The notes below the pieces were generated by a model, which was given only the letters and a program-made list of their open reading frames with translations, made no database searches and had not been told where the DNA came from. From Rudanella lutea DSM 19387 (lineage in GTDB: Bacteria; Bacteroidota; Bacteroidia; Cytophagales; Spirosomataceae), in NCBI RefSeq assembly GCF_000383955.1, contig NZ_KB913013.1, positions 2,710,694-2,774,693 on the forward strand: a DNA stretch of 64,000 nt, given 5' to 3'. Of the stretch, positions 1-64,000 are shown one piece after another. Position numbers and translations under genes: made by a program. How positions within the stretch are numbered: position 1 is the first letter of the stretch; each line of letters starts with the position of its first letter.

Positions 1-1
1 G

Positions 2-658
2 ATGGCGGCCATGTTTCGGGGGCAGGAAGCCGAACGCCGACGGCTGGCGCAGGATCTGCACGACGACATTGGCACGATGCTATCCGTAGCCAAAATGACC
101 CTCAACCAACTCGAACGCAGCCTCGACCGGTACTCGCCCGAGCGCGCCCAAGCCTACAAAACCCGCCAACTGCTCGACGATACCCTCAAGAATGTCCGGC
201 GGATCAGCCGTGACCTGGTGCCTACCACGCTCGAACGCTTCGGGCTTTTGGCCGCGCTGGAAGAATTGGTCGGCAATGCCACCAATGATCAGGTGCGGGT
301 GCAGCTGGAAGGGCACGACAGCTTCGAGTTTGTAGCACCCTCGCTGGAGGTCATGCTGTACCGTATTGTGCAGGAGTTGGTCACCAACGCCATTCGGCAC
401 TCGGGGGCCAGCCAGATTGTGATTCAGTTTTTCCGGCACGATGATGAGCTACGCGTGGCTGTACTCGACAACGGCCGGGGCTTCGACATCGACGAGGTGC
501 TCCAAAACCGGCAACGGGGCCTTGGGCTACGTAACATCGAAAGCCGGCTCAGCATAGTTGAGGGGCACGTTACGTTTGATGTGGCGCCCGGCCGGGGCTC
601 CCGTGTCATTGTACAGGTTCCGCTCGAAAATCCTAAATTGGCCTCCCTTCTTATTTAA
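2..658 (+). CDS. Sensor histidine kinase, HisKA_3/NarX type, 5' end outside window
   Basis: Only the C-terminal transmitter half (218 residues) is in the window; the frame is open to the first base, so the Met at base 2 is probably internal. The dimerisation/H-box reads AQDLHDDIG near residue 20, followed by an HATPase_c domain with N-box (VTNAIRHSG), G1 (DNGRGFD) and G2 (GLGLRNI) motifs. This is the architecture of kinases that phosphorylate NarL/LuxR-type regulators. Such a regulator starts 13 bases downstream, so the pair very likely forms one two-component system in one transcript. The sensory input domain is not visible. Confidence 0.92.
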   Translation: MAAMFRGQEAERRRLAQDLHDDIGTMLSVAKMTLNQLERSLDRYSPERAQAYKTRQLLDDTLKNVRRISRDLVPTTLERFGLLAALEELVGNATNDQVRVQLEGHDSFEFVAPSLEVMLYRIVQELVTNAIRHSGASQIVIQFFRHDDELRVAVLDNGRGFDIDEVLQNRQRGLGLRNIESRLSIVEGHVTFDVAPGRGSRVIVQVPLENPKLASLLI

Positions 659-671
659 CGACCCTTAACCA

Positions 672-1331
672 ATGCGTAAGATCAAACTGGCGCTCTGCGA
701 CGACCATAACCTGTTTCGGGTAGGTATGGCTTCCATTTTGACGCAAATCCCCGACTTCGACCTGATTCTGGAAGCCGCCAACGGGCAGGAACTGATCGAC
801 AAGATTGCGCGTCGTATGCCCGACGTCGTTCTGCTCGATCTGCAAATGCCTGTTCTCGACGGTACAGCTACGGCCGATTACCTGCGCGAACACCACCCAC
901 TGGTTAAAATTGTGGTGCTTACCATGCACGACGAAGACCGGATGGTGCTGCACCTGCTCGAAAAGGGCGTTAGCGGCTACCTGCTGAAAGACTCCGACCC
1001 CGAAGAAGTCGAGAAAGCTGTTCGGAAGGTGATCGACGAAGGGGTTTATCTGAACGAGTTTGTGTCGCGGGCTATGCTGCGCAAAATGACCAACGCAGCG
1101 GCTGCTGCCAAGCCAGCCTCTACGCTGTACAACAGCAAGATTCTCCTATCGGAACGCGAAAAAGAGGTTCTCAAGCTCATTTGCGAGGGCCTGTCGACCG
1201 CCGAAATCAGCGAAAAGATATTCCTCAGCCCCCGCACCGTTGAGGGGCACCGGCTCCGCATTCTGGAAAAAACAGGCACCAAAAACACCGCCGGTATGGT
1301 TGCCTACGCGTTTAAGAATAATTTGGTTTAA
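672..1331 (+). CDS. NarL/LuxR-family response regulator
   Basis: A 219-residue regulator with an N-terminal receiver (acid pocket D10-D11, phospho-acceptor D56 in LLDLQMP, conserved Lys in LLKDSD near residue 105) and a C-terminal LuxR helix-turn-helix (LSEREKEVL to HRLRILEK, about residues 150-205). Phosphorylation by the upstream HisKA_3 kinase should promote dimerisation and DNA binding. It starts 13 bases after that kinase, consistent with an operon. Its target genes cannot be read from the sequence. The stop codon abuts the purine-rich arm of an intergenic octad repeat. Confidence 0.95.
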   Translation: MRKIKLALCDDHNLFRVGMASILTQIPDFDLILEAANGQELIDKIARRMPDVVLLDLQMPVLDGTATADYLREHHPLVKIVVLTMHDEDRMVLHLLEKGVSGYLLKDSDPEEVEKAVRKVIDEGVYLNEFVSRAMLRKMTNAAAAAKPASTLYNSKILLSEREKEVLKLICEGLSTAEISEKIFLSPRTVEGHRLRILEKTGTKNTAGMVAYAFKNNLV

Positions 1332-1440
1332 AGGGGGAGAAAAGTGGGAAAGGGAGGAAAGGGACGCAAGCGCGGCAAACCCTTCCTCCCTTTCCTCCCT
1401 TCTCCCTTTCCTCCTTTCCTCCCCCCTTCCTACCTTTCCT
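1332..1440. repeat. Octad inverted-repeat element R1 (purine arm / pyrimidine arm)
   Basis: The left arm (1332-1365) is almost pure purine and built on GGGAAAGG-like words. The right arm (1379-1440) is almost pure pyrimidine and reads as 8-base words such as TTCCTCCC and TTTCCTCC repeated about seven times. The arms are complementary and face each other across a 13-base loop. The element lies between convergent genes and contains the last codons and stop of the epimerase. Two strands of such strongly biased composition could also form H-DNA. Confidence 0.8.
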
Positions 1441-1831
1441 GACACAATTCAACCAACACCCCGTTGGTGCCTTTGGGATGCAGAAAGCAAACCAGCTTGT
1501 TGTCGGCTCCGAGCTTGGGGGTTTCGTTGAGCAGCGTAAAGCCCTCGTTCCGAAGCCGTTCCATCTCAGCCACAATATCATCGACCTCAAAGGCGATGTG
1601 ATGAATTCCCTCGCCTTTTTTCTCGATAAACCTGGCGATAGGACTGCTGGGATCAGTGGCTTCGAGCAGCTCTATCTTGGTTTGGTTGACCCGAAAAAAT
1701 GAAGTCGTTACGTTTTCTGACTCTACCGTTTCTGCTTTGTAGGGGGCTACATTGAGCAACTTCTGAAAGAGTTCGTTGGACTGGGTCAGACTCCGGACGG
1801 CAATGCCAATATGTTCGACGTTGGTCAGCAT
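1430..1831 (-). CDS. mce: Methylmalonyl-CoA epimerase
   Basis: A 133-residue single-domain protein of the glyoxalase/VOC superfamily. It would interconvert (2R)- and (2S)-methylmalonyl-CoA in the propionyl-CoA/succinyl-CoA pathway. Metal-ligand motifs are in place: HIGIAV near residue 7, GEGIHHIAFEV near residue 75 and VLVEL at the C-terminus. Length matches the family. The final residues (CQER) and the TAG stop lie inside the right arm of repeat element R1, so the arm is partly coding. No mutase gene is adjacent. Confidence 0.93.
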   Translation of the reverse strand: MLTNVEHIGIAVRSLTQSNELFQKLLNVAPYKAETVESENVTTSFFRVNQTKIELLEATDPSSPIARFIEKKGEGIHHIAFEVDDIVAEMERLRNEGFTLLNETPKLGADNKLVCFLHPKGTNGVLVELCQER

Positions 1832-1882
1832 GTTTCGTTTTCAAAAAATAGATAAAACCGGACTGTGCGTTCGGTAATGAAC

Positions 1883-1912
1883 TTTACAAGCCGGGCAAAA
1901 GTTAGTATTTTG
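1883..1912 (+). promoter_or_regulatory. Possible Bacteroidota-type promoter for the Fe-S carrier gene
   Basis: TTTA at 1883-1886, 19 bases, then TATTTTG at 1906-1912. This approximates the TTTG-N19-TAnnTTTG consensus of the Bacteroidota primary sigma factor. It lies about 70 bases before the start codon of the 1981 gene. Match is imperfect at both boxes. Confidence 0.4.
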
Positions 1913-1980
1913 AGACTGGATAACGAATTCCGGCAGGAGCTTTATCCCGTCTACACGTTTCATAATTCATTGACACAGCG

Positions 1981-2307
1981 ATGGTAACTGTATCAGAAAG
2001 CGCTAAGAATAAGATTGTTGAACTCCGTCAGAAAGACGGGTTGACCGACGAACACGCTATCCGGGTAGGTGTACAGGGCGGAGGTTGCTCGGGCCTTATG
2101 TACGATCTTCAGTTCGACGCTACGCAACAGCCATCCGACCATCTGGTGGAGGATAAGGGTATCAAGATTCTGGTAGATCGGAAAAGTCTGCTGTATCTGG
2201 CAGGCACCGAACTCGACTTTTCGGATGGGCTCAATGGCAAAGGTTTTCAGTTTAAAAACCCCAATGCCTCGCGTACCTGCGGCTGTGGCGAAAGCTTCTC
2301 GGTGTAG
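1981..2307 (+). CDS. HesB/IscA-family iron-sulfur cluster carrier
   Basis: A 108-residue A-type carrier that would accept Fe-S clusters from the scaffold and pass them to apo-proteins. The three family cysteines are present: one in GGGCSGLMY near residue 38 and two in the C-terminal TCGCGESF motif. Size is normal for IscA/ErpA/SufA. No other isc or suf gene is nearby, so it cannot be assigned to one subfamily. A probable promoter lies upstream and a strong terminator follows, so it appears to be transcribed alone. Confidence 0.93.
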   Translation: MVTVSESAKNKIVELRQKDGLTDEHAIRVGVQGGGCSGLMYDLQFDATQQPSDHLVEDKGIKILVDRKSLLYLAGTELDFSDGLNGKGFQFKNPNASRTCGCGESFSV

Positions 2308-2344
2308 GCTACTTCGAACTCATACAAGCCCGTTTTCGGGTATG

Positions 2345-2372
2345 AAAGACCGCCCTGACGCGGTCTTTTTTT
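2345..2372 (+). terminator. Rho-independent terminator after the Fe-S carrier gene
   Basis: Perfect 9-bp stem AAAGACCGC / GCGGTCTTT with a 6-base loop, followed by a run of T. Confidence 0.88.
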
Positions 2373-2463
2373 GTGCCTTTATGGACCATCGCGCCGGGAT
2401 TTTGTAATTATGCACCCTAACGGCCGCCCGTTGTCTATCCTGTTTACCTATACGCTCCTACCT

Positions 2464-3042
2464 ATGTCTGCATCGACTGCCAAACCCGTGAGTTATTCGC
2501 GGACCACCCTCACCGAACTCATGATCCCGGCCTACGCCAACTTTGGCGGTAAAATCCACGGCGGCACCCTGCTGTCGCTGATGGACAAAGTAGCCTACGC
2601 CTGTGCGGCTAAACACGCGGGCGAGTACTGCGTGACGGTTTCGGTCGATGGGGTCAATTTTCGGCAACCGGTTGAGGTGGGCGAGCTGGTTTCGCTCATG
2701 GCGTCGGTTAATTACGTCGGTCGCACCTCGCTGGTGGTAGGTATTAAGGTGGTAGCCGAAAACGTGAAAACGGGCGTTAGCAAACACACCAACACCTCGT
2801 ATTTTACGATGGTGGCCAAAGACGAAACGGGCAAGCCGACCGAAGTGCCCCCGCTCCTGCTCGAAACGGCCGAAGACGCCCGCCGGTTTCTGGAAGCCCT
2901 GAAACGACGCGAAATGCGGACCGACTTCGCCGAGCATTTCGACAACGCCCGTAACCGGATGTTGCTCCCCGAAAATATACACGCCCTCAGTACCGAGCGC
3001 TGCCGGTTATCGCCCGATCTGGAGCAGCTACTACACCCATAA
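2464..3042 (+). CDS. Acyl-CoA thioesterase, hotdog fold (YciA/ACOT type)
   Basis: A 192-residue protein with the hotdog-fold signature of acyl-CoA hydrolases: ANFGGKIHGGTLLSLMD with the buried helix, then VDGVNFRQPVEVGELV and VGRTSLVV. It hydrolyses an acyl-CoA to free acid and CoA; chain length cannot be told. I start it at 2464 (MSASTAKP); the frame is open upstream but that part overlaps the preceding terminator and has no domain similarity. A charged C-terminal tail of about 45 residues follows the domain. Confidence 0.88.
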   Translation: MSASTAKPVSYSRTTLTELMIPAYANFGGKIHGGTLLSLMDKVAYACAAKHAGEYCVTVSVDGVNFRQPVEVGELVSLMASVNYVGRTSLVVGIKVVAENVKTGVSKHTNTSYFTMVAKDETGKPTEVPPLLLETAEDARRFLEALKRREMRTDFAEHFDNARNRMLLPENIHALSTERCRLSPDLEQLLHP

Positions 3043-3049
3043 CACACAA

Positions 3050-3082
3050 AGGGTCGGCCCTACCGAAGTAAGACCGACCCTG
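3050..3082. terminator. Bidirectional terminator between convergent genes
   Basis: Stem AGGGTCGG (3050-3057) / CCGACCCT (3074-3081) between the thioesterase (+) and the NTF2-like lipoprotein (-). T-run is poor on both strands. Confidence 0.6.
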
Positions 3083-3101
3083 TACAGGCCTGATGGCCTT
3101 A

Positions 3102-3578
3102 TTATCGTTTAGCCACCACCGGCAACCCTTCGAGTTGCGCGTAGCTTAGCTTCCAGGAGTTGTCGGCGGCTTTTTTCCAGAGCAGGATAAAATTACCCTT
3201 GCCTACACCACCCGGTTCCTGCGGGCTATCGGGTAGCACATCGACCGAGTACGTACCGGCTTCATAGGCCGTTTGGACGTCTACCGCTGAGGTCACCGCG
3301 TAGGTTTTCAGATCACTCAGCGTCGGGAGGGTTTCACGAACCCACTTCTGCGACACTTCGGCCTTACCCGTAAAGTGGGTATTGCCCTGCAAAAAGTGAA
3401 CATCGTCGGCCAAGAAACTCGTGATCTTCTCACTGTCTTTACTATTCCAGGCCTCAATAAACTGCCGGTTTAGGTCTTTTACATCAACGGCGTCGCCTGA
3501 TTTTGTACAGGCCGACAAAAGGGCTACCATCACCCAGATCGGCAAAAATGCCTTTATAAATTTCAGATTCCGTATCAT
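3102..3578 (-). CDS. NTF2-like (SnoaL/DUF4440-type) lipoprotein
   Basis: A 158-residue protein with a lipoprotein signal peptide; the lipobox is LLSAC, placing the lipidated Cys near residue 24. The mature part has the NTF2-like pattern: DLNRQFIEAWNSKD, ITSFLADDVHFL, then beta strands ending in WKLSYAQLEG. Members bind small ligands or act as minor enzymes; no catalytic set is evident, so only fold and periplasmic-side location are supported. It stands alone between a convergent gene and a codirectional glycine-zipper protein. Confidence 0.82.
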   Translation of the reverse strand: MIRNLKFIKAFLPIWVMVALLSACTKSGDAVDVKDLNRQFIEAWNSKDSEKITSFLADDVHFLQGNTHFTGKAEVSQKWVRETLPTLSDLKTYAVTSAVDVQTAYEAGTYSVDVLPDSPQEPGGVGKGNFILLWKKAADNSWKLSYAQLEGLPVVAKR

Positions 3579-3601
3579 GATTTCAGTGTGTTTTGCAGCC
3601 C

Positions 3602-3622
3602 GGCCCGATCATCTGTCGGGCC
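3602..3622. terminator. Inverted repeat, possible terminator of the glycine-zipper gene
   Basis: A 7-bp perfect stem GGCCCGA / TCGGGCC with a 7-base loop, about 60 bases past the glycine-zipper stop on the minus strand. No T-run follows, so the terminator call is weak. Confidence 0.35.
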
Positions 3623-3679
3623 GAGCCTTGTGAACGTACTAAGAATGGATGCAGACAGCTCTGCCTGCGATAGAGAGGC

Positions 3680-4312
3680 TTACCAGCTCTTCCGACGAAC
3701 TTCGGAGTCGGGATAGGCCGACGTTGGGTCGCCAAATGTCGGGTTGAGCAAGTAGCCCGTGTTGGTCATATACGTCGGCTGAGCCGGTGCCAGTGTAGCG
3801 GGCGTTGTGCCATTGGCCGCGTACGCAGCCCCGGCCACCGCAGCGCCCGCTCCTACCCCAGCCGCTGCTGCCAGCGCGGGAGCTTTTTTACCCCGAGCGA
3901 GTAACACCCGGTTGGCTTGTCCGTACGATTCGTTGTCGGCACGGCGGGCGGCTGCAATCCGCTCCTCTTCGGCCCGGCGAGCCGCGAGGGCAGCGGCCGC
4001 TTTGCGCTTGTTGTCGATCCGCTTACCGATGGCATATCCGGCACCGGCACCTACGGCACCACCTACAACCCCACCCACTACGCGGTTACGCTTGTGGATG
4101 ATAGCACCCGCTGCAGCACCAGCGGCACCACCAATTACGGCACCCTTAGCCTGGGGGCTCCACTGACGGGGGCTCCGTAGCGGCTGAATAACCTGGGCTT
4201 CGGCAAATGAAGAGAAAAGAACGATGGCTAATAAGGCCAGTATCGAGATCGTCCGGAACGTCGTTCCGGTACCGATTTTTTGTTGCTTGTTATTCATGGC
4301 TCTAGTGTTCAT
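3680..4312 (-). CDS. Exported glycine-zipper protein (YMGG-like)
   Basis: A 210-residue protein with an N-terminal signal peptide ending SSFAEAQ. Two glycine-zipper segments follow (AVIGGAAGAAAGAII and VVGGVVGGAVGAGAGYAIG, roughly residues 55-100). Then comes a short Ala/Arg/Glu-rich helical stretch with a third Ala/Gly-rich hydrophobic run near residue 150. Glycine zippers of this sort pack in or on membranes in envelope lipoproteins and stress proteins. I use the ATG at 4312; a TTG lies two codons upstream and another ATG five codons downstream. Function unknown. Confidence 0.75.
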   Translation of the reverse strand: MNTRAMNNKQQKIGTGTTFRTISILALLAIVLFSSFAEAQVIQPLRSPRQWSPQAKGAVIGGAAGAAAGAIIHKRNRVVGGVVGGAVGAGAGYAIGKRIDNKRKAAAALAARRAEEERIAAARRADNESYGQANRVLLARGKKAPALAAAAGVGAGAAVAGAAYAANGTTPATLAPAQPTYMTNTGYLLNPTFGDPTSAYPDSEVRRKSW

Positions 4313-4750
4313 GTCCAATTGAGTACTGCGTCACTGTTTGACTCTTTGACAGGTAATCAGACCAATGGTTTATTTAATCACCCGAGAAAGTCAATTAATC
4401 TGAACACGGCAATAACGAATTTGTTTGGACATGAATTGCCCGTACTTAGGCAATCTGAGCGTGCGATTTTGGCCCAAAATACCCCTATTTACCCATTTTA
4501 GGGGCAAGGGGCCGTAAATAGAAACCCCGCCAAAAACGACCCAACGGGCCAGTCTCGACGGGGTAAAAAAATAATAATCTCCCTTAAAATTTATTCATTT
4601 CCCGGTCTACGTTTCCCGGAATAATCTAAAAAGGCAGGCTCTATTTCGGGCTGGTTTTAGCTGGCAATGTGTAGCCAAATAATGAACTCGTTGGGCCGAC
4701 AATTCTGCACGCCCGGGCGGACAGTCATAATTATCTACCGGCCCCGATCC
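4313..4750. other. Intergenic region with one weak hairpin
   Basis: 438 bases between the glycine-zipper start and the priA stop, both on the minus strand. I see no convincing ORF. A hairpin ACCCCG (4524-4529) / CGGGGT (4559-4564) could serve as priA terminator on the minus strand. The promoter of the glycine-zipper gene should be here but I find no clear TAnnTTTG match. Confidence 0.5.
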
Positions 4751-7291
4751 TTACAGACAGTCGACATCGACTACGATAGATACCTGCCGGAGTCCTTTGT
4801 CAGTCAGAATATCGTTGATCCGATCGCGGATAAATTCTTTCACCGCCTTCATGTTGACCGGGCCGCGCTCAATCTTAATCAGAATATCGTACAGAAACTG
4901 ATTACGGATTCGCTCCACCAACGGCTGTTCGGGGCCCAGCACCCGACTACTGCCGAGGGTATCGGTCAGTTCGGCCGCCAGTCGTTCGGCCGCCTGCTTG
5001 CTGATGTGCTGCTCCGGGTGCCGTACCGTCAGTTTGATCAGCCGCGAGAAAGGCGGATAGTTAAAATCCTGCCGTTCGCGAATCTCTTCATCGTACAGCC
5101 CCCGGTAGTCGTTGGTGATAATTTTCTGGAGAATCAGTTGCTGCGGGTTGCTCGTCTGAATCAGTACCCGCCCCTGCCGACCACCCCGCCGACCCGCGCG
5201 CCCGCTCACCTGAGTAAGCATCTGAAACGCCCGCTCCGTCGCTCTGAACTCAGGAAAATGGATGATTCGGTCTGCATCAAAAATACCCACCAAACTCACC
5301 TTGTCGAAATCGAGCCCTTTGGTAATCATCTGCGTGCCCACAAGCATATCGACGTTACCCTGTTCAAACTCCTCAATGATCTGCTGATACGCATTTTTGG
5401 CCCGGGTTGTGTCGAGGTCCATGCGCAGAATCCGGGCTTCCGGAAACAGAATCTGGAGTTGGTCTTCGAGTTTTTCGGTGCCAAAACCAATTGTTTTTAC
5501 TTTGGTGGAGCCACAAACTGGGCAAGTGCGGGGCACCTCTTCTTTATAGCCGCAGTAGTGGCAGCGCAATTCGCCCACCTTCATGTGGTAGGTCAAACTT
5601 ACATCGCAGTTGGGGCACTCGGCCGTCCAGTCGCAGTCTTCGCACTGCATATAGGGCGAGTATCCACGCCGGTTCTGAAACAGGATACTCTGCTCTTTTC
5701 GCTCCAGATTATCGCCCAAGGCGGTCAGCAAAGCCGATGTAAATTCATTTTTCATCGTCTTTTGCTTCTTCTCCACCTTTGTATCCACGAGGGTGATCTG
5801 GGGTAGCGTCGCATCTCCAAACCGCTGAAACAGCTCTACCAGCCCATAACGACCCTGCTGAGCCTGATAATAACTCTCCAGGGAGGGCGTGGCCGATCCC
5901 AGCAATACTTTGGCCTGCTGCCATTGGGCCAGCATCATGGCTACATCGCGGGCGTGATAGCGCGGAGCCGGGTCATGCTGTTTGTACGAGGTTTCGTGCT
6001 CTTCATCGACGATAATCAGACCAAGATTGTCAAATGGCAGAAACACGGCCGACCGTACCCCCACCACGAACTGATACTGCCCCGATACCACCCCTTTCCA
6101 GACCTCTACGCGCTCATTGTCGGAAAACTTAGAGTGGTAGATACCCATTTTATCACCAAAAACGCGCTGAAGCCGCACCACAATCTGGGTGGTCAGGGCG
6201 ATTTCGGGAAGCAGATACAGCACCTGCGAGCCACTTTCGAGAGCCTGCTGAATCAGGTTAATGTAAACCTCCGTTTTGCCACTACCCGTAATACCGTGCA
6301 GCAACACGATATTTTGCGTACCAAACTTGGCCATAATGGCTTCAGACGCCTGTTGCTGAGCCTCGGTCAGGCGAATTTCGACGGTGGGCGCGAGGTTATC
6401 AGAAAAGCGAGGCTGAATGACCTCGAACGTTTCAAAAATCCCGTTTTTTATCAGAGTAGTCATCGACGACTGCGAGATTTCGTCGTCCTGATTCAGCACC
6501 GTTTTGTCGAGTCCCCGACTGTTGAGTGCCGAATTGAGCAGCACCGGTACGTGGCGCAGGTAGCGCATCACCACCTCCTGCTGTTTGGGCGATTTGTCCA
6601 GTTTACGAATCAGGTCCAGCAACGCTTCCCGATCTTCGTAAGCGGCACCAAGCCTTACCTTCCGAATCATTTTCGGCACGTATTTCTCCCGCACCTCCTC
6701 AAAAACAATCACCGCCCGCTTCCCAACGAGCGCCTTAATCACGGTCGGCACGTTGAGTTCGCCCACCAGCCGCCCCAGTTCTTCGTAGGTGAGGGCGGGG
6801 TGTTTTTTAAGCTCTTCGAGCAGGGTGACTTCTTCTGGGCTGAGCAACTCCGGATAGTCAAAATCGGGGTTGTACTGCACCTTCGACTGGCTCGAAATCT
6901 TGAGCCCTGAAGGCAGAGCCACATTCATCACCTCGCCAATGCAGCACATGTAATAGTCGGCCATCCAGCGAAACAGTTCGAGCTGATAGCTGGTAATCAG
7001 CGGATAATCATCCAGAAGCTCAAGGATATACCGTGCCTGATACCGGGGCGGAGGGGTATTATGAAGCCTTGCGACAATCGCCGTTAGTACACGACCGTCC
7101 TTTTTACCAAAGGGGACAATCACTCTGGCACCAATTTTGATGACCTCGACCATCGTTCTCGGAACCCTGTATGTAAACAGGTTTGGAATAGGCAAAGGCA
7201 ATATTAAATCCGCGAAGTAAGTAACCTCTTCTTCGTGCGAATGGGAAAATACCAAGTCTGGCAGGCTAAGTTGATTATCTGGCTCACTCAC
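4751..7291 (-). CDS. priA: Primosomal protein N' (replication restart helicase PriA)
   Basis: An 846-residue superfamily-2 DNA helicase that binds stalled forks and reloads the replisome. The N-terminal 3'-end-binding domain is followed by Walker A (GITGSGKTEVY, near residue 335) and Walker B (DEEH). A zinc-binding insert with paired cysteines (CEDC, CPNC, CHYC, CPVC, about residues 549-594) comes next, then helicase motifs TQMITKGLDF and SGRAGR. Length is slightly longer than the roughly 730 residues of E. coli PriA. The start is GTG at 7291; no ATG occurs before residue 47. It stands as a single gene with a divergent neighbour. Confidence 0.97.
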   Translation of the reverse strand: MSEPDNQLSLPDLVFSHSHEEEVTYFADLILPLPIPNLFTYRVPRTMVEVIKIGARVIVPFGKKDGRVLTAIVARLHNTPPPRYQARYILELLDDYPLITSYQLELFRWMADYYMCCIGEVMNVALPSGLKISSQSKVQYNPDFDYPELLSPEEVTLLEELKKHPALTYEELGRLVGELNVPTVIKALVGKRAVIVFEEVREKYVPKMIRKVRLGAAYEDREALLDLIRKLDKSPKQQEVVMRYLRHVPVLLNSALNSRGLDKTVLNQDDEISQSSMTTLIKNGIFETFEVIQPRFSDNLAPTVEIRLTEAQQQASEAIMAKFGTQNIVLLHGITGSGKTEVYINLIQQALESGSQVLYLLPEIALTTQIVVRLQRVFGDKMGIYHSKFSDNERVEVWKGVVSGQYQFVVGVRSAVFLPFDNLGLIIVDEEHETSYKQHDPAPRYHARDVAMMLAQWQQAKVLLGSATPSLESYYQAQQGRYGLVELFQRFGDATLPQITLVDTKVEKKQKTMKNEFTSALLTALGDNLERKEQSILFQNRRGYSPYMQCEDCDWTAECPNCDVSLTYHMKVGELRCHYCGYKEEVPRTCPVCGSTKVKTIGFGTEKLEDQLQILFPEARILRMDLDTTRAKNAYQQIIEEFEQGNVDMLVGTQMITKGLDFDKVSLVGIFDADRIIHFPEFRATERAFQMLTQVSGRAGRRGGRQGRVLIQTSNPQQLILQKIITNDYRGLYDEEIRERQDFNYPPFSRLIKLTVRHPEQHISKQAAERLAAELTDTLGSSRVLGPEQPLVERIRNQFLYDILIKIERGPVNMKAVKEFIRDRINDILTDKGLRQVSIVVDVDCL

Positions 7292-7502
7292 GAAGTAAAG
7301 TTACCGAAATATGGGCAAATAGCTTGGCAAGATGTTTGCAAGTCACTGCTTGTCGTAAATGTAACTAAGTAAGAGCTGCACAAACCGATAGGTATACCGG
7401 CGCTTAGCTACCGACCGAAACCCGTACGATATACCTCAACCTCTTAACCCCGACCGAATGCTCTGATTTTCAACGTTCCTTTTTAATCCAACGTACAGCC
7501 TC

Positions 7503-10500
7503 ATGAAACAAAATATAGTATTCAAGATGCCCGGCCGAGTCTGGCTTTTCGGCATTATATTCTATCTGACTGGCACATTAGCGTCTGCTCAGATTAGCGG
7601 AAGTGTATTCCGCGACTTTGACAACGACGGTGCCCGGAGTACCTCGGTCCCTACCCTAACCGGTGCCCGGAGCACCTCGGCCCCGGTTGAACTGGGGGTT
7701 GGGGGCATTACCGTTCGGGCGTATGTCGAACTAAGCACAGTTCCCATCACAACCACTACCGACGCAAACGGCGCTTACAGCTTCTCGGCGGCTCAGATCC
7801 CAGCCAACAGCCGGGTGCGTCTCGAATTTGTCAATTACCCAGGCGGCTACTTCCCCGCCCCCCACAACGGACAGGGCGGTGGCACTACGGTTCAGTTTGT
7901 GCGGGCTCCGGCTTCCGACGTCAATACGGGCATCAATTACCCAAGTGACTACTGCCAACCCGGCCCCGTGCGCCTGGTTACGCCTTGTTTTGTCAACGGC
8001 GACCCGCTCAAAACCACCGACGCCAACGGACCTATTCCGGCTGAACTACAATCGGCTAATGCTGATGCTATCGTTGCTTTCGATTACGACGCGTTTTCGG
8101 TCAAAGGCGACGGCAACAGCTCAGGTAACAAAGCCCAGTTCCCGGCCGATCATCTCGCCCTGGGAGGCCAAACGGGCAGCGTATGGGGGCTGGCTTTACA
8201 ACGCCGTACTAAACTCATATTCAGCACGGCCGTCGTCAAACGACACGCTGGTTTTGGGCCACTGGGCACCGGCGGTATTTATGTGACTGATCTTACCAGT
8301 ACCTCGCCAAACCCGACCACCCCATTTTTAAGCTTCCCCAACGATCTTGGTATTCAGACCGGCCCCGATCCGCACAGCGGACTGCCCGGCAATAAACTAT
8401 TTCCGAGCGACGACCCCGGCCCGATGCAGGCCATGGGGCGAGTTGGTTTTGGCGGTACCGATATGTCGGAAGATGACCAAACCCTCTATGTCGTCAACCT
8501 GTTCGACCGCCGGGTGTACGGGGTTAAAATTGGGGTACCTGCTCAGAAACCCAATCCGGCTACCGACGTCAAATCGTGGGCTATCAACGGTCCCGGCTGC
8601 CCTCAGGGTGAGTTTCGGCCCTGGGCACTCAAAGTACACCACGGCAAAGTATATGTAGGCGGAGTTTGTTCGGGCGAATACGCCCCAACCGATGCCTCTA
8701 CCTACGCCAATGCGGTCAGCAGCACGCTGCTGTCGGGACATGTGTACGAACTCGACCCCAGCCTGCCCAACGGACAGTTCCAGCACATACTGGAGTTCCC
8801 GCTTTCGTTTGAACGCGGCTCCGCCGACCTTACCGGCGACTGTATCAATTTTAAGTACTGGCAGCCCTGGACCGACCAGTTTCCGGCGCCCTGTAATGCC
8901 AACTTTGTGATGTGGCCCCAGCCCATGGTTACCGACCTTGAGTTTGATGTCAACGGCCACATGATTATCGGCATGCTCGACCGGTTCGGGCACCTGTCGG
9001 GTGTGGCTAACCATGACCCAAGTGGCAACGGCTATTACGATGGTTTCACCGGAGGTGACCTACTCCGCGCAGCTCCGGTCACCAATAACCAATTTGCTCT
9101 CGAAAACAACGGCACCGTGGGCACGCAGACCAGCCTCAACGGGGTTGGCAATAACCAGGGACCCGGTGGTGGTGAGTTTTACAGCGACGATGCCTGGGTA
9201 TTTTTAGGCAACAAGGCCCACGACGAAATTAATAATGGCGCCCTGAGCCTCATTCCCGGCAAAAACGAGGTTATCTCGTCGGCCTACGACCCCATCAACG
9301 AAATTTACAAGTCGGCCGGATGGCGGGTGCATAACAACACCAGCGGTGCCGCCGAGCGGGGGTTTGTGGTCTTCATTGATGATGCCGGTTCGTTTGGTAA
9401 AGCGTCCGGTCTGGGCGATAACAAACCTATTTGCGACGTAGCTCCGGTCGAAATTGGAAACCGGGTGTGGTTCGATGATAACCGTAATGGTATTCAGGAT
9501 GCCTACGAACCTGGTATTGATGGGCTGGTTGTTATGCTGTACGACGGCAACACCCAGGTGGCCTCTACAACAACCGCTAACGGCGGACAGTGGTATTTTA
9601 ACAACAGCAACGTGCCCGGCGGTCTGAAGTTCAAATACAACTATCAGGTTCGGATGGATATGACGCAGCTGACCAACTACCTCCTGACGGCAAGCACCCG
9701 GACCATCCGGCCGGTTACTCGAAACGGGGCGCGGCTGGCGGCCACACAGACCTACTTCATTTCACCTTATCAGGTAAGCAGCGGTACGGATAGCGGCATC
9801 CGGGATTCAGACGCTCAGCTCGACGGGAACACCGCCTTTATCAATGTCCTGACGGGCGATGCCGGTGAGAATAACCAGAACTACGATTTCTCGGTCTACG
9901 CCTGTCCATCGATCGAGGCCCAACCCAACGGGCTTACGGTTTGTCAGGGCGCACCTGTTGGCAACCTGACAGTAAAAGCCGCATCGCTGGCCCTGACCGA
10001 CAAGATAAAGTTTGTGTGCTTCGACACTCCCCAAACCGACCCGACGGTTATTTACAGTGCCACCAATGTACTCGGTGTTGTTACGCCCAGCTCATCGTCG
10101 ACGGTAGCCGGTGGAGTGCTGGTTTCGATTGATGCCTCGGCCATCCAGACTAATCTCAACACGTCGGTTACTGCTTACAAGTATGTGTATGCGGTTGTGG
10201 AGCCGATATCGCCCATGCCGAGCACCTGCTTACCCTACGACGGCATTGTGATTACGATTCTGCCCAAACCGCGGGCAACGGCCACAGGAGGCCTTATTAC
10301 CTGCACTCAGCCATCGGTGACGCTCACGGCCGCGCTGACCGATGCCCAAAATACGCCCATCGCTAACGGTGTGTACCGCTGGACCGGACCTAACGGTTTC
10401 ACCAGTACCGAGCAGAATCCCGTCGTAACAGTAGCTGGTACGTACACGCTCAATGCGGCAACGGCAGCCTGCCCCGACGCCTTTACCACGGTTACGGCCC

Positions 10501-11147
10501 TGGTTGAAGAGGACAAAGAAGAACCGGTTGTTGTCGATGCGTACGGGGGCGTACCAGATTGTACCACCTGTACCGTAACGATTTCGGCAACAGTAACGCC
10601 TGCCAACTCAACCCTGCTTTGGCAAGGCCCCAACAGTTTCACTTCAAACCAAGCAACGGTCGATGTGTCGGAGCCGGGCTTCTACGTACTTACCATAACC
10701 GGCCCGAACGGCTGTACAGCCAGCACTGAGGTCGAGGTGCAGCCCCCCTTAAACGAAGAGCCCTGCCCCGTGTTTACGGGTGGCTCATTACTGACACTTT
10801 GCTCAGGGAATCCAGTACCGCCCCTCTCGGTGTCGGTGCTTACCGAGGGAATATATGCGGGTAGTTCGGTCGCGTTTGTTTACTCAGCCACTCCACTCAC
10901 CGACCCGACTGACGCTTACAACGGCGCAGGTACCTTACTGGATACGGTTACACCGACCAACGGGATAGCTACGCTCAACACAACGGCTGTTCCGACAACT
11001 AACACCTCCACGCAGACGATACGCCGGTACGTGTACGCGGTTCTGTCGCCCACCCCGGCCGACCCTACCTGCCGCCCGGTTAGCCAGTTTGTATTGTCGA
11101 TCGATAATCCCCTTTGTGTACCGATCAGTTCGGTCCGGATTCGGTAG
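7503..11147 (+). CDS. Large secreted SdrD_B/Ig-like repeat surface protein
   Basis: A 1214-residue exported protein with a signal peptide ending LASAQ. Domain order is: SdrD_B-like domain (about 30-110; ISGSVFRDFDNDG), then a long region resembling a beta-propeller (about 190-640). A second SdrD_B domain follows (near 650-790; IGNRVWFDDNRNGIQD with calcium-type Asp/Asn ligands), then Ig/PKD-like modules to the end. These proteins are usually adhesive or structural at the cell surface. I see no classical type IX C-terminal signal; the protein ends VPISSVRIR. A short tandem duplication (GARST-S-P, twice) sits in the first domain. The 211-base gap to divergent priA should hold its promoter, but no clear match was found. 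Confidence 0.85.
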   Translation: MKQNIVFKMPGRVWLFGIIFYLTGTLASAQISGSVFRDFDNDGARSTSVPTLTGARSTSAPVELGVGGITVRAYVELSTVPITTTTDANGAYSFSAAQIPANSRVRLEFVNYPGGYFPAPHNGQGGGTTVQFVRAPASDVNTGINYPSDYCQPGPVRLVTPCFVNGDPLKTTDANGPIPAELQSANADAIVAFDYDAFSVKGDGNSSGNKAQFPADHLALGGQTGSVWGLALQRRTKLIFSTAVVKRHAGFGPLGTGGIYVTDLTSTSPNPTTPFLSFPNDLGIQTGPDPHSGLPGNKLFPSDDPGPMQAMGRVGFGGTDMSEDDQTLYVVNLFDRRVYGVKIGVPAQKPNPATDVKSWAINGPGCPQGEFRPWALKVHHGKVYVGGVCSGEYAPTDASTYANAVSSTLLSGHVYELDPSLPNGQFQHILEFPLSFERGSADLTGDCINFKYWQPWTDQFPAPCNANFVMWPQPMVTDLEFDVNGHMIIGMLDRFGHLSGVANHDPSGNGYYDGFTGGDLLRAAPVTNNQFALENNGTVGTQTSLNGVGNNQGPGGGEFYSDDAWVFLGNKAHDEINNGALSLIPGKNEVISSAYDPINEIYKSAGWRVHNNTSGAAERGFVVFIDDAGSFGKASGLGDNKPICDVAPVEIGNRVWFDDNRNGIQDAYEPGIDGLVVMLYDGNTQVASTTTANGGQWYFNNSNVPGGLKFKYNYQVRMDMTQLTNYLLTASTRTIRPVTRNGARLAATQTYFISPYQVSSGTDSGIRDSDAQLDGNTAFINVLTGDAGENNQNYDFSVYACPSIEAQPNGLTVCQGAPVGNLTVKAASLALTDKIKFVCFDTPQTDPTVIYSATNVLGVVTPSSSSTVAGGVLVSIDASAIQTNLNTSVTAYKYVYAVVEPISPMPSTCLPYDGIVITILPKPRATATGGLITCTQPSVTLTAALTDAQNTPIANGVYRWTGPNGFTSTEQNPVVTVAGTYTLNAATAACPDAFTTVTALVEEDKEEPVVVDAYGGVPDCTTCTVTISATVTPANSTLLWQGPNSFTSNQATVDVSEPGFYVLTITGPNGCTASTEVEVQPPLNEEPCPVFTGGSLLTLCSGNPVPPLSVSVLTEGIYAGSSVAFVYSATPLTDPTDAYNGAGTLLDTVTPTNGIATLNTTAVPTTNTSTQTIRRYVYAVLSPTPADPTCRPVSQFVLSIDNPLCVPISSVRIR

Positions 11148-11176
11148 ACCATTTGCAGACAGCTAAACTTCCAAAA

Positions 11177-11212
11177 AAGCCTTCCCGGTGCAAACCAAGG
11201 AAGGCTTCTTTC
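11177..11212 (+). terminator. Terminator after the SdrD_B protein gene
   Basis: Perfect 9-bp stem AAGCCTTCC (11177-11185) / GGAAGGCTT (11199-11207), 13-base loop, short pyrimidine tail. Confidence 0.7.
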
Positions 11213-11225
11213 GTGTTATGGGGCT

Positions 11226-12230
11226 ATGCAACTCTACGACGTAATCATCATTGGTGGTGGCCCTTGCGGCCTGGCTGCGGGTATCGAAGCCGCAAAAAAT
11301 GGTTTGTCTCACCTGATTCTGGAAAAGGGCAGCATTACCGAATCAATTCGGCGCTATCCAAAACTGATGCGTTTCTTTTCAACGGCCGAGAATATCGAAA
11401 TTGGCGGCATCCCGTTTCCGATCTCAGGCGTAAAAGCCACCCGCAACGAAGCCCTCCAGTATTACCGTAAAGTAGCAGCCTATTACAAGCTTAACACCAA
11501 GGTCTTTACGGAGGTCGATCGGGTTGAGAAAGAAGGCGAGTTGTTTACCGTGTTTACTACCACGGGCGATACCTATTCGGCACATCGGGTGATTATGGCC
11601 ACGGGGTATTTCGACAAGCCCCGGCAACTGGGCATTCCGGGTGAAGACCTCCCGCACGTATCGCACTATTACGACGAACCGTTCCGGTATTCGTTTACCA
11701 AGGTCGTGATTGTGGGCGCGGCCAACTCTGCCGTAGAAGCGGCTCTGGAGTTGTACCGGCACGATGTAGACGTGACAGTGGTGCACCGGCGTGAAGACTT
11801 CAAACCGACGGTGAAGTATTGGCTCATTCCCGACGTTAAGAACCGGGTGAAGGAGGGCAAGATAAAAACGCAGTTCAACACACGGGTGACCCGGATTGAA
11901 CCGCATCAGGTACACCTCGAAAACGTCGAAACGGGCGAGACATCAGTGCTCCCGGCCGATTTTGTGCTGATTCTGTCGGGCTATACACCCGATGCCAGCC
12001 TGCTTCGTCGGTGTGGCATTGAACTGGACCCCGAAACCCAGATTCCTGCCTTCGACAAACAGACATTCGAAACGAACGTTCCGGGCCTATACGTTTGCGG
12101 AACGGTGCTCGCGGGTATTTACACCGAGAAAGTGTTCATCGAGAATGGTCGTGAGCATGCCCGTGCCATTCTGGAGCATATCATGGGTAAAGAAGTGCAG
12201 CCGGTGAAAGAACTCATCGACCGGATCTAA
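11226..12230 (+). CDS. ypdA: YpdA-family FAD/NADPH bacillithiol disulfide reductase
   Basis: A 334-residue flavoprotein with two dinucleotide-binding folds: IIIGGGPCGLAAGIEA at the N-terminus for FAD and VVIVGAANSAVEAALEL near residue 160 for NAD(P)H, plus MATGYFD in between. The sequence matches the YpdA family, which reduces oxidised bacillithiol in Firmicutes. Many Cytophagales carry bacillithiol-type thiol genes, so this role is plausible, but no bsh gene is in the window. The thioredoxin-reductase CxxC is absent, as expected for YpdA. It sits alone between two terminators. Confidence 0.9.
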   Translation: MQLYDVIIIGGGPCGLAAGIEAAKNGLSHLILEKGSITESIRRYPKLMRFFSTAENIEIGGIPFPISGVKATRNEALQYYRKVAAYYKLNTKVFTEVDRVEKEGELFTVFTTTGDTYSAHRVIMATGYFDKPRQLGIPGEDLPHVSHYYDEPFRYSFTKVVIVGAANSAVEAALELYRHDVDVTVVHRREDFKPTVKYWLIPDVKNRVKEGKIKTQFNTRVTRIEPHQVHLENVETGETSVLPADFVLILSGYTPDASLLRRCGIELDPETQIPAFDKQTFETNVPGLYVCGTVLAGIYTEKVFIENGREHARAILEHIMGKEVQPVKELIDRI

Positions 12231-12270
12231 ACCGAATCAAGGCGGGCACGTTGCGCTTTCACCCAAACAA

Positions 12271-12316
12271 CGGGCGTAGGGCTCATGGCAAAACCGTGGG
12301 CCCTACGCCGTTTTTA
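12271..12316. terminator. Bidirectional terminator between ypdA and a convergent gene
   Basis: 10-bp stem GGCGTAGGGC (12273-12282) / GCCCTACGCC (12300-12309) followed by TTTTT. The stop codon of the convergent minus-strand gene falls in the T-run. Confidence 0.85.
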
Positions 12317-13975
12317 TTTACAGTTTCCTTTGCAGCCAAGCGCCAGTGTGTACACCTTGGGCATGGTGGCGCGGCCCAGGAAAATATCGTCGCCTTTCAG
12401 ATTGATCGTTGTGTAGAACTGGTAATTCCCATCCGTGTAACGAACCATCATCTGGCTTTCTTTATCAGGCGATGCATACGGCTGAGTGGCCGCAATCAGA
12501 ATCTGATCGCCATTGACAATAGCCCGCGCAAAGGGCTTGCCACTCCGTTTCTGGGCGTTTGAGTTCATCCGAACCCAGGTTTGGCCGTTGTCGTACGAGC
12601 ACTCTGTATTCTCGTTCAGGTACTTCTCTTTTCCGTTGAACAGATCGCCGTGGTGCTTAAATAGCCGCCAAAGCCCGTGAAGATAGTGTTCGTACACGCT
12701 GTAATTGCGGTTATTATCGAGATTTTCGCGGCCCGGCACCACGGGTGCATTAGGGGTCAACTGGTTCCAATCGTCCCAGAAAATAGCGCCGTGCGCCCCC
12801 GTAAACCAGTAAAAAATAGCCATTCCTTCGGCAATAGCGGGTGGTGCCGGAAACTCCGCCCGACTCGCCTGCCCCGGCTCCGAACTTTGGGTATTGAACA
12901 GCCACTGCCAGGCAATCCGCTTTTTAGGGGAGAGTTTCATGTTTACCTCCTGTTCGCCGAGCAGGCTGGCCAACCAATGCCGGTCTTCGTCACCATTGTG
13001 CGGGGCCGCGTAGTCGAAGTCGGAGGATAAATAGTATGTACCGGGCATCTGAAAATGAACCAGTTCGCCAAACGACTTCCCAACAATCGTATCGGGCATA
13101 CCCCGGCCGCGGGTGTTGGTAGCTTCGATGTGCTGCGCGGTCATTTCCCAGAGCCAGTCGGGCGAACTAATATTGGCAAAGTCCGACGAACGCGAGTACC
13201 CATAGCTGTTGTGCGGCACCGGGCCGATGCCGCCTACTTCCGTAAAGGGACTGATCACCTTCAGCAACTTCCAGATTTTATACACGTACAGATTAGCGTG
13301 CTCCTGCCGGTTCTCGAAGCTTGTACCCTCATTCTCAATATCAAAGAATATTTTTCCATAGGTGCTCATCTCGCCCGACGGCGGGCAGTCGTTGAACCCC
13401 ACACACCCGCCATCCAGCTCCGACATGGCAACACCCATACTCTCGCGCACATTGGCCGCACCGGCCGGGCGCGTGAAGTACGTATCTTTTGCCAACTCGC
13501 TGTTACGGGCCCAGGGCAGGTTGAAGGGCTGATCGGCAAAATAGCTTTGGTACAGAATCAGAGCCCGCTGATCGGGACGTAACCGGCTCTTCCAGGTTGC
13601 CGATTTGTTGTATTTAGCCTCATAGTCGTGCCGGTTGTAGGCGTCTGGGTCGAACCCAATTTCATCTTCGGTCATCCGGGCGCGCTCGATCGACGAAAAC
13701 CCGCGCCGGAATAGTTTGTCCCAGCTTTCGTTGACGTGAAGGTTACGCCCAGCTCCGCAAAACGTGAGCGATTTGGTTTTGGGCAAGTAGAAATCGCCTA
13801 CAACATCAATATTCCAGTACCCCCGCACTGCTTGCGGAGTAGGCACGAACGACTGCCGGGGCGTGGGCGTGAGGGTTGTTTGGTTAGGCCGAGGTTGAGC
13901 CTTTAGTGGAATGGTAGCAGCGCTGAGCAATACACAAACCAATACCCGAATGGGCATTCGGTATAATGCGTTCAT
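12314..13975 (-). CDS. Exported protein of unknown function, possibly glycosidase-like
   Basis: A 553-residue protein with an N-terminal signal peptide (ends IPLKAQ). I do not recognise the family. It is rich in Trp, Tyr, Asn and Asp, with segments such as FFDIENEG, SSPDWLWEM and FYWFTGAHGAIFWDDW. This composition and spacing recall secreted TIM-barrel glycoside hydrolases, but no catalytic acid pair can be assigned. The frame is open for a further 98 codons upstream, but these overlap the divergent rhamnosidase, so I start at the ATG at 13975. Divergent arrangement with the rhamnosidase suggests a shared role in glycan use. Confidence 0.72.
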   Translation of the reverse strand: MNALYRMPIRVLVCVLLSAATIPLKAQPRPNQTTLTPTPRQSFVPTPQAVRGYWNIDVVGDFYLPKTKSLTFCGAGRNLHVNESWDKLFRRGFSSIERARMTEDEIGFDPDAYNRHDYEAKYNKSATWKSRLRPDQRALILYQSYFADQPFNLPWARNSELAKDTYFTRPAGAANVRESMGVAMSELDGGCVGFNDCPPSGEMSTYGKIFFDIENEGTSFENRQEHANLYVYKIWKLLKVISPFTEVGGIGPVPHNSYGYSRSSDFANISSPDWLWEMTAQHIEATNTRGRGMPDTIVGKSFGELVHFQMPGTYYLSSDFDYAAPHNGDEDRHWLASLLGEQEVNMKLSPKKRIAWQWLFNTQSSEPGQASRAEFPAPPAIAEGMAIFYWFTGAHGAIFWDDWNQLTPNAPVVPGRENLDNNRNYSVYEHYLHGLWRLFKHHGDLFNGKEKYLNENTECSYDNGQTWVRMNSNAQKRSGKPFARAIVNGDQILIAATQPYASPDKESQMMVRYTDGNYQFYTTINLKGDDIFLGRATMPKVYTLALGCKGNCK

Positions 13976-14039
13976 ACGGTTGTGTGAAACGTGGTGGTTA
14001 CAGTGAGGCTGCGGAGGTGATTTATCAAAATCTGTGCCA

Positions 14040-14074
14040 TTTGTAAGTAATGGGCTATATAGCCGTATCCTTTG
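14040..14074 (+). promoter_or_regulatory. Probable rhamnosidase promoter with an internal palindrome
   Basis: TTTG at 14040-14043 and TATCCTTTG at 14066-14074, 22 bases apart, ending 12 bases before the ATG. Between the boxes lies the perfect 12-bp palindrome GGCTATATAGCC (14053-14064), a good candidate operator. The box spacing is a few bases longer than the usual 19. Confidence 0.5.
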
Positions 14075-14086
14075 TAGTTTTACCCC

Positions 14087-16531
14087 ATGTTTCGTTTTGC
14101 TCTTCTGTTCCTGTTGGTTGTTTCGGCCGCGTCTGTAGAGGCCCAGCTGACACCCGCCAGTACCACAACCGCGACCAGCGCGCCGGTAAGCCGCTGGCAG
14201 TCGACGTTTTGGGATGCCCGATGGCTGGCCCACCCCACCGCGCCCGTACGGCAGTATGGTGTGTACCATTTCCGGAAAACCATCAGTCTACCCCAGAAAC
14301 CATCCCGCTTCGTTGTCCATGTCTCGGCCGACAACCGGTACCGGCTCTTTGTCAATGGTAAGCCTGTAGCCTTCGGCCCGGCCCGTAGCGATTTGATGCA
14401 CTGGAACTACGAAACGGTCGACCTGGCCCCGTACTTACAGGCTGGCTCCAATGTGCTGGCGGCTCAGGTATGGTATCTGGGCGACTCGGCCCCGTTTGCC
14501 CAAATGAGCTATCAGGTTGGGTTCCTGCTCCAGGGCGATAGTGAGATTGAGAAAATCGCAAATACAGACGCCAGCTGGAAGGTGACGCAAAATCAGGCCT
14601 ACGAACCCTTCAAAGGGCCCAACCTGCGTGCCTACATCGTGGTGGGCGACGGCGACCGGGTGCTTGCCGAACGTTACCCCTGGGGCTGGGAACAACCGGG
14701 GTTCGACGATAGCGGGTGGCCGTCGGCACGGGTACTGTGGTTTGCGGCCAAGCCCCGTGGGCTGGGTACCGATGGCAACTGGGCGCTGGTGCCCCGACAG
14801 ATTCCGGCCATGGAGTCGTTTAAGCAGCGACTCAAAACGGTTCGCCGGGCCGAGAATGCCCGCATGACCGACGAGTTTCTGGCCGGAACGGCTCCGGTCG
14901 AGATACCGGCCCGGACCAAAGCCACCTTTTTGCTCGACCAAAGCCACCTGACCAATGCCTATCCCGAACTAACGGTAGACCGGGGCCGGGGCGCAACTCT
15001 GACACTGGCCTATGCTGAGGGACTCGTCAACGATAAATTCCAAAAAGGCAACCGCAACGAGGTTGACGGGCGGCAGTTGATTGGGTTTGAAGATCAGTTT
15101 GTAGCCGACGGAAGCCGCCGAACGTTTCGGCCGCTTTGGTTCCGTACGTACCGGTACGTACAGATTACAGTACAAACAGCCGACGAGCCCCTCATTTTGC
15201 AGGATCTTGTGGGCGAGTACACCGGGTATCCGTTAGCCGAGAAAGCCCGGTTTCGCGCGAGCGATTCTACCCTGACCGACATCTGGAACGTGGGTTGGCG
15301 AACGGCCCGACTTTGCGCGGGCGAAACCTATTATGACTGCCCTTACTACGAGCAGCTTCAGTACATCGGCGATACGCGGGTGCAGTCGATGATTTCGCTG
15401 TACGTGTCGGGCGACGACCGGCTCATGCGCAAAGCTCTCCAGGAATTTGACCAGAGCCGTATCAGCGACGGTCTCACTCAGAGCCGTTACCCCAGTGCCG
15501 ACCCCCAGGTCATTCCACCCTTTTCGCTGTTTTGGGTTTGCATGGTACACGATTATTGGATGCACCGCCAAGACGATACCTTCATCAAATCGCTGCTACC
15601 CGGTATAGAGAGCGTGTTGCGGTGGCACGAACAGCGGTTGGCTCCTAACAACCTGAATGGGCCGATGGAGTGGTGGAACTTTGTGGATTGGGCATGGCCC
15701 TGGAACCCCGAGGCTCGTATCGGCGGGGTGCCTCCGGGCGTCGCTACGCCTGGCGTCCGTGAGGGGTCGTCGATTTTGTCGCTCCAGCAGGCGTACACCT
15801 ACCTGCGCGCGGCCGAGGTTTTTGCCCACTACGGCCAGAACGACCGGGCCGCGCAGTACCAGGCACTGGCAGCCCGAATCAAAAAAGCCGTTCGTGAAAC
15901 CTGCTGGGACGCAACCCGGGGTCTCATGGCCGACACCCCGGTCGGCCGGGGCCCGTCTAAAACCTCATTTAGCCAACATGCCAATATTCTGGCGATTCTG
16001 ACCGATGCAGTACCCATTGCCCAGCAACGCGACGTTCTCCAGAAAACGATTGCTGGTACCGACCTTACGCAGGCGACGTTTTACTTTAAATTCTATCTGT
16101 TTCAGGCCTTGAAGAAAACCGGGATGGGCGATCAGCTGGTGCCGCAGCTCAAACCCTGGCGCGATATGCTCGCCCTTGGTCTGACGACCTTCGCCGAAGA
16201 AGCCGACCGGCCCGATGGTACCTCGGCCCGCTCTGACTGCCACGCCTGGAGTGCTTCGCCGGTGTACGAATTTCTGTCGACGGTGTGTGGTATTAACCCG
16301 GCCGAACCCGGCTTCCGAACAGTTCGAATTGAGCCTTTTCTGGGTTCGCTGGCGTTTGCCGAAGGGCAGATGCCCCATCCCGCGGGCGAGATTAATGTGC
16401 GGTTTGAAAAAAGCGGCCCGACGGGGCTGAAAAGTATGGTTGTGCTGCCGGCCGGCCTTACCGGATCGCTAGTTTGGAAAGGAAAAACCCTACCCCTCAA
16501 AAGCGGCCGTCAGGAGCTAACTCTGCCTTAA
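14087..16531 (+). CDS. Alpha-L-rhamnosidase (GH78 family)
   Basis: An 814-residue secreted enzyme with a cleavable signal peptide (ends SVEAQ). Bacterial rhamnosidase domains follow: N-terminal beta domains with FVVHVSADNRYRLFVNG, a concanavalin-like middle domain and the (alpha/alpha)6 catalytic barrel from about residue 400. The barrel carries CPYYEQLQYIGDTR and WNFVDWAWPW. A C-terminal beta domain (LPAGLTGSLVWKGK) closes the protein. It would release terminal L-rhamnose from glycosides or polysaccharides. The adjacent convergent hybrid sensor may respond to the product. The upstream palindrome may be its operator. Confidence 0.92.
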   Translation: MFRFALLFLLVVSAASVEAQLTPASTTTATSAPVSRWQSTFWDARWLAHPTAPVRQYGVYHFRKTISLPQKPSRFVVHVSADNRYRLFVNGKPVAFGPARSDLMHWNYETVDLAPYLQAGSNVLAAQVWYLGDSAPFAQMSYQVGFLLQGDSEIEKIANTDASWKVTQNQAYEPFKGPNLRAYIVVGDGDRVLAERYPWGWEQPGFDDSGWPSARVLWFAAKPRGLGTDGNWALVPRQIPAMESFKQRLKTVRRAENARMTDEFLAGTAPVEIPARTKATFLLDQSHLTNAYPELTVDRGRGATLTLAYAEGLVNDKFQKGNRNEVDGRQLIGFEDQFVADGSRRTFRPLWFRTYRYVQITVQTADEPLILQDLVGEYTGYPLAEKARFRASDSTLTDIWNVGWRTARLCAGETYYDCPYYEQLQYIGDTRVQSMISLYVSGDDRLMRKALQEFDQSRISDGLTQSRYPSADPQVIPPFSLFWVCMVHDYWMHRQDDTFIKSLLPGIESVLRWHEQRLAPNNLNGPMEWWNFVDWAWPWNPEARIGGVPPGVATPGVREGSSILSLQQAYTYLRAAEVFAHYGQNDRAAQYQALAARIKKAVRETCWDATRGLMADTPVGRGPSKTSFSQHANILAILTDAVPIAQQRDVLQKTIAGTDLTQATFYFKFYLFQALKKTGMGDQLVPQLKPWRDMLALGLTTFAEEADRPDGTSARSDCHAWSASPVYEFLSTVCGINPAEPGFRTVRIEPFLGSLAFAEGQMPHPAGEINVRFEKSGPTGLKSMVVLPAGLTGSLVWKGKTLPLKSGRQELTLP

Positions 16532-16548
16532 TAGGCTGGTATGCTTTG

Positions 16549-16596
16549 ACCCGTTGCCTGACGGTAAGCATGTGCGCTCACCATCAGGCAACGGGT
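16549..16596. terminator. Strong bidirectional terminator, rhamnosidase / hybrid sensor
   Basis: Perfect 13-bp stem (16549-16561 with 16584-16596) with further pairing inside the loop, followed by TTTT on the plus strand. The stop codon of the convergent sensor gene lies inside the stem. Confidence 0.85.
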
Positions 16597-19500
16597 TTTC
16601 CGTATTGCGAGGGCAACGTGCCGTACTTCTCCTGAAATACCTTGGCAAAATACGAGAGGTTATCGAAGCCCACGGCATAGGCCACCTGCGTAACGTTCTG
16701 ATCGCTCTGCACCAGTAGTTCGGCAGCCTTGGCCAACCGAACATCCCGAATAAACTGGGTGGCGGTGCTGTTGGTGATGGCTTTGAGCTTTCGGTGGAGC
16801 TGCACCCGGCTCAGGTTGAGCGTCTCGGCCAGATCCTCAACAGTAAAGGCCGCATTATCGAGTTGGGCCGTCACAACCTCCGTCAATCGATTCAGAAATA
16901 CCTGCTCCGGTACGGGTAAACCGGCAATCGGTGCTTCTGATGAAGGAGTTGATGTTTTCGCGTTGAACCACGCGTACAATCTTGTCTGCTTTTCGATCAG
17001 GTTGCGCACCCGCACCTGCAGCTCATCGGCGTTGAATGGCTTGGTCAGGTAATCGTCGGCGCCTACCTCAAATCCCCCAATTCGGTCTTGTACGGTGGCC
17101 TTGGCGGTCAGCATTACCACCGGAATATGGCTGGTAGCCGGTTGCGTTTTGAGCTGCTGGCAGAACCCGAAGCCATCAAGACGAGGCATCATGAGGTCGC
17201 AAATCACCACGTCGGGAATAGCGTCACCTGCCTTTTCCAGACCGTCGAGCCCGTCAACGGCCTCCAGTATTCGGTACTGGGTGGCAAACACATGCCGCAC
17301 GTAGGCCCGGATATCGGCATTATCGTCGATTACGAGCAATACCTTTTCGGAATCGGCTTCCGGGAGAGCAGCGTCGTCAGGCAAAGCTGGTTCGGGCGGT
17401 GTGGTGTTCGGTTTTACCAAGGTTGGTACCGGAGCAAACTCTGGCTCAGAGTCCTGCCTGGCTTCGATCAAGGGTAAAGTCACTGTAAACTCGGTGCCTG
17501 CCCCCTCGGTGCTTCGGGCTTCGATGGTTCCCCCCAGCACCTGAACCAGTTCTTTCACCAACGCCAAACCAATGCCCGTTCCTTCGTAGGCTTTGGGCCC
17601 CTCGACCTGGTAGAACCGATTGAAAATCCGGGACAGGTGCGCGGGCGCAATGCCAATGCCGGTATCGGTCACCCGAACCACCAACCTCTCGGCGGTGGGG
17701 TATCCATACTGCACATCCATATCAACGGTATGACCGGGCTGGGTGAACTTGAATGCATTCGACAACAGGTTAACCACAATCTTCTCCACCTTGTCGCGAT
17801 CAAAACAAGCCCACCGGCCCGCTTCGTTCTGGTGAAACCGAAAGGTAATAGCCCGGCTTTCGGCCAACGAGCTGAACGAACTGGCCAGCGTTCGAAAAAA
17901 CACGGCCACATCGCCCGCTTCGAGTTCGGGTTTTAGCTGCCCGGCTTCCAGTTTACTTAGGTCCAGCAACTGGTTGATCAACGTAAGCAACCGCTGCCCG
18001 TTGCGCTCCATCAGTTCGAGCGTCCCTTCGGCCGGCAAACGCTTTCGCAGATCGCTCAGCGGGCTCAGAATCAGGGTAAGGGGCGTCCGAATCTCATGGG
18101 AGATATTGGTAAAGAACTGGGTTTTCAGCGCATCCAGTTCCGCCAGCCGCCCGGCCTCTTTCTGTTCAAAAACCAGCTTCTGCTCAAGTAAGAGTCGCTG
18201 GGTCTGGAAACGGTATAATTGCCACGCAATAGACAACAGCAAAATCGCATACAGCGTGTAGGCCCACCATGACGCATAAAACGGTGGATTAACGTCAATT
18301 TCGAGCGAAATGGGTTTGCTCCAGACCTCGCCATCCGTCGACCCCATTACCTGCAACGTGTACGAACCGGCTGGTAACTGGGCATAATTGGCAAAGCGGT
18401 TGGTACCGGCCTCTACCCAGTTTTTATCAATACCCTCGAGCCGATACCGAAACCGATTCTGGGCCGGATTGGTGTAATCCATCAAACCAAACTCCAGTGT
18501 CAACTGATTCTGCCGGTACGAAAGAGCCAGCGTTTTGAGGTAGTTCAAACTCTCGGGCAAAATACCGTCGGGACCACCCACCTTGACGGGTTCGTTGTTG
18601 ACGCGCAAGCCAATGACCTGCACCTCGGGGATTGGCCCCGGTTGCCGCTCGATCTCGGCAGCGGTAAATGCCGTTAATCCATTGACGCCACCGAACAGCA
18701 ACTCACCCGACGGCGCTTTGACGAATGAGCCCGTATTGAACTCATCGTCCTGCAGTCCATCAGCCCTGGTATAATTACGAAACTTGTAGGTCTTCGGGTT
18801 AAACTGGGCTAAACCGCGGTTGGTACTCAGCCAGAGGTTTCGAAACTCGTCGACCAGAATCCCGTACACAACTTTATTGGGAAGCCCCTGCGCTTCGGTA
18901 AAATGGGCAAACTGCCCCGACTGCTTGTCGAATCGCTCTAATCCCCCGCCTTTTGTCCCGATCCAGAGGTACCGATCGGGCTGGTTGGGGTCACGGATAA
19001 TGCTCGACACAAAGTTGCTGCTCAGGCTCTGTCGGTTTGCTTTATCACTTGTGTACAGCGTAAACTTGGGTTTGGTACCCAGAAGGGCCTCCGCTTTTAT
19101 GAGCCCCTTCTGGGTACCAATCCAAAGCGTGTTGCCTTTGTCCTGTAAGAGCGCGTAGGTTTCGGCCTCAGCCCCGCGGCCCGGCAACAAATCTTCGTAG
19201 CTGAATATCTGAAACGCTTCGGTTGCCGGGTCGAACCGGAGCAGTTTACCGTTGGCCGCACCAATCCAGAGGCTACCGTCTTTATCTTCAACCGTTTGAT
19301 TAGCCGTAAAGCCAAAAACAACCTGCGCTGGCAACGGGTAGCGTTTGAGCAGTTGCCACTCTTCCGAGAATTTAAAAAGCGTATTGGCCTGGGTTTCAAA
19401 ATTGACGTTTGAGACCCAGAACAGCCCATTCCGGGCCTGAATAAAATTGCGCTGCCGCCGATCGGCGGGTGATAAGGCGGGATTCAGAAACGGTAGAAGG

Positions 19501-20672
19501 CGGTTGCCCGAACGGTCGAGCTGCGCATACGCAAACTGAACCCGGGTGTAGGTACGCCCCCGCCGATCAACGTATAGATTCGACAGGGTCGTGTTGGGAA
19601 TGTACGACCGAAACTGCCGTACCCGCGGGTTAAACTTCCGCAAACCGTACCCGCTCGTACCTACCCAGATATTACCGGTTTTGTCTTTGAGCAAGGTGGG
19701 CACTGAGTACACCGAGGGCGGCAACGGGGCAAACGCATCCCGAACCGTAAGACTATCGCGCGCAAACAGCTCCCGTGCCGACATGATCCAGAGGTAATCG
19801 GTAGTGGCAACCGTGATTAAGCTATCATCAAGGGCCTTCACCTGTACCCGTAGATACTTCTTCTGGGGCAACCCAATTGACTTGCGTTGTCCGTTGTACC
19901 AGGCTACCAGCTGCTCATCAGTAGCAGCAAACCAGTACGTTTGCCGCCCATCGGCGCACATAGCGTGGAAATCGGCCGACTGCCGACTTAGCAGTTCCGA
20001 ACGGGTAGCCGGCTTCGGCTGACGCCAGTTGAACGCGTAAGCGCCGTAACTGTTACAGACAAAAGCCTGCCCGTTGGGCATGAAGCTAAAATAAAAGGCG
20101 GGCAGGTTGCCCTTGGTTTCGGGCAGTACTACCTGCGTAAGGCTTATCTGATTCGTGAAGTCGGCCTCCTGCGGGAACTGCTCTTTGAGCGAGGCAGGCA
20201 GAGTGATCTTAAACACTTTACCGATGCTCGTTCCGGCCCAGATGTTACCATCGGGGTCTTCGGCCAGAATACTGATTTCATAACTACCGAAAGCCGGTTT
20301 CAGCAGATCGCCGATATGAATGTGGTGAAACCGCCCGGTCCGGTCGTCGTACAAATTCAGGCCCTGGGTCTGAGTACCAATCCAAAGCCGCCCCTTCCGA
20401 TCGAGCAGCAACGCTTTACAGGTATTATCCGATACACTGAACTCGTCGTAGGGATCGTGGGTAAAAACCGTAAAATTATACCCATCGAAACGATTCAGGC
20501 CGTCTTTGGTAGCTACCCAGATCAGGCCCGCCCGATCCTGCGCCAGGTCGAAGATCATCCCCTGCGAAAGGCCGTCCGAAATGGTCAGCTCCTGCCAGCC
20601 TTTCGCAGGCTGTTGGGTCTGTTGAGCCAAAAGGGTGAACGGATAAAGGAAGAGGAAGAATAGCAGGCGCAT
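16584..20672 (-). CDS. Hybrid two-component system sensor/regulator (HTCS)
   Basis: A single polypeptide of about 1362 residues carrying a complete signalling path. After a signal peptide come repeated two-component propeller blades (motifs such as GLIWVATKDGLNRFDG and LWIGTQ), forming a periplasmic double propeller. A Y_Y_Y domain, one membrane segment near residue 805, a HisKA domain (FTNISHEIRTPLTLILSPL), HATPase_c and a receiver (VICDLMMPRLDG) follow. An AraC helix-turn-helix closes the protein. HTCS proteins sense glycan fragments and switch on nearby polysaccharide genes. The neighbouring rhamnosidase makes rhamnosides a candidate signal. I take the ATG at 20672; the frame can open at a GTG six codons earlier. 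Confidence 0.95.
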   Translation of the reverse strand: MRLLFFLFLYPFTLLAQQTQQPAKGWQELTISDGLSQGMIFDLAQDRAGLIWVATKDGLNRFDGYNFTVFTHDPYDEFSVSDNTCKALLLDRKGRLWIGTQTQGLNLYDDRTGRFHHIHIGDLLKPAFGSYEISILAEDPDGNIWAGTSIGKVFKITLPASLKEQFPQEADFTNQISLTQVVLPETKGNLPAFYFSFMPNGQAFVCNSYGAYAFNWRQPKPATRSELLSRQSADFHAMCADGRQTYWFAATDEQLVAWYNGQRKSIGLPQKKYLRVQVKALDDSLITVATTDYLWIMSARELFARDSLTVRDAFAPLPPSVYSVPTLLKDKTGNIWVGTSGYGLRKFNPRVRQFRSYIPNTTLSNLYVDRRGRTYTRVQFAYAQLDRSGNRLLPFLNPALSPADRRQRNFIQARNGLFWVSNVNFETQANTLFKFSEEWQLLKRYPLPAQVVFGFTANQTVEDKDGSLWIGAANGKLLRFDPATEAFQIFSYEDLLPGRGAEAETYALLQDKGNTLWIGTQKGLIKAEALLGTKPKFTLYTSDKANRQSLSSNFVSSIIRDPNQPDRYLWIGTKGGGLERFDKQSGQFAHFTEAQGLPNKVVYGILVDEFRNLWLSTNRGLAQFNPKTYKFRNYTRADGLQDDEFNTGSFVKAPSGELLFGGVNGLTAFTAAEIERQPGPIPEVQVIGLRVNNEPVKVGGPDGILPESLNYLKTLALSYRQNQLTLEFGLMDYTNPAQNRFRYRLEGIDKNWVEAGTNRFANYAQLPAGSYTLQVMGSTDGEVWSKPISLEIDVNPPFYASWWAYTLYAILLLSIAWQLYRFQTQRLLLEQKLVFEQKEAGRLAELDALKTQFFTNISHEIRTPLTLILSPLSDLRKRLPAEGTLELMERNGQRLLTLINQLLDLSKLEAGQLKPELEAGDVAVFFRTLASSFSSLAESRAITFRFHQNEAGRWACFDRDKVEKIVVNLLSNAFKFTQPGHTVDMDVQYGYPTAERLVVRVTDTGIGIAPAHLSRIFNRFYQVEGPKAYEGTGIGLALVKELVQVLGGTIEARSTEGAGTEFTVTLPLIEARQDSEPEFAPVPTLVKPNTTPPEPALPDDAALPEADSEKVLLVIDDNADIRAYVRHVFATQYRILEAVDGLDGLEKAGDAIPDVVICDLMMPRLDGFGFCQQLKTQPATSHIPVVMLTAKATVQDRIGGFEVGADDYLTKPFNADELQVRVRNLIEKQTRLYAWFNAKTSTPSSEAPIAGLPVPEQVFLNRLTEVVTAQLDNAAFTVEDLAETLNLSRVQLHRKLKAITNSTATQFIRDVRLAKAAELLVQSDQNVTQVAYAVGFDNLSYFAKVFQEKYGTLPSQYGKPVA

Positions 20673-20743
20673 GGCAGGCAATTTCGGCACCTAAACTACA
20701 CAGATTTCAGTAACACTAAGTTACATGAATGGATATTTTGTGC

Positions 20744-23700
20744 TCATTTTCCGTTTTCATTCTGCACCCGAATCTTCCGGCACAGCATCCGAATGATATT
20801 CTGCATGACCTCATCCCGTTCTTCCATCAGATCGTAAAAATCAGCCTGATCAATACGGAAAAGGACGGTGTCGACCAGGGCCGTTACCGTAGCCGAGCGT
20901 GGTTCAGCATCGAGCAGGGCCAGCTCACCTACCACGTCGCCTTCGCGCAGGGTAGCCAACAAACGATCGCCATCGTACACGCCTACTTCGCCCCGGTGGA
21001 TTATGAACATGCAGTTACCTACTTCTCCTTTTCGAACGACCTCCTGTCCCTCGGTGTAGGCAACCTCCCGCATAATAGGTGCAATGCTGCTCAGTACGTT
21101 GGCGGGAGTGCTGGCAAACAGCGAGCTATTACGCAGTACCAGTACCCGCTCGATGGCCGACGTGGACGCGGCCCCCGTGGATGATGTTGAATGTTGATCC
21201 ATAACAGAAGAATGTGACTCGGTCGTATGGGAAGCCCCCGGAAACTGCCCGGCTACGAGCATTGTCCAGGGGGTAAAACGCGATAAACCGTACTGACTGA
21301 TGTAGGCCGTGATCGGCACCGGCGCATCGAGCGGCCCCAGATGAGCATCGACGAGGGACAACCGGTCGTACAGCGGCAGATCGTCGGTGAGAGCCAGCAA
21401 CGTATTGTACACCGGCCGGGGAATAACGTTTTCGAGTAATTCGAGCGAATTGGCCCGGCGCTCACCACTCTGATGGTCCAGGCTCTGCCGCACGCTATTA
21501 ACGGTCTCTTTGTCGTACAACCCCGTCAATAACAACAGGAGCCGGTCCACTACGCTATCCATCTCGTAGGCAATCGCTTCGGTCAGCAACGGGTCGGTTG
21601 TTTCAGTCCGGCCGTGAATCAGACGCTGTGCCAGCTGCAATTCCTCATCCACCAGATTTTCGTACAGTTTTTCGGCCGCGTCGGTAGCTGGGTAGTGCAT
21701 CAGGCTTCGGAGCAAGGCCGCCCGCATGGGCATGGGCGTGGTAGGAAGCTGCTCCAGTAGCCAGCGCCCGCCTGATCGGGTGCGTAGCTGATCAACTACC
21801 GCAATGGTTCGGCGGAACCGCAGCGGGTTATCGAGCATGGCCAGGGGCGTTGGCAACACTTTCAATACCGGATCGCCAACGGTAGCCAACGCCCGCACGG
21901 CGGTGCGGCCGTGTTGCCGGTCGGTCAGGAACGTAAGCATCTGTTGCCACACGGCCGGGTCGGTTTGTACCCCACCCGCCCGCAGACCGGCCGATACGAG
22001 GCTATCGTCGGTACTTTTCAAAGCCGCCGTTACCAAAGCCGCCCGGTCGGTGAGCCGCAACTCCCGCACACAACTGAGCACAATTTTCTGATCTGTAGAG
22101 TCGGAACTTTGGGCCAGGGCGTTCAGACTGGCAAGCGCAGGCGCATGGCTGAACCCATTGCGGTAAAAACCCACAATAGCCCCCTCGCGCACGGCCCGGT
22201 CGCTCGTACTGAGCAAACCCGTCGCAACGGCATCCTTCGACTGCCCGGCCAGCAACTCGGCTGCTTTTCGGCGAACGGGCGCATCGGTATCCTGCCGCAC
22301 CCGCTCGGTCAACAAAGCCGGGGGCACCTGTACCGAACGGTCGGCGGCCAGTTGCAGCACCCGCAGCCGCACCCGGCCATCGGCGTGTTTTAGCAATGCC
22401 TCGGCCCGGTCGGCAAGCAGGCCGGGCTGATTATCGGGCAGGTATTCCAACGCGCCCAGCACCTCCTCGGGCCGGTTGCTTTGGAGACTTTTGAGCACAA
22501 TAGCGGTGCCTTCGGCCGGAATGGCCAGATCATCGGTCGCAATAAACCGCCGACCCAAGGCATCCTGCAACGTACTGACGTATTGCAGGTAGGTTTTGGC
22601 CAACAAGCCCAACAAGGTCAGGCCAACCACACCCAAGCCCGTGAGCAGGGCCAGGTCGGCCCAGGGCGGGTCATTGCGGAGCAGGAAAAGCAGCACCCCG
22701 GCCAGTCCCATACCCAATGGTTCAAAAAAACCTTTAGCCAGGGTATGTCCCTTGAGCCGTTGCTGAGCGGGCAGCGGCTGAAACAAAACGAGCACGACCG
22801 GGTCGAACAAGGCCCGGCGTACCACTTCAAACACCAGATAGAGGCCGCAATAGTAGACCATCAGGGTTGTTTCGGCATCGCCCAGAATAGCGTCGGGCCA
22901 GAACCAGATCAGGCTGTAAAGCGCCACCCAGGCCAGGGCTACACCCGGCAGAAGCCGCAGTGTATTGAGAATCCCAAATTGCTCCAGCGTCCGGCGCGAC
23001 GCCAGCACTTTCACCACCATAGCCACCAGATACGTGAGCGCCAGCACGTAGCCCAGATACGTCATAACGGCCTCCTGGTGGTGTACTTTGTGTTTTACGT
23101 TGATGAAAAACGCGAACTCAATACCGGCGGCTATCATGGCAACGGGTACCAGGCTCAGGCATACCGCCCGGATTAGTTCACTACCGCCAAAAAACTGCTG
23201 CACCCATCGCGTAGGTGCCCGCCTAATCGGGCGGGTGGGCGCATGAGGGGCGTGTACGTTATGCAGCCGTATGGTGAGAGACGTGATGTACAGAGCTGCT
23301 CCGAAAAAGGCGAAGGCCACCAGCAACAGAGCCAGCAAATCGCTGTGCCCATGGATAAGAGCGGCCAGAATAGCGCCCAACGCCTTGGCCGGCAAATCGC
23401 CCGAACTGATAATGCTAAACAGACGCTTACTCTGCCGGACATCAAACACCAGAGCCGAAATAGCCCAGAACTCCAGATTGGTGAGCAGATAAATTCCCCG
23501 GAAGCCAACCATGATGGCTACAGCTGCCGCCACTGAGTGCCCAAAGGCCACCAGAGCCGCGATAATCGCCGTGAGCAAAATAACGGCCCACAGAACCCGC
23601 ACCACCAGTCGGCTGAGGGCCAGATGATGCTCAAAGTGCGCGTAGACCCGGCCCATGGCCATCATCCCCAACGCCGATGCCACGTAGGCAATGGGCAGGC

Positions 23701-23869
23701 TGGATTCGGGATGGTTTTCGAGCAGAATGACGTTGGCGGCCACATAAACGAGCATGGTGCCAACGCCCAGCAAAAAGTTATGCAGAAAAAAGAGCCGGAC
23801 GGTTTGCCCTTCATCGGCACGGATACCAAGTGAGCGGTTGATCTGTTCGGATGGGCGGTTTCCAATCAT
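20744..23869 (-). CDS. Nucleotide-translocase-like membrane protein fused to HEAT repeats and a cNMP-binding domain
   Basis: A 1041-residue fusion. Residues 1-420 are about a dozen hydrophobic helices resembling the NTT/ADP-ATP translocase branch of the major facilitator fold. Residues about 470-900 are degenerate alpha-helical HEAT-type repeats. Residues about 925-1035 form a cyclic-nucleotide-binding domain: the phosphate-binding cassette reads VGELALLDAEPRSATVTAL. Such NTT-HEAT-cNMP fusions occur in free-living bacteria, where nucleotide exchange has not been shown to be the role. The cytosolic cNMP domain suggests gating by cAMP or cGMP, and a receiver-cyclase gene lies about 4 kb away. 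Transported substrate unknown. Confidence 0.82.
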   Translation of the reverse strand: MIGNRPSEQINRSLGIRADEGQTVRLFFLHNFLLGVGTMLVYVAANVILLENHPESSLPIAYVASALGMMAMGRVYAHFEHHLALSRLVVRVLWAVILLTAIIAALVAFGHSVAAAVAIMVGFRGIYLLTNLEFWAISALVFDVRQSKRLFSIISSGDLPAKALGAILAALIHGHSDLLALLLVAFAFFGAALYITSLTIRLHNVHAPHAPTRPIRRAPTRWVQQFFGGSELIRAVCLSLVPVAMIAAGIEFAFFINVKHKVHHQEAVMTYLGYVLALTYLVAMVVKVLASRRTLEQFGILNTLRLLPGVALAWVALYSLIWFWPDAILGDAETTLMVYYCGLYLVFEVVRRALFDPVVLVLFQPLPAQQRLKGHTLAKGFFEPLGMGLAGVLLFLLRNDPPWADLALLTGLGVVGLTLLGLLAKTYLQYVSTLQDALGRRFIATDDLAIPAEGTAIVLKSLQSNRPEEVLGALEYLPDNQPGLLADRAEALLKHADGRVRLRVLQLAADRSVQVPPALLTERVRQDTDAPVRRKAAELLAGQSKDAVATGLLSTSDRAVREGAIVGFYRNGFSHAPALASLNALAQSSDSTDQKIVLSCVRELRLTDRAALVTAALKSTDDSLVSAGLRAGGVQTDPAVWQQMLTFLTDRQHGRTAVRALATVGDPVLKVLPTPLAMLDNPLRFRRTIAVVDQLRTRSGGRWLLEQLPTTPMPMRAALLRSLMHYPATDAAEKLYENLVDEELQLAQRLIHGRTETTDPLLTEAIAYEMDSVVDRLLLLLTGLYDKETVNSVRQSLDHQSGERRANSLELLENVIPRPVYNTLLALTDDLPLYDRLSLVDAHLGPLDAPVPITAYISQYGLSRFTPWTMLVAGQFPGASHTTESHSSVMDQHSTSSTGAASTSAIERVLVLRNSSLFASTPANVLSSIAPIMREVAYTEGQEVVRKGEVGNCMFIIHRGEVGVYDGDRLLATLREGDVVGELALLDAEPRSATVTALVDTVLFRIDQADFYDLMEERDEVMQNIIRMLCRKIRVQNENGK

Positions 23870-23977
23870 ACTGGCAAAGAAAATACAAAACCGCCAGTTT
23901 CTGTACTGAGGCCGTGTTGGTGATTTACGCCATAAGGCCGTATTTTACCAACTCTATTCCCCCTCACCTATTCTGGT

Positions 23978-25345
23978 ATGGACGTTACCAATTCTGTTCT
24001 TTCCGGTTTATTCTGCGCCCTGATCGTTTTCTGGACCCGTCGGTTTCTCGACACTCAAAAACGGATTCCGCTCTGGGACAAGCGTCTCAACTTGTTTTGG
24101 GGACTGTTTGGAATTCTGGTCGGACTGGCGACCGCGTTTAAAAGCGAACTTCCGGTTGTATTACTCTGGATATGCTCCATACCTACGCTCTCCTACACAG
24201 CCTGGCTCCTGCGCGACCTGCAACCCGCCCGAACCCTGTTTCAGGGGCTGCTGCCGTATGTCTTTGTGATTGTCAACGCGAAAATTGTTGAGGCAGTAGC
24301 ACCGGGTTTTTACAAACGGCACGACGATATTTTCGATCTCGTTTCGTCGGTGATGACCGTTTGGCTGGCAGCTTCGTTCATTTTTGCCTCCCGCCAGAAA
24401 AAAGAGTGGGCCCGAATTGAAGCCGAACGAGCCGAAGAAGCCGAACGTCGGCGGCTCGACGAAGTCCGCAAAGCCGAACTCGAACATCTGGTTGCCGAAC
24501 GTACGGCCGAGATAAGCCGCCAGAAAGAAGAACTCGAACAGACGTTGGCCGAGCTGAAAGCAACCCAGGACCAGCTGGTGCAGCGCGAAAAACTGGCCAG
24601 CCTCGGCGAACTGACGGCGGGCATCGCCCATGAGATTCAGAATCCGCTCAACTTTGTCAATAATTTCTCCGAGGTAAGCGCCGAACTGGTCAAAGAGCTG
24701 ATCGACGAACGACAACGTGGCCCCGAACGCGACGAAGGGCTGGAAGCCGAACTCCTCGACGACCTGACGCAGAATCTCCAGAAAATAGCGCACCACGGGC
24801 ACCGGGCGTCGGGGATTATCCGCAGTATGCTGCAACATAGCCGCGCCAGTACCGGCCAACGCGAAGCCGTTGACATCAACGCCCTGGCCGACGAGTACCT
24901 GAAGCTTAGTTATCACGGGCTCCGGGCCAAAGACAAGACCTTCAACGCCAAATTTGAAGCCCTTACCGATCCGGCGGTGGGAACTGTCAGTGTAATTCCT
25001 CAGGATATTGGCCGGGTGTTGCTCAACCTGTACAACAACGCTTTTTATGCAACCCAACAGCGCGTAAAACAGGGAACGCCAGGGTATCAGCCAACGGTGA
25101 CGGTACTGACCGAACGGGTCGGCGACCGGGTGCGCATTCGGGTACGCGATAACGGGCTGGGTATGCCCGACAGCGTCCGGCAAAAGATCTTCCAACCCTT
25201 TTTTACCACCAAGCCCACGGGCGAGGGCACGGGTCTGGGCCTTTCGCTCTCGTACGATATCATCACCAAAGGGCACGGTGGCACCCTTACGGTCGACAGT
25301 CAGGAAGGCGAAGGCACCGAATTTGTGGTCGAGCTACCCAACTAA
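23978..25345 (+). CDS. Membrane sensor histidine kinase
   Basis: A 455-residue kinase with about four membrane helices in the first 135 residues, a long charged coiled coil (about 145-210) and a transmitter. The H-box is AHEIQNPLNFVNNF (His near residue 220), followed by HATPase_c with DNGLGMP and GTGLGLSLSYDI motifs. There is no obvious extracytoplasmic domain, so it may sense membrane or cytoplasmic state. Its last 178 bases are 98% identical to the next kinase, which points to duplication with recent gene conversion. No regulator is directly attached; two receiver genes follow the second kinase. Confidence 0.93.
   Translation: MDVTNSVLSGLFCALIVFWTRRFLDTQKRIPLWDKRLNLFWGLFGILVGLATAFKSELPVVLLWICSIPTLSYTAWLLRDLQPARTLFQGLLPYVFVIVNAKIVEAVAPGFYKRHDDIFDLVSSVMTVWLAASFIFASRQKKEWARIEAERAEEAERRRLDEVRKAELEHLVAERTAEISRQKEELEQTLAELKATQDQLVQREKLASLGELTAGIAHEIQNPLNFVNNFSEVSAELVKELIDERQRGPERDEGLEAELLDDLTQNLQKIAHHGHRASGIIRSMLQHSRASTGQREAVDINALADEYLKLSYHGLRAKDKTFNAKFEALTDPAVGTVSVIPQDIGRVLLNLYNNAFYATQQRVKQGTPGYQPTVTVLTERVGDRVRIRVRDNGLGMPDSVRQKIFQPFFTTKPTGEGTGLGLSLSYDIITKGHGGTLTVDSQEGEGTEFVVELPN
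25161..25338 (+). repeat. Near-identical kinase segment, copy A
   Basis: 178 bases matching 27413-27590 with only three substitutions, covering the G-boxes to the C-terminus. Flanking DNA just upstream is clearly more diverged. Confidence 0.9.
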
Positions 25346-25482
25346 CCCCTATGTCAGCAAGTAAACACCTGAGTATTTATTGGATAGAACGTGCACACAG
25401 ACGGGCTGATACCAGTATATTGTGGCGCAATGCGGGAGCCTGACCTTCAACAAGGTAACTACCCTCTTTAGCCACTATTCCT

Positions 25483-27606
25483 ATGCCTGCCAATTACCGC
25501 TCGGTAGCCTTACTGGCTACCCTTTTCTGCTTGTTTCTTTCTTCCACTTATGCTCAGCCTGTCACACTAAGCGACTCAGACAAAATATATCCTGTTTTCG
25601 AGAGCTGTGCAGCACTACGTGTTAATCCAGGGCAAAAAATCACGCTTGATTCCTTGCTGCTTCGCCCCGACAAGTACCCATTTGTTCCAATTACCCAAAC
25701 ACCGATTCAGGGGGAGGTCGGACAAGCCTACTGGTTCAAGGTTGCATTGAAAAACCCTACTTCGGACAACTACTTCCTGCGTTTTTTCTACGCCAGCGAC
25801 ATGCTGGTGGAGATGTACGAAGTTGGTGCAGACAGTCTCGTCAATACCGGGCAAGTCGACTTTCACGGGGCTGCCACACACAACTTATTCCAGCGAAGCC
25901 AATCTATTTTGCCACTGAAGGTGCAACAGGGACAAACCCACACCTTGTACTTTTTTGTACCCAGTATGGGTATTCCGAAGCTCCATATGGGGGCTATGTC
26001 GTCGCCAAGGCTGGCCAAAGACATCCACTATCAGGATCTGCTCAACGGTTTGGGCGATGGTTTCGCGATTATCGTTGCCATATATTGTCTCATACTGGGC
26101 GTCCGGTTACGCGACCGGGATAACCTGCTGTTTACACTCGCGACTGTCGTTGGCTTGTCGGTTGGCCTGAGTACACGAGGAGCCTTGCTCGAAGTACCTG
26201 GTCACTGGCCTATTACTCTCAGGGATAATTACGGCATTCACGTTGGAGTCAATAGTCTTCTCAATCTGCTGTTTACCTTTTCGCTTCTACAACTTAAGCA
26301 ACAGGCACGCTGGCTGTACAGAATAGGGATAGGCCTCTGGGTACTTATTGCCGTAGCATCACTGGCCGTAGCGGGTGTACGTTTATCGGGTCAGGATGAT
26401 CGATCATTACAGAATGCGCTTGGTGGTCTGTCTGCTTTTTCCTCCAGCCTTTTCTCTATACTGGCAAGTATCACCGTAGCTATAAGAGGCTACCGACCCG
26501 GTTTGTTCTATGCCATCGGACAGGCCGTATTTATGTCTTGTTCAGCCCTATTTGTATCCAGTTTGTACGGAGCTATTCCGTTCACTTTCTGGAATCGGAA
26601 CGGTTCCGTTGTTGGCGGATTTATACAGACCGTCTTTTTTATCTTGGGCCTTACGTACAAAGTAAACCTGCTCAAAAAAAATCATGAAGAGTCGCTCAAG
26701 GAACAGCTTCGATTGACGCAGGAAAACCAGCAACTCATTGAAAACCAGAACCGGGTACTGGAAGAAAAAGTCGAACAACGTACGGCTGAGTTGAAGGCTT
26801 CTCAGGCCCAACTAATCCAAAAAGAAAAACTGGCCAGCCTCGGTGAACTGACGGCGGGCATCGCCCACGAGATTCAGAACCCGTTGAACTTTGTCAACAA
26901 CTTCGCCGAAGTAAGCGCCGAGCTGGTGAGCGAGCTGAAAGAAGAAGCCCAGGCCGGGCGCACCGAGGATGTGCTGGCTATTGCCGACGATCTTACACTC
27001 AACCTGCAAAAAATCAACCACCACGGCAAACGGGCCGGTTCTATTGTACGAGGCATGCTGGAGCACTCCCGAGCCAGTACCGGCGAGAAACAGCCCACCA
27101 ACCTCAACACCCTGGCCGATGAGTACCTTCGACTGGCCTACCACGGGCTTCGGGCCAAGGATAAATCATTCAACTGCCAGCTTATTACAAACTTCGCAAC
27201 CGACTTACCTACGGTCAATGTAGCGGCTCAGGATGTGGGCCGGGTATTGCTGAATTTGTTCAACAATGGGTTTTATGCCGTACAGGAACAGGGTAAAAAC
27301 TTCACGAATTCTGAAAAACTCCACGGTTTAGATGGCTTCAAACCCACGCTATGGGTAAGTACCCGGCAGGAACCAGGCCGGGTGGTGGTCTGCGTGCGCG
27401 ACAACGGTTTGGGTATGCCCGACAGCGTTCGTCAAAAGATCTTCCAACCCTTTTTTACCACCAAGCCCACGGGCGAGGGTACGGGTCTGGGCCTTTCGCT
27501 CTCGTACGATATCATCACCAAAGGGCACGGTGGCACCCTTACGGTCGACAGTCAGGAAGGCGAAGGCACCGAATTTGTGGTCGAGCTACCAGTTACCCCA
27601 CCTTAG
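25483..27606 (+). CDS. 7TMR-DISM sensor histidine kinase
   Basis: A 707-residue kinase. After a signal peptide (ends SSTYAQ) comes a 7TMR-DISM extracellular beta domain (about 40-190), seven membrane helices (about 195-400), a coiled coil (about 405-450) and the transmitter. The H-box is AHEIQNPLNFVNNF near residue 462, followed by an HATPase_c domain. The extracellular domain is thought to bind carbohydrates or other small ligands in this family. The C-terminal region is nearly identical in DNA to the preceding kinase. It is followed by a receiver and a receiver-cyclase on the same strand, likely partners, though 127 bases and a possible promoter intervene. Confidence 0.94.
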   Translation: MPANYRSVALLATLFCLFLSSTYAQPVTLSDSDKIYPVFESCAALRVNPGQKITLDSLLLRPDKYPFVPITQTPIQGEVGQAYWFKVALKNPTSDNYFLRFFYASDMLVEMYEVGADSLVNTGQVDFHGAATHNLFQRSQSILPLKVQQGQTHTLYFFVPSMGIPKLHMGAMSSPRLAKDIHYQDLLNGLGDGFAIIVAIYCLILGVRLRDRDNLLFTLATVVGLSVGLSTRGALLEVPGHWPITLRDNYGIHVGVNSLLNLLFTFSLLQLKQQARWLYRIGIGLWVLIAVASLAVAGVRLSGQDDRSLQNALGGLSAFSSSLFSILASITVAIRGYRPGLFYAIGQAVFMSCSALFVSSLYGAIPFTFWNRNGSVVGGFIQTVFFILGLTYKVNLLKKNHEESLKEQLRLTQENQQLIENQNRVLEEKVEQRTAELKASQAQLIQKEKLASLGELTAGIAHEIQNPLNFVNNFAEVSAELVSELKEEAQAGRTEDVLAIADDLTLNLQKINHHGKRAGSIVRGMLEHSRASTGEKQPTNLNTLADEYLRLAYHGLRAKDKSFNCQLITNFATDLPTVNVAAQDVGRVLLNLFNNGFYAVQEQGKNFTNSEKLHGLDGFKPTLWVSTRQEPGRVVVCVRDNGLGMPDSVRQKIFQPFFTTKPTGEGTGLGLSLSYDIITKGHGGTLTVDSQEGEGTEFVVELPVTPP
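27413..27590 (+). repeat. Near-identical kinase segment, copy B
   Basis: Partner of 25161-25338; 175 of 178 bases are the same. Confidence 0.9.
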
Positions 27607-27675
27607 CCCCCTGCGCGGGAAGCCTCTTTGAGTACACCACAGAATCAAATAGCGGTCTATAGGCTGTTTTTTCCC

Positions 27676-27683
27676 TATTTTTG
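27676..27683 (+). promoter_or_regulatory. Possible -7 box for the receiver/cyclase pair
   Basis: TATTTTTG fits TAnnTTTG, 50 bases before the receiver start. I see no good TTTG at the expected upstream distance. Confidence 0.35.
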
Positions 27684-27733
27684 TTTGAACCGATACCTAA
27701 TTACTCGTCCACTTCTTGCTCCAACATATCCTC

Positions 27734-28111
27734 ATGAACATTCTCGTAGTTGACGATGAAACCGATGTACGACCCCTGTTCGAGCAGCGCTTCCGGCGCG
27801 AGATCCGAAACGGTGAGTTTCGGTTTACGTTTGCCGAATCGGGCGAGCAGGCCCTCGAATACCTGAAAGATTTGCTCTCGGAAGCCGTCTTGATTTTGTC
27901 GGACATCAATATGCCAGGTATGAGTGGGCTCGAACTTCTGCGGCAAATCAAATCAGACTACCAATCGCCCCCGCCCCCTGTGGTCATGATGATTACGGCC
28001 TACGGCGATGCCCAAAGCTACAATCAGGCGATGGAACTGGGGGCCGACGACTTCCTGACCAAACCCCTCGATTTCAACGAACTGAAAAACAAGCTTAAAA
28101 CGCTTCAATAG
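27734..28111 (+). CDS. Stand-alone receiver domain (CheY-like)
   Basis: A 125-residue receiver only: acid pocket D7-D8, phospho-acceptor D57 in LSDINMPGMSG, conserved Thr in MITAYGD and Lys in LTKPLDF. No output domain, so it would act by protein-protein contact or as a phosphorelay shuttle. It begins with ATG at 27734 and lies 15 bases before a receiver-cyclase gene whose receiver is similar. The two are likely co-transcribed and may compete for the same kinase. The nearest candidates are the two kinases just upstream. Confidence 0.92.
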   Translation: MNILVVDDETDVRPLFEQRFRREIRNGEFRFTFAESGEQALEYLKDLLSEAVLILSDINMPGMSGLELLRQIKSDYQSPPPPVVMMITAYGDAQSYNQAMELGADDFLTKPLDFNELKNKLKTLQ

Positions 28112-28126
28112 CGGGCCCATCCCTCC

Positions 28127-29173
28127 ATGAAATCCAAGATATTAGTTGTTGATGATGAGCAAGATCTTGAACTGCTCATTAAACAGAAATTCCGGCGGCA
28201 GATTCGTGAGGGTTTGTATGAGTTCTATTTTGCCCAGAATGGCCTTGAAGCCCTCAGCCAATTACAGCGATTTCCGGATATTGATATTGTCCTGAGTGAT
28301 ATTAATATGCCCGAAATGGACGGGCTTACCCTACTCGTGAAACTCGCCGACCTGAACCCGGTTATCAAGGCCGTGATGGTTTCGGCTTATGGCGATATGG
28401 ACAACATCCGAACGGCCATGAACCGGGGGGCTTTCGATTTTGTGTGCAAGCCCGTCAATTTCGAAGATCTTGAGCTGACCATGCAAAAAACCCTGCGGCA
28501 TGTGCAGCAGATTCGAGAAACCCTCAAAGCTGTAAAGGAGAACAACATCCTGCGTATGTACGTGGACGAGAGTGTGCTCAAATTCATGACCCGCTCTGAG
28601 TTTGAAGAGTCGCTTACGGCCAATGAACTGATTAAAGCGTCGATTTTATTTGTCGACATCTGCGGCTTCACGGCCATTGCCGAACGAGAAAAGCCCGACA
28701 CAGTTGTGCAGTTGATCAACAACTACTTCGACGTAATTGTGAAGGAAGTAATCAGCCAACAGGGATACGTTGATAAGTTTATGGGCGATGCCGTAATGGC
28801 GGTTTTCCAGGGCGACTACCACCTCGATCGGGCCATCGAAGCCGCGCTGGGTGTTCGGGCCAGCATGAAAGAAATTCACGATTCGCTCGGCGCCGATGTC
28901 AATTATAAACCGCAGGTTTCTATTGGTATCAATTCGGGCGAGGTAGTCTCGGGCAATATTGGGTCAGCCACGCTCCGGCGTCTCGACTACACCGTTATTG
29001 GCGACGTGGTCAATACGGCGCAGCGCCTTCAGTCAGCGGCTCAGGCCGGCCAAATTCTGATTACCGAAGCATCATACCAACTCGTCAAAGAGTCATTCAG
29101 TTGCGAAGAGGTTGGCTCCTACCAGCTCAAAAACAAATCGGCTCCGGTGGTGCTGTATCAGGTTATTGCCTGA
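28127..29173 (+). CDS. Response regulator with class III adenylyl/guanylyl cyclase output
   Basis: A 348-residue protein: N-terminal receiver (D9-D10, phospho-acceptor D58 in LSDINMPEMDG, Lys in CKPVNF), a linker helix (about 120-165) and a class III cyclase catalytic domain (about 170-345). Two metal-binding Asp are visible, in FVDICGF and KFMGDAVMAVF. Transition-state residues are in DVVNTAQRL. The Lys before MGD favours ATP over GTP, so cAMP is the likelier product, but this is inferred. Phosphorylation would set cyclase activity. The cNMP-binding transporter-like protein at 20744 is a possible effector. Confidence 0.93.
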   Translation: MKSKILVVDDEQDLELLIKQKFRRQIREGLYEFYFAQNGLEALSQLQRFPDIDIVLSDINMPEMDGLTLLVKLADLNPVIKAVMVSAYGDMDNIRTAMNRGAFDFVCKPVNFEDLELTMQKTLRHVQQIRETLKAVKENNILRMYVDESVLKFMTRSEFEESLTANELIKASILFVDICGFTAIAEREKPDTVVQLINNYFDVIVKEVISQQGYVDKFMGDAVMAVFQGDYHLDRAIEAALGVRASMKEIHDSLGADVNYKPQVSIGINSGEVVSGNIGSATLRRLDYTVIGDVVNTAQRLQSAAQAGQILITEASYQLVKESFSCEEVGSYQLKNKSAPVVLYQVIA

Positions 29174-29274
29174 TCTAATGAGCGAATTAGCGATTGAGTG
29201 ATTGAGCGAATTGGCTGACGCAAGAACCAATCTCGGCACTCACCAATCACTCATTCGCTCTTTCACTCTTTTGT
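29174..29274. repeat. Octad inverted-repeat element R2
   Basis: Left arm (29178-29217) of 8-base words such as ATGAGCGA, TTGAGTGA and TTGAGCGA. The right arm (29237-29273) carries the complement, with words like AAGAGCGA on the minus strand. It lies between convergent genes and supplies the last codons (THR-LYS-GLU) and stop of the dipeptidase. Confidence 0.82.
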
Positions 29275-30465
29275 TTTCGCCTGCCCGAGTACCCGCAGCA
29301 GGTTACCACCCCAGATTTTGGCAATATGGGCTTCGGAGTACCCCCGCCGAACCAATTCAATCGTCAGATTCTCAATCTGACTGACGTCTTCCATTCCATT
29401 AACCGCGCCCCCACCGTCGAAGTCGCTACCGATCCCGACATGGTCGATGCCCACCAGTTTTACAATATGGTCGATGTGATTGACTACGTCGGCCACACTC
29501 GCCCGCTCTGAGGCATATACCCGCTTGATCGAATCCGTTTTCGCTTCGATACGGGCCTCTACGTCGGGTGTCAGCACCTTGCCTACCCCCGCCATACGCA
29601 CGCTATTGAGTGCCTGCCGATGCGCATCAGAGGGCTTACGGAGGTAATCGCTCACAAAATTCACCTGCACGACCCCACCCTTAGCCGCCAGAGCCCGAAT
29701 CATCTCGTCGGACATGTTCCGGGGAAACTCGCACAGAGCGCGGGCGTTGGAATGCGAGGCAATAACGGGCGCTTTTGAAAGGGCCAGTACATCGTAGAAC
29801 GTTTTGTCGGACACGTGCGACACATCGATCATGATACCCAGCCGGTTCATCTCGGCCACGACCTCCCGCCCGAAAGCACTAAGACCATTGTGCACGGGTC
29901 CATCGGGGTCGGTAGCCGAGTCGCAAATAGCGTTGTTGGCAAAGTGCGACAGTGTGATGTACCGGCACCCGAGGTCATAGTACGTTTTAAGCAACGACAG
30001 ATCCTCCCCGACCGGGTAGCCGTTTTCCATGCCGATAAAAACCGCCCGTCGGCCAAGTTTTTCAATCCGGTAGGCATCAGCGGGTGAGGTAGCCAACTCG
30101 GCCAGGTTCGGGTATTTGCGCAACGAGGTGTGTATCCTGTCGAAAATATCCAGCGCTTTTTCCTTCGCTCGGGCGTGTCCCTCGGGCGTGCGCGGGCCCT
30201 GCGCCATGTACACTGCAAAAAACATAGCATCCATACCGCCCTGTTTCATACGCGGAAAGTCGATTTGGGTACCGCCCTTTTTTACCTCATGCGCCACACC
30301 GAGGTCAAACCCGTCTTTTTGTAGGTTAATGGGTGCATCGGCATGGGTGTCGAGTGTAAGCACACGGGCATGGATAGCCAGTGCTTTTTTTACCAGCCGG
30401 TCGTCGGTAGCAGGCTGAAAATACAGCGAAAGCAGAAGTGTAAACGGGAGAAACGAAGCGTTCAT
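29263..30465 (-). CDS. Membrane dipeptidase (renal dipeptidase type, peptidase M19)
   Basis: A 400-residue exported metallopeptidase of the amidohydrolase superfamily. Its binuclear zinc ligands are recognisable: DTHADAP near residue 40, GMENGYP, IDVSHVSD and ASHSNAR. A signal peptide precedes (LPFTLLLSLYF). It would cleave dipeptides, including those with a D-residue at the second position, in the periplasm. I start at the ATG at 30465; the frame is open nine codons further. Its 3' end lies in the arm of repeat R2. Confidence 0.93.
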   Translation of the reverse strand: MNASFLPFTLLLSLYFQPATDDRLVKKALAIHARVLTLDTHADAPINLQKDGFDLGVAHEVKKGGTQIDFPRMKQGGMDAMFFAVYMAQGPRTPEGHARAKEKALDIFDRIHTSLRKYPNLAELATSPADAYRIEKLGRRAVFIGMENGYPVGEDLSLLKTYYDLGCRYITLSHFANNAICDSATDPDGPVHNGLSAFGREVVAEMNRLGIMIDVSHVSDKTFYDVLALSKAPVIASHSNARALCEFPRNMSDEMIRALAAKGGVVQVNFVSDYLRKPSDAHRQALNSVRMAGVGKVLTPDVEARIEAKTDSIKRVYASERASVADVVNHIDHIVKLVGIDHVGIGSDFDGGGAVNGMEDVSQIENLTIELVRRGYSEAHIAKIWGGNLLRVLGQAKTKE

Positions 30466-30550
30466 ACAACAAAGGAACCCTAGATGGGGCACAGAAAACT
30501 AATCAATTGCCCGCCGACGGCCAAACTTTCCGTTTCATCAGACCGTTAGC

Positions 30551-30648
30551 AAAGAAAAATAAAGAACGAAAGAGCGGAAGTAGGCACCAGAAGATGGTTT
30601 TACCCGATGCCAGAACGCTTTCGCTCCATCACTCTTTGGCTCTTTAGT
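30551..30648. repeat. Octad inverted-repeat element R3
   Basis: Left arm 30551-30582 (words like CGAAAGAG), right arm 30613-30648 whose reverse complement gives AAAGAGCC and AAAGAGTG. It lies between divergent genes and ends directly before the ubiE start codon. Words are shared with R2 and R15. Confidence 0.72.
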
Positions 30649-30649
30649 T

Positions 30650-31375
30650 ATGCCCGTCGTTCCTTACAAAGACAAGTCTACCAGCAAGCGCGAGCAGGTT
30701 GCCGAGATGTTCGACAACATTTCGCCCAAGTATGATCTGCTCAACCACGTTCTCAGCGGAGGTATTGATATTCTGTGGCGCAAAAAAGCCATTCGTGAAT
30801 TGAAGCCTTATGCACCGAAGAAAATCCTCGACATTGCCACCGGAACCGGCGACTTTGCTCTGGAAGCCCTCGCCCTGAAGCCCGAAAAAATTGTTGGGGT
30901 CGATATTTCGGAGGGAATGCTGAAGATTGGCCGGGAGAAAATGGTGAAGCGGGGTGTGGATCACCTGATCGAAATGCGGTCCGGCGATTCGGAAGGATTG
31001 CCGTTCACAGACAATGAATTCGATGCCGTCATCGTTTCTTTTGGCGTACGGAACTTTGAAAACCTGCTGAAAGGCCTCACCGACATGAACCGCGTAACCC
31101 GCAAGGGAGGGGTTTGTGTGGTGCTCGAATTCTCGAATCCGCGCGCGTTTCCGTTCAAACAACTGTACGGTTTTTATTCGAATACCATTCTGCCGCTTAT
31201 TGGGCGCCTTATCAGCCGCGATCAATCGGCCTACACCTACCTCCCTGAGTCGGTGCAGGCTTTCCCCGATGGTCCTGATTTTATCCGCATTTTTGAGCAG
31301 GCCGGATTTACTAAAACTCGATGGATACCCCTGACGTTCGGCGTTGCATCTATTTACATTGGGCAAAAAGCCTGA
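30650..31375 (+). CDS. ubiE: Demethylmenaquinone methyltransferase (UbiE/MenG)
   Basis: A 241-residue SAM-dependent methyltransferase for the last step of menaquinone synthesis. Family signatures are present: MFDNISPKYDLLNHVLSGG at the N-terminus, SAM-binding DIATGTGDFA near residue 60 and VSFGVRNFEN near residue 125. Menaquinone is the usual respiratory quinone of Bacteroidota. porT follows on the same strand, a neighbourhood I recall from other Bacteroidota. No Shine-Dalgarno site precedes it; instead the right arm of repeat R3 ends at the start codon. Confidence 0.96.
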   Translation: MPVVPYKDKSTSKREQVAEMFDNISPKYDLLNHVLSGGIDILWRKKAIRELKPYAPKKILDIATGTGDFALEALALKPEKIVGVDISEGMLKIGREKMVKRGVDHLIEMRSGDSEGLPFTDNEFDAVIVSFGVRNFENLLKGLTDMNRVTRKGGVCVVLEFSNPRAFPFKQLYGFYSNTILPLIGRLISRDQSAYTYLPESVQAFPDGPDFIRIFEQAGFTKTRWIPLTFGVASIYIGQKA

Positions 31376-31383
31376 TTCTGAAA

Positions 31384-31532
31384 TGGATAATGAATAATGA
31401 AGAGTGTACAATGTACAGTTTACAATGTTTAATGAATAATGAAAAATCGGTCCGCGGTCGTGGGCTACGGGTTTCTACCAACAGCATTGTCTGTGCACTG
31501 TTCATTATTCATTGTTCATTATTCATTAATAG
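31384..31532. repeat. Heptad inverted-repeat element R4, partly translated
   Basis: Left arm (31384-31446) is nine consecutive 7-base words related to GAATAAT. The right arm (31501-31532) is four words related to TTCATTA, its complement. The loop is about 54 bases. The porT start codon lies in the left arm and the right arm encodes the hydrophobic core of the PorT signal peptide. Confidence 0.85.
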
Positions 31533-32190
31533 CAGTGCCCACGCTCAGGGCTACGGATATCAGCGTAAGCATCTCGAATTTTACGACGACAAGCCGATTC
31601 ACTACGGGTTTTTCTTCGCCATGCCCGTTACGCGGTTCAATGTGAAGTACAGCCCCGCCTATGTGAACAACACAACGGTTGAGCGGCTGTACTCGCCCAA
31701 CAAGGTGTCGTTCCGGGTTGGTTTGCTGGTCAATGCGTACCTAACCGACCGGTTCGACTTTCGATTTACCCCGGCCGTATCGTTGTACGGCCGTACGGTA
31801 CAGTACGAGTTTGCCGACAAAGCGACTACCCAAGACGTACGCGAATCGACCTGGATGGAGTTTCCGTTTCTGTTCAAGTACAAGTCGGAGCGTCGGCGCA
31901 ACAGCCGGATGTACCTGATTGCGGGAGCTACGGCCGCGCTCGAAACAAACGTTCGGAAACGGCAGGCCCAGTCGGCCGGGCGGCTCAACACCAAAACCGC
32001 CGACCTCACTCTCGATTATGGGGTAGGCTTTGAGCAGTTTCTGGAGTACACCAAAATCAGCCCCGAGCTCCGGTTTTCGCATGGTGTAGTTAATCTGTTT
32101 GCTCCTACCAATGCCAGTATAGCCGCCAACACGGCCGGTATTCAACGGCTTACTTCGCACACCGTCACCCTCTACCTGAACTTTGAGTAG
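31432..32190 (+). CDS. porT: PorT-family outer membrane beta-barrel, type IX secretion component
   Basis: A 252-residue protein with signal peptide and a beta-barrel pattern. PorT-like features are the early YDDKPIHYGFFFAM segment, WMEFPFLFKYKS in the middle and SRMYLIAGATAALE. PorT/SprT is required for type IX secretion and gliding in Bacteroidota. The start at 31432 (MNNEKSV) gives a Lys/Arg-rich n-region, the hydrophobic stretch ALFIIHCSLFI and the cleavage motif AHAQ. An in-frame ATG 14 codons upstream is an alternative. The signal peptide is encoded by repeat element R4. Confidence 0.85.
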   Translation: MNNEKSVRGRGLRVSTNSIVCALFIIHCSLFINSSAHAQGYGYQRKHLEFYDDKPIHYGFFFAMPVTRFNVKYSPAYVNNTTVERLYSPNKVSFRVGLLVNAYLTDRFDFRFTPAVSLYGRTVQYEFADKATTQDVRESTWMEFPFLFKYKSERRRNSRMYLIAGATAALETNVRKRQAQSAGRLNTKTADLTLDYGVGFEQFLEYTKISPELRFSHGVVNLFAPTNASIAANTAGIQRLTSHTVTLYLNFE

Positions 32191-32297
32191 GTCGAAGGAG
32201 TGCTTTTCGGCAAAAAAATTTCACCCGTTAATTGTCTGATTACCACGAAACAGTCAAACCAGAACACCAGTATTTTAAATTTTTTTCGGACAAAGAC

Positions 32298-32329
32298 TTG
32301 CATAGTGCACTTTCAGGCCCCTATCTTTG
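32298..32329 (+). promoter_or_regulatory. Promoter for tRNA-Val
   Basis: TTG at 32298-32300, 21 bases, TATCTTTG at 32322-32329, a full match to the TAnnTTTG box, about 36 bases before the tRNA. Confidence 0.65.
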
Positions 32330-32365
32330 CACCACCAAAACGGAAAACACCGGGGCGGTAAGAAA

Positions 32366-32440
32366 GGGAGTTTAGCTCAGTTGGTTCAGAGCATCTGCCT
32401 TACAAGCAGAGGGTCGGGGGTTCGAATCCCTCAACTCCCA
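32366..32440 (+). tRNA. tRNA-Val (anticodon TAC)
   Basis: Full cloverleaf: acceptor GGGAGTT / AACTCCC, D-arm GCTC/GAGC, anticodon stem TCTGC/GCAGA with loop CTTACAA (anticodon TAC, valine), T-arm with GTTCGAATC. Discriminator A at 32440; CCA is not encoded. Followed by a terminator. Confidence 0.97.
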
Positions 32441-32447
32441 CGAAAGG

Positions 32448-32476
32448 AAAGCGAGTCAAATTGACTCGCTTTTTTT
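32448..32476 (+). terminator. Terminator after tRNA-Val
   Basis: Perfect 12-bp stem AAAGCGAGTCAA / TTGACTCGCTTT, single-base loop region, T-run to 32476. Confidence 0.88.
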
Positions 32477-32563
32477 ATTTAGCTCAGTTGGTTCAGAGCA
32501 TCTGCCTTACAAGCAGAGGGTCGGGGACGGTCGGCCGCTGCCGTTCGAATCCCTCAACTCCCA
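32473..32563 (+). pseudogene. Broken tandem copy of tRNA-Val
   Basis: A copy of the preceding tRNA displaced by 107 bases. From TTTAGCTC (32478) through the anticodon arm it is identical. The first acceptor strand is replaced by the T-run of the preceding terminator, so only two of seven acceptor pairs can form. A 16-base GC-rich insertion (32527-32542, containing CGGCCG) interrupts the T-stem. The 3' end is intact. It should not fold as a tRNA. Confidence 0.88.
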
Positions 32564-32569
32564 CAAGAG

Positions 32570-32600
32570 AAAAGCGAGTCGTTTTGACTCGCTTTTTTTA
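32570..32600 (+). terminator. Terminator after the tRNA-Val pseudogene
   Basis: 10-bp stem AAAGCGAGTC / GACTCGCTTT with T-run; a near copy of the terminator at 32448, so the duplicated unit included the terminator. Confidence 0.85.
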
Positions 32601-32639
32601 TTTCCCGAACTAACCCAATGGCCTGTTCGTTGTTAGCGC

Positions 32640-32765
32640 ATGAACGACCGTTTCCGCTTCTGGCTTAAGCGCGTAGGCTGGGCTGGTTTCTTCTTCTTCC
32701 TGATCAAAGGGCTCCTTTGGCTCATTATTCCCTACCTGATTGCCAAAGGATTCTTAGCCAAGTGA
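32640..32765 (+). CDS. Small 41-residue membrane protein
   Basis: ATG-initiated ORF of 41 residues starting MNDRFRFWLKR. A hydrophobic segment follows (WAGFFFFLIKG, then LLWLIIPYLIA) and a Lys-containing tail ends in FLAK. The positive N-terminus and one long or two short membrane segments look like a real small membrane protein rather than chance. I do not recognise a family. It lies between the tRNA terminators and the fusA promoter with no clear Shine-Dalgarno site. Confidence 0.6.
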   Translation: MNDRFRFWLKRVGWAGFFFFLIKGLLWLIIPYLIAKGFLAK

Positions 32766-32873
32766 TATTTGATAGCACTCTACTGAATCACTAAACTGAG
32801 AAAATTACAAACGGTCTTTTCTCCAAAGTCCTTAACAATCTGCCTTTTAACAGCGAGTTAATTAACTCAACAC

Positions 32874-32904
32874 TTTGTTTTCAAATTGTTTTTCAGTAAT
32901 TTTG
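32874..32904 (+). promoter_or_regulatory. Consensus Bacteroidota promoter for fusA
   Basis: TTTG (32874-32877), exactly 19 bases, TAATTTTG (32897-32904): a perfect match to TTTG-N19-TAnnTTTG. It gives a leader of about 80 bases. Confidence 0.85.
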
Positions 32905-32991
32905 CGTCCTAATTGTGAAAATGGCCTTGTTGTGATAACAAAGTCGTCAATCACGGTTCCGTACTAAACAACTTCATTTCCCAATACTATT

Positions 32992-35115
32992 ATGGCAACT
33001 GATCTCCGATACCTCCGCAACATTGGTATCGCTGCTCACATTGACGCCGGTAAGACCACAACGACCGAGCGGATCCTGTACTACGCCGGTGTGAGTCACA
33101 AAATCGGCGAGGTACACGAGGGTGCTGCTACCATGGACTGGATGGAGCAGGAGCAAGAGCGTGGTATTACGATCACGTCGGCTGCTACTACCGTTAACTG
33201 GAAATACCGCGATCAGCAGTACCAGGTAAACATCATCGATACCCCAGGCCACGTTGACTTCACCGTTGAAGTAAACCGTTCGCTGCGTGTACTCGATGGT
33301 CTGGTGTTCCTGTTCTCAGCCGTCGACGGTGTAGAGCCTCAGTCAGAAACCAACTGGCGCCTGGCCAACAACTATAACGTAGCGCGTCTGGGCTTCGTGA
33401 ACAAAATGGACCGTTCGGGTGCCGACTTCCTCAACGTAGTGAAGCAGGTTCGCGAAATGCTCGGTAGCCATGCTGTTCCCCTCCAGTTGCCAATCGGTGC
33501 CGAAGATCAGTTCAAAGGCGTGGTTGACCTTGTTAACTTCCGGGGTCTCATCTGGAACGAGCAGGATAAAGGCATGACCTTTACCGAAGTGCCCATTCCG
33601 GACGATATGCTCGAAGAAGCAACCGAGTGGCGCGAGAAACTCCTCGAAGCCGTTGCCGAATTCGACGACACGCTGATGGAGAAGTACTTCGAAGATCCGA
33701 ACTCGATCACCGAAGACGAAATCCTGAAGGCCCTCCGTGAGGCAACCATCGCCATGAAAGTGGTTCCGATGCTTTGCGGTTCTTCATTCAAGAACAAAGG
33801 AGTTCAAACCATGCTCGATTACGTGATGGCCCTGCTGCCTTCACCGCTCGACAAGCCGGAAATTAAGGGTACTAACCCCGACACCGACGCCGAAGTGGTT
33901 CGTCACCCAACCGAGTCTGATCCGTTTACGGCACTCGCGTTCAAAATTGCGACTGACCCCTATGTAGGTCGTCTGTGTTTCGTGCGGGTTTACTCAGGTG
34001 CCCTCGACTCGGGTTCATACATCATGAACACGCGTTCGGGCAACAAAGAGCGGATCTCACGGATCTTCCAGATGCACGCTAACAAGCAGAATCAGATTGA
34101 TAAGCTGCGTGCTGGTGATATTGGTGCCGTGGTTGGTTTCAAAGACATCAAAACGGGCGATACCCTGTGCGATGAGAAGAGCCCAATCATTCTGGAATCG
34201 ATGATCTTCCCCGATCCGGTTATTGGTTACGCTATCGAGCCTAAGAAAACAGCCGATCAGGATAACTTCTCGAAAGCTATCACGAAGCTGATCGAAGAAG
34301 ACCCAACCCTGAAAGTTGAGTCAAACGAAGAAACCGGACAAACCATTATCCGGGGTATGGGTGAGCTTCACCTTGAAATCATCATCGACCGTATGCGTCG
34401 TGAATTCAAAGTTGAAGTAAACCAGGGTGCTCCTCAGGTAGCCTACAAAGAGGTTCTGACGAAAACGGTAGCGGGTCACCGTGAGGTTTACAAGAAGCAA
34501 ACCGGTGGTCGTGGTAAGTTTGCCGACATCGTATTTGATCTTTCACCCCGCGATCCGGAAGAAGACGGCGTAACGATCAAGCCCGGTCTGCAATTTGTGA
34601 ATGCAATTGTAGGTGGTGTTATCCCGAAAGAATTCATCCCAGCTATCGAAAAAGGTTTCCGCGAGTCAATGACCAACGGTCCGCTTGCTGGCTACCCACT
34701 CGATTCGATGAAAGTTCGGTTGTTCCACGGCTCGTACCACGACGTTGACTCCGACTCACTTTCGTTTGAATTGGCAGCTCGGATGGGCTTCCGCGAAGCA
34801 GGCCGTCAGGCTGGCCCGAAAATCCTTGAGCCAATCATGGCTGTAGAGGTACTGACGCCGGAAGAATACACCGGTCCGATCACGGGTGACCTCAACCGTC
34901 GTCGGGGTATCATGAAGGGTATGGATACGCGTGCCGGTTCACAAGTGATCAAGGCTGATGTTCCTCTGTCGGAACTGTTCGGCTACATCACCGAACTCCG
35001 TACGATGTCATCAGGCCGGGCTACTGCCAACCTGACCTTCTCTCACTACGAAATTCTGCCAACTAACCTGGCTGAAGGCGTAGTAGCGAAAGCAAAAGGA
35101 ACAGTAAACGCCTAA
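32992..35115 (+). CDS. fusA: Elongation factor G
   Basis: A 707-residue translational GTPase that drives ribosomal translocation. G1 is [15 protein letters not shown] near residue 16, G3 is DTPGHVDF near residue 84 and G4 is NKMD near residue 138. Domains II-V follow with the family motif ERGITI(T) and the C-terminal GRAT. It has its own consensus promoter and a strong terminator. The usual upstream partners rpsL and rpsG are absent here; a tRNA and a 41-residue ORF occupy that place. Confidence 0.98.
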
Positions 35116-35134
35116 GTAGCTGAAAAATAAAGAT

Positions 35135-35168
35135 AAAAAAGGAGCAACTTTTGGGTTGCTCCTTTTTT
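35135..35168 (+). terminator. Terminator after fusA
   Basis: Stem GGAGCAAC / GTTGCTCC (35141-35148 with 35155-35162), extended by A6/T6, short loop, strong T-run. Confidence 0.9.
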
Positions 35169-35185
35169 ATTGTCCTCTCTTTTCG

Positions 35186-35193
35186 TACCTTTG
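35186..35193 (+). promoter_or_regulatory. Probable -7 box for rpsJ
   Basis: TACCTTTG fits TAnnTTTG, just after the fusA terminator; the -33 box would fall in a T-run (35163-35168). Confidence 0.5.
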
Positions 35194-35283
35194 CACCCTC
35201 AAAATGCCAGCAATGGCGACCTGACTGAGGAGTAAATGGTTCTTTCTCGGACAGGTTTAATAAAACAAAACGAACCAGGTATA

Positions 35284-35589
35284 ATGAGCCAAAAGATTCG
35301 CATTAAGCTGAAGTCGTTCGATCACACGCTGGTCGACAAATCAGCTGAGAAGATTGTGAAGGCGGTAAAGTCGACGGGTGCTGTCGTAAGCGGCCCCATC
35401 CCACTGCCAACCAACAAAGAAATCTACACCGTGCTGCGTTCACCCCACGTGAACAAGAAGTCGCGGGAACAATTCCAGCTTTGCACCTACAAGCGTCTGG
35501 TCGACATTTACTCAACCAGTGCTAAAACGGTAGATGCCCTGATGAAGCTTGAATTGCCCAGTGGCGTTGATGTAGAAATCAAAGTTTAA
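35284..35589 (+). CDS. rpsJ: Ribosomal protein S10
   Basis: A 101-residue protein with the S10 signature ([31 protein letters not shown]). It is a 30S head component and, as NusE, an antitermination partner of NusB. I start at MSQKIRIK (35284); the frame is open 16 codons upstream without homology. Unlike the rest of the S10 cluster it is separated from rplC by 264 bases with a structured element, terminator and new promoter. Confidence 0.97.
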
Positions 35590-35594
35590 GTTGC

Positions 35595-35735
35595 AGCCGC
35601 CCCAGGCGGTTAGAACATAACTCGGGTGAAGGTCCGAAAGGAAACCACATCTGGCATTTTTCGGTGGATTATACACAGGGTGTATCAGCCACTGGCAGAA
35701 AGGTCAGGTGTGTTCAACGCCTGACCTTTCTTATG
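35595..35735 (+). ncRNA. Structured element between rpsJ and rplC
   Basis: Non-coding stretch with several hairpins: CCGCC-CCA-GGCGG near 35600, a GNRA-capped TCC-GAAA-GGA near 35633, and GTGG-ATT-ATACAC-AGG-GTGTAT-CAG-CCAC (35664-35692). It ends in terminator stem AAAGGTCAGG / CCTGACCTTT (35699-35729). It could be a regulatory 3' UTR, an attenuator leader, or a small RNA. It does not match an RNA family I can name. Confidence 0.45.
35699..35732 (+). terminator. Terminator or attenuator between rpsJ and rplC
   Basis: Perfect 10-bp stem with an 11-base loop, followed by CTT. Confidence 0.7.
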
Positions 35736-35761
35736 TTCTGTGCGTAAATGCAAATTGGTGC

Positions 35762-35792
35762 TTGTAGTCCTGACTGATAATCACTAATTTTG
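35762..35792 (+). promoter_or_regulatory. Promoter for the rplC operon
   Basis: TTG at 35762-35764, 20 bases, TAATTTTG at 35785-35792, followed by a short CTCCG/CGGAG hairpin. It lies about 60 bases before the rplC start. Confidence 0.7.
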
Positions 35793-35853
35793 CGGCTCCG
35801 TTTTCGGAGAGAAGTACAATTTTTCAAACTTTTTCCTGCTTACAACAAAAAAA

Positions 35854-36474
35854 ATGTCTGGTTTAATAGGAAAAAAAATCGGGATGACCAGCGTGTACAA
35901 TGCGGACGGGCAGGCTCTGGCATGTACAGTCATCGAAACTGGTCCCTGTGTTGTTACCCAAGTTCGTACCGGTGATAAAGACGGTTACGAAGCCGTGCAA
36001 TTGGGTTTCGGCGAGCGTAAAGAAAAGCACACCAACAAGCCGCTGCAAGGTCACTTCAAGAAGGCTGGCACCACCCCTAAGCGCAAGCTGGTTGAATTCA
36101 AAGAATTCAAAACCTCGCTTGAACTGGGTCAAACTCTGCAAGTTGCCGACGTATTTGTCGAAGGCGACTTTGTTGACGTTGTGGGCACTTCGAAAGGTAA
36201 AGGCTTCCAGGGCGTTGTAAAGCGTCATGGCTTTGGTGGTGTGGGTGGACAGACCCACGGACAGCACAACCGTCAGCGGCACCCGGGTTCGATCGGTGCC
36301 TGCTCGTTCCCCTCGCGGGTTTTCAAAGGACTGCGCATGGCAGGTCGTACAGGTGGCAACCGCGTTAAGGTTCAAAACCTGCGGGTGTTGCGGGTTATGC
36401 CTGAGCAAAACCTCCTCGTTGTTAGTGGATCAATTCCAGGCGCCAAAAATTCATTCGTAATTATCGAGAAGTAA
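35854..36474 (+). CDS. rplC: Ribosomal protein L3
   Basis: A 206-residue 50S protein that helps nucleate 23S rRNA folding and reaches the peptidyl transferase centre. The family core [18 protein letters not shown] is present near residue 130. It is the first gene after the promoter at 35762 and starts the unbroken run rplC-rplD-rplW-rplB-rpsS. Confidence 0.98.
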
Positions 36475-36478
36475 GGAC

Positions 36479-37114
36479 ATGGAAGCAATCGTATATAACA
36501 GCAAGGGCGAGGATACGGGTAAGAAGGTTACGTTGCCAGAAACCATTTTCGGCATCGAACCCAACGAACATGCGATTTACCTGGACGTAAAGCAGTACCT
36601 GGCCAATCAGCGTCAGGGAACGCACAAAGCGAAAGAGCGGGCTGAAGTAAACCGTTCGACCAAGAAAATCAAGAAGCAAAAAGGAACGGGTGGCGCCCGG
36701 GCCGGCAGCATGAAATCACCTGTATTCGTAGGTGGTGGTCGTATTTTCGGTCCCCGTCCGCGCGACTACAGCTTCAAGCTGAACAAGAAAGTAAAAGCGC
36801 TGGCTCGCCAGTCTGCTTACGCCGTAAAAGCTCAGGAGAACAGCATCTCTGTAATCGACTCTGTTGCCTTCGACGCTCCGCGCACGAAGAGCTACATCGA
36901 ATTCCTGAACGCGCTTTCAGTTGCTGACCGTAAAACACTGCTTATTCTGCCGGACGTAAACACGAACGTGGTTTTGTCGAGCCGGAACGTAGAAAAAGCA
37001 AAAGTAATGACGGCTACGCAGGTCAGCACCTATGATTTGATGAATGCCGACCGTCTGCTTATCAGCGAAGAAGCGCTGTCAACCATCCAATCTCTTTTTG
37101 AGCAACAATCATGA
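36479..37114 (+). CDS. rplD: Ribosomal protein L4
   Basis: A 211-residue 50S protein with the exit-tunnel loop region KKQKGTGGARAGSMKSP. It starts four bases after rplC and its stop overlaps the rplW start (ATGA), implying translational coupling. In E. coli L4 also represses its own operon; no equivalent target is evident here. Confidence 0.98.
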   Translation: MEAIVYNSKGEDTGKKVTLPETIFGIEPNEHAIYLDVKQYLANQRQGTHKAKERAEVNRSTKKIKKQKGTGGARAGSMKSPVFVGGGRIFGPRPRDYSFKLNKKVKALARQSAYAVKAQENSISVIDSVAFDAPRTKSYIEFLNALSVADRKTLLILPDVNTNVVLSSRNVEKAKVMTATQVSTYDLMNADRLLISEEALSTIQSLFEQQS

Positions 37115-37398
37115 GCGTTCTAAAAAGACCCATTATCACGGAAAAAATGACAGCCCAGTCTAAGCAGGGAAAGTATGCTTTTGAAGTGGCACGCACCGCT
37201 AATAAAGTTGAAATCGGTAAGGCTGTCGAGAAAATGTACAGCGTCAATGTGACGTCAGTACGGACGATGACTACGCTCGGAAAAAAGAAGAGCAAGAACA
37301 TCCAGGGTCGGATTGTAAGCGGCATGACCCCAACAACCAAAAAAGCCATTGTCACGGTAGCGGAAGGCGAAGTAATCGACATCTACGCTGACCTGTAA
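37111..37398 (+). CDS. rplW: Ribosomal protein L23
   Basis: A 95-residue 50S protein at the tunnel exit, the docking site for trigger factor and SRP. Family features: LKRPIITEKM at the N-terminus and NKVEIGKAVEKMYSV. It overlaps rplD by four bases (ATGA). Confidence 0.97.
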   Translation: MSVLKRPIITEKMTAQSKQGKYAFEVARTANKVEIGKAVEKMYSVNVTSVRTMTTLGKKKSKNIQGRIVSGMTPTTKKAIVTVAEGEVIDIYADL

Positions 37399-37430
37399 CA
37401 AGGCGGTTGCACTGAAACGCATAACGAATC

Positions 37431-38255
37431 ATGGGAGTTAAGAAACTAAAACCAGTAACGCCCGGTACCCGCTTCCGCGTGGCTCCGGACTTTGCCGAGA
37501 TCACTACCGACAAGCCAACCAAGAGCTTGCTGGAGCCGATCAAGAAATCGGGTGGCCGGAACGATCAGGGCCGCCGGACCATGCGCTACATTGGCGGTGG
37601 TCACAAGCGGATGTACCGTATCATCGACTTCAAGCGCGATAAAAACGGTATGGCTGCTGAGGTAATGACGATCGAGTACGATCCGAACCGCTCAGCTCGT
37701 ATTGCCCTGGTGCAGTACGAAGACGGCGAGAAGCGCTATATCATCGCCCCGCAGGGTCTGACGGTAGGCCAAACTATCCGTTCAGGCGAGGGGGCTACCC
37801 CCGACGTAGGTAACGCAATGCAACTGTCGGCTATGCCGATCGGTACCATTGTTCACAACATCGAACTGACACCCGGCAAAGGTGGAGCTATGGCTCGCTC
37901 AGCTGGTACGTATGCTCAGTTGGTTGGTCGTGAAGAGCGTTACGCTATTCTGCGTTTGCCCTCAGGCGAAACTCGCCGGGTATTGAGCAACTGTGTAGCC
38001 ACGGTTGGTTCGGTATCTAACCCAGACCACATGAACGTGGTAATGGGTAAGGCTGGTCGGATGCGCTGGTTAGGCCGCCGTCCGCGTGTTCGGGGTGTTG
38101 CTATGAACCCTGTTGATCACCCGATGGGTGGTGGTGAAGGCCGGGCATCTGGTGGTCACCCACGTTCACGGAACGGGCAGTTTGCTAAGGGTCAGAAGAC
38201 TCGTTCGCCGAAGAAAGCATCAAGCAAGTTGATCATTAGCCGCCGGAAAAAGTAA
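37431..38255 (+). CDS. rplB: Ribosomal protein L2
   Basis: A 274-residue 50S protein needed for subunit association and peptidyl transferase assembly. It carries [18 protein letters not shown] near residue 40 and the C-terminal region [19 protein letters not shown], including the functionally important His. Length is normal. Confidence 0.98.
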
Positions 38256-38262
38256 TTAATAA

Positions 38263-38541
38263 ATGGCACGTTCACTCAAGAAAGGCCCATATATAGATTT
38301 CCGTCTGGACAACAAGGTTCAGGCTCAAAATCAGTCGGGCAAAAAGTCGGTTATCAAAACCTGGTCGCGCCGTTCAATGATCTCACCTGATTTCGTTGGA
38401 CATACGTTTGCCGTTCACAACGGGAATAAGTTTATCCCTGTGTATGTAACGGAAAACATGGTGGGTCACAAACTCGGCGAGTTTGCCCCAACCCGGAACT
38501 TCCGTGGTCACGTAGCGAAGAAAGATAAGGGCAAACGATAA
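38263..38541 (+). CDS. rpsS: Ribosomal protein S19
   Basis: A 92-residue 30S head protein with [10 protein letters not shown] at the N-terminus and WSRRSMI / [11 protein letters not shown] signatures. It starts seven bases after rplB. The stop codon is followed at once by heptad repeat R5. Confidence 0.98.
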
Positions 38542-38631
38542 AGGGGTTTTCAGTTTAGAGTTTACAGTTTAGTGTGGGTAATGCCAACAACGAACTGAAA
38601 ACCGAAAACCGAAAACTGCAAACTTGTAAAC
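38542..38631. repeat. Heptad inverted-repeat element R5 (rpsS-rplV)
   Basis: Left arm 38546-38574: words GTTTTCA, GTTTAGA, GTTTACA, GTTTAGT. Right arm 38593-38631: complementary words around AACCGAA and AACTGCA. It fills the gap from the rpsS stop to the rplV ATG. Confidence 0.88.
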
Positions 38632-39021
38632 ATGGAAGCAGTAGCAAAACTGAAAAACGTGCCCTCTTCGCCCCGCAAAATGCGGTTGATAGCTGACCTT
38701 ATTCGTGGTCAGCGCGTGAGCCGGGCACTCGGTATTCTGAAATACCAACCCCAGCAGGGTGCAGATGTGTTGCAAAAAGTACTGTTGTCAGCCGTTGCCA
38801 ACTGGCAACAAAAGAATACTGACACCAGCATCGAAGATGCCGATCTGTACGTAAAAACGATTTTTGTTGATGGCGGCCCGATGCTGAAGCGTCTCCGCCC
38901 GGCTCCTCAGGGCCGTGGCCATCGGATCCGGAAGCGGTCAAACCACATTACGTTGGTAGTCGACAGCGCGGCAATGCCAGAAGAGTTAGTAGAAGCGACT
39001 CAAACAGAAGTAAACGAGTAA
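38632..39021 (+). CDS. rplV: Ribosomal protein L22
   Basis: A 129-residue 50S protein lining the exit tunnel; [14 protein letters not shown] and the beta-hairpin tip [21 protein letters not shown] identify it (split here for length: hairpin near residues 85-105). No Shine-Dalgarno site; the repeat arm of R5 reaches the start codon. Confidence 0.97.
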
Positions 39022-39027
39022 CAACGC

Positions 39028-39888
39028 ATGGGACAGAAAGTTAATCCGGTTGGTTTGCGGCTTGGTATCGTCCGTGGTTGGGACTCAAGCTGGTACGGTG
39101 GCAAAGAATTTGCCGACAAACTGGTCGAAGACGAAAAAATCAGAAAATACATTGCAGCCCGTATTCCGAAAGGAGCCATTTCTCGGGTTGTTATCGAACG
39201 TACACTGAAGCGGATTACCCTTACGATTCACACGGCACGTCCGGGTATCGTAATCGGTAAAGGCGGTGGCGAGGTTGATAAGATCAAAGAAGAGCTGAAG
39301 AAGATCACCGGTAAGGACGTTCAGATCAACATCTTCGAGATTAAGCGCCCCGAAATCGACGCGAAGCTCATCGGTGAAGCCATTGCTCAGCAACTGCAGG
39401 CTCGTATCTCGTTCCGTCGTGCCATGAAGCAAGCCATTCAGGCTGCTATGCGGGTAGGCGCACAGGGTATCAAGCTGAAACTGTCGGGCCGTCTGGGTGG
39501 TGCCGAGATGGCACGTACCGAACAGTACAAAGAAGGTCGGGTGCCTCTTCACACCTTGCGTGCCGATATCGACTACGCAATCTCTGAAGCCCAAACCATC
39601 TACGGAAAGATCGGTATTAAGGTATGGGTCTTCAAAGGCGAGGTTTACGGCAAGCGTGACCTGTCGCCGGCAGCTATGGCAAGCGCAGCAGCCGCTGGCG
39701 AGCGTGCCGCTGGTGAGCGTAGCAACGACCGTGGCGACCGTCGTGGTCCGCGCGGTGATCGCGATGGTGGTAACGACCGCGGTGGCCGTGGCCGGAACGA
39801 CCGGGGTGGTAATGACCGTGGCGGCAATAACCGGGGCGGTGGTAACAACCGGGGCGGTGGCAACCGGGGTGGAGGAAATCGTCGATAA
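39028..39888 (+). CDS. rpsC: Ribosomal protein S3 with Gly/Asn/Arg-rich C-terminal tail
   Basis: A 286-residue 30S protein at the mRNA entry site. The KH domain motif [11 protein letters not shown] is near residue 75 and the C-terminal domain ([21 protein letters not shown]) is complete by about residue 215. The remaining about 60 residues are low-complexity: [11 protein letters not shown] and repeated [11 protein letters not shown] blocks. E. coli S3 has 233 residues, so this tail is an extension. RGG-like tails usually bind RNA. The following spacer is heptad repeat R6. Confidence 0.97.
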
Positions 39889-39987
39889 TTAAGCGATAAG
39901 TGATGAGTTATGAGCGATGAGCGAAAGAACTTAAGTCAAACGCTTACTCATAACTCTTAACTCATAGCTCATAACTTCTTAATAAAG
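39889..39987. repeat. Heptad inverted-repeat element R6 (rpsC-rplP)
   Basis: Left arm 39891-39927: GAGTTAT, GAGCGAT, GAGCGAA words. Right arm 39951-39980: complement of GAGTTAT/GAGCTAT/GAGTTAA. It spans the full gap between rpsC and rplP. Confidence 0.88.
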
Positions 39988-40413
39988 ATGTTACAGCCAA
40001 GAAGAACCAAGTTCCGTAAGATGCACAAAGGCAAGATCAAAGGTCTTGCCACCCGGGGCCACGAAATTGCATTCGGTACGTTTGCGATCAAGTCGTTGGA
40101 GCAGGGCTGGATTACGGCACGTCAGATAGAAGCAGCTCGTATCTCGGTAACCCGGGCTATGAAACGCGAAGGCCAGGTCTGGATTCGGATTTTCCCAGAC
40201 AAGCCTATCACTAAGAAGCCCGCCGAAGTGCGGATGGGTAAAGGTAAAGGTGCACCTGAGTATTGGGTAGCCGTTATCAAGCCCGGCACGATCCTGTTCG
40301 AAACAACAGGTGTTCCTTTGGAAACGGGTATGGAAGCCCTGCGGTTAGCCGCACAAAAGCTCCCCGTTCGCACGAAGTTCATTGTACGACGCGACTACCA
40401 GGAACAAGCATAA
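39988..40413 (+). CDS. rplP: Ribosomal protein L16
   Basis: A 141-residue 50S protein near the A-site tRNA. Signatures: [12 protein letters not shown] at the N-terminus, [19 protein letters not shown] near residue 80. Preceded by R6 and followed by R7, both repeat spacers. Confidence 0.98.
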
Positions 40414-40493
40414 AATCAGAACTGTGATTTTTCTGATTTAACTGATTCGCAATAGTCACCACAATCAAAAGAATCACAGTTCAGACTCTTATC
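40414..40493. repeat. Octad inverted-repeat element R7 (rplP-rpmC)
   Basis: Left arm 40417-40450 contains AACTGTGATT then a second TGATT word; the right arm (40457-40484) carries the complement, AATCACAGTT. Words repeat every 8 bases. It fills the gap between rplP and rpmC. Confidence 0.82.
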
Positions 40494-40691
40494 ATGAAGA
40501 AGGAAGAAATCAAGGCGCTCTCGGCCGAGCAATTGAAAGAGCAGATTACAGCCGAAGAAGCTCGGTTGCTTAAACTGAAATTCGCTCACGCTGTATCGCC
40601 CATCGAAAACCCGATGCGTATCCGTGAGGCCCGCAAACTGATTGCTCGTTTACACACGGAACTGACCGCCAAAACGCGCCAGCAGGCCTAA
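40494..40691 (+). CDS. rpmC: Ribosomal protein L29
   Basis: A 65-residue helical 50S protein near the tunnel exit, with the C-terminal NPMRIREARKLIARLHTEL motif. It starts directly after repeat R7 and is followed 13 bases later by rpsQ. Confidence 0.96.
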   Translation: MKKEEIKALSAEQLKEQITAEEARLLKLKFAHAVSPIENPMRIREARKLIARLHTELTAKTRQQA

Positions 40692-40704
40692 ATAGCTACC
40701 CACA

Positions 40705-41007
40705 ATGGAAGGACAGCAAACAGAACAGCCCCAATCGGAGCAGCAGGCTTCGGTAGAGCGTAATGCTCGGAAAGAGCGGATCGGGCGTGTGGTCAGCAAC
40801 AAAATGCAGAAGACCATTACGGTTGCCGTTGACCGCAAGGTGAAGCACCCGATGTACGGTAAGTTTATGAACCGTACCACCAAGTTCATGGCTCATGACG
40901 AAAACAATGACTGCGGTATCGGTGATACGGTGCGCATCATGGAAACTCGCCCCCTGAGCAAAAACAAGCGTTGGAGATTAGTCGAAATTATCGAAAAGGC
41001 CAAGTAA
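40705..41007 (+). CDS. rpsQ: Ribosomal protein S17
   Basis: A 100-residue 30S protein of OB fold; [21 protein letters not shown] and the later [18 protein letters not shown] identify it (given in parts). The N-terminus has about 15 extra Gln/Glu-rich residues before the fold. Confidence 0.97.
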
Positions 41008-41010
41008 GCC

Positions 41011-41379
41011 ATGGTACAGCAAGAATCAAGATTAGGTGTAGCCGATAACAGTGGTGCCAAAGAGGTACTGGTTATCCGCGTGCTGGGCGGTACGGGCAAG
41101 CGGTATGCATCGGTGGGCGACAAGATCGTTGTGACCGTAAAGGCAGCTATTCCGTCGAGCAATATTAAGAAGGGAACGGTATCAAAAGCCGTTGTCGTTC
41201 GGACCAAGAAGGAAGTACGCCGGAAAGACGGATCGTACATCCGGTTTGAAGACAATGCCGCCGTTCTGCTCAATAACAACGATGAGCCCCGCGGAACCCG
41301 CATCTTCGGACCTGTTGCCCGCGAGCTGCGTGAGAAGCAATTTATGAAGATCGTTTCTTTAGCCCCGGAGGTATTGTAA
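41011..41379 (+). CDS. rplN: Ribosomal protein L14
   Basis: A 122-residue 50S protein at the subunit interface: [18 protein letters not shown] start and [15 protein letters not shown] end. Starts three bases after rpsQ. Confidence 0.98.
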
Positions 41380-41380
41380 G

Positions 41381-41710
41381 ATGGAAAAGAAGAAAGCTAA
41401 ATTCCACATCAAAACGGGTGATACCGTCGTGGTGATTGCTGGGAACTCAAAGGGTCAGCAAGGAAAAGTAACGGAAGTGCTGGTAGAGAAAGAGCGTGCT
41501 AAAGTGGAAGGTGTGAACATGATCACCAAACACATTAAGCCAACCGCACAGAATCCGCAAGGCAGCTTAGTACAAACGGAGGGAACGATTCACATCAGTA
41601 ACCTGATGCTGATTGATCCGGCCACCAATCAACCGACGCGCACAGGCCGCCGGGTGAATGATAAGGGTAAGTTGCAGCGGTACTCGAAGAAGACCGGCGA
41701 ATTCATCTAA
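41381..41710 (+). CDS. rplX: Ribosomal protein L24
   Basis: A 109-residue 50S assembly-initiator protein; KOW motif (KTGDTVVVIAGNSKGQQGKV) at the N-terminus. One base separates it from rplN. Confidence 0.97.
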   Translation: MEKKKAKFHIKTGDTVVVIAGNSKGQQGKVTEVLVEKERAKVEGVNMITKHIKPTAQNPQGSLVQTEGTIHISNLMLIDPATNQPTRTGRRVNDKGKLQRYSKKTGEFI

Positions 41711-41749
41711 CCGGTCGGGGAGTTTATCACCATTAAACGAGTCAAGAAA

Positions 41750-42304
41750 GTGGCAAGCCCAAGATTAAAAGAGAAATATCTCAATGAGGTGGTCGCCCAG
41801 TTGAAAGACAAGTTTCAGTATAAGTCGGTTATGCAAGTACCGCGTCTGACCAAGATTGTCATCAATAAAGGGATTGGAGCCGCCGTTGCTGATAAAAAAT
41901 TAGTAGACGTAGGTGTGGATGAGCTGACTCAGATCACGGGTCAGAAAGCCGTTCAGACAGTTGCTAAGAAGGCCGTTTCGAACTTCAAACTTCGGGAAGG
42001 CATGCCGATCGGTGCAAAAGTAACGCTGCGTGGCGACCGGATGTACGAATTCCTGGATCGTCTGACAACGGTAGCGTTGCCCCGCGTTCGGGACTTCAAA
42101 GGCATCAGCGACAAAGGATTTGATGGTCGTGGCAATTACACATTTGGTGTAAAAGAGCAGATCATCTTCCCGGAGATCAGCATTGACAAGGTATCGCGTA
42201 TTTCGGGTATGGACATTACGTTCGTAACAACCGCCGACTCAGATAACGAAAGTTATGAGTTGCTGAAGGCCCTCGGAATGCCCTTTGCCAGCAGCAAGAA
42301 ATAA
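41750..42304 (+). CDS. rplE: Ribosomal protein L5
   Basis: A 184-residue 50S protein that binds 5S rRNA. Signatures: [11 protein letters not shown] at the N-terminus, [12 protein letters not shown] near residue 40, [15 protein letters not shown] near residue 80. The start codon is GTG, unusual in this otherwise ATG-started cluster; no nearby ATG fits the family N-terminus. Confidence 0.97.
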
Positions 42305-42335
42305 GCAGTAATCACGCTAAGGACGTCATAAAGAC

Positions 42336-42605
42336 ATGGCAAAAGAATCAATCAAAGCACGGGAGCGGAAGCGCGAAGCGTTGGTAGCTAAATATGCTAC
42401 GAAGCGGGCAGCCCTCAAAGAAGCTGGCGATTATGCTGCTTTGGATAAACTGCCCCGCAATGCATCGCCAGTTCGGTTGCACAATCGTTGCAAACTGACC
42501 GGCCGTCCCAGAGGCTATATGCGCAAATTCGGTATCTCACGTGTAACATTCCGTGAGATGGCCAGCGCAGGCAAGATTCCGGGCGTAACGAAGTCAAGCT
42601 GGTAA
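42336..42605 (+). CDS. rpsN: Ribosomal protein S14, non-zinc form
   Basis: An 89-residue 30S protein. It has the long form without the CxxC zinc pair and the conserved end [18 protein letters not shown] then [12 protein letters not shown]. After it a new promoter box appears, splitting the spc run. Confidence 0.97.
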
Positions 42606-42635
42606 GCGCTAATTGCATCTAAATCAGCACTTTTA

Positions 42636-42661
42636 TTTGTAATTCAGTTTCCGTAATTTTG
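42636..42661 (+). promoter_or_regulatory. Internal promoter before rpsH
   Basis: TAATTTTG at 42654-42661. Either TTTT (42631-42634) at exactly 19 bases or TTTG (42636-42639) at 14 bases could be the upstream box. It lies about 44 bases before rpsH. Confidence 0.6.
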
Positions 42662-42704
42662 CAGCCCGATTAATAGAGAGGGCTGTGAGCAACACGAGGA
42701 AGAA

Positions 42705-43103
42705 ATGAATACAGACCCAATTGCAGACTATCTGACCCGAATCAGAAACGCCATCCGCGCTAAGCACCGGATTGTGGAGATCCCTGCATCCAACATAAAG
42801 AAAGAAATCACCAAAGTTCTGTTTGACAAAGGGTACATCCAGAACTACAAGTTTGACGACAACGGCCCCCAGGGTGTGATTAAGATCGCTCTGAAGTACA
42901 ACGCCGTGACGAAGCAGCCCGCCATCGTTGATCTGCAGCGCATCAGCCGCCCAGGTCTCCGCCAGTACCGGGGTGCCGATAACCTGCCACGGATCCTGAA
43001 CGGTCTTGGCGTTGCGATCGTGTCTACTTCTAAAGGCGTAATGACCGATAAAGAAGCCAAGACACTGAATGTAGGTGGTGAAGTGTTGTGTTACGTTTAT
43101 TAA
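42705..43103 (+). CDS. rpsH: Ribosomal protein S8
   Basis: A 132-residue 30S protein binding the central domain of 16S r[17 protein letters not shown] at the N-terminus and [13 protein letters not shown] near the end. In E. coli S8 represses the spc operon; here rpsH is preceded by its own promoter box, so it may head a transcript. Confidence 0.98.
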
Positions 43104-43118
43104 TCCATTGATCGAACA

Positions 43119-43676
43119 ATGTCTCGCGTAGGTAAAAAACCCATCGCTCTGCCCAGTGGCGTTTCGTTGTCAATCGACAATGGTAACGTCGTGACGGTAA
43201 AAGGCCCGAAAGGCACGCTTACTCAGGCTGTCGACCCAGATATCTCGGTCGCAGTAGAGGAAGGCACTATTCAGGTAAGCCGCCCCACCGAACAGAAGCG
43301 TCACAAAGCCCTGCACGGCCTGTACCGCGCCCTGGTCAACAACATGGTAGTAGGTGTAAGCACCGGCTACAAGGTTGACCTGGAAATTGTCGGTGTAGGT
43401 TACAAGGCTGCCGTTAACAACAACGTACTGGAGCTTCAGCTTGGCTACTCACACAACGTTTACGTTGCTGTACCGAGCGAAATCAAAGTATCGGCTGTGA
43501 CCGAAAAAGGTCAGAACCCAAAGGTTATTCTGGAAGGTATCGACAAGCAGTTGATCGGCGATGTAGCTGCCAAAATTCGCTCACTCCGTAAGGTTGAGCC
43601 ATACAAAGGCAAAGGTATCCGCTTCGTGGGTGAAGTTATTCGCCGGAAAGCAGGTAAATCTTCGTCTAAAAAATAA
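43119..43676 (+). CDS. rplF: Ribosomal protein L6
   Basis: A 185-residue 50S protein with two similar domains; SRVGKKPIALPSGV start and GKGIRFVGEVIRRKAGK end. Followed directly by heptad repeat R8. Confidence 0.98.
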   Translation: MSRVGKKPIALPSGVSLSIDNGNVVTVKGPKGTLTQAVDPDISVAVEEGTIQVSRPTEQKRHKALHGLYRALVNNMVVGVSTGYKVDLEIVGVGYKAAVNNNVLELQLGYSHNVYVAVPSEIKVSAVTEKGQNPKVILEGIDKQLIGDVAAKIRSLRKVEPYKGKGIRFVGEVIRRKAGKSSSKK

Positions 43677-43802
43677 GTTTTCTGTCTACAGTTTTCAGTT
43701 TCGGGCTGACGGGTCTTTGGCTTATCAGAACCCACCTGCTGAAAACTGGAGACCGGAGACTATCAACTTGATTAATCGCCTATTTGGTCGGTATCAAATA
43801 AG
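43677..43802. repeat. Heptad inverted-repeat element R8 (rplF-rplR)
   Basis: Left arm (43677-43712) of words GTTTTCT, GTCTACA, GTTTTCA. Right arm (43734-43767) gives GTCTCCG, GTCTCCA and GTTTTCA on the minus strand. About 35 bases separate the right arm from rplR. Confidence 0.82.
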
Positions 43803-44156
43803 ATGGCAACGAATAAAACGGAACGGCGTCAACGAATCAAATACTCGATTCGCGCCAAAGTATCAGGTACGGCAGAACGCCCTCGCCTGTCGGTATTTCG
43901 GTCGAATAAGGCGATCTACGCCCAACTGATTGACGATGCAGCCGGCCACACGCTGGTGGCAGCTTCTTCAGTTGAACTGAAATCTGAAGCAAGTGGCTTT
44001 ACGGTGGACGTAGCCAAGGAAGTTGGAAAGCGGATTGCTGAAAAAGCAGCTTCTAAGAATATCACGGCTGTGGTATTCGACCGTAACGGCTACCTGTACC
44101 ACGGAAAAGTAAAAGCATTGGCCGACGGAGCCCGTGAGGGTGGCCTCAAATTCTAA
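43803..44156 (+). CDS. rplR: Ribosomal protein L18
   Basis: A 117-residue 5S rRNA-binding protein: [21 protein letters not shown] at the N-terminus (in parts) and [19 protein letters not shown] at the end. Followed seven bases later by rpsE. Confidence 0.97.
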
Positions 44157-44163
44157 GGCAAGC

Positions 44164-44679
44164 ATGGTAACGAACGTAAGACCTTCAAAAGTAAACGAGT
44201 CCGATCTGAAAGAGCGCGTAGTCGCTATCAACCGTGTAGCCAAGGTTGTTAAAGGTGGTCGTCGGTTTAGCTTCTCAGCCATCGTTGTAGTTGGCGATGG
44301 TAATGGTGTGGTAGGTTACGGGTTGGGTAAGGCCAACGAAGTAACTGACGCCATTGCAAAAGGTACGGAAGACGCCAAGAAGAACCTGATCCAGATCTCT
44401 CTGCTGAAGCACACAGTGCCTCACGAGATGGAAGGTAAATTCAGTGGTGGTTTTGTACTACTCAAGCCTGCTGCCCCCGGTACGGGTGTAATTGCAGGTG
44501 GTGCTATGCGCGCCGTTCTGGAGAGCGCTGGCGTACGCGACGTATTGGCGAAGTCGAAAGGCTCGTCGAACCCGCACAACGTGGTAAAAGCGACAATCAA
44601 CGCCCTGCAGAAAATGCGCGCTCCTCACCAGGTAGCTTTCCAGCGTGGCGTGAAATTGTCAAAAGTATTTAACGGCTAA
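44164..44679 (+). CDS. rpsE: Ribosomal protein S5
   Basis: A 171-residue 30S protein involved in decoding fidelity. Signatures: [19 protein letters not shown] near residue 30 and [15 protein letters not shown] near residue 110. I start at MVTNVRPSK (44164); the frame is open ten codons upstream into rplR. Confidence 0.97.
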
Positions 44680-44691
44680 ACGGATCGCATC

Positions 44692-44871
44692 ATGGCACGC
44701 GTACGCATCACACAGGTTCGGAGCATCATCGACCGTCCGCAGACTCAGAAGAACGCGATCAAATCGCTTGGTTTGGGTAAAATCAACCGGAGCATTGAGC
44801 TGGAATATAACAGCGCTATCGCCGGTGTAGTAAACAAGGTAAAGCACCTCGTTAAGATAGAAGAAATCTAA
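44692..44871 (+). CDS. rpmD: Ribosomal protein L30
   Basis: A 59-residue 50S protein with the short bacterial form: MARVRITQVRS start, TQKNAIKSLGLGKIN core. It lies 12 bases after rpsE. The stop is followed by heptad repeat R9. Confidence 0.95.
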   Translation: MARVRITQVRSIIDRPQTQKNAIKSLGLGKINRSIELEYNSAIAGVVNKVKHLVKIEEI

Positions 44872-44990
44872 CCCTTGAGGAGTTAGATAGTGGACGTTAG
44901 ATGTTGGACATCAGACGTTAGACATTGACGATTACCTCGCTAACAATCAATGTCTAACGTCTATCGTCTAATATCCAACGTCTTTTTTGC
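44872..44990. repeat. Heptad inverted-repeat element R9 (rpmD-rplO)
   Basis: Left arm 44879-44930: GTTAGAT, GTTGGAC, ATCAGAC, GTTAGAC. The right arm 44943-44989 carries the complement in the same order of words (GTTGGAT, ATTAGAC, GATAGAC, GTTAGAC). One of the best in-register examples. Confidence 0.9.
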
Positions 44991-45017
44991 GGTTTGCAAT
45001 TCTTTTTACGAATTTTG
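44986..45017 (+). promoter_or_regulatory. Probable promoter before rplO
   Basis: TTTG at 44986-44989, 20 bases, GAATTTTG at 45010-45017 (first base off consensus). The -33 box is formed by the end of repeat R9. Confidence 0.5.
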
Positions 45018-45059
45018 CAGGCTGCAAATAATCATTGCAAGTACAAACACAATAATAAA

Positions 45060-45548
45060 ATGAATTTAAGCAACCTTAAACCGGCTAAGGGTTCCGTCAG
45101 AGAGCGCAAGCGAGTCGGTCGCGGACAAGGCTCAGGAATGGGTGGTACATCTACCCGTGGCCACAAAGGGGCGCAATCACGCTCAGGCTACAGCCGTAAA
45201 TTACACTTCGAAGGTGGTCAAATGCCCCTTCAGCGTCGGGTACCGAAATTTGGCTTTAAAAACCCGACCCGCGTAGAGTACAAGCCTATCAACCTCGATA
45301 CACTGCAGATCCTGTTTGAAAAAACAAACGCTGCCGTTATTGATGAGACCGTACTCCAGCAAAATGGTTTGATGGCAAAAGGTGATTTGATCAAAGTTCT
45401 GAACCGGGGTGAGCTGAAGGCATCTGTTGAAGTGCATGCCCATGCTTTCTCGGCCAGCGCCAAAGAGGCCATTGAAAAGGCAGGTGGTAAAGCTGTAGTA
45501 CCAGCACAACCTGTTCGGGCCAACGAAAAAGAGGGAGAGAAGAACTAA
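45060..45548 (+). CDS. rplO: Ribosomal protein L15
   Basis: A 162-residue 50S protein: MNLSNLKPAKGSVRERKRVGRG start (given in family form) and GGTSTRGHKGAQSRSG near residue 30. Frame is open 22 codons further upstream through the promoter region, with no homology there, so 45060 is preferred. Confidence 0.97.
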   Translation: MNLSNLKPAKGSVRERKRVGRGQGSGMGGTSTRGHKGAQSRSGYSRKLHFEGGQMPLQRRVPKFGFKNPTRVEYKPINLDTLQILFEKTNAAVIDETVLQQNGLMAKGDLIKVLNRGELKASVEVHAHAFSASAKEAIEKAGGKAVVPAQPVRANEKEGEKN

Positions 45549-45578
45549 TCTGTGAGCACGGCAACGGCCTGAAATTTT

Positions 45579-46892
45579 ATGAATCGTCTTATCACCACGC
45601 TCAAAAACATCTTTTCAATAGAGGAATTACGGACTCGTATCCTGAACACTCTGTTGTTTATTACCGTCTTCCGTCTGGGTTCAGCGATTGTACTGCCCGG
45701 CGTTGATCCCAAGCGCCTGGATATTAATACCGGGGGTCTATTGGGTTTGTTAGACACCTTTTTGGGTGGTGCCTTCAGCAAAGCGTCAATCTTTGCCTTA
45801 GGTATTATGCCGTACATCTCGGCCTCTATTGCCATTCAGCTGTTGACGCTGGCCCTACCGTACTTTCAAAAAATGCAGAAGGAAGGCGAATCTGGTCGAA
45901 AAAAACTCAATCAGATTACGCGGGTGCTGACCATCGGGGTAACTGCCGTGCAAGCATTGACGTACATCCGTACGACGATTCCCGCCGACGCTCTATTCAT
46001 CGACCGGGGTCTGTTCACAATCTCTTCACTGTTCATCCTTACCGCTGGAACCATTTTCTGCATGTGGTTGGGTGAGCGGATTACCGACAAGGGCATCGGC
46101 AATGGTATTTCCATGATCATCATGATCGGGATTGTATCTCGTTTTCCGGGTGCCATCTTGGGCGAATTCCAATCACGTGGTTCATCAGGTCTGCTGATTT
46201 TTGTTCTTGAATTGGTGGCACTGTATTTCGTGGTTATGGGGGCAGTTATGCTGACCCAGGCCGTTCGCCGAATCCCGATTCAGTACGCTAAGCAGGTTAT
46301 TGGTAACAAAGTAGTGGGCGGTCAGCGTCAATACTTGCCGCTCAAGCTCAACGCAGCGGGCGTAATGCCAATCATCTTTGCTCAGGCTTTGATGTTCATC
46401 CCAACGTATCTGGCAGGGCTTTTCGCAGAAAAAAGCGACTTTGCAGCTTCGGTACAGAACGCATTTCAAAGCTATACCACCTGGCAGTACAACGTACTTT
46501 TCGCCCTGTTGATTATCGTCTTCACATTCTTCTACACGGCAATCTCCGTTAACCCAACTCAGATTGCCGATGACATGAAGCGTAGTGGCGGTTTTATTCC
46601 GGGCGTTAAGCCGGGTATTGCTACTTCAGACTACATTGGTATGGTACTCGACCGTATCACGCTCCCCGGAGCTGTTATGCTTGCCATTGTTGCAATTCTT
46701 CCAGCCATTGCCAACTTGCTTGGCATGACCACTGGTTTTGCGCAATTCTTCGGTGGCACATCGCTCCTGATCATGGTGGGTGTAGTTCTCGATACGCTCC
46801 AGCAGGTAGAAAGTTACTTACTCATGCGTCGGTACGAAGGCTTGATGAAATCAGGTCGTGTACAAGGACGTGCCGAAACTGTAGCTGCCTAA
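45579..46892 (+). CDS. secY: Protein translocase subunit SecY
   Basis: A 437-residue integral membrane protein with ten membrane helices, the channel of Sec-dependent export. Family motifs: GIMPYISASIAIQLL near residue 75 and TSDYIGMVLDRITLPGA near residue 350. It begins 30 bases after rplO and shares one base with map at its end. Confidence 0.98.
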   Translation: MNRLITTLKNIFSIEELRTRILNTLLFITVFRLGSAIVLPGVDPKRLDINTGGLLGLLDTFLGGAFSKASIFALGIMPYISASIAIQLLTLALPYFQKMQKEGESGRKKLNQITRVLTIGVTAVQALTYIRTTIPADALFIDRGLFTISSLFILTAGTIFCMWLGERITDKGIGNGISMIIMIGIVSRFPGAILGEFQSRGSSGLLIFVLELVALYFVVMGAVMLTQAVRRIPIQYAKQVIGNKVVGGQRQYLPLKLNAAGVMPIIFAQALMFIPTYLAGLFAEKSDFAASVQNAFQSYTTWQYNVLFALLIIVFTFFYTAISVNPTQIADDMKRSGGFIPGVKPGIATSDYIGMVLDRITLPGAVMLAIVAILPAIANLLGMTTGFAQFFGGTSLLIMVGVVLDTLQQVESYLLMRRYEGLMKSGRVQGRAETVAA

Positions 46893-47737
46893 TGTCCGCC
46901 AAGAGTAACATGATTTACCTTCGGAGCGATGAAGAACTTGCGCTGATGCGTGAGAGTGCTCAGGTCCTGGGTAAAGCTCATGGAGAAGTAGCAAAGCTGA
47001 TTCGTCCGGGTATTACGACCAAGGAACTTGATACGGTAGCCCAGACGTTCATTAGAGATAATGGGGGTATTCCATCATTTCTGGGCTTTAACAATGGTAC
47101 TGCTACTCGTTTTCCAGGTGCGCTTTGCATCTCAGTCAACGACATAGTAGTGCACGGTTTTCCAAGTAAGTACGAGTTACGGGACGGAGATATTATCTCT
47201 GTTGACTGCGGAGTTCAACTCAATGGATTTCATTCTGATAGTGCTTACACCTACCCAGTAGGCGAAGTAAGCCTCTCTGTACGGAAACTGTTGGCCCGCA
47301 CGAAAGAATCTTTGTACATCGGCTTGGAGAAAGCGATTGATGGAAACCGAATTGGCGACATAGGCTACGCTGTACAGTCGTACGTAGAGGGGTTTGGGTA
47401 CTCGGTTGTTCGGGAGTTAGTCGGACATGGTGTAGGTAAAAACCTGCACGAAGCCCCCGAAGTACCTAATTATGGCAAGCGTGGACAAGGCGTAAAGCTG
47501 CGGGAAGGAATGGTACTGGCGATCGAGCCGATGGTCAATTTCGGAAAGAAAGCGATCACTCAGGATAAAGATGGCTGGACTATCCGGACAGCCGATCGGA
47601 AACCATCCGCCCACTTTGAACATACCGTAGCGGTGCGGAAAGGTAAGGCAGAAATTCTGACTACATTCCAATACATCGAAGAGGTAACAGCCAACACCAG
47701 TCTGGCCGTTGAACTGGACACCTCTGTGGCGGTTTAA
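46892..47737 (+). CDS. map: Type I methionine aminopeptidase
   Basis: A 281-residue enzyme that removes N-terminal Met. The five metal ligands are visible: two Asp in [19 protein letters not shown], His in [13 protein letters not shown], Glu in AIEPMVNFG and Glu in HFEHTVAV. Its first base is the last base of the secY stop (TAATG), implying coupling. An internal ATG six codons in (MIYLRSDEE) may be the true start. Confidence 0.97.
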
Positions 47738-47745
47738 AACTGAAT

Positions 47746-47964
47746 ATGGCGAAGCAGAATTCAATAGAACAGGACGGCGTTATTTTGGAGGCATTATCGA
47801 ATGCAATGTTCCGGGTAGAACTGGCCAACAAGCATGAGGTAGTTGCTCACATATCGGGAAAGATGCGGATGAATTACATCAAAATCCTTCCCGGTGATCG
47901 TGTGAAGTTAGAAATGTCGCCTTACGATTTGAGTAAGGCGCGGATTGTGTACCGATACAAGTAA
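47746..47964 (+). CDS. infA: Translation initiation factor IF-1
   Basis: A 72-residue OB-fold protein binding the ribosomal A site. Signatures: [32 protein letters not shown] (spread over residues 35-66). It lies eight bases after map and is followed directly by repeat R10. Confidence 0.97.
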
Positions 47965-48053
47965 GTTTTCAGTTTTCAGTTTGAGTCTTTCAGCTTTCCA
48001 AAAACTGCTGGCTTATAACTGAAGACTGACGACATTAAACTGTAAACTTTCAA
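47965..48053. repeat. Heptad inverted-repeat element R10 (infA-rpmJ)
   Basis: Left arm 47965-47999: GTTTTCA twice, GTTTGAG, TCTTTCA. Right arm 48000-48053 contains complements such as AAAACTG, AAGACTG and AAACTG. It fills the gap from infA to the rpmJ ATG. Confidence 0.85.
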
Positions 48054-48170
48054 ATGAAGGTTAAAGCATCCATCAAGAAGCGCAGTGAAGACTGCATCGT
48101 GATCCGTCGGAAAGGGAAACTGTACGTGATCAACAAGAAGAATCCCCGATACAAACAAAGACAAGGTTAA
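48054..48170 (+). CDS. rpmJ: Ribosomal protein L36
   Basis: A 38-residue 50S protein starting [14 protein letters not shown]. The usual zinc ligands are mostly replaced: only one Cys (residue 14) is seen, so this is the zinc-free form. It sits in its standard place between infA and rpsM. Confidence 0.95.
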
Positions 48171-48176
48171 TTTTCT

Positions 48177-48554
48177 ATGGCACGTATTGCAGGTGTTGAT
48201 ATTCCGGACAAGAAGCGTGGCGAAATTGCGCTGACGTACATCTTCGGAATTGGTCGGAGTACCGCACAGAAAATTCTGTCGGGTGCTGGTATCAGCCTCG
48301 ATAAGAAAGCAGGCGAATGGACCGACGAAGAGTCGAGCGCCATCCGTAACGCGATCAGCAACGATTTTAAAGTTGAAGGTGCGCTGCGCTCAGAGGTTCA
48401 GTTGAACATCAAACGTTTAATGGACATCGGTTGCTACCGGGGTCTGCGGCACCGGAAAGGTCTGCCGGTTCGTGGTCAGCATACGAAGAACAACTCTCGT
48501 ACGCGGAAAGGCAAGCGTAAGACGGTTGCTAACAAGAAGAAAGCGACTAAATAG
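48177..48554 (+). CDS. rpsM: Ribosomal protein S13
   Basis: A 125-residue 30S head protein: [15 protein letters not shown] start, [14 protein letters not shown] near residue 20, and the basic end [14 protein letters not shown] then [12 protein letters not shown]. Starts six bases after rpmJ. Confidence 0.98.
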
Positions 48555-48626
48555 TAGCAGTAAGCAGTAGCAGTTGCAGTATTAACAAACTGCCACTGGC
48601 ATTCTGCCACTGCCAACTTCAAACAA
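48555..48626. repeat. Heptad-like inverted-repeat element R11 (rpsM-rpsK)
   Basis: Left arm 48555-48584 carries GCAGT words every 6-7 bases. The right arm 48588-48618 carries ACTGCCA, CTGGCAT, TCTGCCA, CTGCCAA, a clear 7-base rhythm. It fills the gap. Confidence 0.8.
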
Positions 48627-49022
48627 ATGGCACAAGCAAAACGCAAAGACAAGGCGAAGAAGCGCATTGTAGTGGTTGAATCGGTTGGCCAGGTACACAT
48701 CAAGGCTACCTTCAACAACATCATTATCTCAATCACCAACCTGAACGGTCAGGTAATCTCATGGGCATCGGCTGGTAAGATGGGCTTCAAAGGCTCAAAG
48801 AAAAACACTCCGTATGCCGCTCAGACTGCCGCTCAAAACTGTGCTGCTGTAGCCCACGATCTGGGTATGCGCAAAGCAGAGGTGTTCGTGAAAGGACCGG
48901 GTGCAGGCCGTGAGTCAGCTATCCGTACTATTCAGAACTCGGGTATCGAGGTAACTACAATCCGCGACATTACTCCGATGCCCCACAACGGCTGTCGGCC
49001 ACCCAAACGCCGTCGCGTATAA
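48627..49022 (+). CDS. rpsK: Ribosomal protein S11
   Basis: A 131-residue 30S platform protein: [18 protein letters not shown] near residue 23, [12 protein letters not shown] near residue 90 and the conserved end [12 protein letters not shown]. Confidence 0.98.
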
Positions 49023-49097
49023 AACGGGTGAATTGAATAAGGCCAGGCGACATTCGGTTGTGTCTGTCCATGTTCCAACTTATTATTCGTTCATTAA
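49023..49097. repeat. Possible degenerate heptad element (rpsK-rpsD)
   Basis: A 75-base spacer with GAATTGAATAAG near the start and CTTATTATTCGTTCATT near the end, which can pair and show a loose 7-base rhythm. Much weaker than R1-R16. Confidence 0.35.
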
Positions 49098-49703
49098 ATG
49101 GCACGTTACACAGGACCAAAAGCCAAAATTTCGCGCAAGTTTGGCGAGCCTATCTTAGGCCCCAGCAAAGCGCTCCAGAAGAAAAACTATGCTCCCGGCA
49201 TGCACGGGCGTGGTCGGAAGCGGAAGCAATCTGAATACGCAGTACAGCTGCTGGAGAAGCAAAAAGTAAAATATATCTACGGTATTCTTGAGCGGCAGTT
49301 CCGCGCCCTGTTTCACCGGGCCGCTGTTAAAGATGGTATCACCGGCGAAAACCTGCTCAAATTCTGCGAAGCTCGTCTCGATAACACCGTGTATCGTTTA
49401 GGTATTGCCCCCTCACGTCGGGCAGCCCGTCAGCTGGTTTCGCACAAACACATCGTAGTCGATGGCGAGGTAGTAAACATCCCTTCTTACTCGTTGAAGC
49501 CAGGTCAGATCATCAGCGTTCGCGAAAAGTCGAAGTCGCTTGAAGCTATCAGCACCAGCCTGTCAGCCCGTAATGCCAAGCGTTACAACTGGGTAGAGTG
49601 GGATGCTCAGCAACTCTCAGGTAAGTTTATCAGCTACCCTGAGCGCGATCAGATCCCAGAGAACGTAAACGAGCAGTTGATCGTCGAATTGTATTCGAAG
49701 TAA
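49098..49703 (+). CDS. rpsD: Ribosomal protein S4
   Basis: A 201-residue 30S assembly protein: [16 protein letters not shown] start, S4 RNA-binding domain ([20 protein letters not shown] near residue 93, in parts). No N-terminal Cys cluster, so it is the zinc-free form. It is followed by a 146-base leader before rpoA. Confidence 0.98.
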
Positions 49704-49761
49704 TTATTCGTTTTGGCGTTCCGACGCTTTCGCGCGGGGCCACCCGTGCGGTCCGATGTTT

Positions 49762-49793
49762 GGCAGAGCTCTTCTGGAGTTCTGCCTCCTTTT
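49762..49793 (+). terminator. Terminator or attenuator upstream of rpoA
   Basis: 10-bp stem GGCAGAGCTC (49762-49771) / GAGTTCTGCC (49777-49786) with one mismatch and 5-base loop, followed by TCCTTTT. It lies in a GC-rich, hairpin-prone leader between rpsD and rpoA. Confidence 0.6.
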
Positions 49794-49849
49794 GCATCTA
49801 ACGGGTTTCTACTCCATTGGCAGGCGAGCTGCTGTTAACATAAAAAGGT

Positions 49850-50839
49850 ATGTCAATTTTAGCGTTCCAAATGCCCGATAAAGTCGTGGTTGAAAAAGCC
49901 AACGATTTTCACGGAGTGTTTGAGTTTAAGCCCCTCGAAAAAGGGTACGGCGTCACGATCGGAAACGCACTACGGCGAATCCTGCTGTCGTCACTCGAAG
50001 GGTATGCCATTACGAGCGTGAAGTTTCCAGGCGTACTGCACGAATTTTCGTCGATCGAGGGGGTTGTTGAAGACGTAACAGAGATTATCCTGAACCTGAA
50101 AATGGTTCGGTTTAAGAAGATCTCTGATATGATCGACAGCAAAATTACGGTCAATATCAAAAAACAGTCTGTCTTGACGGCTGGTGATATTTCAAAGTTT
50201 ACGTCTTCGTTTGAAGTACTGAACCCCGATCTGGTCATCTGCCATATTGACGATACGCGCGACCTGGAGATGGAAATCTTTGTGGAAAAGGGTCGTGGCT
50301 ATGTTCCGGCTGACGAGCCTCGGGCAAATGAATTGCCTTTCGGCCACATTCCGATCGACTCAATCTACACACCGATTAAGAATGTGAAGTACAGCGTTGA
50401 GAACACGCGGGTCGAGCAGAAAACCGACTTTGAGAAACTGATTCTCGACATTGAGACCGACGGCTCTATCCATCCGGAAGAAGCGTTGAAAGGAGCAGCT
50501 TATATCCTGATCCAGCACTTTATGCTGTTCTCAGATCAGAATATGACCTTCGAAACAACGAAGCCCGAGGAAGAGAACGTGGTCGATGAGGAAATGCTCC
50601 ATATGCGCAAGCTCCTCAAAACGCCACTGTCGGACCTGGACCTGTCGGTTCGGGCCTACAACTGCCTCAAGTCAGCCGATGTACGGACACTGGGCGAACT
50701 AGTTCGTCTGGAAATCTCCGACATGATGAAGTTCCGCAACTTCGGAAAGAAGTCGCTTACGGAACTGGAACAACTGGTGGCCGAAAAAGGATTGAATTTC
50801 GGCATGGACGTATCGAAATACAGATTAGACGAAGACTAA
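49850..50839 (+). CDS. rpoA: RNA polymerase alpha subunit
   Basis: A 329-residue subunit: N-terminal assembly domain ([22 protein letters not shown] in family form, near residue 25) and C-terminal domain with two HhH motifs ([22 protein letters not shown] near residue 265). Length is normal. Its own upstream hairpin may set its level relative to rpsD. Confidence 0.98.
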
Positions 50840-50923
50840 AAAACTAAGGAGAACGGAGAAAAGGAGTAAAGAGAAAAGATTGCTTTCCTCTTTACCTTCC
50901 TCCTCCTTCCTCCCTCTACCAAA
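50840..50923. repeat. Octad inverted-repeat element R12 (rpoA-rplQ)
   Basis: Left arm 50843-50878 of purine words (AAGGAGAA, CGGAGAAA, AGGAGTAA, AGAGAAAA); right arm 50883-50919 of pyrimidine words (CTTTCCTC, CCTCCTCC, TTCCTCCC). It fills the gap and resembles R1. Confidence 0.85.
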
Positions 50924-51535
50924 ATGAGACACGGTAAGAAAGATAATCACTTAGGCCGTACGCACTCGCATCGGGAAGCTATGCTCTCGAACATGGCGTC
51001 GTCGCTGATTCTGAAGAAGCGGATCGAGACGACTTTAGCGAAAGCCAAAGAATTGCGGAAGTTTGTGGAGCCATTGCTGACGAAAGCAAAGGATGATACT
51101 CACCAAAACCGCCGGATCGTTTTCCAGACGCTCACGAGCAAAGAAACGATCAAAGAACTGTTTGGGCCTGTAGCCGATAAGATTGCCAACCGTCCGGGAG
51201 GGTACACGCGCATCATCAAGCTGGGTAACCGCGCTGGTGATAACGCCGAAACTTGTCTGATCGAACTGGTTGACTTTAACGAAACGCTGCTCGCAGCTGC
51301 TCAGGAGAAAGCTACTGCCCGGACCCGTCGGGGTCGTCGGAGCAGCGGTGCTCGCCAGGCAGCAGACACGGCCGCTATCCCAGCGGCTGAAGTGGTAGCT
51401 GATGAGCCAGTAGCTGCTGAAGAGGCACCTGCAGCCGAAGCCGCTGTTGAAGAAGCCCCTGTAGCAGAGGCTCCGGCCGCTACAGAAGGCGAAGCGCCCG
51501 CCGAAGAGTCGAACGATGAGCCGAAGCAAGCTTAA
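50924..51535 (+). CDS. rplQ: Ribosomal protein L17 with Ala/Glu/Pro-rich tail
   Basis: A 203-residue protein. Residues 1-125 are L17 ([21 protein letters not shown] start, in parts; LIELVDFNE near the end), a 50S tunnel-exit protein. Residues about 140-203 are a low-complexity acidic tail of AAE, APA and EEAP blocks. E. coli L17 has 127 residues. It closes the alpha operon, with a terminator 27 bases later. Confidence 0.97.
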
Positions 51536-51561
51536 TGCAACGGAATTAAACATAGTGAAAG

Positions 51562-51594
51562 AGGGTTAGCCATACTGGGTTAACCCTTTTTTTT
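51562..51594 (+). terminator. Terminator of the alpha operon
   Basis: Stem AGGGTTA / TAACCCT (51562-51568 with 51581-51587) followed by a run of T. Confidence 0.85.
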
Positions 51595-51638
51595 GGAGTA
51601 ACAAACCGAATATACCTGATTAAGGCAAGAAATCGACG

Positions 51639-52739
51639 ATGAAACACACGCAACAGCCGGAGGCTTTATTGGTTTTGCAGGATGGTTCCGTTTACAGGGG
51701 ATTAGCGCTCGGAAAGCGCGGTACAGCAGGGGGCGAAATCTGCTTCAACACGGGTATGACGGGGTATCAGGAGATTTATACCGACCCTTCTTACTACGGC
51801 CAGGTGATTATCAATACCACCTCGCACATCGGTAATTACGGCGTGCAACACCAGTTGGAAGAAGAATCAAACGGCGTTAAAGTACGCGGTATGGTGTGCA
51901 ATTTCTTCTCGCAGGTGCACTCCCGGTTTACGGCCGATGGTTCGCTGCAGGACTATTTCGAGAAGGCCAATATCGTGGGTATCCACGGCATTGACACTCG
52001 GCAACTGGTTCGCTACATCCGGGATAAAGGCGTGATGAACTGTATTATCTCGTCGGAAATTCTTGACCCCGTTCAGCTCTTAGCCGAGTTGAATAAAGTG
52101 CCCGACATGGCCGGGCTGGAGCTGTCGTCGGAGGTATGTACGCAGCAAACGTACGAACTAGGGCAGGAAGATGCCCGGCTGAAAGTGGCCGTGCTCGACC
52201 TGGGCGTGAAAAAAAGCATCCTGAGCAACCTCACCGACCGGGGCGCTTACTGCAAGGTTTTTCCGGCCCGTACTCCGTTTGAAGAACTGGCCGCCTGGAA
52301 TCCCGACGGCTTCTTTATCTCGAATGGCCCTGGCGATCCGGCTGCCATGCCCTACGCCGTTGAAACGGTGAAACAGGCATTAGCTACCGAAAAGCCTTTG
52401 TTTGGTATTTGCCTGGGTCACCAGATCCTATCGCTGGCCAGCGGCATCTCGACGTACAAAATGCACAACGGCCACCGTGGATTGAACCACCCGGTCAAGA
52501 ACCTGATTACGGGTCTTTGCGAGATTACGTCGCAGAATCACGGCTTTGCCGTGAAAGGCGACGACGTTCGGGATACCAATAACGTGGAGGTTACCCACCT
52601 CAATCTGAACGATAATACCATCGAGGGCATTCGGCGGAAAGACAAACCCGCTTTCTCGGTTCAGTACCACCCGGAGGCCTCGCCCGGCCCGCACGACTCT
52701 CGCTATTTGTTCGATGAGTTTGTGCAGCTGATGCATTAA
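51639..52739 (+). CDS. carA: Carbamoyl phosphate synthase small subunit
   Basis: A 366-residue glutaminase subunit supplying ammonia for carbamoyl phosphate (arginine, pyrimidines). The N-terminal CPSase domain is followed by class I glutamine amidotransferase: nucleophile Cys in FGICLGHQILSLA near residue 250, His/Glu in YHPEASPGPHDS near residue 345. carB is not adjacent. It is flanked by terminators on both sides. Confidence 0.97.
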   Translation: MKHTQQPEALLVLQDGSVYRGLALGKRGTAGGEICFNTGMTGYQEIYTDPSYYGQVIINTTSHIGNYGVQHQLEEESNGVKVRGMVCNFFSQVHSRFTADGSLQDYFEKANIVGIHGIDTRQLVRYIRDKGVMNCIISSEILDPVQLLAELNKVPDMAGLELSSEVCTQQTYELGQEDARLKVAVLDLGVKKSILSNLTDRGAYCKVFPARTPFEELAAWNPDGFFISNGPGDPAAMPYAVETVKQALATEKPLFGICLGHQILSLASGISTYKMHNGHRGLNHPVKNLITGLCEITSQNHGFAVKGDDVRDTNNVEVTHLNLNDNTIEGIRRKDKPAFSVQYHPEASPGPHDSRYLFDEFVQLMH

Positions 52740-52744
52740 TACAG

Positions 52745-52777
52745 AAAGCCCGGTAGAAACGATCTACCGGGCTTTTC
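52745..52777 (+). terminator. Terminator after carA
   Basis: Perfect 13-bp stem AAAGCCCGGTAGA / TCTACCGGGCTTT with 5-base loop and T-run. Confidence 0.92.
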
Positions 52778-52805
52778 TCATCTACACCGATACCTATTCT
52801 GGAAC

Positions 52806-54410
52806 TTACTTACAATACATTTCAGCTTTTATCTTAAGCGCCCAAGTAGCCTTATCCACCAGGTAGTCATTCTGCCGAAGTGGCCACGATGCCCCCCCAT
52901 CAGTACTGGCCCGAAAATCGTAGCGCTGTCCTACCCGAAGCTTATACGATGTCACGTTCCGCTGTGTACGCGTGGCCGAGACCAGATCGCGCCAGTTGTC
53001 TTTTCCCACTTCGCTGTACTGAGTGAGCATAAGAGCGGGCAGGGAGGCCTCATCCAGCAGTTTGCCCTGTGGGCACGAAAACTGAAACTGAAGCTGCATG
53101 GATGGAGGCACCGGCAATTCGTTTAATAGCAGCGGTATGGGCGTTTGGTCGCAGGAAGTAGCCGGAGCCGACTCACCGATCAGACCTCCCTTTGCTCCCT
53201 TTCCCCAGGCATCGGTCTCATCGAAAACCCGGAGTATAAACGACCGGCCCGCTTCCTGATTGGCAATCGCGATCCGATCATTGTTATTCACCCCCGCAAA
53301 AAACGTAGTAACCACCGCCTTGGTCTGGGCATCAATCAGCTGGCACTTGTATTTCACATCCACGCCCGTCAGCTTACTACGCACGCTAAACACCGGCCCA
53401 AGCGAACATACAGGGGTTGTCCAGGCAGCGATGTACGAAACAGCCTGCGTAAAACGGGCCTGCAAGGTCAATCGACCGGTACTGGCCTCTCGAACTACTA
53501 TACCTGCTTTTTCGGGTTTCCAAACACCCGTAACAGCATCGTAACTGAACAAGGGGATACTGTCGCCGGGCTGAATAGTACGGCCCGCTCGCGGATTTAC
53601 TGTTCCCGGATTTAGATCCATGTTCAACTCACCCGGCTGTGATAATTGCTGCACCAGCTGAAAGTCTTCGTTGAATACCTTAATCGATATTGAACCAGCA
53701 ACGGATTGAGCCCGGAGTGATGTGCCAGCCCCTACCCCAACCACATTAGAAAAAACGGGTCCACCGGGCAATTGTCCGGCCGCATTGCCCGTTCGCGCGT
53801 TGGTATGAATAAGCTGGAGAGTCAGTTTTCCGCTTACAGGTTTACCCTCCCGGTCGGTAAACGACGTCCCCGACGGAATCTGTACCCGCGCCATATCGCC
53901 CTGAGCCGTTGGGCTGGTATGCAGCGAAAGTATGGTTCCTGTATTGGCTGGTTGCCCGCTTTGGTCGGCAGGAGTCATACCAACGGGGGGCTTTGAAAGG
54001 CTAATCAACGGAAGCGAGCGTACCTGCCGATTACCATTGGTCAGTACAAACGGCTGCACAACGGTCAGATAATCGGGCGTAACAATGGCCACCGTAAAGC
54101 GAAACGGGCGTTGTGCAGATGGCATCACTTCGGGCGAAACGGCCAGTAACAACACCCCGTCGGTCGTGATTTTGTACTTTTTTGAATTGAGCGTCGTAAC
54201 TACCGCATTGGCGTCGGGCCCACTAATAATAATACGGCTATTGGCCGGTAGCGGATTTCCGGCCGGATCGTACAACCGGCATTCAATAACCCCACTCTGA
54301 ATAGGGTCTTTAAGGCCGATTGTAACGCCTTCCAGCGGATTTTGGCAAGCTTCCAGACCTAGAAACAAGCTCAGTAAAAACAGGGCGAGTACGTACAGAT
54401 AGCGATTCAT
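52806..54410 (-). CDS. Lipoprotein of unknown function with beta-rich domains
   Basis: A 534-residue protein with a lipoprotein signal (hydrophobic core, then GLEAC, Cys near residue 22). The mature part is beta-rich: an N-terminal module about residues 40-135, then a segment IPSGTSFTDREGKPVSG near residue 195. That segment looks like a ZU5-like or adhesion-type beta sandwich seen in Bacteroidota surface proteins. A C-terminal half with several Cys (last residues MYCK) follows. I do not recognise the family. It is 18 bases downstream of the beta-barrel gene at 54429, so the pair is probably an operon. Confidence 0.75.
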   Translation of the reverse strand: MNRYLYVLALFLLSLFLGLEACQNPLEGVTIGLKDPIQSGVIECRLYDPAGNPLPANSRIIISGPDANAVVTTLNSKKYKITTDGVLLLAVSPEVMPSAQRPFRFTVAIVTPDYLTVVQPFVLTNGNRQVRSLPLISLSKPPVGMTPADQSGQPANTGTILSLHTSPTAQGDMARVQIPSGTSFTDREGKPVSGKLTLQLIHTNARTGNAAGQLPGGPVFSNVVGVGAGTSLRAQSVAGSISIKVFNEDFQLVQQLSQPGELNMDLNPGTVNPRAGRTIQPGDSIPLFSYDAVTGVWKPEKAGIVVREASTGRLTLQARFTQAVSYIAAWTTPVCSLGPVFSVRSKLTGVDVKYKCQLIDAQTKAVVTTFFAGVNNNDRIAIANQEAGRSFILRVFDETDAWGKGAKGGLIGESAPATSCDQTPIPLLLNELPVPPSMQLQFQFSCPQGKLLDEASLPALMLTQYSEVGKDNWRDLVSATRTQRNVTSYKLRVGQRYDFRASTDGGASWPLRQNDYLVDKATWALKIKAEMYCK

Positions 54411-54428
54411 AACGAATGTCTTGATGAA

Positions 54429-55199
54429 TTAAGGAAGCCGATACGTCAGCGAGATAGTCAGCGTTGGCAGAAAACGATAACCCGACAGATTGCGCTCCAC
54501 AGTTGGGATTTGTTCATCGATCGTCGTAGTTTCCAAAAACCCGCTATAATCGAGCGAGACACGAGGCTTCCCCATGTAGAAAAAGCCCATTTCGCCCCCT
54601 ACACTTAGCCTGCGTTTAGGCACTACCTTGCCGAGCCCCACGCCCACGTAAGGCATAAACCGCTGCCACCGGAAGCCCAAATCAACAATACCTACGTCTT
54701 CGGGTGTAAGCTCCAGCCCATCGAAATTCAGTTTATCTTCGGCATGAATTCGGAGGTTCAGCGATGGATGCCAATTGTACGCAATGCTGGTGGCTACGTA
54801 CAGGCTACGGCCCTTGAGAACCTGCCAGCGCGCACCCAACTCAGCCATACCGACCATAAAATCGGGTTGGAGTATGATATAGGCACTCTTATCCAGATTG
54901 ACCCGATTCGGCTTTCGATATGCCAGATACTGACCCCCAATGCGCAGCATCAACCGACCCGAATACCCTAACGAACGATTGTAGAACCCGCGAACCCCTA
55001 AGACACCAGCCTGAATACTTGCCGACTGCGCAACTCGATGAACGCCAGTATCAGCCGGTGCAACCGAGGGCCCAAGGCCATGCATGCTACCGGCCACGCT
55101 CACCTCTGTATGAACTAATCGACTTCCAGCTATTACAGATGTGTGCAGGCTTACCCACAAGGCGCCAGCACACAGGGCGACACGTAGCAGTGATTTCAT
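54429..55199 (-). CDS. Outer membrane beta-barrel protein
   Basis: A 256-residue protein with a signal peptide (ends SVIAGS) and an alternating beta pattern ending in a short aromatic strand (TLTISLTYRLP). It resembles small porin-like or OmpW/OprF-type barrels without a known ligand. It is the first gene of a probable two-gene operon with the lipoprotein at 52806, hinting at a surface assembly. Confidence 0.75.
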   Translation of the reverse strand: MKSLLRVALCAGALWVSLHTSVIAGSRLVHTEVSVAGSMHGLGPSVAPADTGVHRVAQSASIQAGVLGVRGFYNRSLGYSGRLMLRIGGQYLAYRKPNRVNLDKSAYIILQPDFMVGMAELGARWQVLKGRSLYVATSIAYNWHPSLNLRIHAEDKLNFDGLELTPEDVGIVDLGFRWQRFMPYVGVGLGKVVPKRRLSVGGEMGFFYMGKPRVSLDYSGFLETTTIDEQIPTVERNLSGYRFLPTLTISLTYRLP

Positions 55200-56801
<1,602 letters not shown>

Positions 56802-56903
56802 TGGATAATGCACAATGAATAGTGTGTAATGCACACGTTGAGTTGGAGCTCCCTACTCAGTACGCATTGCCCATTATTCATTGTGCATTACACCGTATTC
56901 ATT
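56802..56903. repeat. Heptad inverted-repeat element R13 (eno-divIC)
   Basis: Left arm words GGATAAT, GCACAAT, GAATAGT, GTGTAAT, GCACACG (56803-56837). The right arm (56869-56903) is the complement of GAATACG, GTGTAAT, GCACAAT, GAATAAT. The arm words match but are shifted, so several pairing registers are possible. Confidence 0.88.
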
Positions 56904-57215
56904 ATGAAGCGTCTCCTCCGATATGGCCGTAACTTTTACGTAGCCACAGGCGTTGGCCTGCTGGTCTGGATGTTGGCGTTTGATGCAAACGACTTGTTTG
57001 CGCAGTTTCGCAACTGGTGGACACTCCGGGACCTGGAAGAAAGCAAAGCCTTTTACCAGTCGGCCATCAAACGGGTACAGAATCAGCGTAAACTTGTATT
57101 GGGTACCGATCAGCTCCGGGAGAAGTACGCCCGCGAGCGGTATCTCATGAAAAAGCCAACCGAAGACGTGTACGTGCTGGTTGACGAAAATAACGAACCG
57201 ATAGAAAAACAGTGA
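56904..57215 (+). CDS. DivIC/FtsB-like septum formation initiator
   Basis: A 103-residue protein with a short cytoplasmic N-terminus (MKRLLRYGRNFY), one membrane helix (VATGVGLLVWMLAF) and a coiled coil rich in Leu/Glu/Lys (LRDLEESKAFYQSAIKRVQ). YLMKKPTEDVYVLVDE follows, as in the FtsB/DivIC family of divisome proteins. Bacteroidota often place this gene after eno. The start is ATG at 56904, the end of R13. Confidence 0.85.
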   Translation: MKRLLRYGRNFYVATGVGLLVWMLAFDANDLFAQFRNWWTLRDLEESKAFYQSAIKRVQNQRKLVLGTDQLREKYARERYLMKKPTEDVYVLVDENNEPIEKQ

Positions 57216-57317
57216 ACAGTCATCAGTGAACAGTAAACAGTAAACAGTAGGCAAGTGTATATTGCTAATTGTTCGTTACTAACTGTTCGCTGCTCGTTGT
57301 TAACTGTTCACTGAAAA
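57213..57317. repeat. Heptad inverted-repeat element R14 (divIC-phosphatase)
   Basis: The left arm begins inside the stop codon: GAACAGT, CATCAGT, GAACAGT, AAACAGT, AAACAGT. The right arm (57266-57312) is complementary, with GAACAGT and GAACAAT words. It ends just before the phosphatase ATG. Confidence 0.9.
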
Positions 57318-57815
57318 ATGCTTTCCGTTCTCTTCGTTTGTCTGGGTAACATTTGCCGGTCACCGGTTGCCGAAGGTATCTTCCGTAGTTTGGTAGCTCA
57401 GCGAGGACTGGAAAACGAAATCAGCTGCGACTCGGCGGGCACCTCTTCGTATCATCTGGGTGAATTACCCGACCGGCGAACCCGCCAAAACGCACAGGAA
57501 CACGGCCTGAACCTCACCCATCGGGCACGCCGGATGATCGGCGAAGACCTCGCTCAGTTTACGTATTTCGTAGCAATGGACGAGGCCAATTTCGACGCGG
57601 TGCTGAAACTCAGTCAGCGGAGCCTCGGGCTGGTGAGCGACGAAAACATCTTTCTCCTTCGTGAATTTGATCCGGTTGTTGGTGATGACCCCAACGTGCC
57701 CGACCCTTACTACGAGGGCCCCGAGGTATTCGAAGAGGTTTACCAGATTACCTACCGCTGCTGTGAGCAGCTGCTCAATTATTTGCAGGAAATACACCAG
57801 TTAAATGGCGAATGA
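57318..57815 (+). CDS. Low-molecular-weight protein tyrosine phosphatase
   Basis: A 165-residue enzyme with the P-loop CLGNICRS (nucleophile Cys8, Arg14) and the general-acid loop VPDPYYEGP near residue 130. In bacteria such phosphatases often act on tyrosine kinases of capsule or exopolysaccharide synthesis; no such gene is adjacent. It lies between two repeat spacers, R14 and R15. Confidence 0.94.
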   Translation: MLSVLFVCLGNICRSPVAEGIFRSLVAQRGLENEISCDSAGTSSYHLGELPDRRTRQNAQEHGLNLTHRARRMIGEDLAQFTYFVAMDEANFDAVLKLSQRSLGLVSDENIFLLREFDPVVGDDPNVPDPYYEGPEVFEEVYQITYRCCEQLLNYLQEIHQLNGE

Positions 57816-57905
57816 GTGAATGGCGAAAGAGCGGTAGTATATTTTACTCTTTGCCGAGCGCGGCCCGCACTCTTTCACTCTTTCACTCTTTCACTCTTTT
57901 GCTTT
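57814..57905. repeat. Octad inverted-repeat element R15 (phosphatase-gpmI)
   Basis: The right arm (57870-57901) is four near-perfect copies of CACTCTTT. The left arm (57814-57838) carries complementary AGTGAATG and AAAGAGCG words. It ends directly before the gpmI start codon. Confidence 0.88.
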
Positions 57906-59486
57906 ATGGAAAAAAACGTCATACTTCTCATTCTCGACGGTTGGGGCATTGCTACGCAGCTCGAACGGTCGGCGCTGGCAGCCGCCAAAACGCCTTTTAT
58001 CGACTCGCTTTTCACCCAATACCCTCATAGCCGACTCGAAGCGTCGGGACTGGCCGTTGGCCTGCCTGCGGGTCAAATGGGCAACTCCGAAGTGGGGCAT
58101 ATGAACCTGGGGGCCGGTCGTATTGTGTATCAGGATCTGGTTAAGATCAACAAAGCCGTTGAAGAACACACCCTCGACACCGAGCCGGTGCTGGTCGATG
58201 CACTCAATTACGCTAAGCAAAACGGCAAAAAGGTACATTTTATCGGCCTGGTGTCTGACGGGGGCGTTCACTCGCACATCGATCACCTGAAGGGACTGTT
58301 ATCTATTGCCCATGCTAAAGGACTGAGCGACGTGTACGTGCATGCCTTCACCGACGGACGCGATACCGATCCTAAGAGTGGCCTCGGTTTTCTGAGCGAT
58401 CTGCAACAACACTTAGCCGCAACAACGGGAAAACTGGCCAGTGTAACAGGGCGATTCTACGCCATGGACCGCGACAATCGCTGGGAGCGAGTACGGCAGG
58501 CATACGATGTGATGGTACGCGGTTCGGGTACGCCCGTGGGAGCGGCCAACGTATTGCAGGCTATTCAGGCCTCATACGACGAAGGGGTCACCGACGAGTT
58601 CATTAAGCCAATTGTGGTCGCGCAGGAAGATGGCTCACCCGTAGCCACCATCGACGAAGGCGACGTCGTGCTGTGCTTCAACTTCCGCACCGACCGGGGC
58701 CGCGAAATCACGATCGCGCTCACGCAGCGTGATATCCCAGAGCAGGAAATGCAAAAACTGAATTTGTACTACCTGACCCTGACCAACTACGATAACGATT
58801 TTACCAACGTCCATGTCATCTACGACAAAGACAACCTCAACAATACCCTTGGCGAGGTAATCGCTGCTGCCGGCCGGACCCAGATTCGTATTGCCGAAAC
58901 AGAAAAGTACCCGCACGTGACCTTCTTCTTCTCGGGTGGCCGCGAGGAGCCTTTTGCCGGAGAAAAACGGTTGCTGTGCCAGTCGCCTAAGGAAATGACG
59001 GTGTATGATGCCGATGGCAACGCGACGGTTATTCCGGTAAAGACCTACGATCAGAAACCCGAAATGGCCGCCTACGATATTCGCGACGCCATTGTACCTG
59101 AGCTACAAAACAAAACGGCCAACTTTATCTGTCTCAACTTTGCCAACACCGATATGGTGGGCCATACGGGCGTATTTGAAGCCGTGGTGAAGGCAGCCGA
59201 GGCCGTTGATGCCTGCACGCAGGCCGTTACCGAGGCCGCTTTAGCCAGCGATTATTCGGTCATTATCATTGCCGACCACGGGAATGCCGATTACATGGTG
59301 AACGACGATGGTACACCCAACACGGCGCATACCACAAATCTGGTACCTTGTATTTTGGTCGACAATCAGTTGAAACCCGCTCTGCACGACGGCAAGCTCG
59401 CCGATGTAGCACCTACAATTCTGGAGCTGATGGGTATTGCCAAACCGAGTGAAATGAACGGCCAGAGTTTGATCCAACAAGCTTGA
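57906..59486 (+). CDS. gpmI: 2,3-bisphosphoglycerate-independent phosphoglycerate mutase
   Basis: A 526-residue metalloenzyme interconverting 3- and 2-phosphoglycerate. The first metal-ligand motif is LLILDGWG; the catalytic Ser lies in GQMGNSEVGHMNLGAGR near residue 60, and the second ligand set is IADHGNADYM near the end. The frame continues 30 codons upstream, but those residues are the translated repeat R15, so I start at MEKNVILL (57906). A strong terminator follows. Confidence 0.97.
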   Translation: MEKNVILLILDGWGIATQLERSALAAAKTPFIDSLFTQYPHSRLEASGLAVGLPAGQMGNSEVGHMNLGAGRIVYQDLVKINKAVEEHTLDTEPVLVDALNYAKQNGKKVHFIGLVSDGGVHSHIDHLKGLLSIAHAKGLSDVYVHAFTDGRDTDPKSGLGFLSDLQQHLAATTGKLASVTGRFYAMDRDNRWERVRQAYDVMVRGSGTPVGAANVLQAIQASYDEGVTDEFIKPIVVAQEDGSPVATIDEGDVVLCFNFRTDRGREITIALTQRDIPEQEMQKLNLYYLTLTNYDNDFTNVHVIYDKDNLNNTLGEVIAAAGRTQIRIAETEKYPHVTFFFSGGREEPFAGEKRLLCQSPKEMTVYDADGNATVIPVKTYDQKPEMAAYDIRDAIVPELQNKTANFICLNFANTDMVGHTGVFEAVVKAAEAVDACTQAVTEAALASDYSVIIIADHGNADYMVNDDGTPNTAHTTNLVPCILVDNQLKPALHDGKLADVAPTILELMGIAKPSEMNGQSLIQQA

Positions 59487-59523
59487 ACGTCTTACCACTA
59501 AAGTACGTTTAGTCGAATACAAA

Positions 59524-59559
59524 TGGCCCTCTGCTATTGAAGTAGAGGGCCCTTTTTTA
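59524..59559 (+). terminator. Terminator after gpmI
   Basis: Stem GGCCCTCT / AGAGGGCC (59525-59532 with 59544-59551) followed by T6. Confidence 0.9.
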
Positions 59560-59566
59560 CCGTTTT

Positions 59567-60136
59567 ATGACACGTATTCTCCTTGTTTTTGCCGCTATAC
59601 TTTTGGTTTCATGTGATAACTCAAACGAGCAAACTGTAGCCAAACCTGTGTACTTCGATGTAGCCGGGTACGTGTCGAGGCAAATTGAGAAACTGGCCGC
59701 TCAAAAGCCAACGGTAGAGAAAAACGCCTTCATCAGCGGAAAAACGAATCTGCAAACCACTGCCCAAATCGACTGGGCCAAAGAGCTGGAACTATTTAAG
59801 CAAGCCGATATAAACAAGCCAGCGTTTCGAACCAGTTACACCATTACCCGCCCCGACTCACTCACGTACGAGTACACGCTGAAATCGACTGAAGAGAAAC
59901 TCACCGTACGGTCGCTGCTGGTGCGGCTCGACTCCACAACGCGCCAGCCGGTTCAGATCCAGGCCATTCTGAAAACCGAAAACCCATTGTACATGTCGGA
60001 GCGCCGACTCCTGCTGATTAGCGGCTCCGAGGCCGGGCAGGGATGGGGTGTGCGTAGTTACCAGATTGAAGGTTTCGAGCAGCTTACCTACTTCGACCGG
60101 AACAATTTCCGGATAAACGGGCATATCGCCCAGTAA
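59567..60136 (+). CDS. Lipoprotein of unknown function
   Basis: A 189-residue protein with lipobox LLVSC (Cys near residue 16). The mature part begins with an Asn/Glu/Lys-rich stretch, then a DVAGYVSRQIEKL helix. A beta-rich C-terminal half follows (YEYTLKSTEEKLTVRSLLVRL in part; GVRSYQIEGFEQLTYF). I do not recognise a domain. It stands alone after the gpmI terminator. Confidence 0.75.
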   Translation: MTRILLVFAAILLVSCDNSNEQTVAKPVYFDVAGYVSRQIEKLAAQKPTVEKNAFISGKTNLQTTAQIDWAKELELFKQADINKPAFRTSYTITRPDSLTYEYTLKSTEEKLTVRSLLVRLDSTTRQPVQIQAILKTENPLYMSERRLLLISGSEAGQGWGVRSYQIEGFEQLTYFDRNNFRINGHIAQ

Positions 60137-60369
60137 CCTAACACCTGTTTTCTGACTCATTATCACGGCCTTCCATTAGGAAGGGCCCAGGATCTCTGTA
60201 CGCTTTGGTCGGCAAGTTTTGGTACCCTATCGGTGCAAAACCCTTCTACATCGATAGTTACTTGATTGGTTGAATAGAACTATAGTTATTTGCTCCTGAC
60301 TGGAAGATGTCGCAGTAACGACGTATCCAGATAGTGTATCTGTTTTTTTTCACCTTTTCTATCATTCCT

Positions 60370-60963
60370 ATGAAACGACTGTCGCTTCTTGTTGCTGTTG
60401 CCCTTAGCTCACTGAGCACGTATGCCCAGACCTGGACCTTAGACAAATCACACAGCCGCCTTGGCTTTACAGTTACCCACCTGATGCTGACAGAAGTAGA
60501 CGGTAACTTCAAAACCATTGATGCCACCGTGACCTCGTCGAAGCCCGATCTGTCGGACGCCGTTTTCGAACTGACTGCCGACGTAAACAGCATCAACACC
60601 GAGAATGAGCGTCGGGATGGCCACCTGAAAAGCGCTGACTTCTTCGACACGGCGAAGTTTCCCACGCTGACGTTCAAGAGCACGTCGCTGAAGAAAGTAG
60701 AGGGTAAGAAATACAAACTCATGGGCGACCTGACCATGCATGGTGTAACCAAGCCGGTTACGCTCGATCTGGTTATGAACGGGCCTATCACTCAGGAGAC
60801 GCCCCGTGGTAAATCAGAAAAAGTTGGAATTAAAGTTAGTGGTACCCTGAAGCGGTCAGATTTTGGTGTTGGTTCCAGCTCAACGGCTGTTGTCAGCGAC
60901 GAGGTTGAACTGCGCGGTGCGGCCGAGTTTGCGAAGCAAAACGCTGTAACGGAGAAAAAATAA
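60370..60963 (+). CDS. YceI-family periplasmic lipid-binding protein
   Basis: A 197-residue exported lipocalin-like protein; signal peptide ends SLSTYAQ. Family hallmarks: WTLDKSHSRLGFTVTHLM at the mature start, DFFDTAKFPTLTFKST near residue 100 and GDLTMHGVTKPVTL. YceI proteins bind isoprenoid-type lipids. I start at MKRLSLLV (60370). A 233-base gap precedes it, with a bulged hairpin (60167-60187) but no clear promoter. Confidence 0.93.
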   Translation: MKRLSLLVAVALSSLSTYAQTWTLDKSHSRLGFTVTHLMLTEVDGNFKTIDATVTSSKPDLSDAVFELTADVNSINTENERRDGHLKSADFFDTAKFPTLTFKSTSLKKVEGKKYKLMGDLTMHGVTKPVTLDLVMNGPITQETPRGKSEKVGIKVSGTLKRSDFGVGSSSTAVVSDEVELRGAAEFAKQNAVTEKK

Positions 60964-60993
60964 GGGTGAATTTCGGTTTCTATACTCACACGC

Positions 60994-61026
60994 AAAAAAG
61001 GGGACTCAACTGAGTCCCCTTTTTTT
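60994..61026. terminator. Bidirectional terminator, YceI / TPM operon
   Basis: Near-perfect long stem GGGGACTCA / TGAGTCCCC extended by A6/T7, 2-base loop, between convergent genes. Confidence 0.92.
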
Positions 61027-61048
61027 ATCTTGTCAGCTCTTGCTGTTG

Positions 61049-61864
61049 CTAGTAATCGCCACCGGCACCACCACCTCCGAAGCTACCGCCCCCGAAGCCG
61101 CCAAAGTCGGAGCCACCTCCGCCACCTCCGCCCCAGCTACCCGATGAGCTACCCCATCCGGTGTAGGTGGTGTACGGAATAAACCAGCCTCCGCCACCTC
61201 CGCCCCGGTAGCGGTTGCCCCCACCCCGGCGGTTTATCCAGCTAAAGAGAATGATAACCGCCAGAATCAGGAAAATCCAGACAAAAATATCACCCCCATC
61301 GTCTTCACTGGCCGGTTCGGACTTGTACTCACCCTGTGCCCGCTTGATAATCTCGGTGGTAGCTGCGTCTAACCCCTGAAAGTATTGCTGCTGCTTAAAC
61401 GCCGGTGCAAGGATATTATCGACAATTCGGTTGGCTACCGCGTCGGGGATTGCCCCTTCGAGGCCGTAACCCGTGGCAATGTATATCTTACGGTCGCCAG
61501 TGGCCCAGGCTAACACCAGGCCATTGTTTTTACCTTTCTGCCCTACCCCCCATTTGCGGCCCACCTGAAAAGCAAAGTCACCGATGGGATACGGTTCGGT
61601 CGTTTTGACAATGACGAGGGTGATCTGCGTCGAGGTAGAATCGTTGTATCGGCGCAGCTTTTCTTCCAGAGTCGCCCGTTCGCCGGGTTGCAGAATACCC
61701 ACGTAGTCATTGACCAGACGGGGCGGATTGGGCCGGTCGGGGATAACATCGTTGGGGTTGCCTGTTTGCGCACGCACCGCCGTGCTCACCGTCAGGAGCA
61801 AAGCCAGTAGCCAGCATAGCCCAAACAGGCGTCGATTACGGAATATAGGATCGTTCACAAGCAA
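61049..61864 (-). CDS. TPM-domain membrane protein with Gly-rich tail (YgcG type)
   Basis: A 271-residue protein: signal peptide (ends AVRAQ), TPM domain (about 40-175; VNDYVGILQPGER, FAFQVGRKWGVGQKGKNNG, ATGYGLEGAIPD). One membrane helix follows (FVWIFLILAVIILFSW near 195), then a Gly/Ser/Trp-rich tail. No ATG exists at the start: TTG at 61864 directly follows the upstream stop (TGA-TTG), or GTG at 61858 is used. It is the last gene of the LemA-TPM-TPM operon, a widespread envelope module of unclear role. Confidence 0.88.
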   Translation of the reverse strand: MLVNDPIFRNRRLFGLCWLLALLLTVSTAVRAQTGNPNDVIPDRPNPPRLVNDYVGILQPGERATLEEKLRRYNDSTSTQITLVIVKTTEPYPIGDFAFQVGRKWGVGQKGKNNGLVLAWATGDRKIYIATGYGLEGAIPDAVANRIVDNILAPAFKQQQYFQGLDAATTEIIKRAQGEYKSEPASEDDGGDIFVWIFLILAVIILFSWINRRGGGNRYRGGGGGGWFIPYTTYTGWGSSSGSWGGGGGGGSDFGGFGGGSFGGGGAGGDY

Positions 61865-62290
61865 TCAGCTAAACGAAATATCGTCGGAGAGTTCATTGGA
61901 ATCGTCGGCCAGCCGGGGAAAATAGTGCTTCAGTTGCTCACCGGCCCGGGCTATACCACCAGCCAGCCCTTCGGCATACTGCCCCTGGGCAAAGTGCCGA
62001 CGCATCAGTTCTTTGGTTTCGTCCCAGAACCCGGCGGGCACCCGCGCATCAATTCCCTTATCGCCAATGACCGCAAACTTCCGATCATCAACGGCCAGGT
62101 AAAAAAGTACGCCGTTTTGTTCACGGGTTTGGTGCATACCTAAATGCGCAAACACCTCAATAGCCCGCGCCACCGGGTCGCCCGTCGGGCAAGGGCCTTC
62201 AATATGGACCCGAACCTCACCCGATGTGGCTAACTCAGCCTGCTTGATAGCGGCTATGATCTGTTGTTGCTGTTCGGCAGGGATCTGCAT
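61865..62290 (-). CDS. Small TPM-domain protein
   Basis: A 141-residue TPM-domain protein without signal peptide: SGEVRVHIEG near residue 20, VFAHLGMHQTREQNGVLFYLAVDDRKFAVIGDKGID in the middle (given in part) and a C-terminal helix. It is sandwiched between lemA and the larger TPM gene, abutting the latter. Role in the module unknown. Confidence 0.87.
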   Translation of the reverse strand: MQIPAEQQQQIIAAIKQAELATSGEVRVHIEGPCPTGDPVARAIEVFAHLGMHQTREQNGVLFYLAVDDRKFAVIGDKGIDARVPAGFWDETKELMRRHFAQGQYAEGLAGGIARAGEQLKHYFPRLADDSNELSDDISFS

Positions 62291-62384
62291 GGCTTAATGC
62301 GTAATGTGTAATGATGAATGCGTAATGAAAGAAGGTCAATCGTTGTGAACGTTCTTACGCATTACGCATTCATCATTCCGCATT
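62291..62384. repeat. Heptad inverted-repeat element R16 (TPM-lemA)
   Basis: Left arm 62297-62331: AATGCGT, AATGTGT, AATGATG, AATGCGT, AATGAAA. The right arm 62353-62384 gives AATGCGG, AATGATG, AATGCGT, AATGCGT on the minus strand. It abuts the stop of lemA. Confidence 0.92.
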
Positions 62385-62967
62385 ATTTAAAATCTACCGT
62401 TGGTGCCGACTGGGCTGCCTGGCTGGCTTCGAAGAAGCCCCGACGCTGGAACCCGAAAATACCGGCAAAAATGTTGTTCGGAAACGACCGTACCGACTGG
62501 TTATAGTCGCCTACAACCTGATTGAAATCGTTACGGGCCACCGTGATTCGGTTCTCAGTGCCTTCCAGCTGCGCCTGTAAATCAGAGAAGTTTTGCGTAG
62601 CGCGGAGTTGTGGGTAGTTTTCGGCTACCGCCAGCAGGCGCGACAATGAGCCCGACAGTTGGTCCTGCGCGGCCTGGAACTTCTGGATATTTTCGGGGGT
62701 CAACTGATCGGCATTCAGGTTAATACCGGTGGCATTGGCCCGCGCCGAAATAACGGCCTGCAACGTACTTTTTTCAAAGTTGGCAGCTCCCTGTACGGTA
62801 CGTACCAGGTTAGGAATCAGGTCGGCCCGGCGTTGGTACTGCGTCTGGACGTTACCCCAGGTTTTTTCAACGGCAGTATCTTTTTCTACAAGACCGTTGT
62901 ATGAGCTACAGCCGTACATACCTAACAGGACGAGGACAACGACGACGATAATTGTGGTTCTTGACAT
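62383..62967 (-). CDS. LemA-family lipoprotein
   Basis: A 194-residue LemA protein: hydrophobic N-terminus (IIVVVVLVLLGMYGC, lipobox-like Cys near residue 19), then NGLVEKDTAVEKTWGNVQTQYQRRADLIPNL (in parts), the family core. A long helical hairpin follows. It probably scaffolds the TPM proteins downstream. The start is ATG at 62967; the frame is open 11 codons upstream. Confidence 0.93.
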   Translation of the reverse strand: MSRTTIIVVVVLVLLGMYGCSSYNGLVEKDTAVEKTWGNVQTQYQRRADLIPNLVRTVQGAANFEKSTLQAVISARANATGINLNADQLTPENIQKFQAAQDQLSGSLSRLLAVAENYPQLRATQNFSDLQAQLEGTENRITVARNDFNQVVGDYNQSVRSFPNNIFAGIFGFQRRGFFEASQAAQSAPTVDFK

Positions 62968-63120
62968 GGTTTCTAATTTGATAAACGGGTTGATCGTCAA
63001 ATCGGGGTAAAGCTAAAAAAAATCCGATCAGTTCTGTAAGTACTATTTTTTGGGGACCGTTGTTTGAATGGATGAGCGGCCGAAAAACGCGATTAGCTCA
63101 CGAAAGGCACGAATTTATCC

Positions 63121-63160
63121 CAAAAGAACCGGGCCGGAAGATACACCTCCCGGCCCGGTT
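63121..63160 (-). terminator. Terminator of the cryptochrome gene (minus strand)
   Basis: 11-bp perfect GC-rich stem (63127-63137 with 63150-63160); reading the minus strand it is followed by CTTTT. Confidence 0.8.
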
Positions 63161-63172
63161 TGCTGTCTTACC

Positions 63173-64000
63173 TTAGCGTTTCAGCCACTTGTTGGGGTTT
63201 ACCAGCGGCATTGGGTACGTATCGCCGAGCGCGATACCGTACTGTCGTTGCTCAGGTGGGCTCAGGTTCGAGACAATATGGACCTTCGGCGCAGGGACTT
63301 TGGCCAGTTCGGGGAGCCAGTGCCTTACGTATTCGCCCCCTTCATCGTAACGGGTAGCCTGTGTGTAAATATTGAAGTACCGATCTTCGCGGGGGTCGTT
63401 GCCCACACCCGCCGTGTAGTTCCAGTTCCCCCAGTTGCTGCACGGGTCGTAGTCGACGAGCATACTCTCAAACCAGGCCGCCCCCCAGGTCCAGTCGATG
63501 CCCAGGTCTTTGACCAGAAAACTGCCCACGTTCTGCCGACCCCGGTTGCTCATGAAGCCCGTAGCGGCCAGTTCGCGCATGTTGGCGTCGATAAACGGAA
63601 TGCCTGTTTGCCCTTCGGTCCAGCGAATAAATAAATTCTGATCGTGCCGCCAGCGTTTCTGGAGGTCGTGCTTGATACCGCTCGGCTTAAAAATGCGGTC
63701 ACCGAAGCGTAGAGCCACAAACCGGAAGAAATCCCGCCAGATCAACTCGAAAATGAGCCAGTACGTCGACTGGAGCGCCAGCCGGTCGTTTTTCACGCGC
63801 TCGTCTTCGTAGCGCATCACCTCCTCGTAAATGGTTCGGGGCGACAAACAGCCGTGGGCCAACCAGGCCGAAAACTTGCTCGAATAGTCCTCGCCCAGCA
63901 ACCCGTTGCGGGTTTCTTTATAGGTCTTAATCAGGTCTTTTTCCCAGAGGTAACGTTCGAGCCGTTGCAGAGCCACGGTTTCGCCCCCCTTGAAGGCCAC
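63173..64000 (-). CDS. Cryptochrome DASH / photolyase family, C-terminal part
   Basis: The C-terminal 275 residues; the N-terminus lies beyond the window. FAD-binding-domain signatures: FKGGETVALQRLERYL, DYSSKFSAWLAHGCLSPR, LIFELIWRDFFRF, then MRELAATGFMSNRGRQNVGSFL and DYDPCSNWGNWNYTAGVGNDPRE (each cut for length). DASH proteins repair cyclobutane pyrimidine dimers in single-stranded DNA and bind FAD and a folate antenna. The enzyme/photoreceptor split cannot be made from this part. Confidence 0.94.
   Translation of the reverse strand: MAFKGGETVALQRLERYLWEKDLIKTYKETRNGLLGEDYSSKFSAWLAHGCLSPRTIYEEVMRYEDERVKNDRLALQSTYWLIFELIWRDFFRFVALRFGDRIFKPSGIKHDLQKRWRHDQNLFIRWTEGQTGIPFIDANMRELAATGFMSNRGRQNVGSFLVKDLGIDWTWGAAWFESMLVDYDPCSNWGNWNYTAGVGNDPREDRYFNIYTQATRYDEGGEYVRHWLPELAKVPAPKVHIVSNLSPPEQRQYGIALGDTYPMPLVNPNKWLKR

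Follow-up and report, generated by a model that had tools for sequence, protein, structure and literature searches.

The 64,000-nucleotide stretch of the Rudanella lutea DSM 19387 genome analyzed here (the window) raises the question of what makes and what maintains a series of intergenic palindromes, the two facing arms of which are built from short tandem words. The existence of palindromes with period-7 or period-8 arms was confirmed: when the entire window was searched for hairpins with ungapped arms, a pairing span of at most 220 nt, and an additional lag-7 or lag-8 repetition within the arms, 15 matches were returned, compared to 1, 0, 0, 0, and 1 in five dinucleotide-shuffled windows. 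Heptad or octad elements account for 14 of these matches, while the remaining one (12273–12309) is a short, GC-rich, terminator-like hairpin. When each spacer was tested separately against 200 shuffles, p ≤ 0.01 was reached at 13 of 14 loci. The window thus holds 14 firm elements and a weak one (about 48555), which fails the spacer test (48553–48636, p = 0.114, 200 shuffles) and the sister-species ortholog of which is clearly of the heptad-palindrome type. The original prediction had described the period as strictly 7 or 8. This is borne out by a lag-7 identity of 0.47–0.65 in 10 of the 12 measured spacers and a lag-8 peak (0.52) in spacer 29177, but is too strong for spacer 1332, a purine/pyrimidine tract with peaks at lags 8–9.

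Positions relative to genes are based on open reading frames called with a simple greedy script rather than a gene finder, and an Rfam search of the window returned two tRNA matches and nothing else. The least regular element, a palindrome with a purine and a pyrimidine arm and a lag of 8–9 (1330–1428), lies 3′ of a LuxR-type response regulator gene. Three octad palindromes were found: one with a GAGTGAWW-type word between convergent response regulator-cyclase and peptidase M19 genes (29177–29271), the right arm of which is rearranged in the sister species; one of AAAGAG type between divergent genes (30557–30649); and one with a right arm consisting of four perfect copies of CACTCTTT, the ends of which overlap the ORF annotation (57779–57915). 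AATGNNN heptads build the palindromes 3′ of a ubiE-type gene (31388–31528; both arms and the loop differ in G001) and immediately 3′ of the enolase gene (56806–56890), and AATGCGT-type heptads the one between LemA and TPM-domain genes (62302–62385). Upstream of a low-molecular-weight phosphatase gene, a CAGTGAA heptad palindrome (57192–57338) has changed to CAGTAGG type in G001.

The predicted location in the spacers of essential operons holds for several elements, namely those next to genes for ribosomal proteins, IF-1, and RpoA. GTTTNNN heptad palindromes occupy the spacers between S19 and L22 (38546–38616; merely 3–4 nt in G002, G003, and SUN052) and between L6 and L18 (43676–43761) as well as the 3′ side of the IF-1 gene (47969–48029), where the slot is filled with related words in G000, G001, G002, G006, G020, G010, SUN052, and G022. 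A GATGAGT-type heptad palindrome, identical in G001, lies between the S3 and L16 genes (39892–39969), a GTTAGAC heptad palindrome upstream of L15 (44893–44982; one arm resembles an arm of a dispersed 100-bp repeat), and a GGAGAAA-type heptad palindrome between the RpoA and L17 genes (50848–50913; the spacer is 2 nt long in G002). The weak CAGTNNN element (48555–48636) separates the S13 and S11 genes and is replaced by a GTTTTCA element in G001.

Beyond the window, gaps between genes hold many hairpins with arms of 7- or 8-nt repeats: strict criteria yielded 95 elements in 1.264 Mb of the host genome. In a wider sample of 211 spacers, none shorter than 100 nt, runs at lag 7, 8, and 14 were found in 30, 14, and 28 spacers, respectively, whereas shuffling left an average of 0.4, 0.6, and 1.2, and coding slices had 2, 2, and 0; lag 7 was the dominant period and lag 8 the second. 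The joint test for hairpin and period was passed by 33 of the 211 spacers and by 0–1 in five shuffles. Elements occur in 25 of 91 convergent, 58 of 317 co-directional, and 9 of 114 divergent spacers (p = 0.001), at a median distance of 4 nt from the upstream gene. Any element was detected in the sampled region of 12 of 30 relatives, and at least one match in 26 of 80 named records, the latter at looser cut-offs and without a shuffle control. The same ribosomal-operon spacers were found to be occupied repeatedly across genera.

The words are not different at each locus, as had been proposed, but form classes common to several loci, e.g., AATGNNN, GTTTNNN, and CAGTGAA; these classes were judged by eye, as were the six swaps described below and the way in which ortholog pairs were sorted. 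When arms were scored against each other, an arm's own partner was strictly the best match at just 43 of 95 loci, and the median best score with another locus equaled the median self score (19). The heptad consensus of G000 carries an information content of 3.16, compared to at most 1.93 in column-permuted controls, and transferred at p < 0.05 to 62% of elements in the genus (n = 37), 32% in the family (n = 25), and 8% in distant Bacteroidota (n = 25), the last of which led us to reject a universal heptad motif. A common loop motif was likewise rejected as too weak, since GCTGACGC occurs in 5 of 81 loops outside the families of miniature inverted-repeat transposable elements (MITEs) and at 62 places in the whole sample. 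In a search spanning the loops, non-MITE elements mostly had their arms, not their loops, in common with other loci.

The arms show a strong, albeit not absolute, polarity. In four pooled sets, the 5′ arm contains more G than C in 185 elements and more C than G in 20 (80:10, 39:3, 28:1, and 38:6 per set), compared to 69:56 in non-periodic hairpins. Across 296 Bacteroidota genomes, with overlapping registers counted, GTTTNNN-first elements outnumber the reverse by 188:0, with 159 of the 188 matches coming from one genus, and AATGNNN-first elements by 56:1, while GTAA/TTAC in the control columns of these word scans is even (5:5). An absolute law was nevertheless rejected, as real C-first elements exist (e.g., in G211 and G282), and CAAANNN provides a counter-example with 14 C-first matches in 9 of the 296 genomes versus 1 reverse. 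A published asymmetry argument fits poorly because it predicts an excess of T over A besides that of G over C, yet the 5′ arm in G000 is A-rich (A 0.40, T 0.22). Stop codons in all frames were rejected as a cause of the polarity, as their excess within arms in G000 (240 vs 206) and the genus (115 vs 98) is not seen in the family (53 vs 64) and distant (119 vs 136) sets, and avoidance of Rho is not favored because convergent spacers are equally polar (23:2).

In comparisons between sister species, 6 of the 31 occupied slots were seen to hold swapped words. Flanks at the swap in slot #129 are 98.5% and 97.0% identical, and mean flank identity is 91.7% for the six swapped and 93.3% for 16 conserved slots, with a median of 92.3% for all spacers; since flanks at swapped slots are about as similar as elsewhere, the swaps do not represent blocks of foreign DNA. 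For two swapped-in elements, neither whole genome contained a near-identical donor (best other matches 86% over 65 nt and 78% over 74 nt). Between genera, words at orthologous slots are more similar (0.493) than with slot labels permuted within genomes (0.454, sd 0.011; p = 0.002). Arms had been predicted to co-vary, and this applies in part: 11 of the 16 ortholog pairs aligned well and contain 6 double Watson-Crick changes (4 at #80 and 2 at #148), but co-variation is not regular base by base, and the 29 one-sided changes indicate that arm-to-arm correction is not fast. Three loops match better when inverted (#6, 0.68 vs 0.43; #148, 0.82 vs 0.59; and #65, a short loop, 1.00 vs 0.80). Together with the matched changes in both arms at #80 and #148, such inverted loops are as expected of copying between arms and uphold the earlier argument that tandem slippage alone does not account for the arms. 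Copying within a single locus does not account for class swaps such as that from AAAGAGTG to AATGCGT at #147.

The hairpins are strongly one-sided in orientation and have in part been rewritten as a whole between sister species, which suggests that they are made and renewed by DNA copying itself. We give a probability of roughly one half to the reading that DNA replication both generates and renews these intergenic hairpin repeats, with their words drifting in situ. Following a published hypothesis, polymerase slippage would favor tandem units of 7–8 nt. Template switching, in which a new arm serves as template for the other, would then create or maintain the inverted pair, equalize its arms, and sometimes flip the loop, a step supported by the observations above and by reports that template switching homogenizes arms and inverts spacers (documented in the available text of PMC8604942 and PMC8794818). 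There is likewise support for a drift of the word within its slot between two genes and for its spread to both arms, which would leave orthologous slots across genera with related but non-identical words; at times, an entire element is rewritten. The preference for a G-word-first 5′ arm could stem from directional copying, e.g., if the polymerase copied the C-rich arm first and then stalled on the G-rich one as its second template. Elements would be tolerated at the 3′ ends of genes and excluded from promoter-bearing divergent spacers, with no need for a function as RNA. It is a more doubtful proposition that the replisome continuously writes and rewrites hundreds of palindromes out of units of 7–8 nt, that polarity is a fossil of the copying direction, that one and the same process gave rise to the heptad palindromes of Bacteroidota, Xanthomonas, and Cyanobacteria, and that word drift at fixed slots is a new, two-armed form of concerted evolution; the genuine C-first elements lower its odds. 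Among candidate enzymes, telomerase-like writing by a reverse transcriptase was rejected, as RVT_1 had no match in the element-bearing G000, G001, G002, G006, G007, G010, and G020. The loss of the hairpin nuclease SbcCD was also rejected as a permissive cause, as SbcD scored above the cut-off in G001, G002, G004, G006, G007, G010, G020, and G022; in G000, a partial match fell below it.

The position just past the upstream gene, the scarcity in divergent spacers, and the reuse of ribosomal-operon spacers across genera would suit functional RNA hairpins that affect stability, processing, or translational insulation in operon spacers and 3′ UTRs, in which case the pairing would be under selection and the heptads a by-product. 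Predicted folding is indeed strong (median z −5.5 and median −33 kcal/mol for 60 elements). The structural selection that the original prediction had offered as one option is, however, unsupported at the RNA level, as G·U mismatches do not significantly exceed A·C mismatches (199:178, p = 0.30), in a test that gave no distinction between these elements and ordinary hairpins (p = 0.23). Purifying selection beyond that of other spacers was not seen either, with a median identity of 0.86 for element spacers (n = 16) and 0.90 for ordinary ones (n = 96), and several slots are empty (2–4 nt) in congeners, which makes an RNA role unlikely in our view. In particular, the elements are not intrinsic terminators, since T-runs follow the 3′ arm in 18 of 144 co-directional periodic elements and in 60 of 283 other hairpins. 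Pairing at the DNA rather than the RNA level would also be compatible with cruciforms or binding sites at which a nucleoid or replication protein recognizes a heptad-spaced motif (Y-A-R-T-K-W-A in G000). While the consensus beyond composition and its transfer to the genus and partly to the family speak for such sites, the failure of the motif in distant Bacteroidota and the sporadic distribution among relatives, which is unlike a core nucleoid function, leave them with a very low probability.

Mobility plays some part, as target duplications mark two related dispersed families as mobile repeats. One is the 100-bp repeat of one class, which has heptad arms; among 26 copies for which both ends were located, 23 measure exactly 100 bp and 16 lie between matching direct repeats of roughly 8–12 nt. 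In the second, AATGTAAAATG, loops are common to different loci. Gains of these repeats at #5, #26, #44, #153, and #160 are each seen in only one of the two sister species. That the hairpins in general are decayed MITE-like copies inserted after genes, with word classes corresponding to element families, nevertheless appears improbable given the mostly unshared loops of non-MITE elements, the lack of near-identical donors for the two swapped-in elements searched, and the retention of related words at the same slots between genera. RAYT was rejected as a driver, as counts of its Y1 transposase do not track element density: none was found in the element-dense G004 and G022, and 4–8 occur in G013, G023, G024, and G038, where no element was found.

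If the replication-based reading is right, many intergenic hairpins that resemble conserved RNAs, compensatory changes included, could be products of DNA copying, and hairpin co-variation would need to be judged against a null model at the level of DNA. The strong polarity offers a simple, countable test, and rewriting from species to species makes the rate measurable in an ordinary laboratory organism that is not a pathogen. It would also tie together scattered reports of heptamer repeats from several phyla.

Such reports also bear on the earlier statement that no family with this design had been described, which does not stand: the architecture has precedents in the convergent pairs of Xanthomonas (PMC4692102) and the trnL P6b stems of Nostoc (PMC4476775), as far as the available text of both sources goes. 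The accessible parts of PMC4692102 describe GGGAATC heptamers that form convergent inverted pairs in two Xanthomonas genomes (70 and 75 cases), have both conserved and variable positions, lie between genes at a mean of 28 nt from the upstream gene end, are under-represented between divergent genes, and vary greatly in sequence between species at the same gene pairs; the term convergent would place the G-rich word on the 5′ side. Our elements resemble these and the GGGGA(C/T)T heptamers of Nostoc in being intergenic tandem 7-nt units near upstream gene ends, with few between divergent genes, and share inverted paired arrays with the former. However, Xanthomonas and Nostoc each use, by the same text, a single G-quadruplex-prone word per genome, with few inverted pairs in Nostoc, whereas the host genome has many word classes, periods of both 7 and 8 nt, and the inverted pair as the rule in the selected set, and G-tracts are absent from most elements as judged by eye. 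Thus, they work like the Xanthomonas heptameric convergent inverted repeats but are not filed in that family. In the trnL(UAA) intron of Nostoc and Calothrix, a degenerate heptamer (class I TDNGATT, class II NNTGAGT) underlies both sides of the P6b stem, with whole-class replacement in orthologs and 7-nt indels (PMC4476775, available sections); this is, however, a single intron stem that belongs to a functional RNA of Cyanobacteria, compared to hundreds of intergenic loci here. TAACTGA repeats of Beggiatoaceae, Cyanobacteria, and some Bacteroidetes (169 sets, one of them indirect) are also intergenic heptads near ribosomal and other genes, and strains differ mostly in 7-nt steps (PMC4679880, in its consulted portion), but they are direct repeats, while ours have inverted arms and other words. 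Quasi-palindromes that undergo replication template switching share homogenized arms, inverted loops, and possibly the asymmetry of the pair, although the accessible text of PMC8794818 and PMC8604942 describes the process for existing stems rather than for heptad arrays in spacers. REP/RAYT palindromes and MITEs are likewise dispersed and intergenic, and the related 100-bp repeat has target duplications; unlike REP, our elements lack a single conserved sequence, share arms by class, and mostly do not share loops outside the MITE families. What is new here is the strong polarity, the related words at orthologous slots combined with swaps between sister species, and mismatches with no significant preference for G·U.

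A scan of the whole window (G000:C1:2710694-2774693 of the 6.55-Mb Rudanella lutea genome, G000) revealed 15 hairpins with arms repeating at lag 7 or 8, compared with 0-1 in five shuffled windows; 14 of these are intergenic palindromes with two facing arms of degenerate 7-nt (heptad) or 8-nt (octad) words, hereafter termed elements, and the remaining one resembles a terminator. When spacers were tested singly, 13 of 14 reached p ≤ 0.01. Across 211 spacers (464 kb), lags 7, 8, and 14 exceeded both shuffles and coding slices, and 33 of the 211 passed a joint hairpin and period test, compared with 0-1 in five shuffles. The periodic palindromes of the original prediction are therefore real, and its placement of them at essential genes holds for several: according to Pfam, elements occur at S19-L22, S3-L16, L6-L18, S13-S11, and RpoA-L17, as well as upstream of L15, after IF-1, and after enolase. 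Stricter cut-offs yielded 95 elements in 1.264 Mb (74 with period 7 and 21 with period 8; median arm 29 nt, median loop 30 nt), which by scaling would correspond to approximately 490 genome-wide. TGACGC/GCTGACGC was found at the loop apex of 9 of these 95 (e.g., window 29177-29271), weakly above shuffles. Elsewhere in the window, a good tRNA (32366-32440) adjoins a 26-nt inverted repeat (32448-32595) enclosing a second, weak match to tRNA (29.2 bits, 32478-32557).

While each locus had been thought to carry a different word, word classes are shared. By eye, the element listing contains AATGNNN, GTTTNNN, CAGTGAA/CAACGAA, GATGAGT, AAGGAGA, and TTAGACG classes, along with the octads GAGTGAAA. When each 5' arm was compared with the 3' arms of all loci, its own partner was strictly best for just 43 of 95 elements, and the median score of the best arm from another locus equaled that of the own partner. 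Two elements queried against the whole of G000 and its sister species G001 each had class relatives at many loci and no near-identical copy in either genome. EM alignment gave the G000 heptad consensus Y-A-R-T-K-W-A, which far exceeded column-permuted controls and holds across the genus and, in part, the family, but not in distant Bacteroidota.

Cytosine is scarce on the 5' arm and guanine more frequent: elements with G>C there and those with C>G number 80:10 for G000 (plus 5 ties), 39:3 for the genus, 28:1 for the family, and 38:6 for other Bacteroidota, compared with 69:56 for non-periodic intergenic hairpins; by eye, 8 of the 10 G000 exceptions belong to a CAACGAA-like class, in which G and C are nearly balanced. 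As a composition-matched test, 296 genomes of Bacteroidota were searched for a run of three GTTTNNN units, an 8-38 nt gap, and three AAACNNN units; this order occurred 188 times, spread over 17 genomes and 5 of 140 genera (13 of the genomes and 159 of the matches from a single genus), and the reverse order 0 times. AATG/CATT order occurred 56 times in 8 genomes of 8 genera, 45 times in G000 itself, versus 1 reverse; this sole CATT-first palindrome (G136:C43:66063-66118, units GGTCATT/AGTCATT) still has G>C on its 5' arm. Polarity is thus strong and usually G-first, yet it is not a law, because the backwards controls in the same genomes gave 14 CAAA-first matches (9 genomes) versus 1 TTTG-first, some of the former being clear heptad palindromes whose 5' word has C but no G, and 5 GTAA-first versus 5 TTAC-first.

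For the sister-species comparison, 198 numbered G000 spacers (264 kb) were used, 189 of which have a G001 ortholog. An element was present in at least one species at 31 spacers (both, 16; G000 only, 10; G001 only, 5). Inspection by eye revealed word swaps at six of these (#20, #23, #129, #138, #146, #147), gain of MITE-like dispersed repeats at five (#5, #26, #44, #153, #160), and inverted loops at three (#6, #148, and, weakly, #65); window spacer 31376-31530 holds a further swap. Flank identity is ordinary at swapped slots. At #129, whose 200-nt flanks share 98.5% and 97.0% identity, both arms are altered in G001, and the congener G002 keeps the G000 word. Among the 11 of 16 ortholog pairs aligning above 60%, paired positions comprised 249 unchanged, 29 one-sided (16 losing pairing, 9 gaining, 4 neither), 6 two-sided with pairing kept, 1 two-sided otherwise, and 12 gapped; #20, outside this total at 57% identity, shows 11 two-sided changes that preserve pairing and a single one-sided loss. 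In congeners, some slots measure only 2-4 nt. Between genera, heptad profiles at orthologous slots were more similar than under permutation of the slot labels inside each genome (0.493 versus 0.454, p = 0.002; 130 pairs, 13 window slots, 15 other genomes), falling to 0.473 without the IF-1 slot; this likeness supports descent in place with drift.

Several further observations concern repeats and records. A dispersed repeat with heptad arms (CAGTACTGGACATT..GTCCAGTACTG; query window:44875-44990) occurs across G000 (e.g., L193-L220), is exactly 100 bp long in 23 of the 26 copies whose two ends were located, has flanking direct repeats of about 8-12 nt in 16 of 26, and was gained or lost between the sister species. 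A second family, with AATGTAAAATG arms and a common loop (L132 17720, L138 7219, L160 14841, L171 7630, L176 4678, L177 10381, L178 11501), is present at #5 in G000 and absent in G001, with the opposite at #26. A longer repeat with GCGGATTAC units (9-nt period) is common to two loops (L132 14978-15161, L137 8700-8919). Identical or nearly identical heptad arms (CAGTTTACAGTTGGCAGTCTTCAG) at the S19-L22 slot suggest that L040 (Siphonobacter) and G022 (L251) are close relatives. The window S3 is 95-96% identical to L031 (Rudanella sp.) and L032 (Flavobacterium sp. SUN052, 96%), placing the window close to Rudanella within Spirosomataceae, and L058 (Cellulophaga sp. BC115SP) groups with Cytophagales matches; judged by sequence, L032 and L058 are possibly misnamed.

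Regarding function at the RNA level, folding predictions give strong stems. G.U:A.C mismatch counts for co-directional elements, read along the transcript strand, were 110:104, 45:38, and 44:36 (pooled 199:178, p = 0.30), compared with 191:141 (p = 0.007) in other intergenic hairpins, the two ratios not differing significantly (p = 0.23). T-runs were rarer after elements (18/144) than after other hairpins (60/283), and element spacers were not more conserved than other spacers. On these mismatch, T-run, and conservation results, an RNA function is no more than a possibility. As to origin, at least one element was found in 12 of 30 relatives and none in 18 (20-80 kb sampled each; none in shuffles). 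Since neither Y1 transposase, reverse transcriptase, nor SbcD tracks this distribution, we favor a replication origin through heptad slippage and template switching. Slippage, a hypothesis quoted in PMC4692102, would generate the heptads; template switching, for which PMC8794818 and PMC8604942 describe arm homogenization, loop inversion, and possible pair asymmetry, would act on the arms; and polymerase stalling, our own suggestion, could produce polarity. The T-A excess predicted by the published asymmetry argument is not seen in G000.

No description for Rudanella or Spirosomataceae was found among the top matches listed from open-licence PMC papers. Nevertheless, the design, originally taken to lack any described family, has precedents: heptad inverted pairs are described in Xanthomonas (PMC4692102), and the same design as a single intron stem in Nostoc (PMC4476775). 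What seems to be new in comparison is the coexistence of many words in a single genome, the polarity as measured here, exceptions included, the slot memory between genera, and the rewriting of whole elements between sister species.
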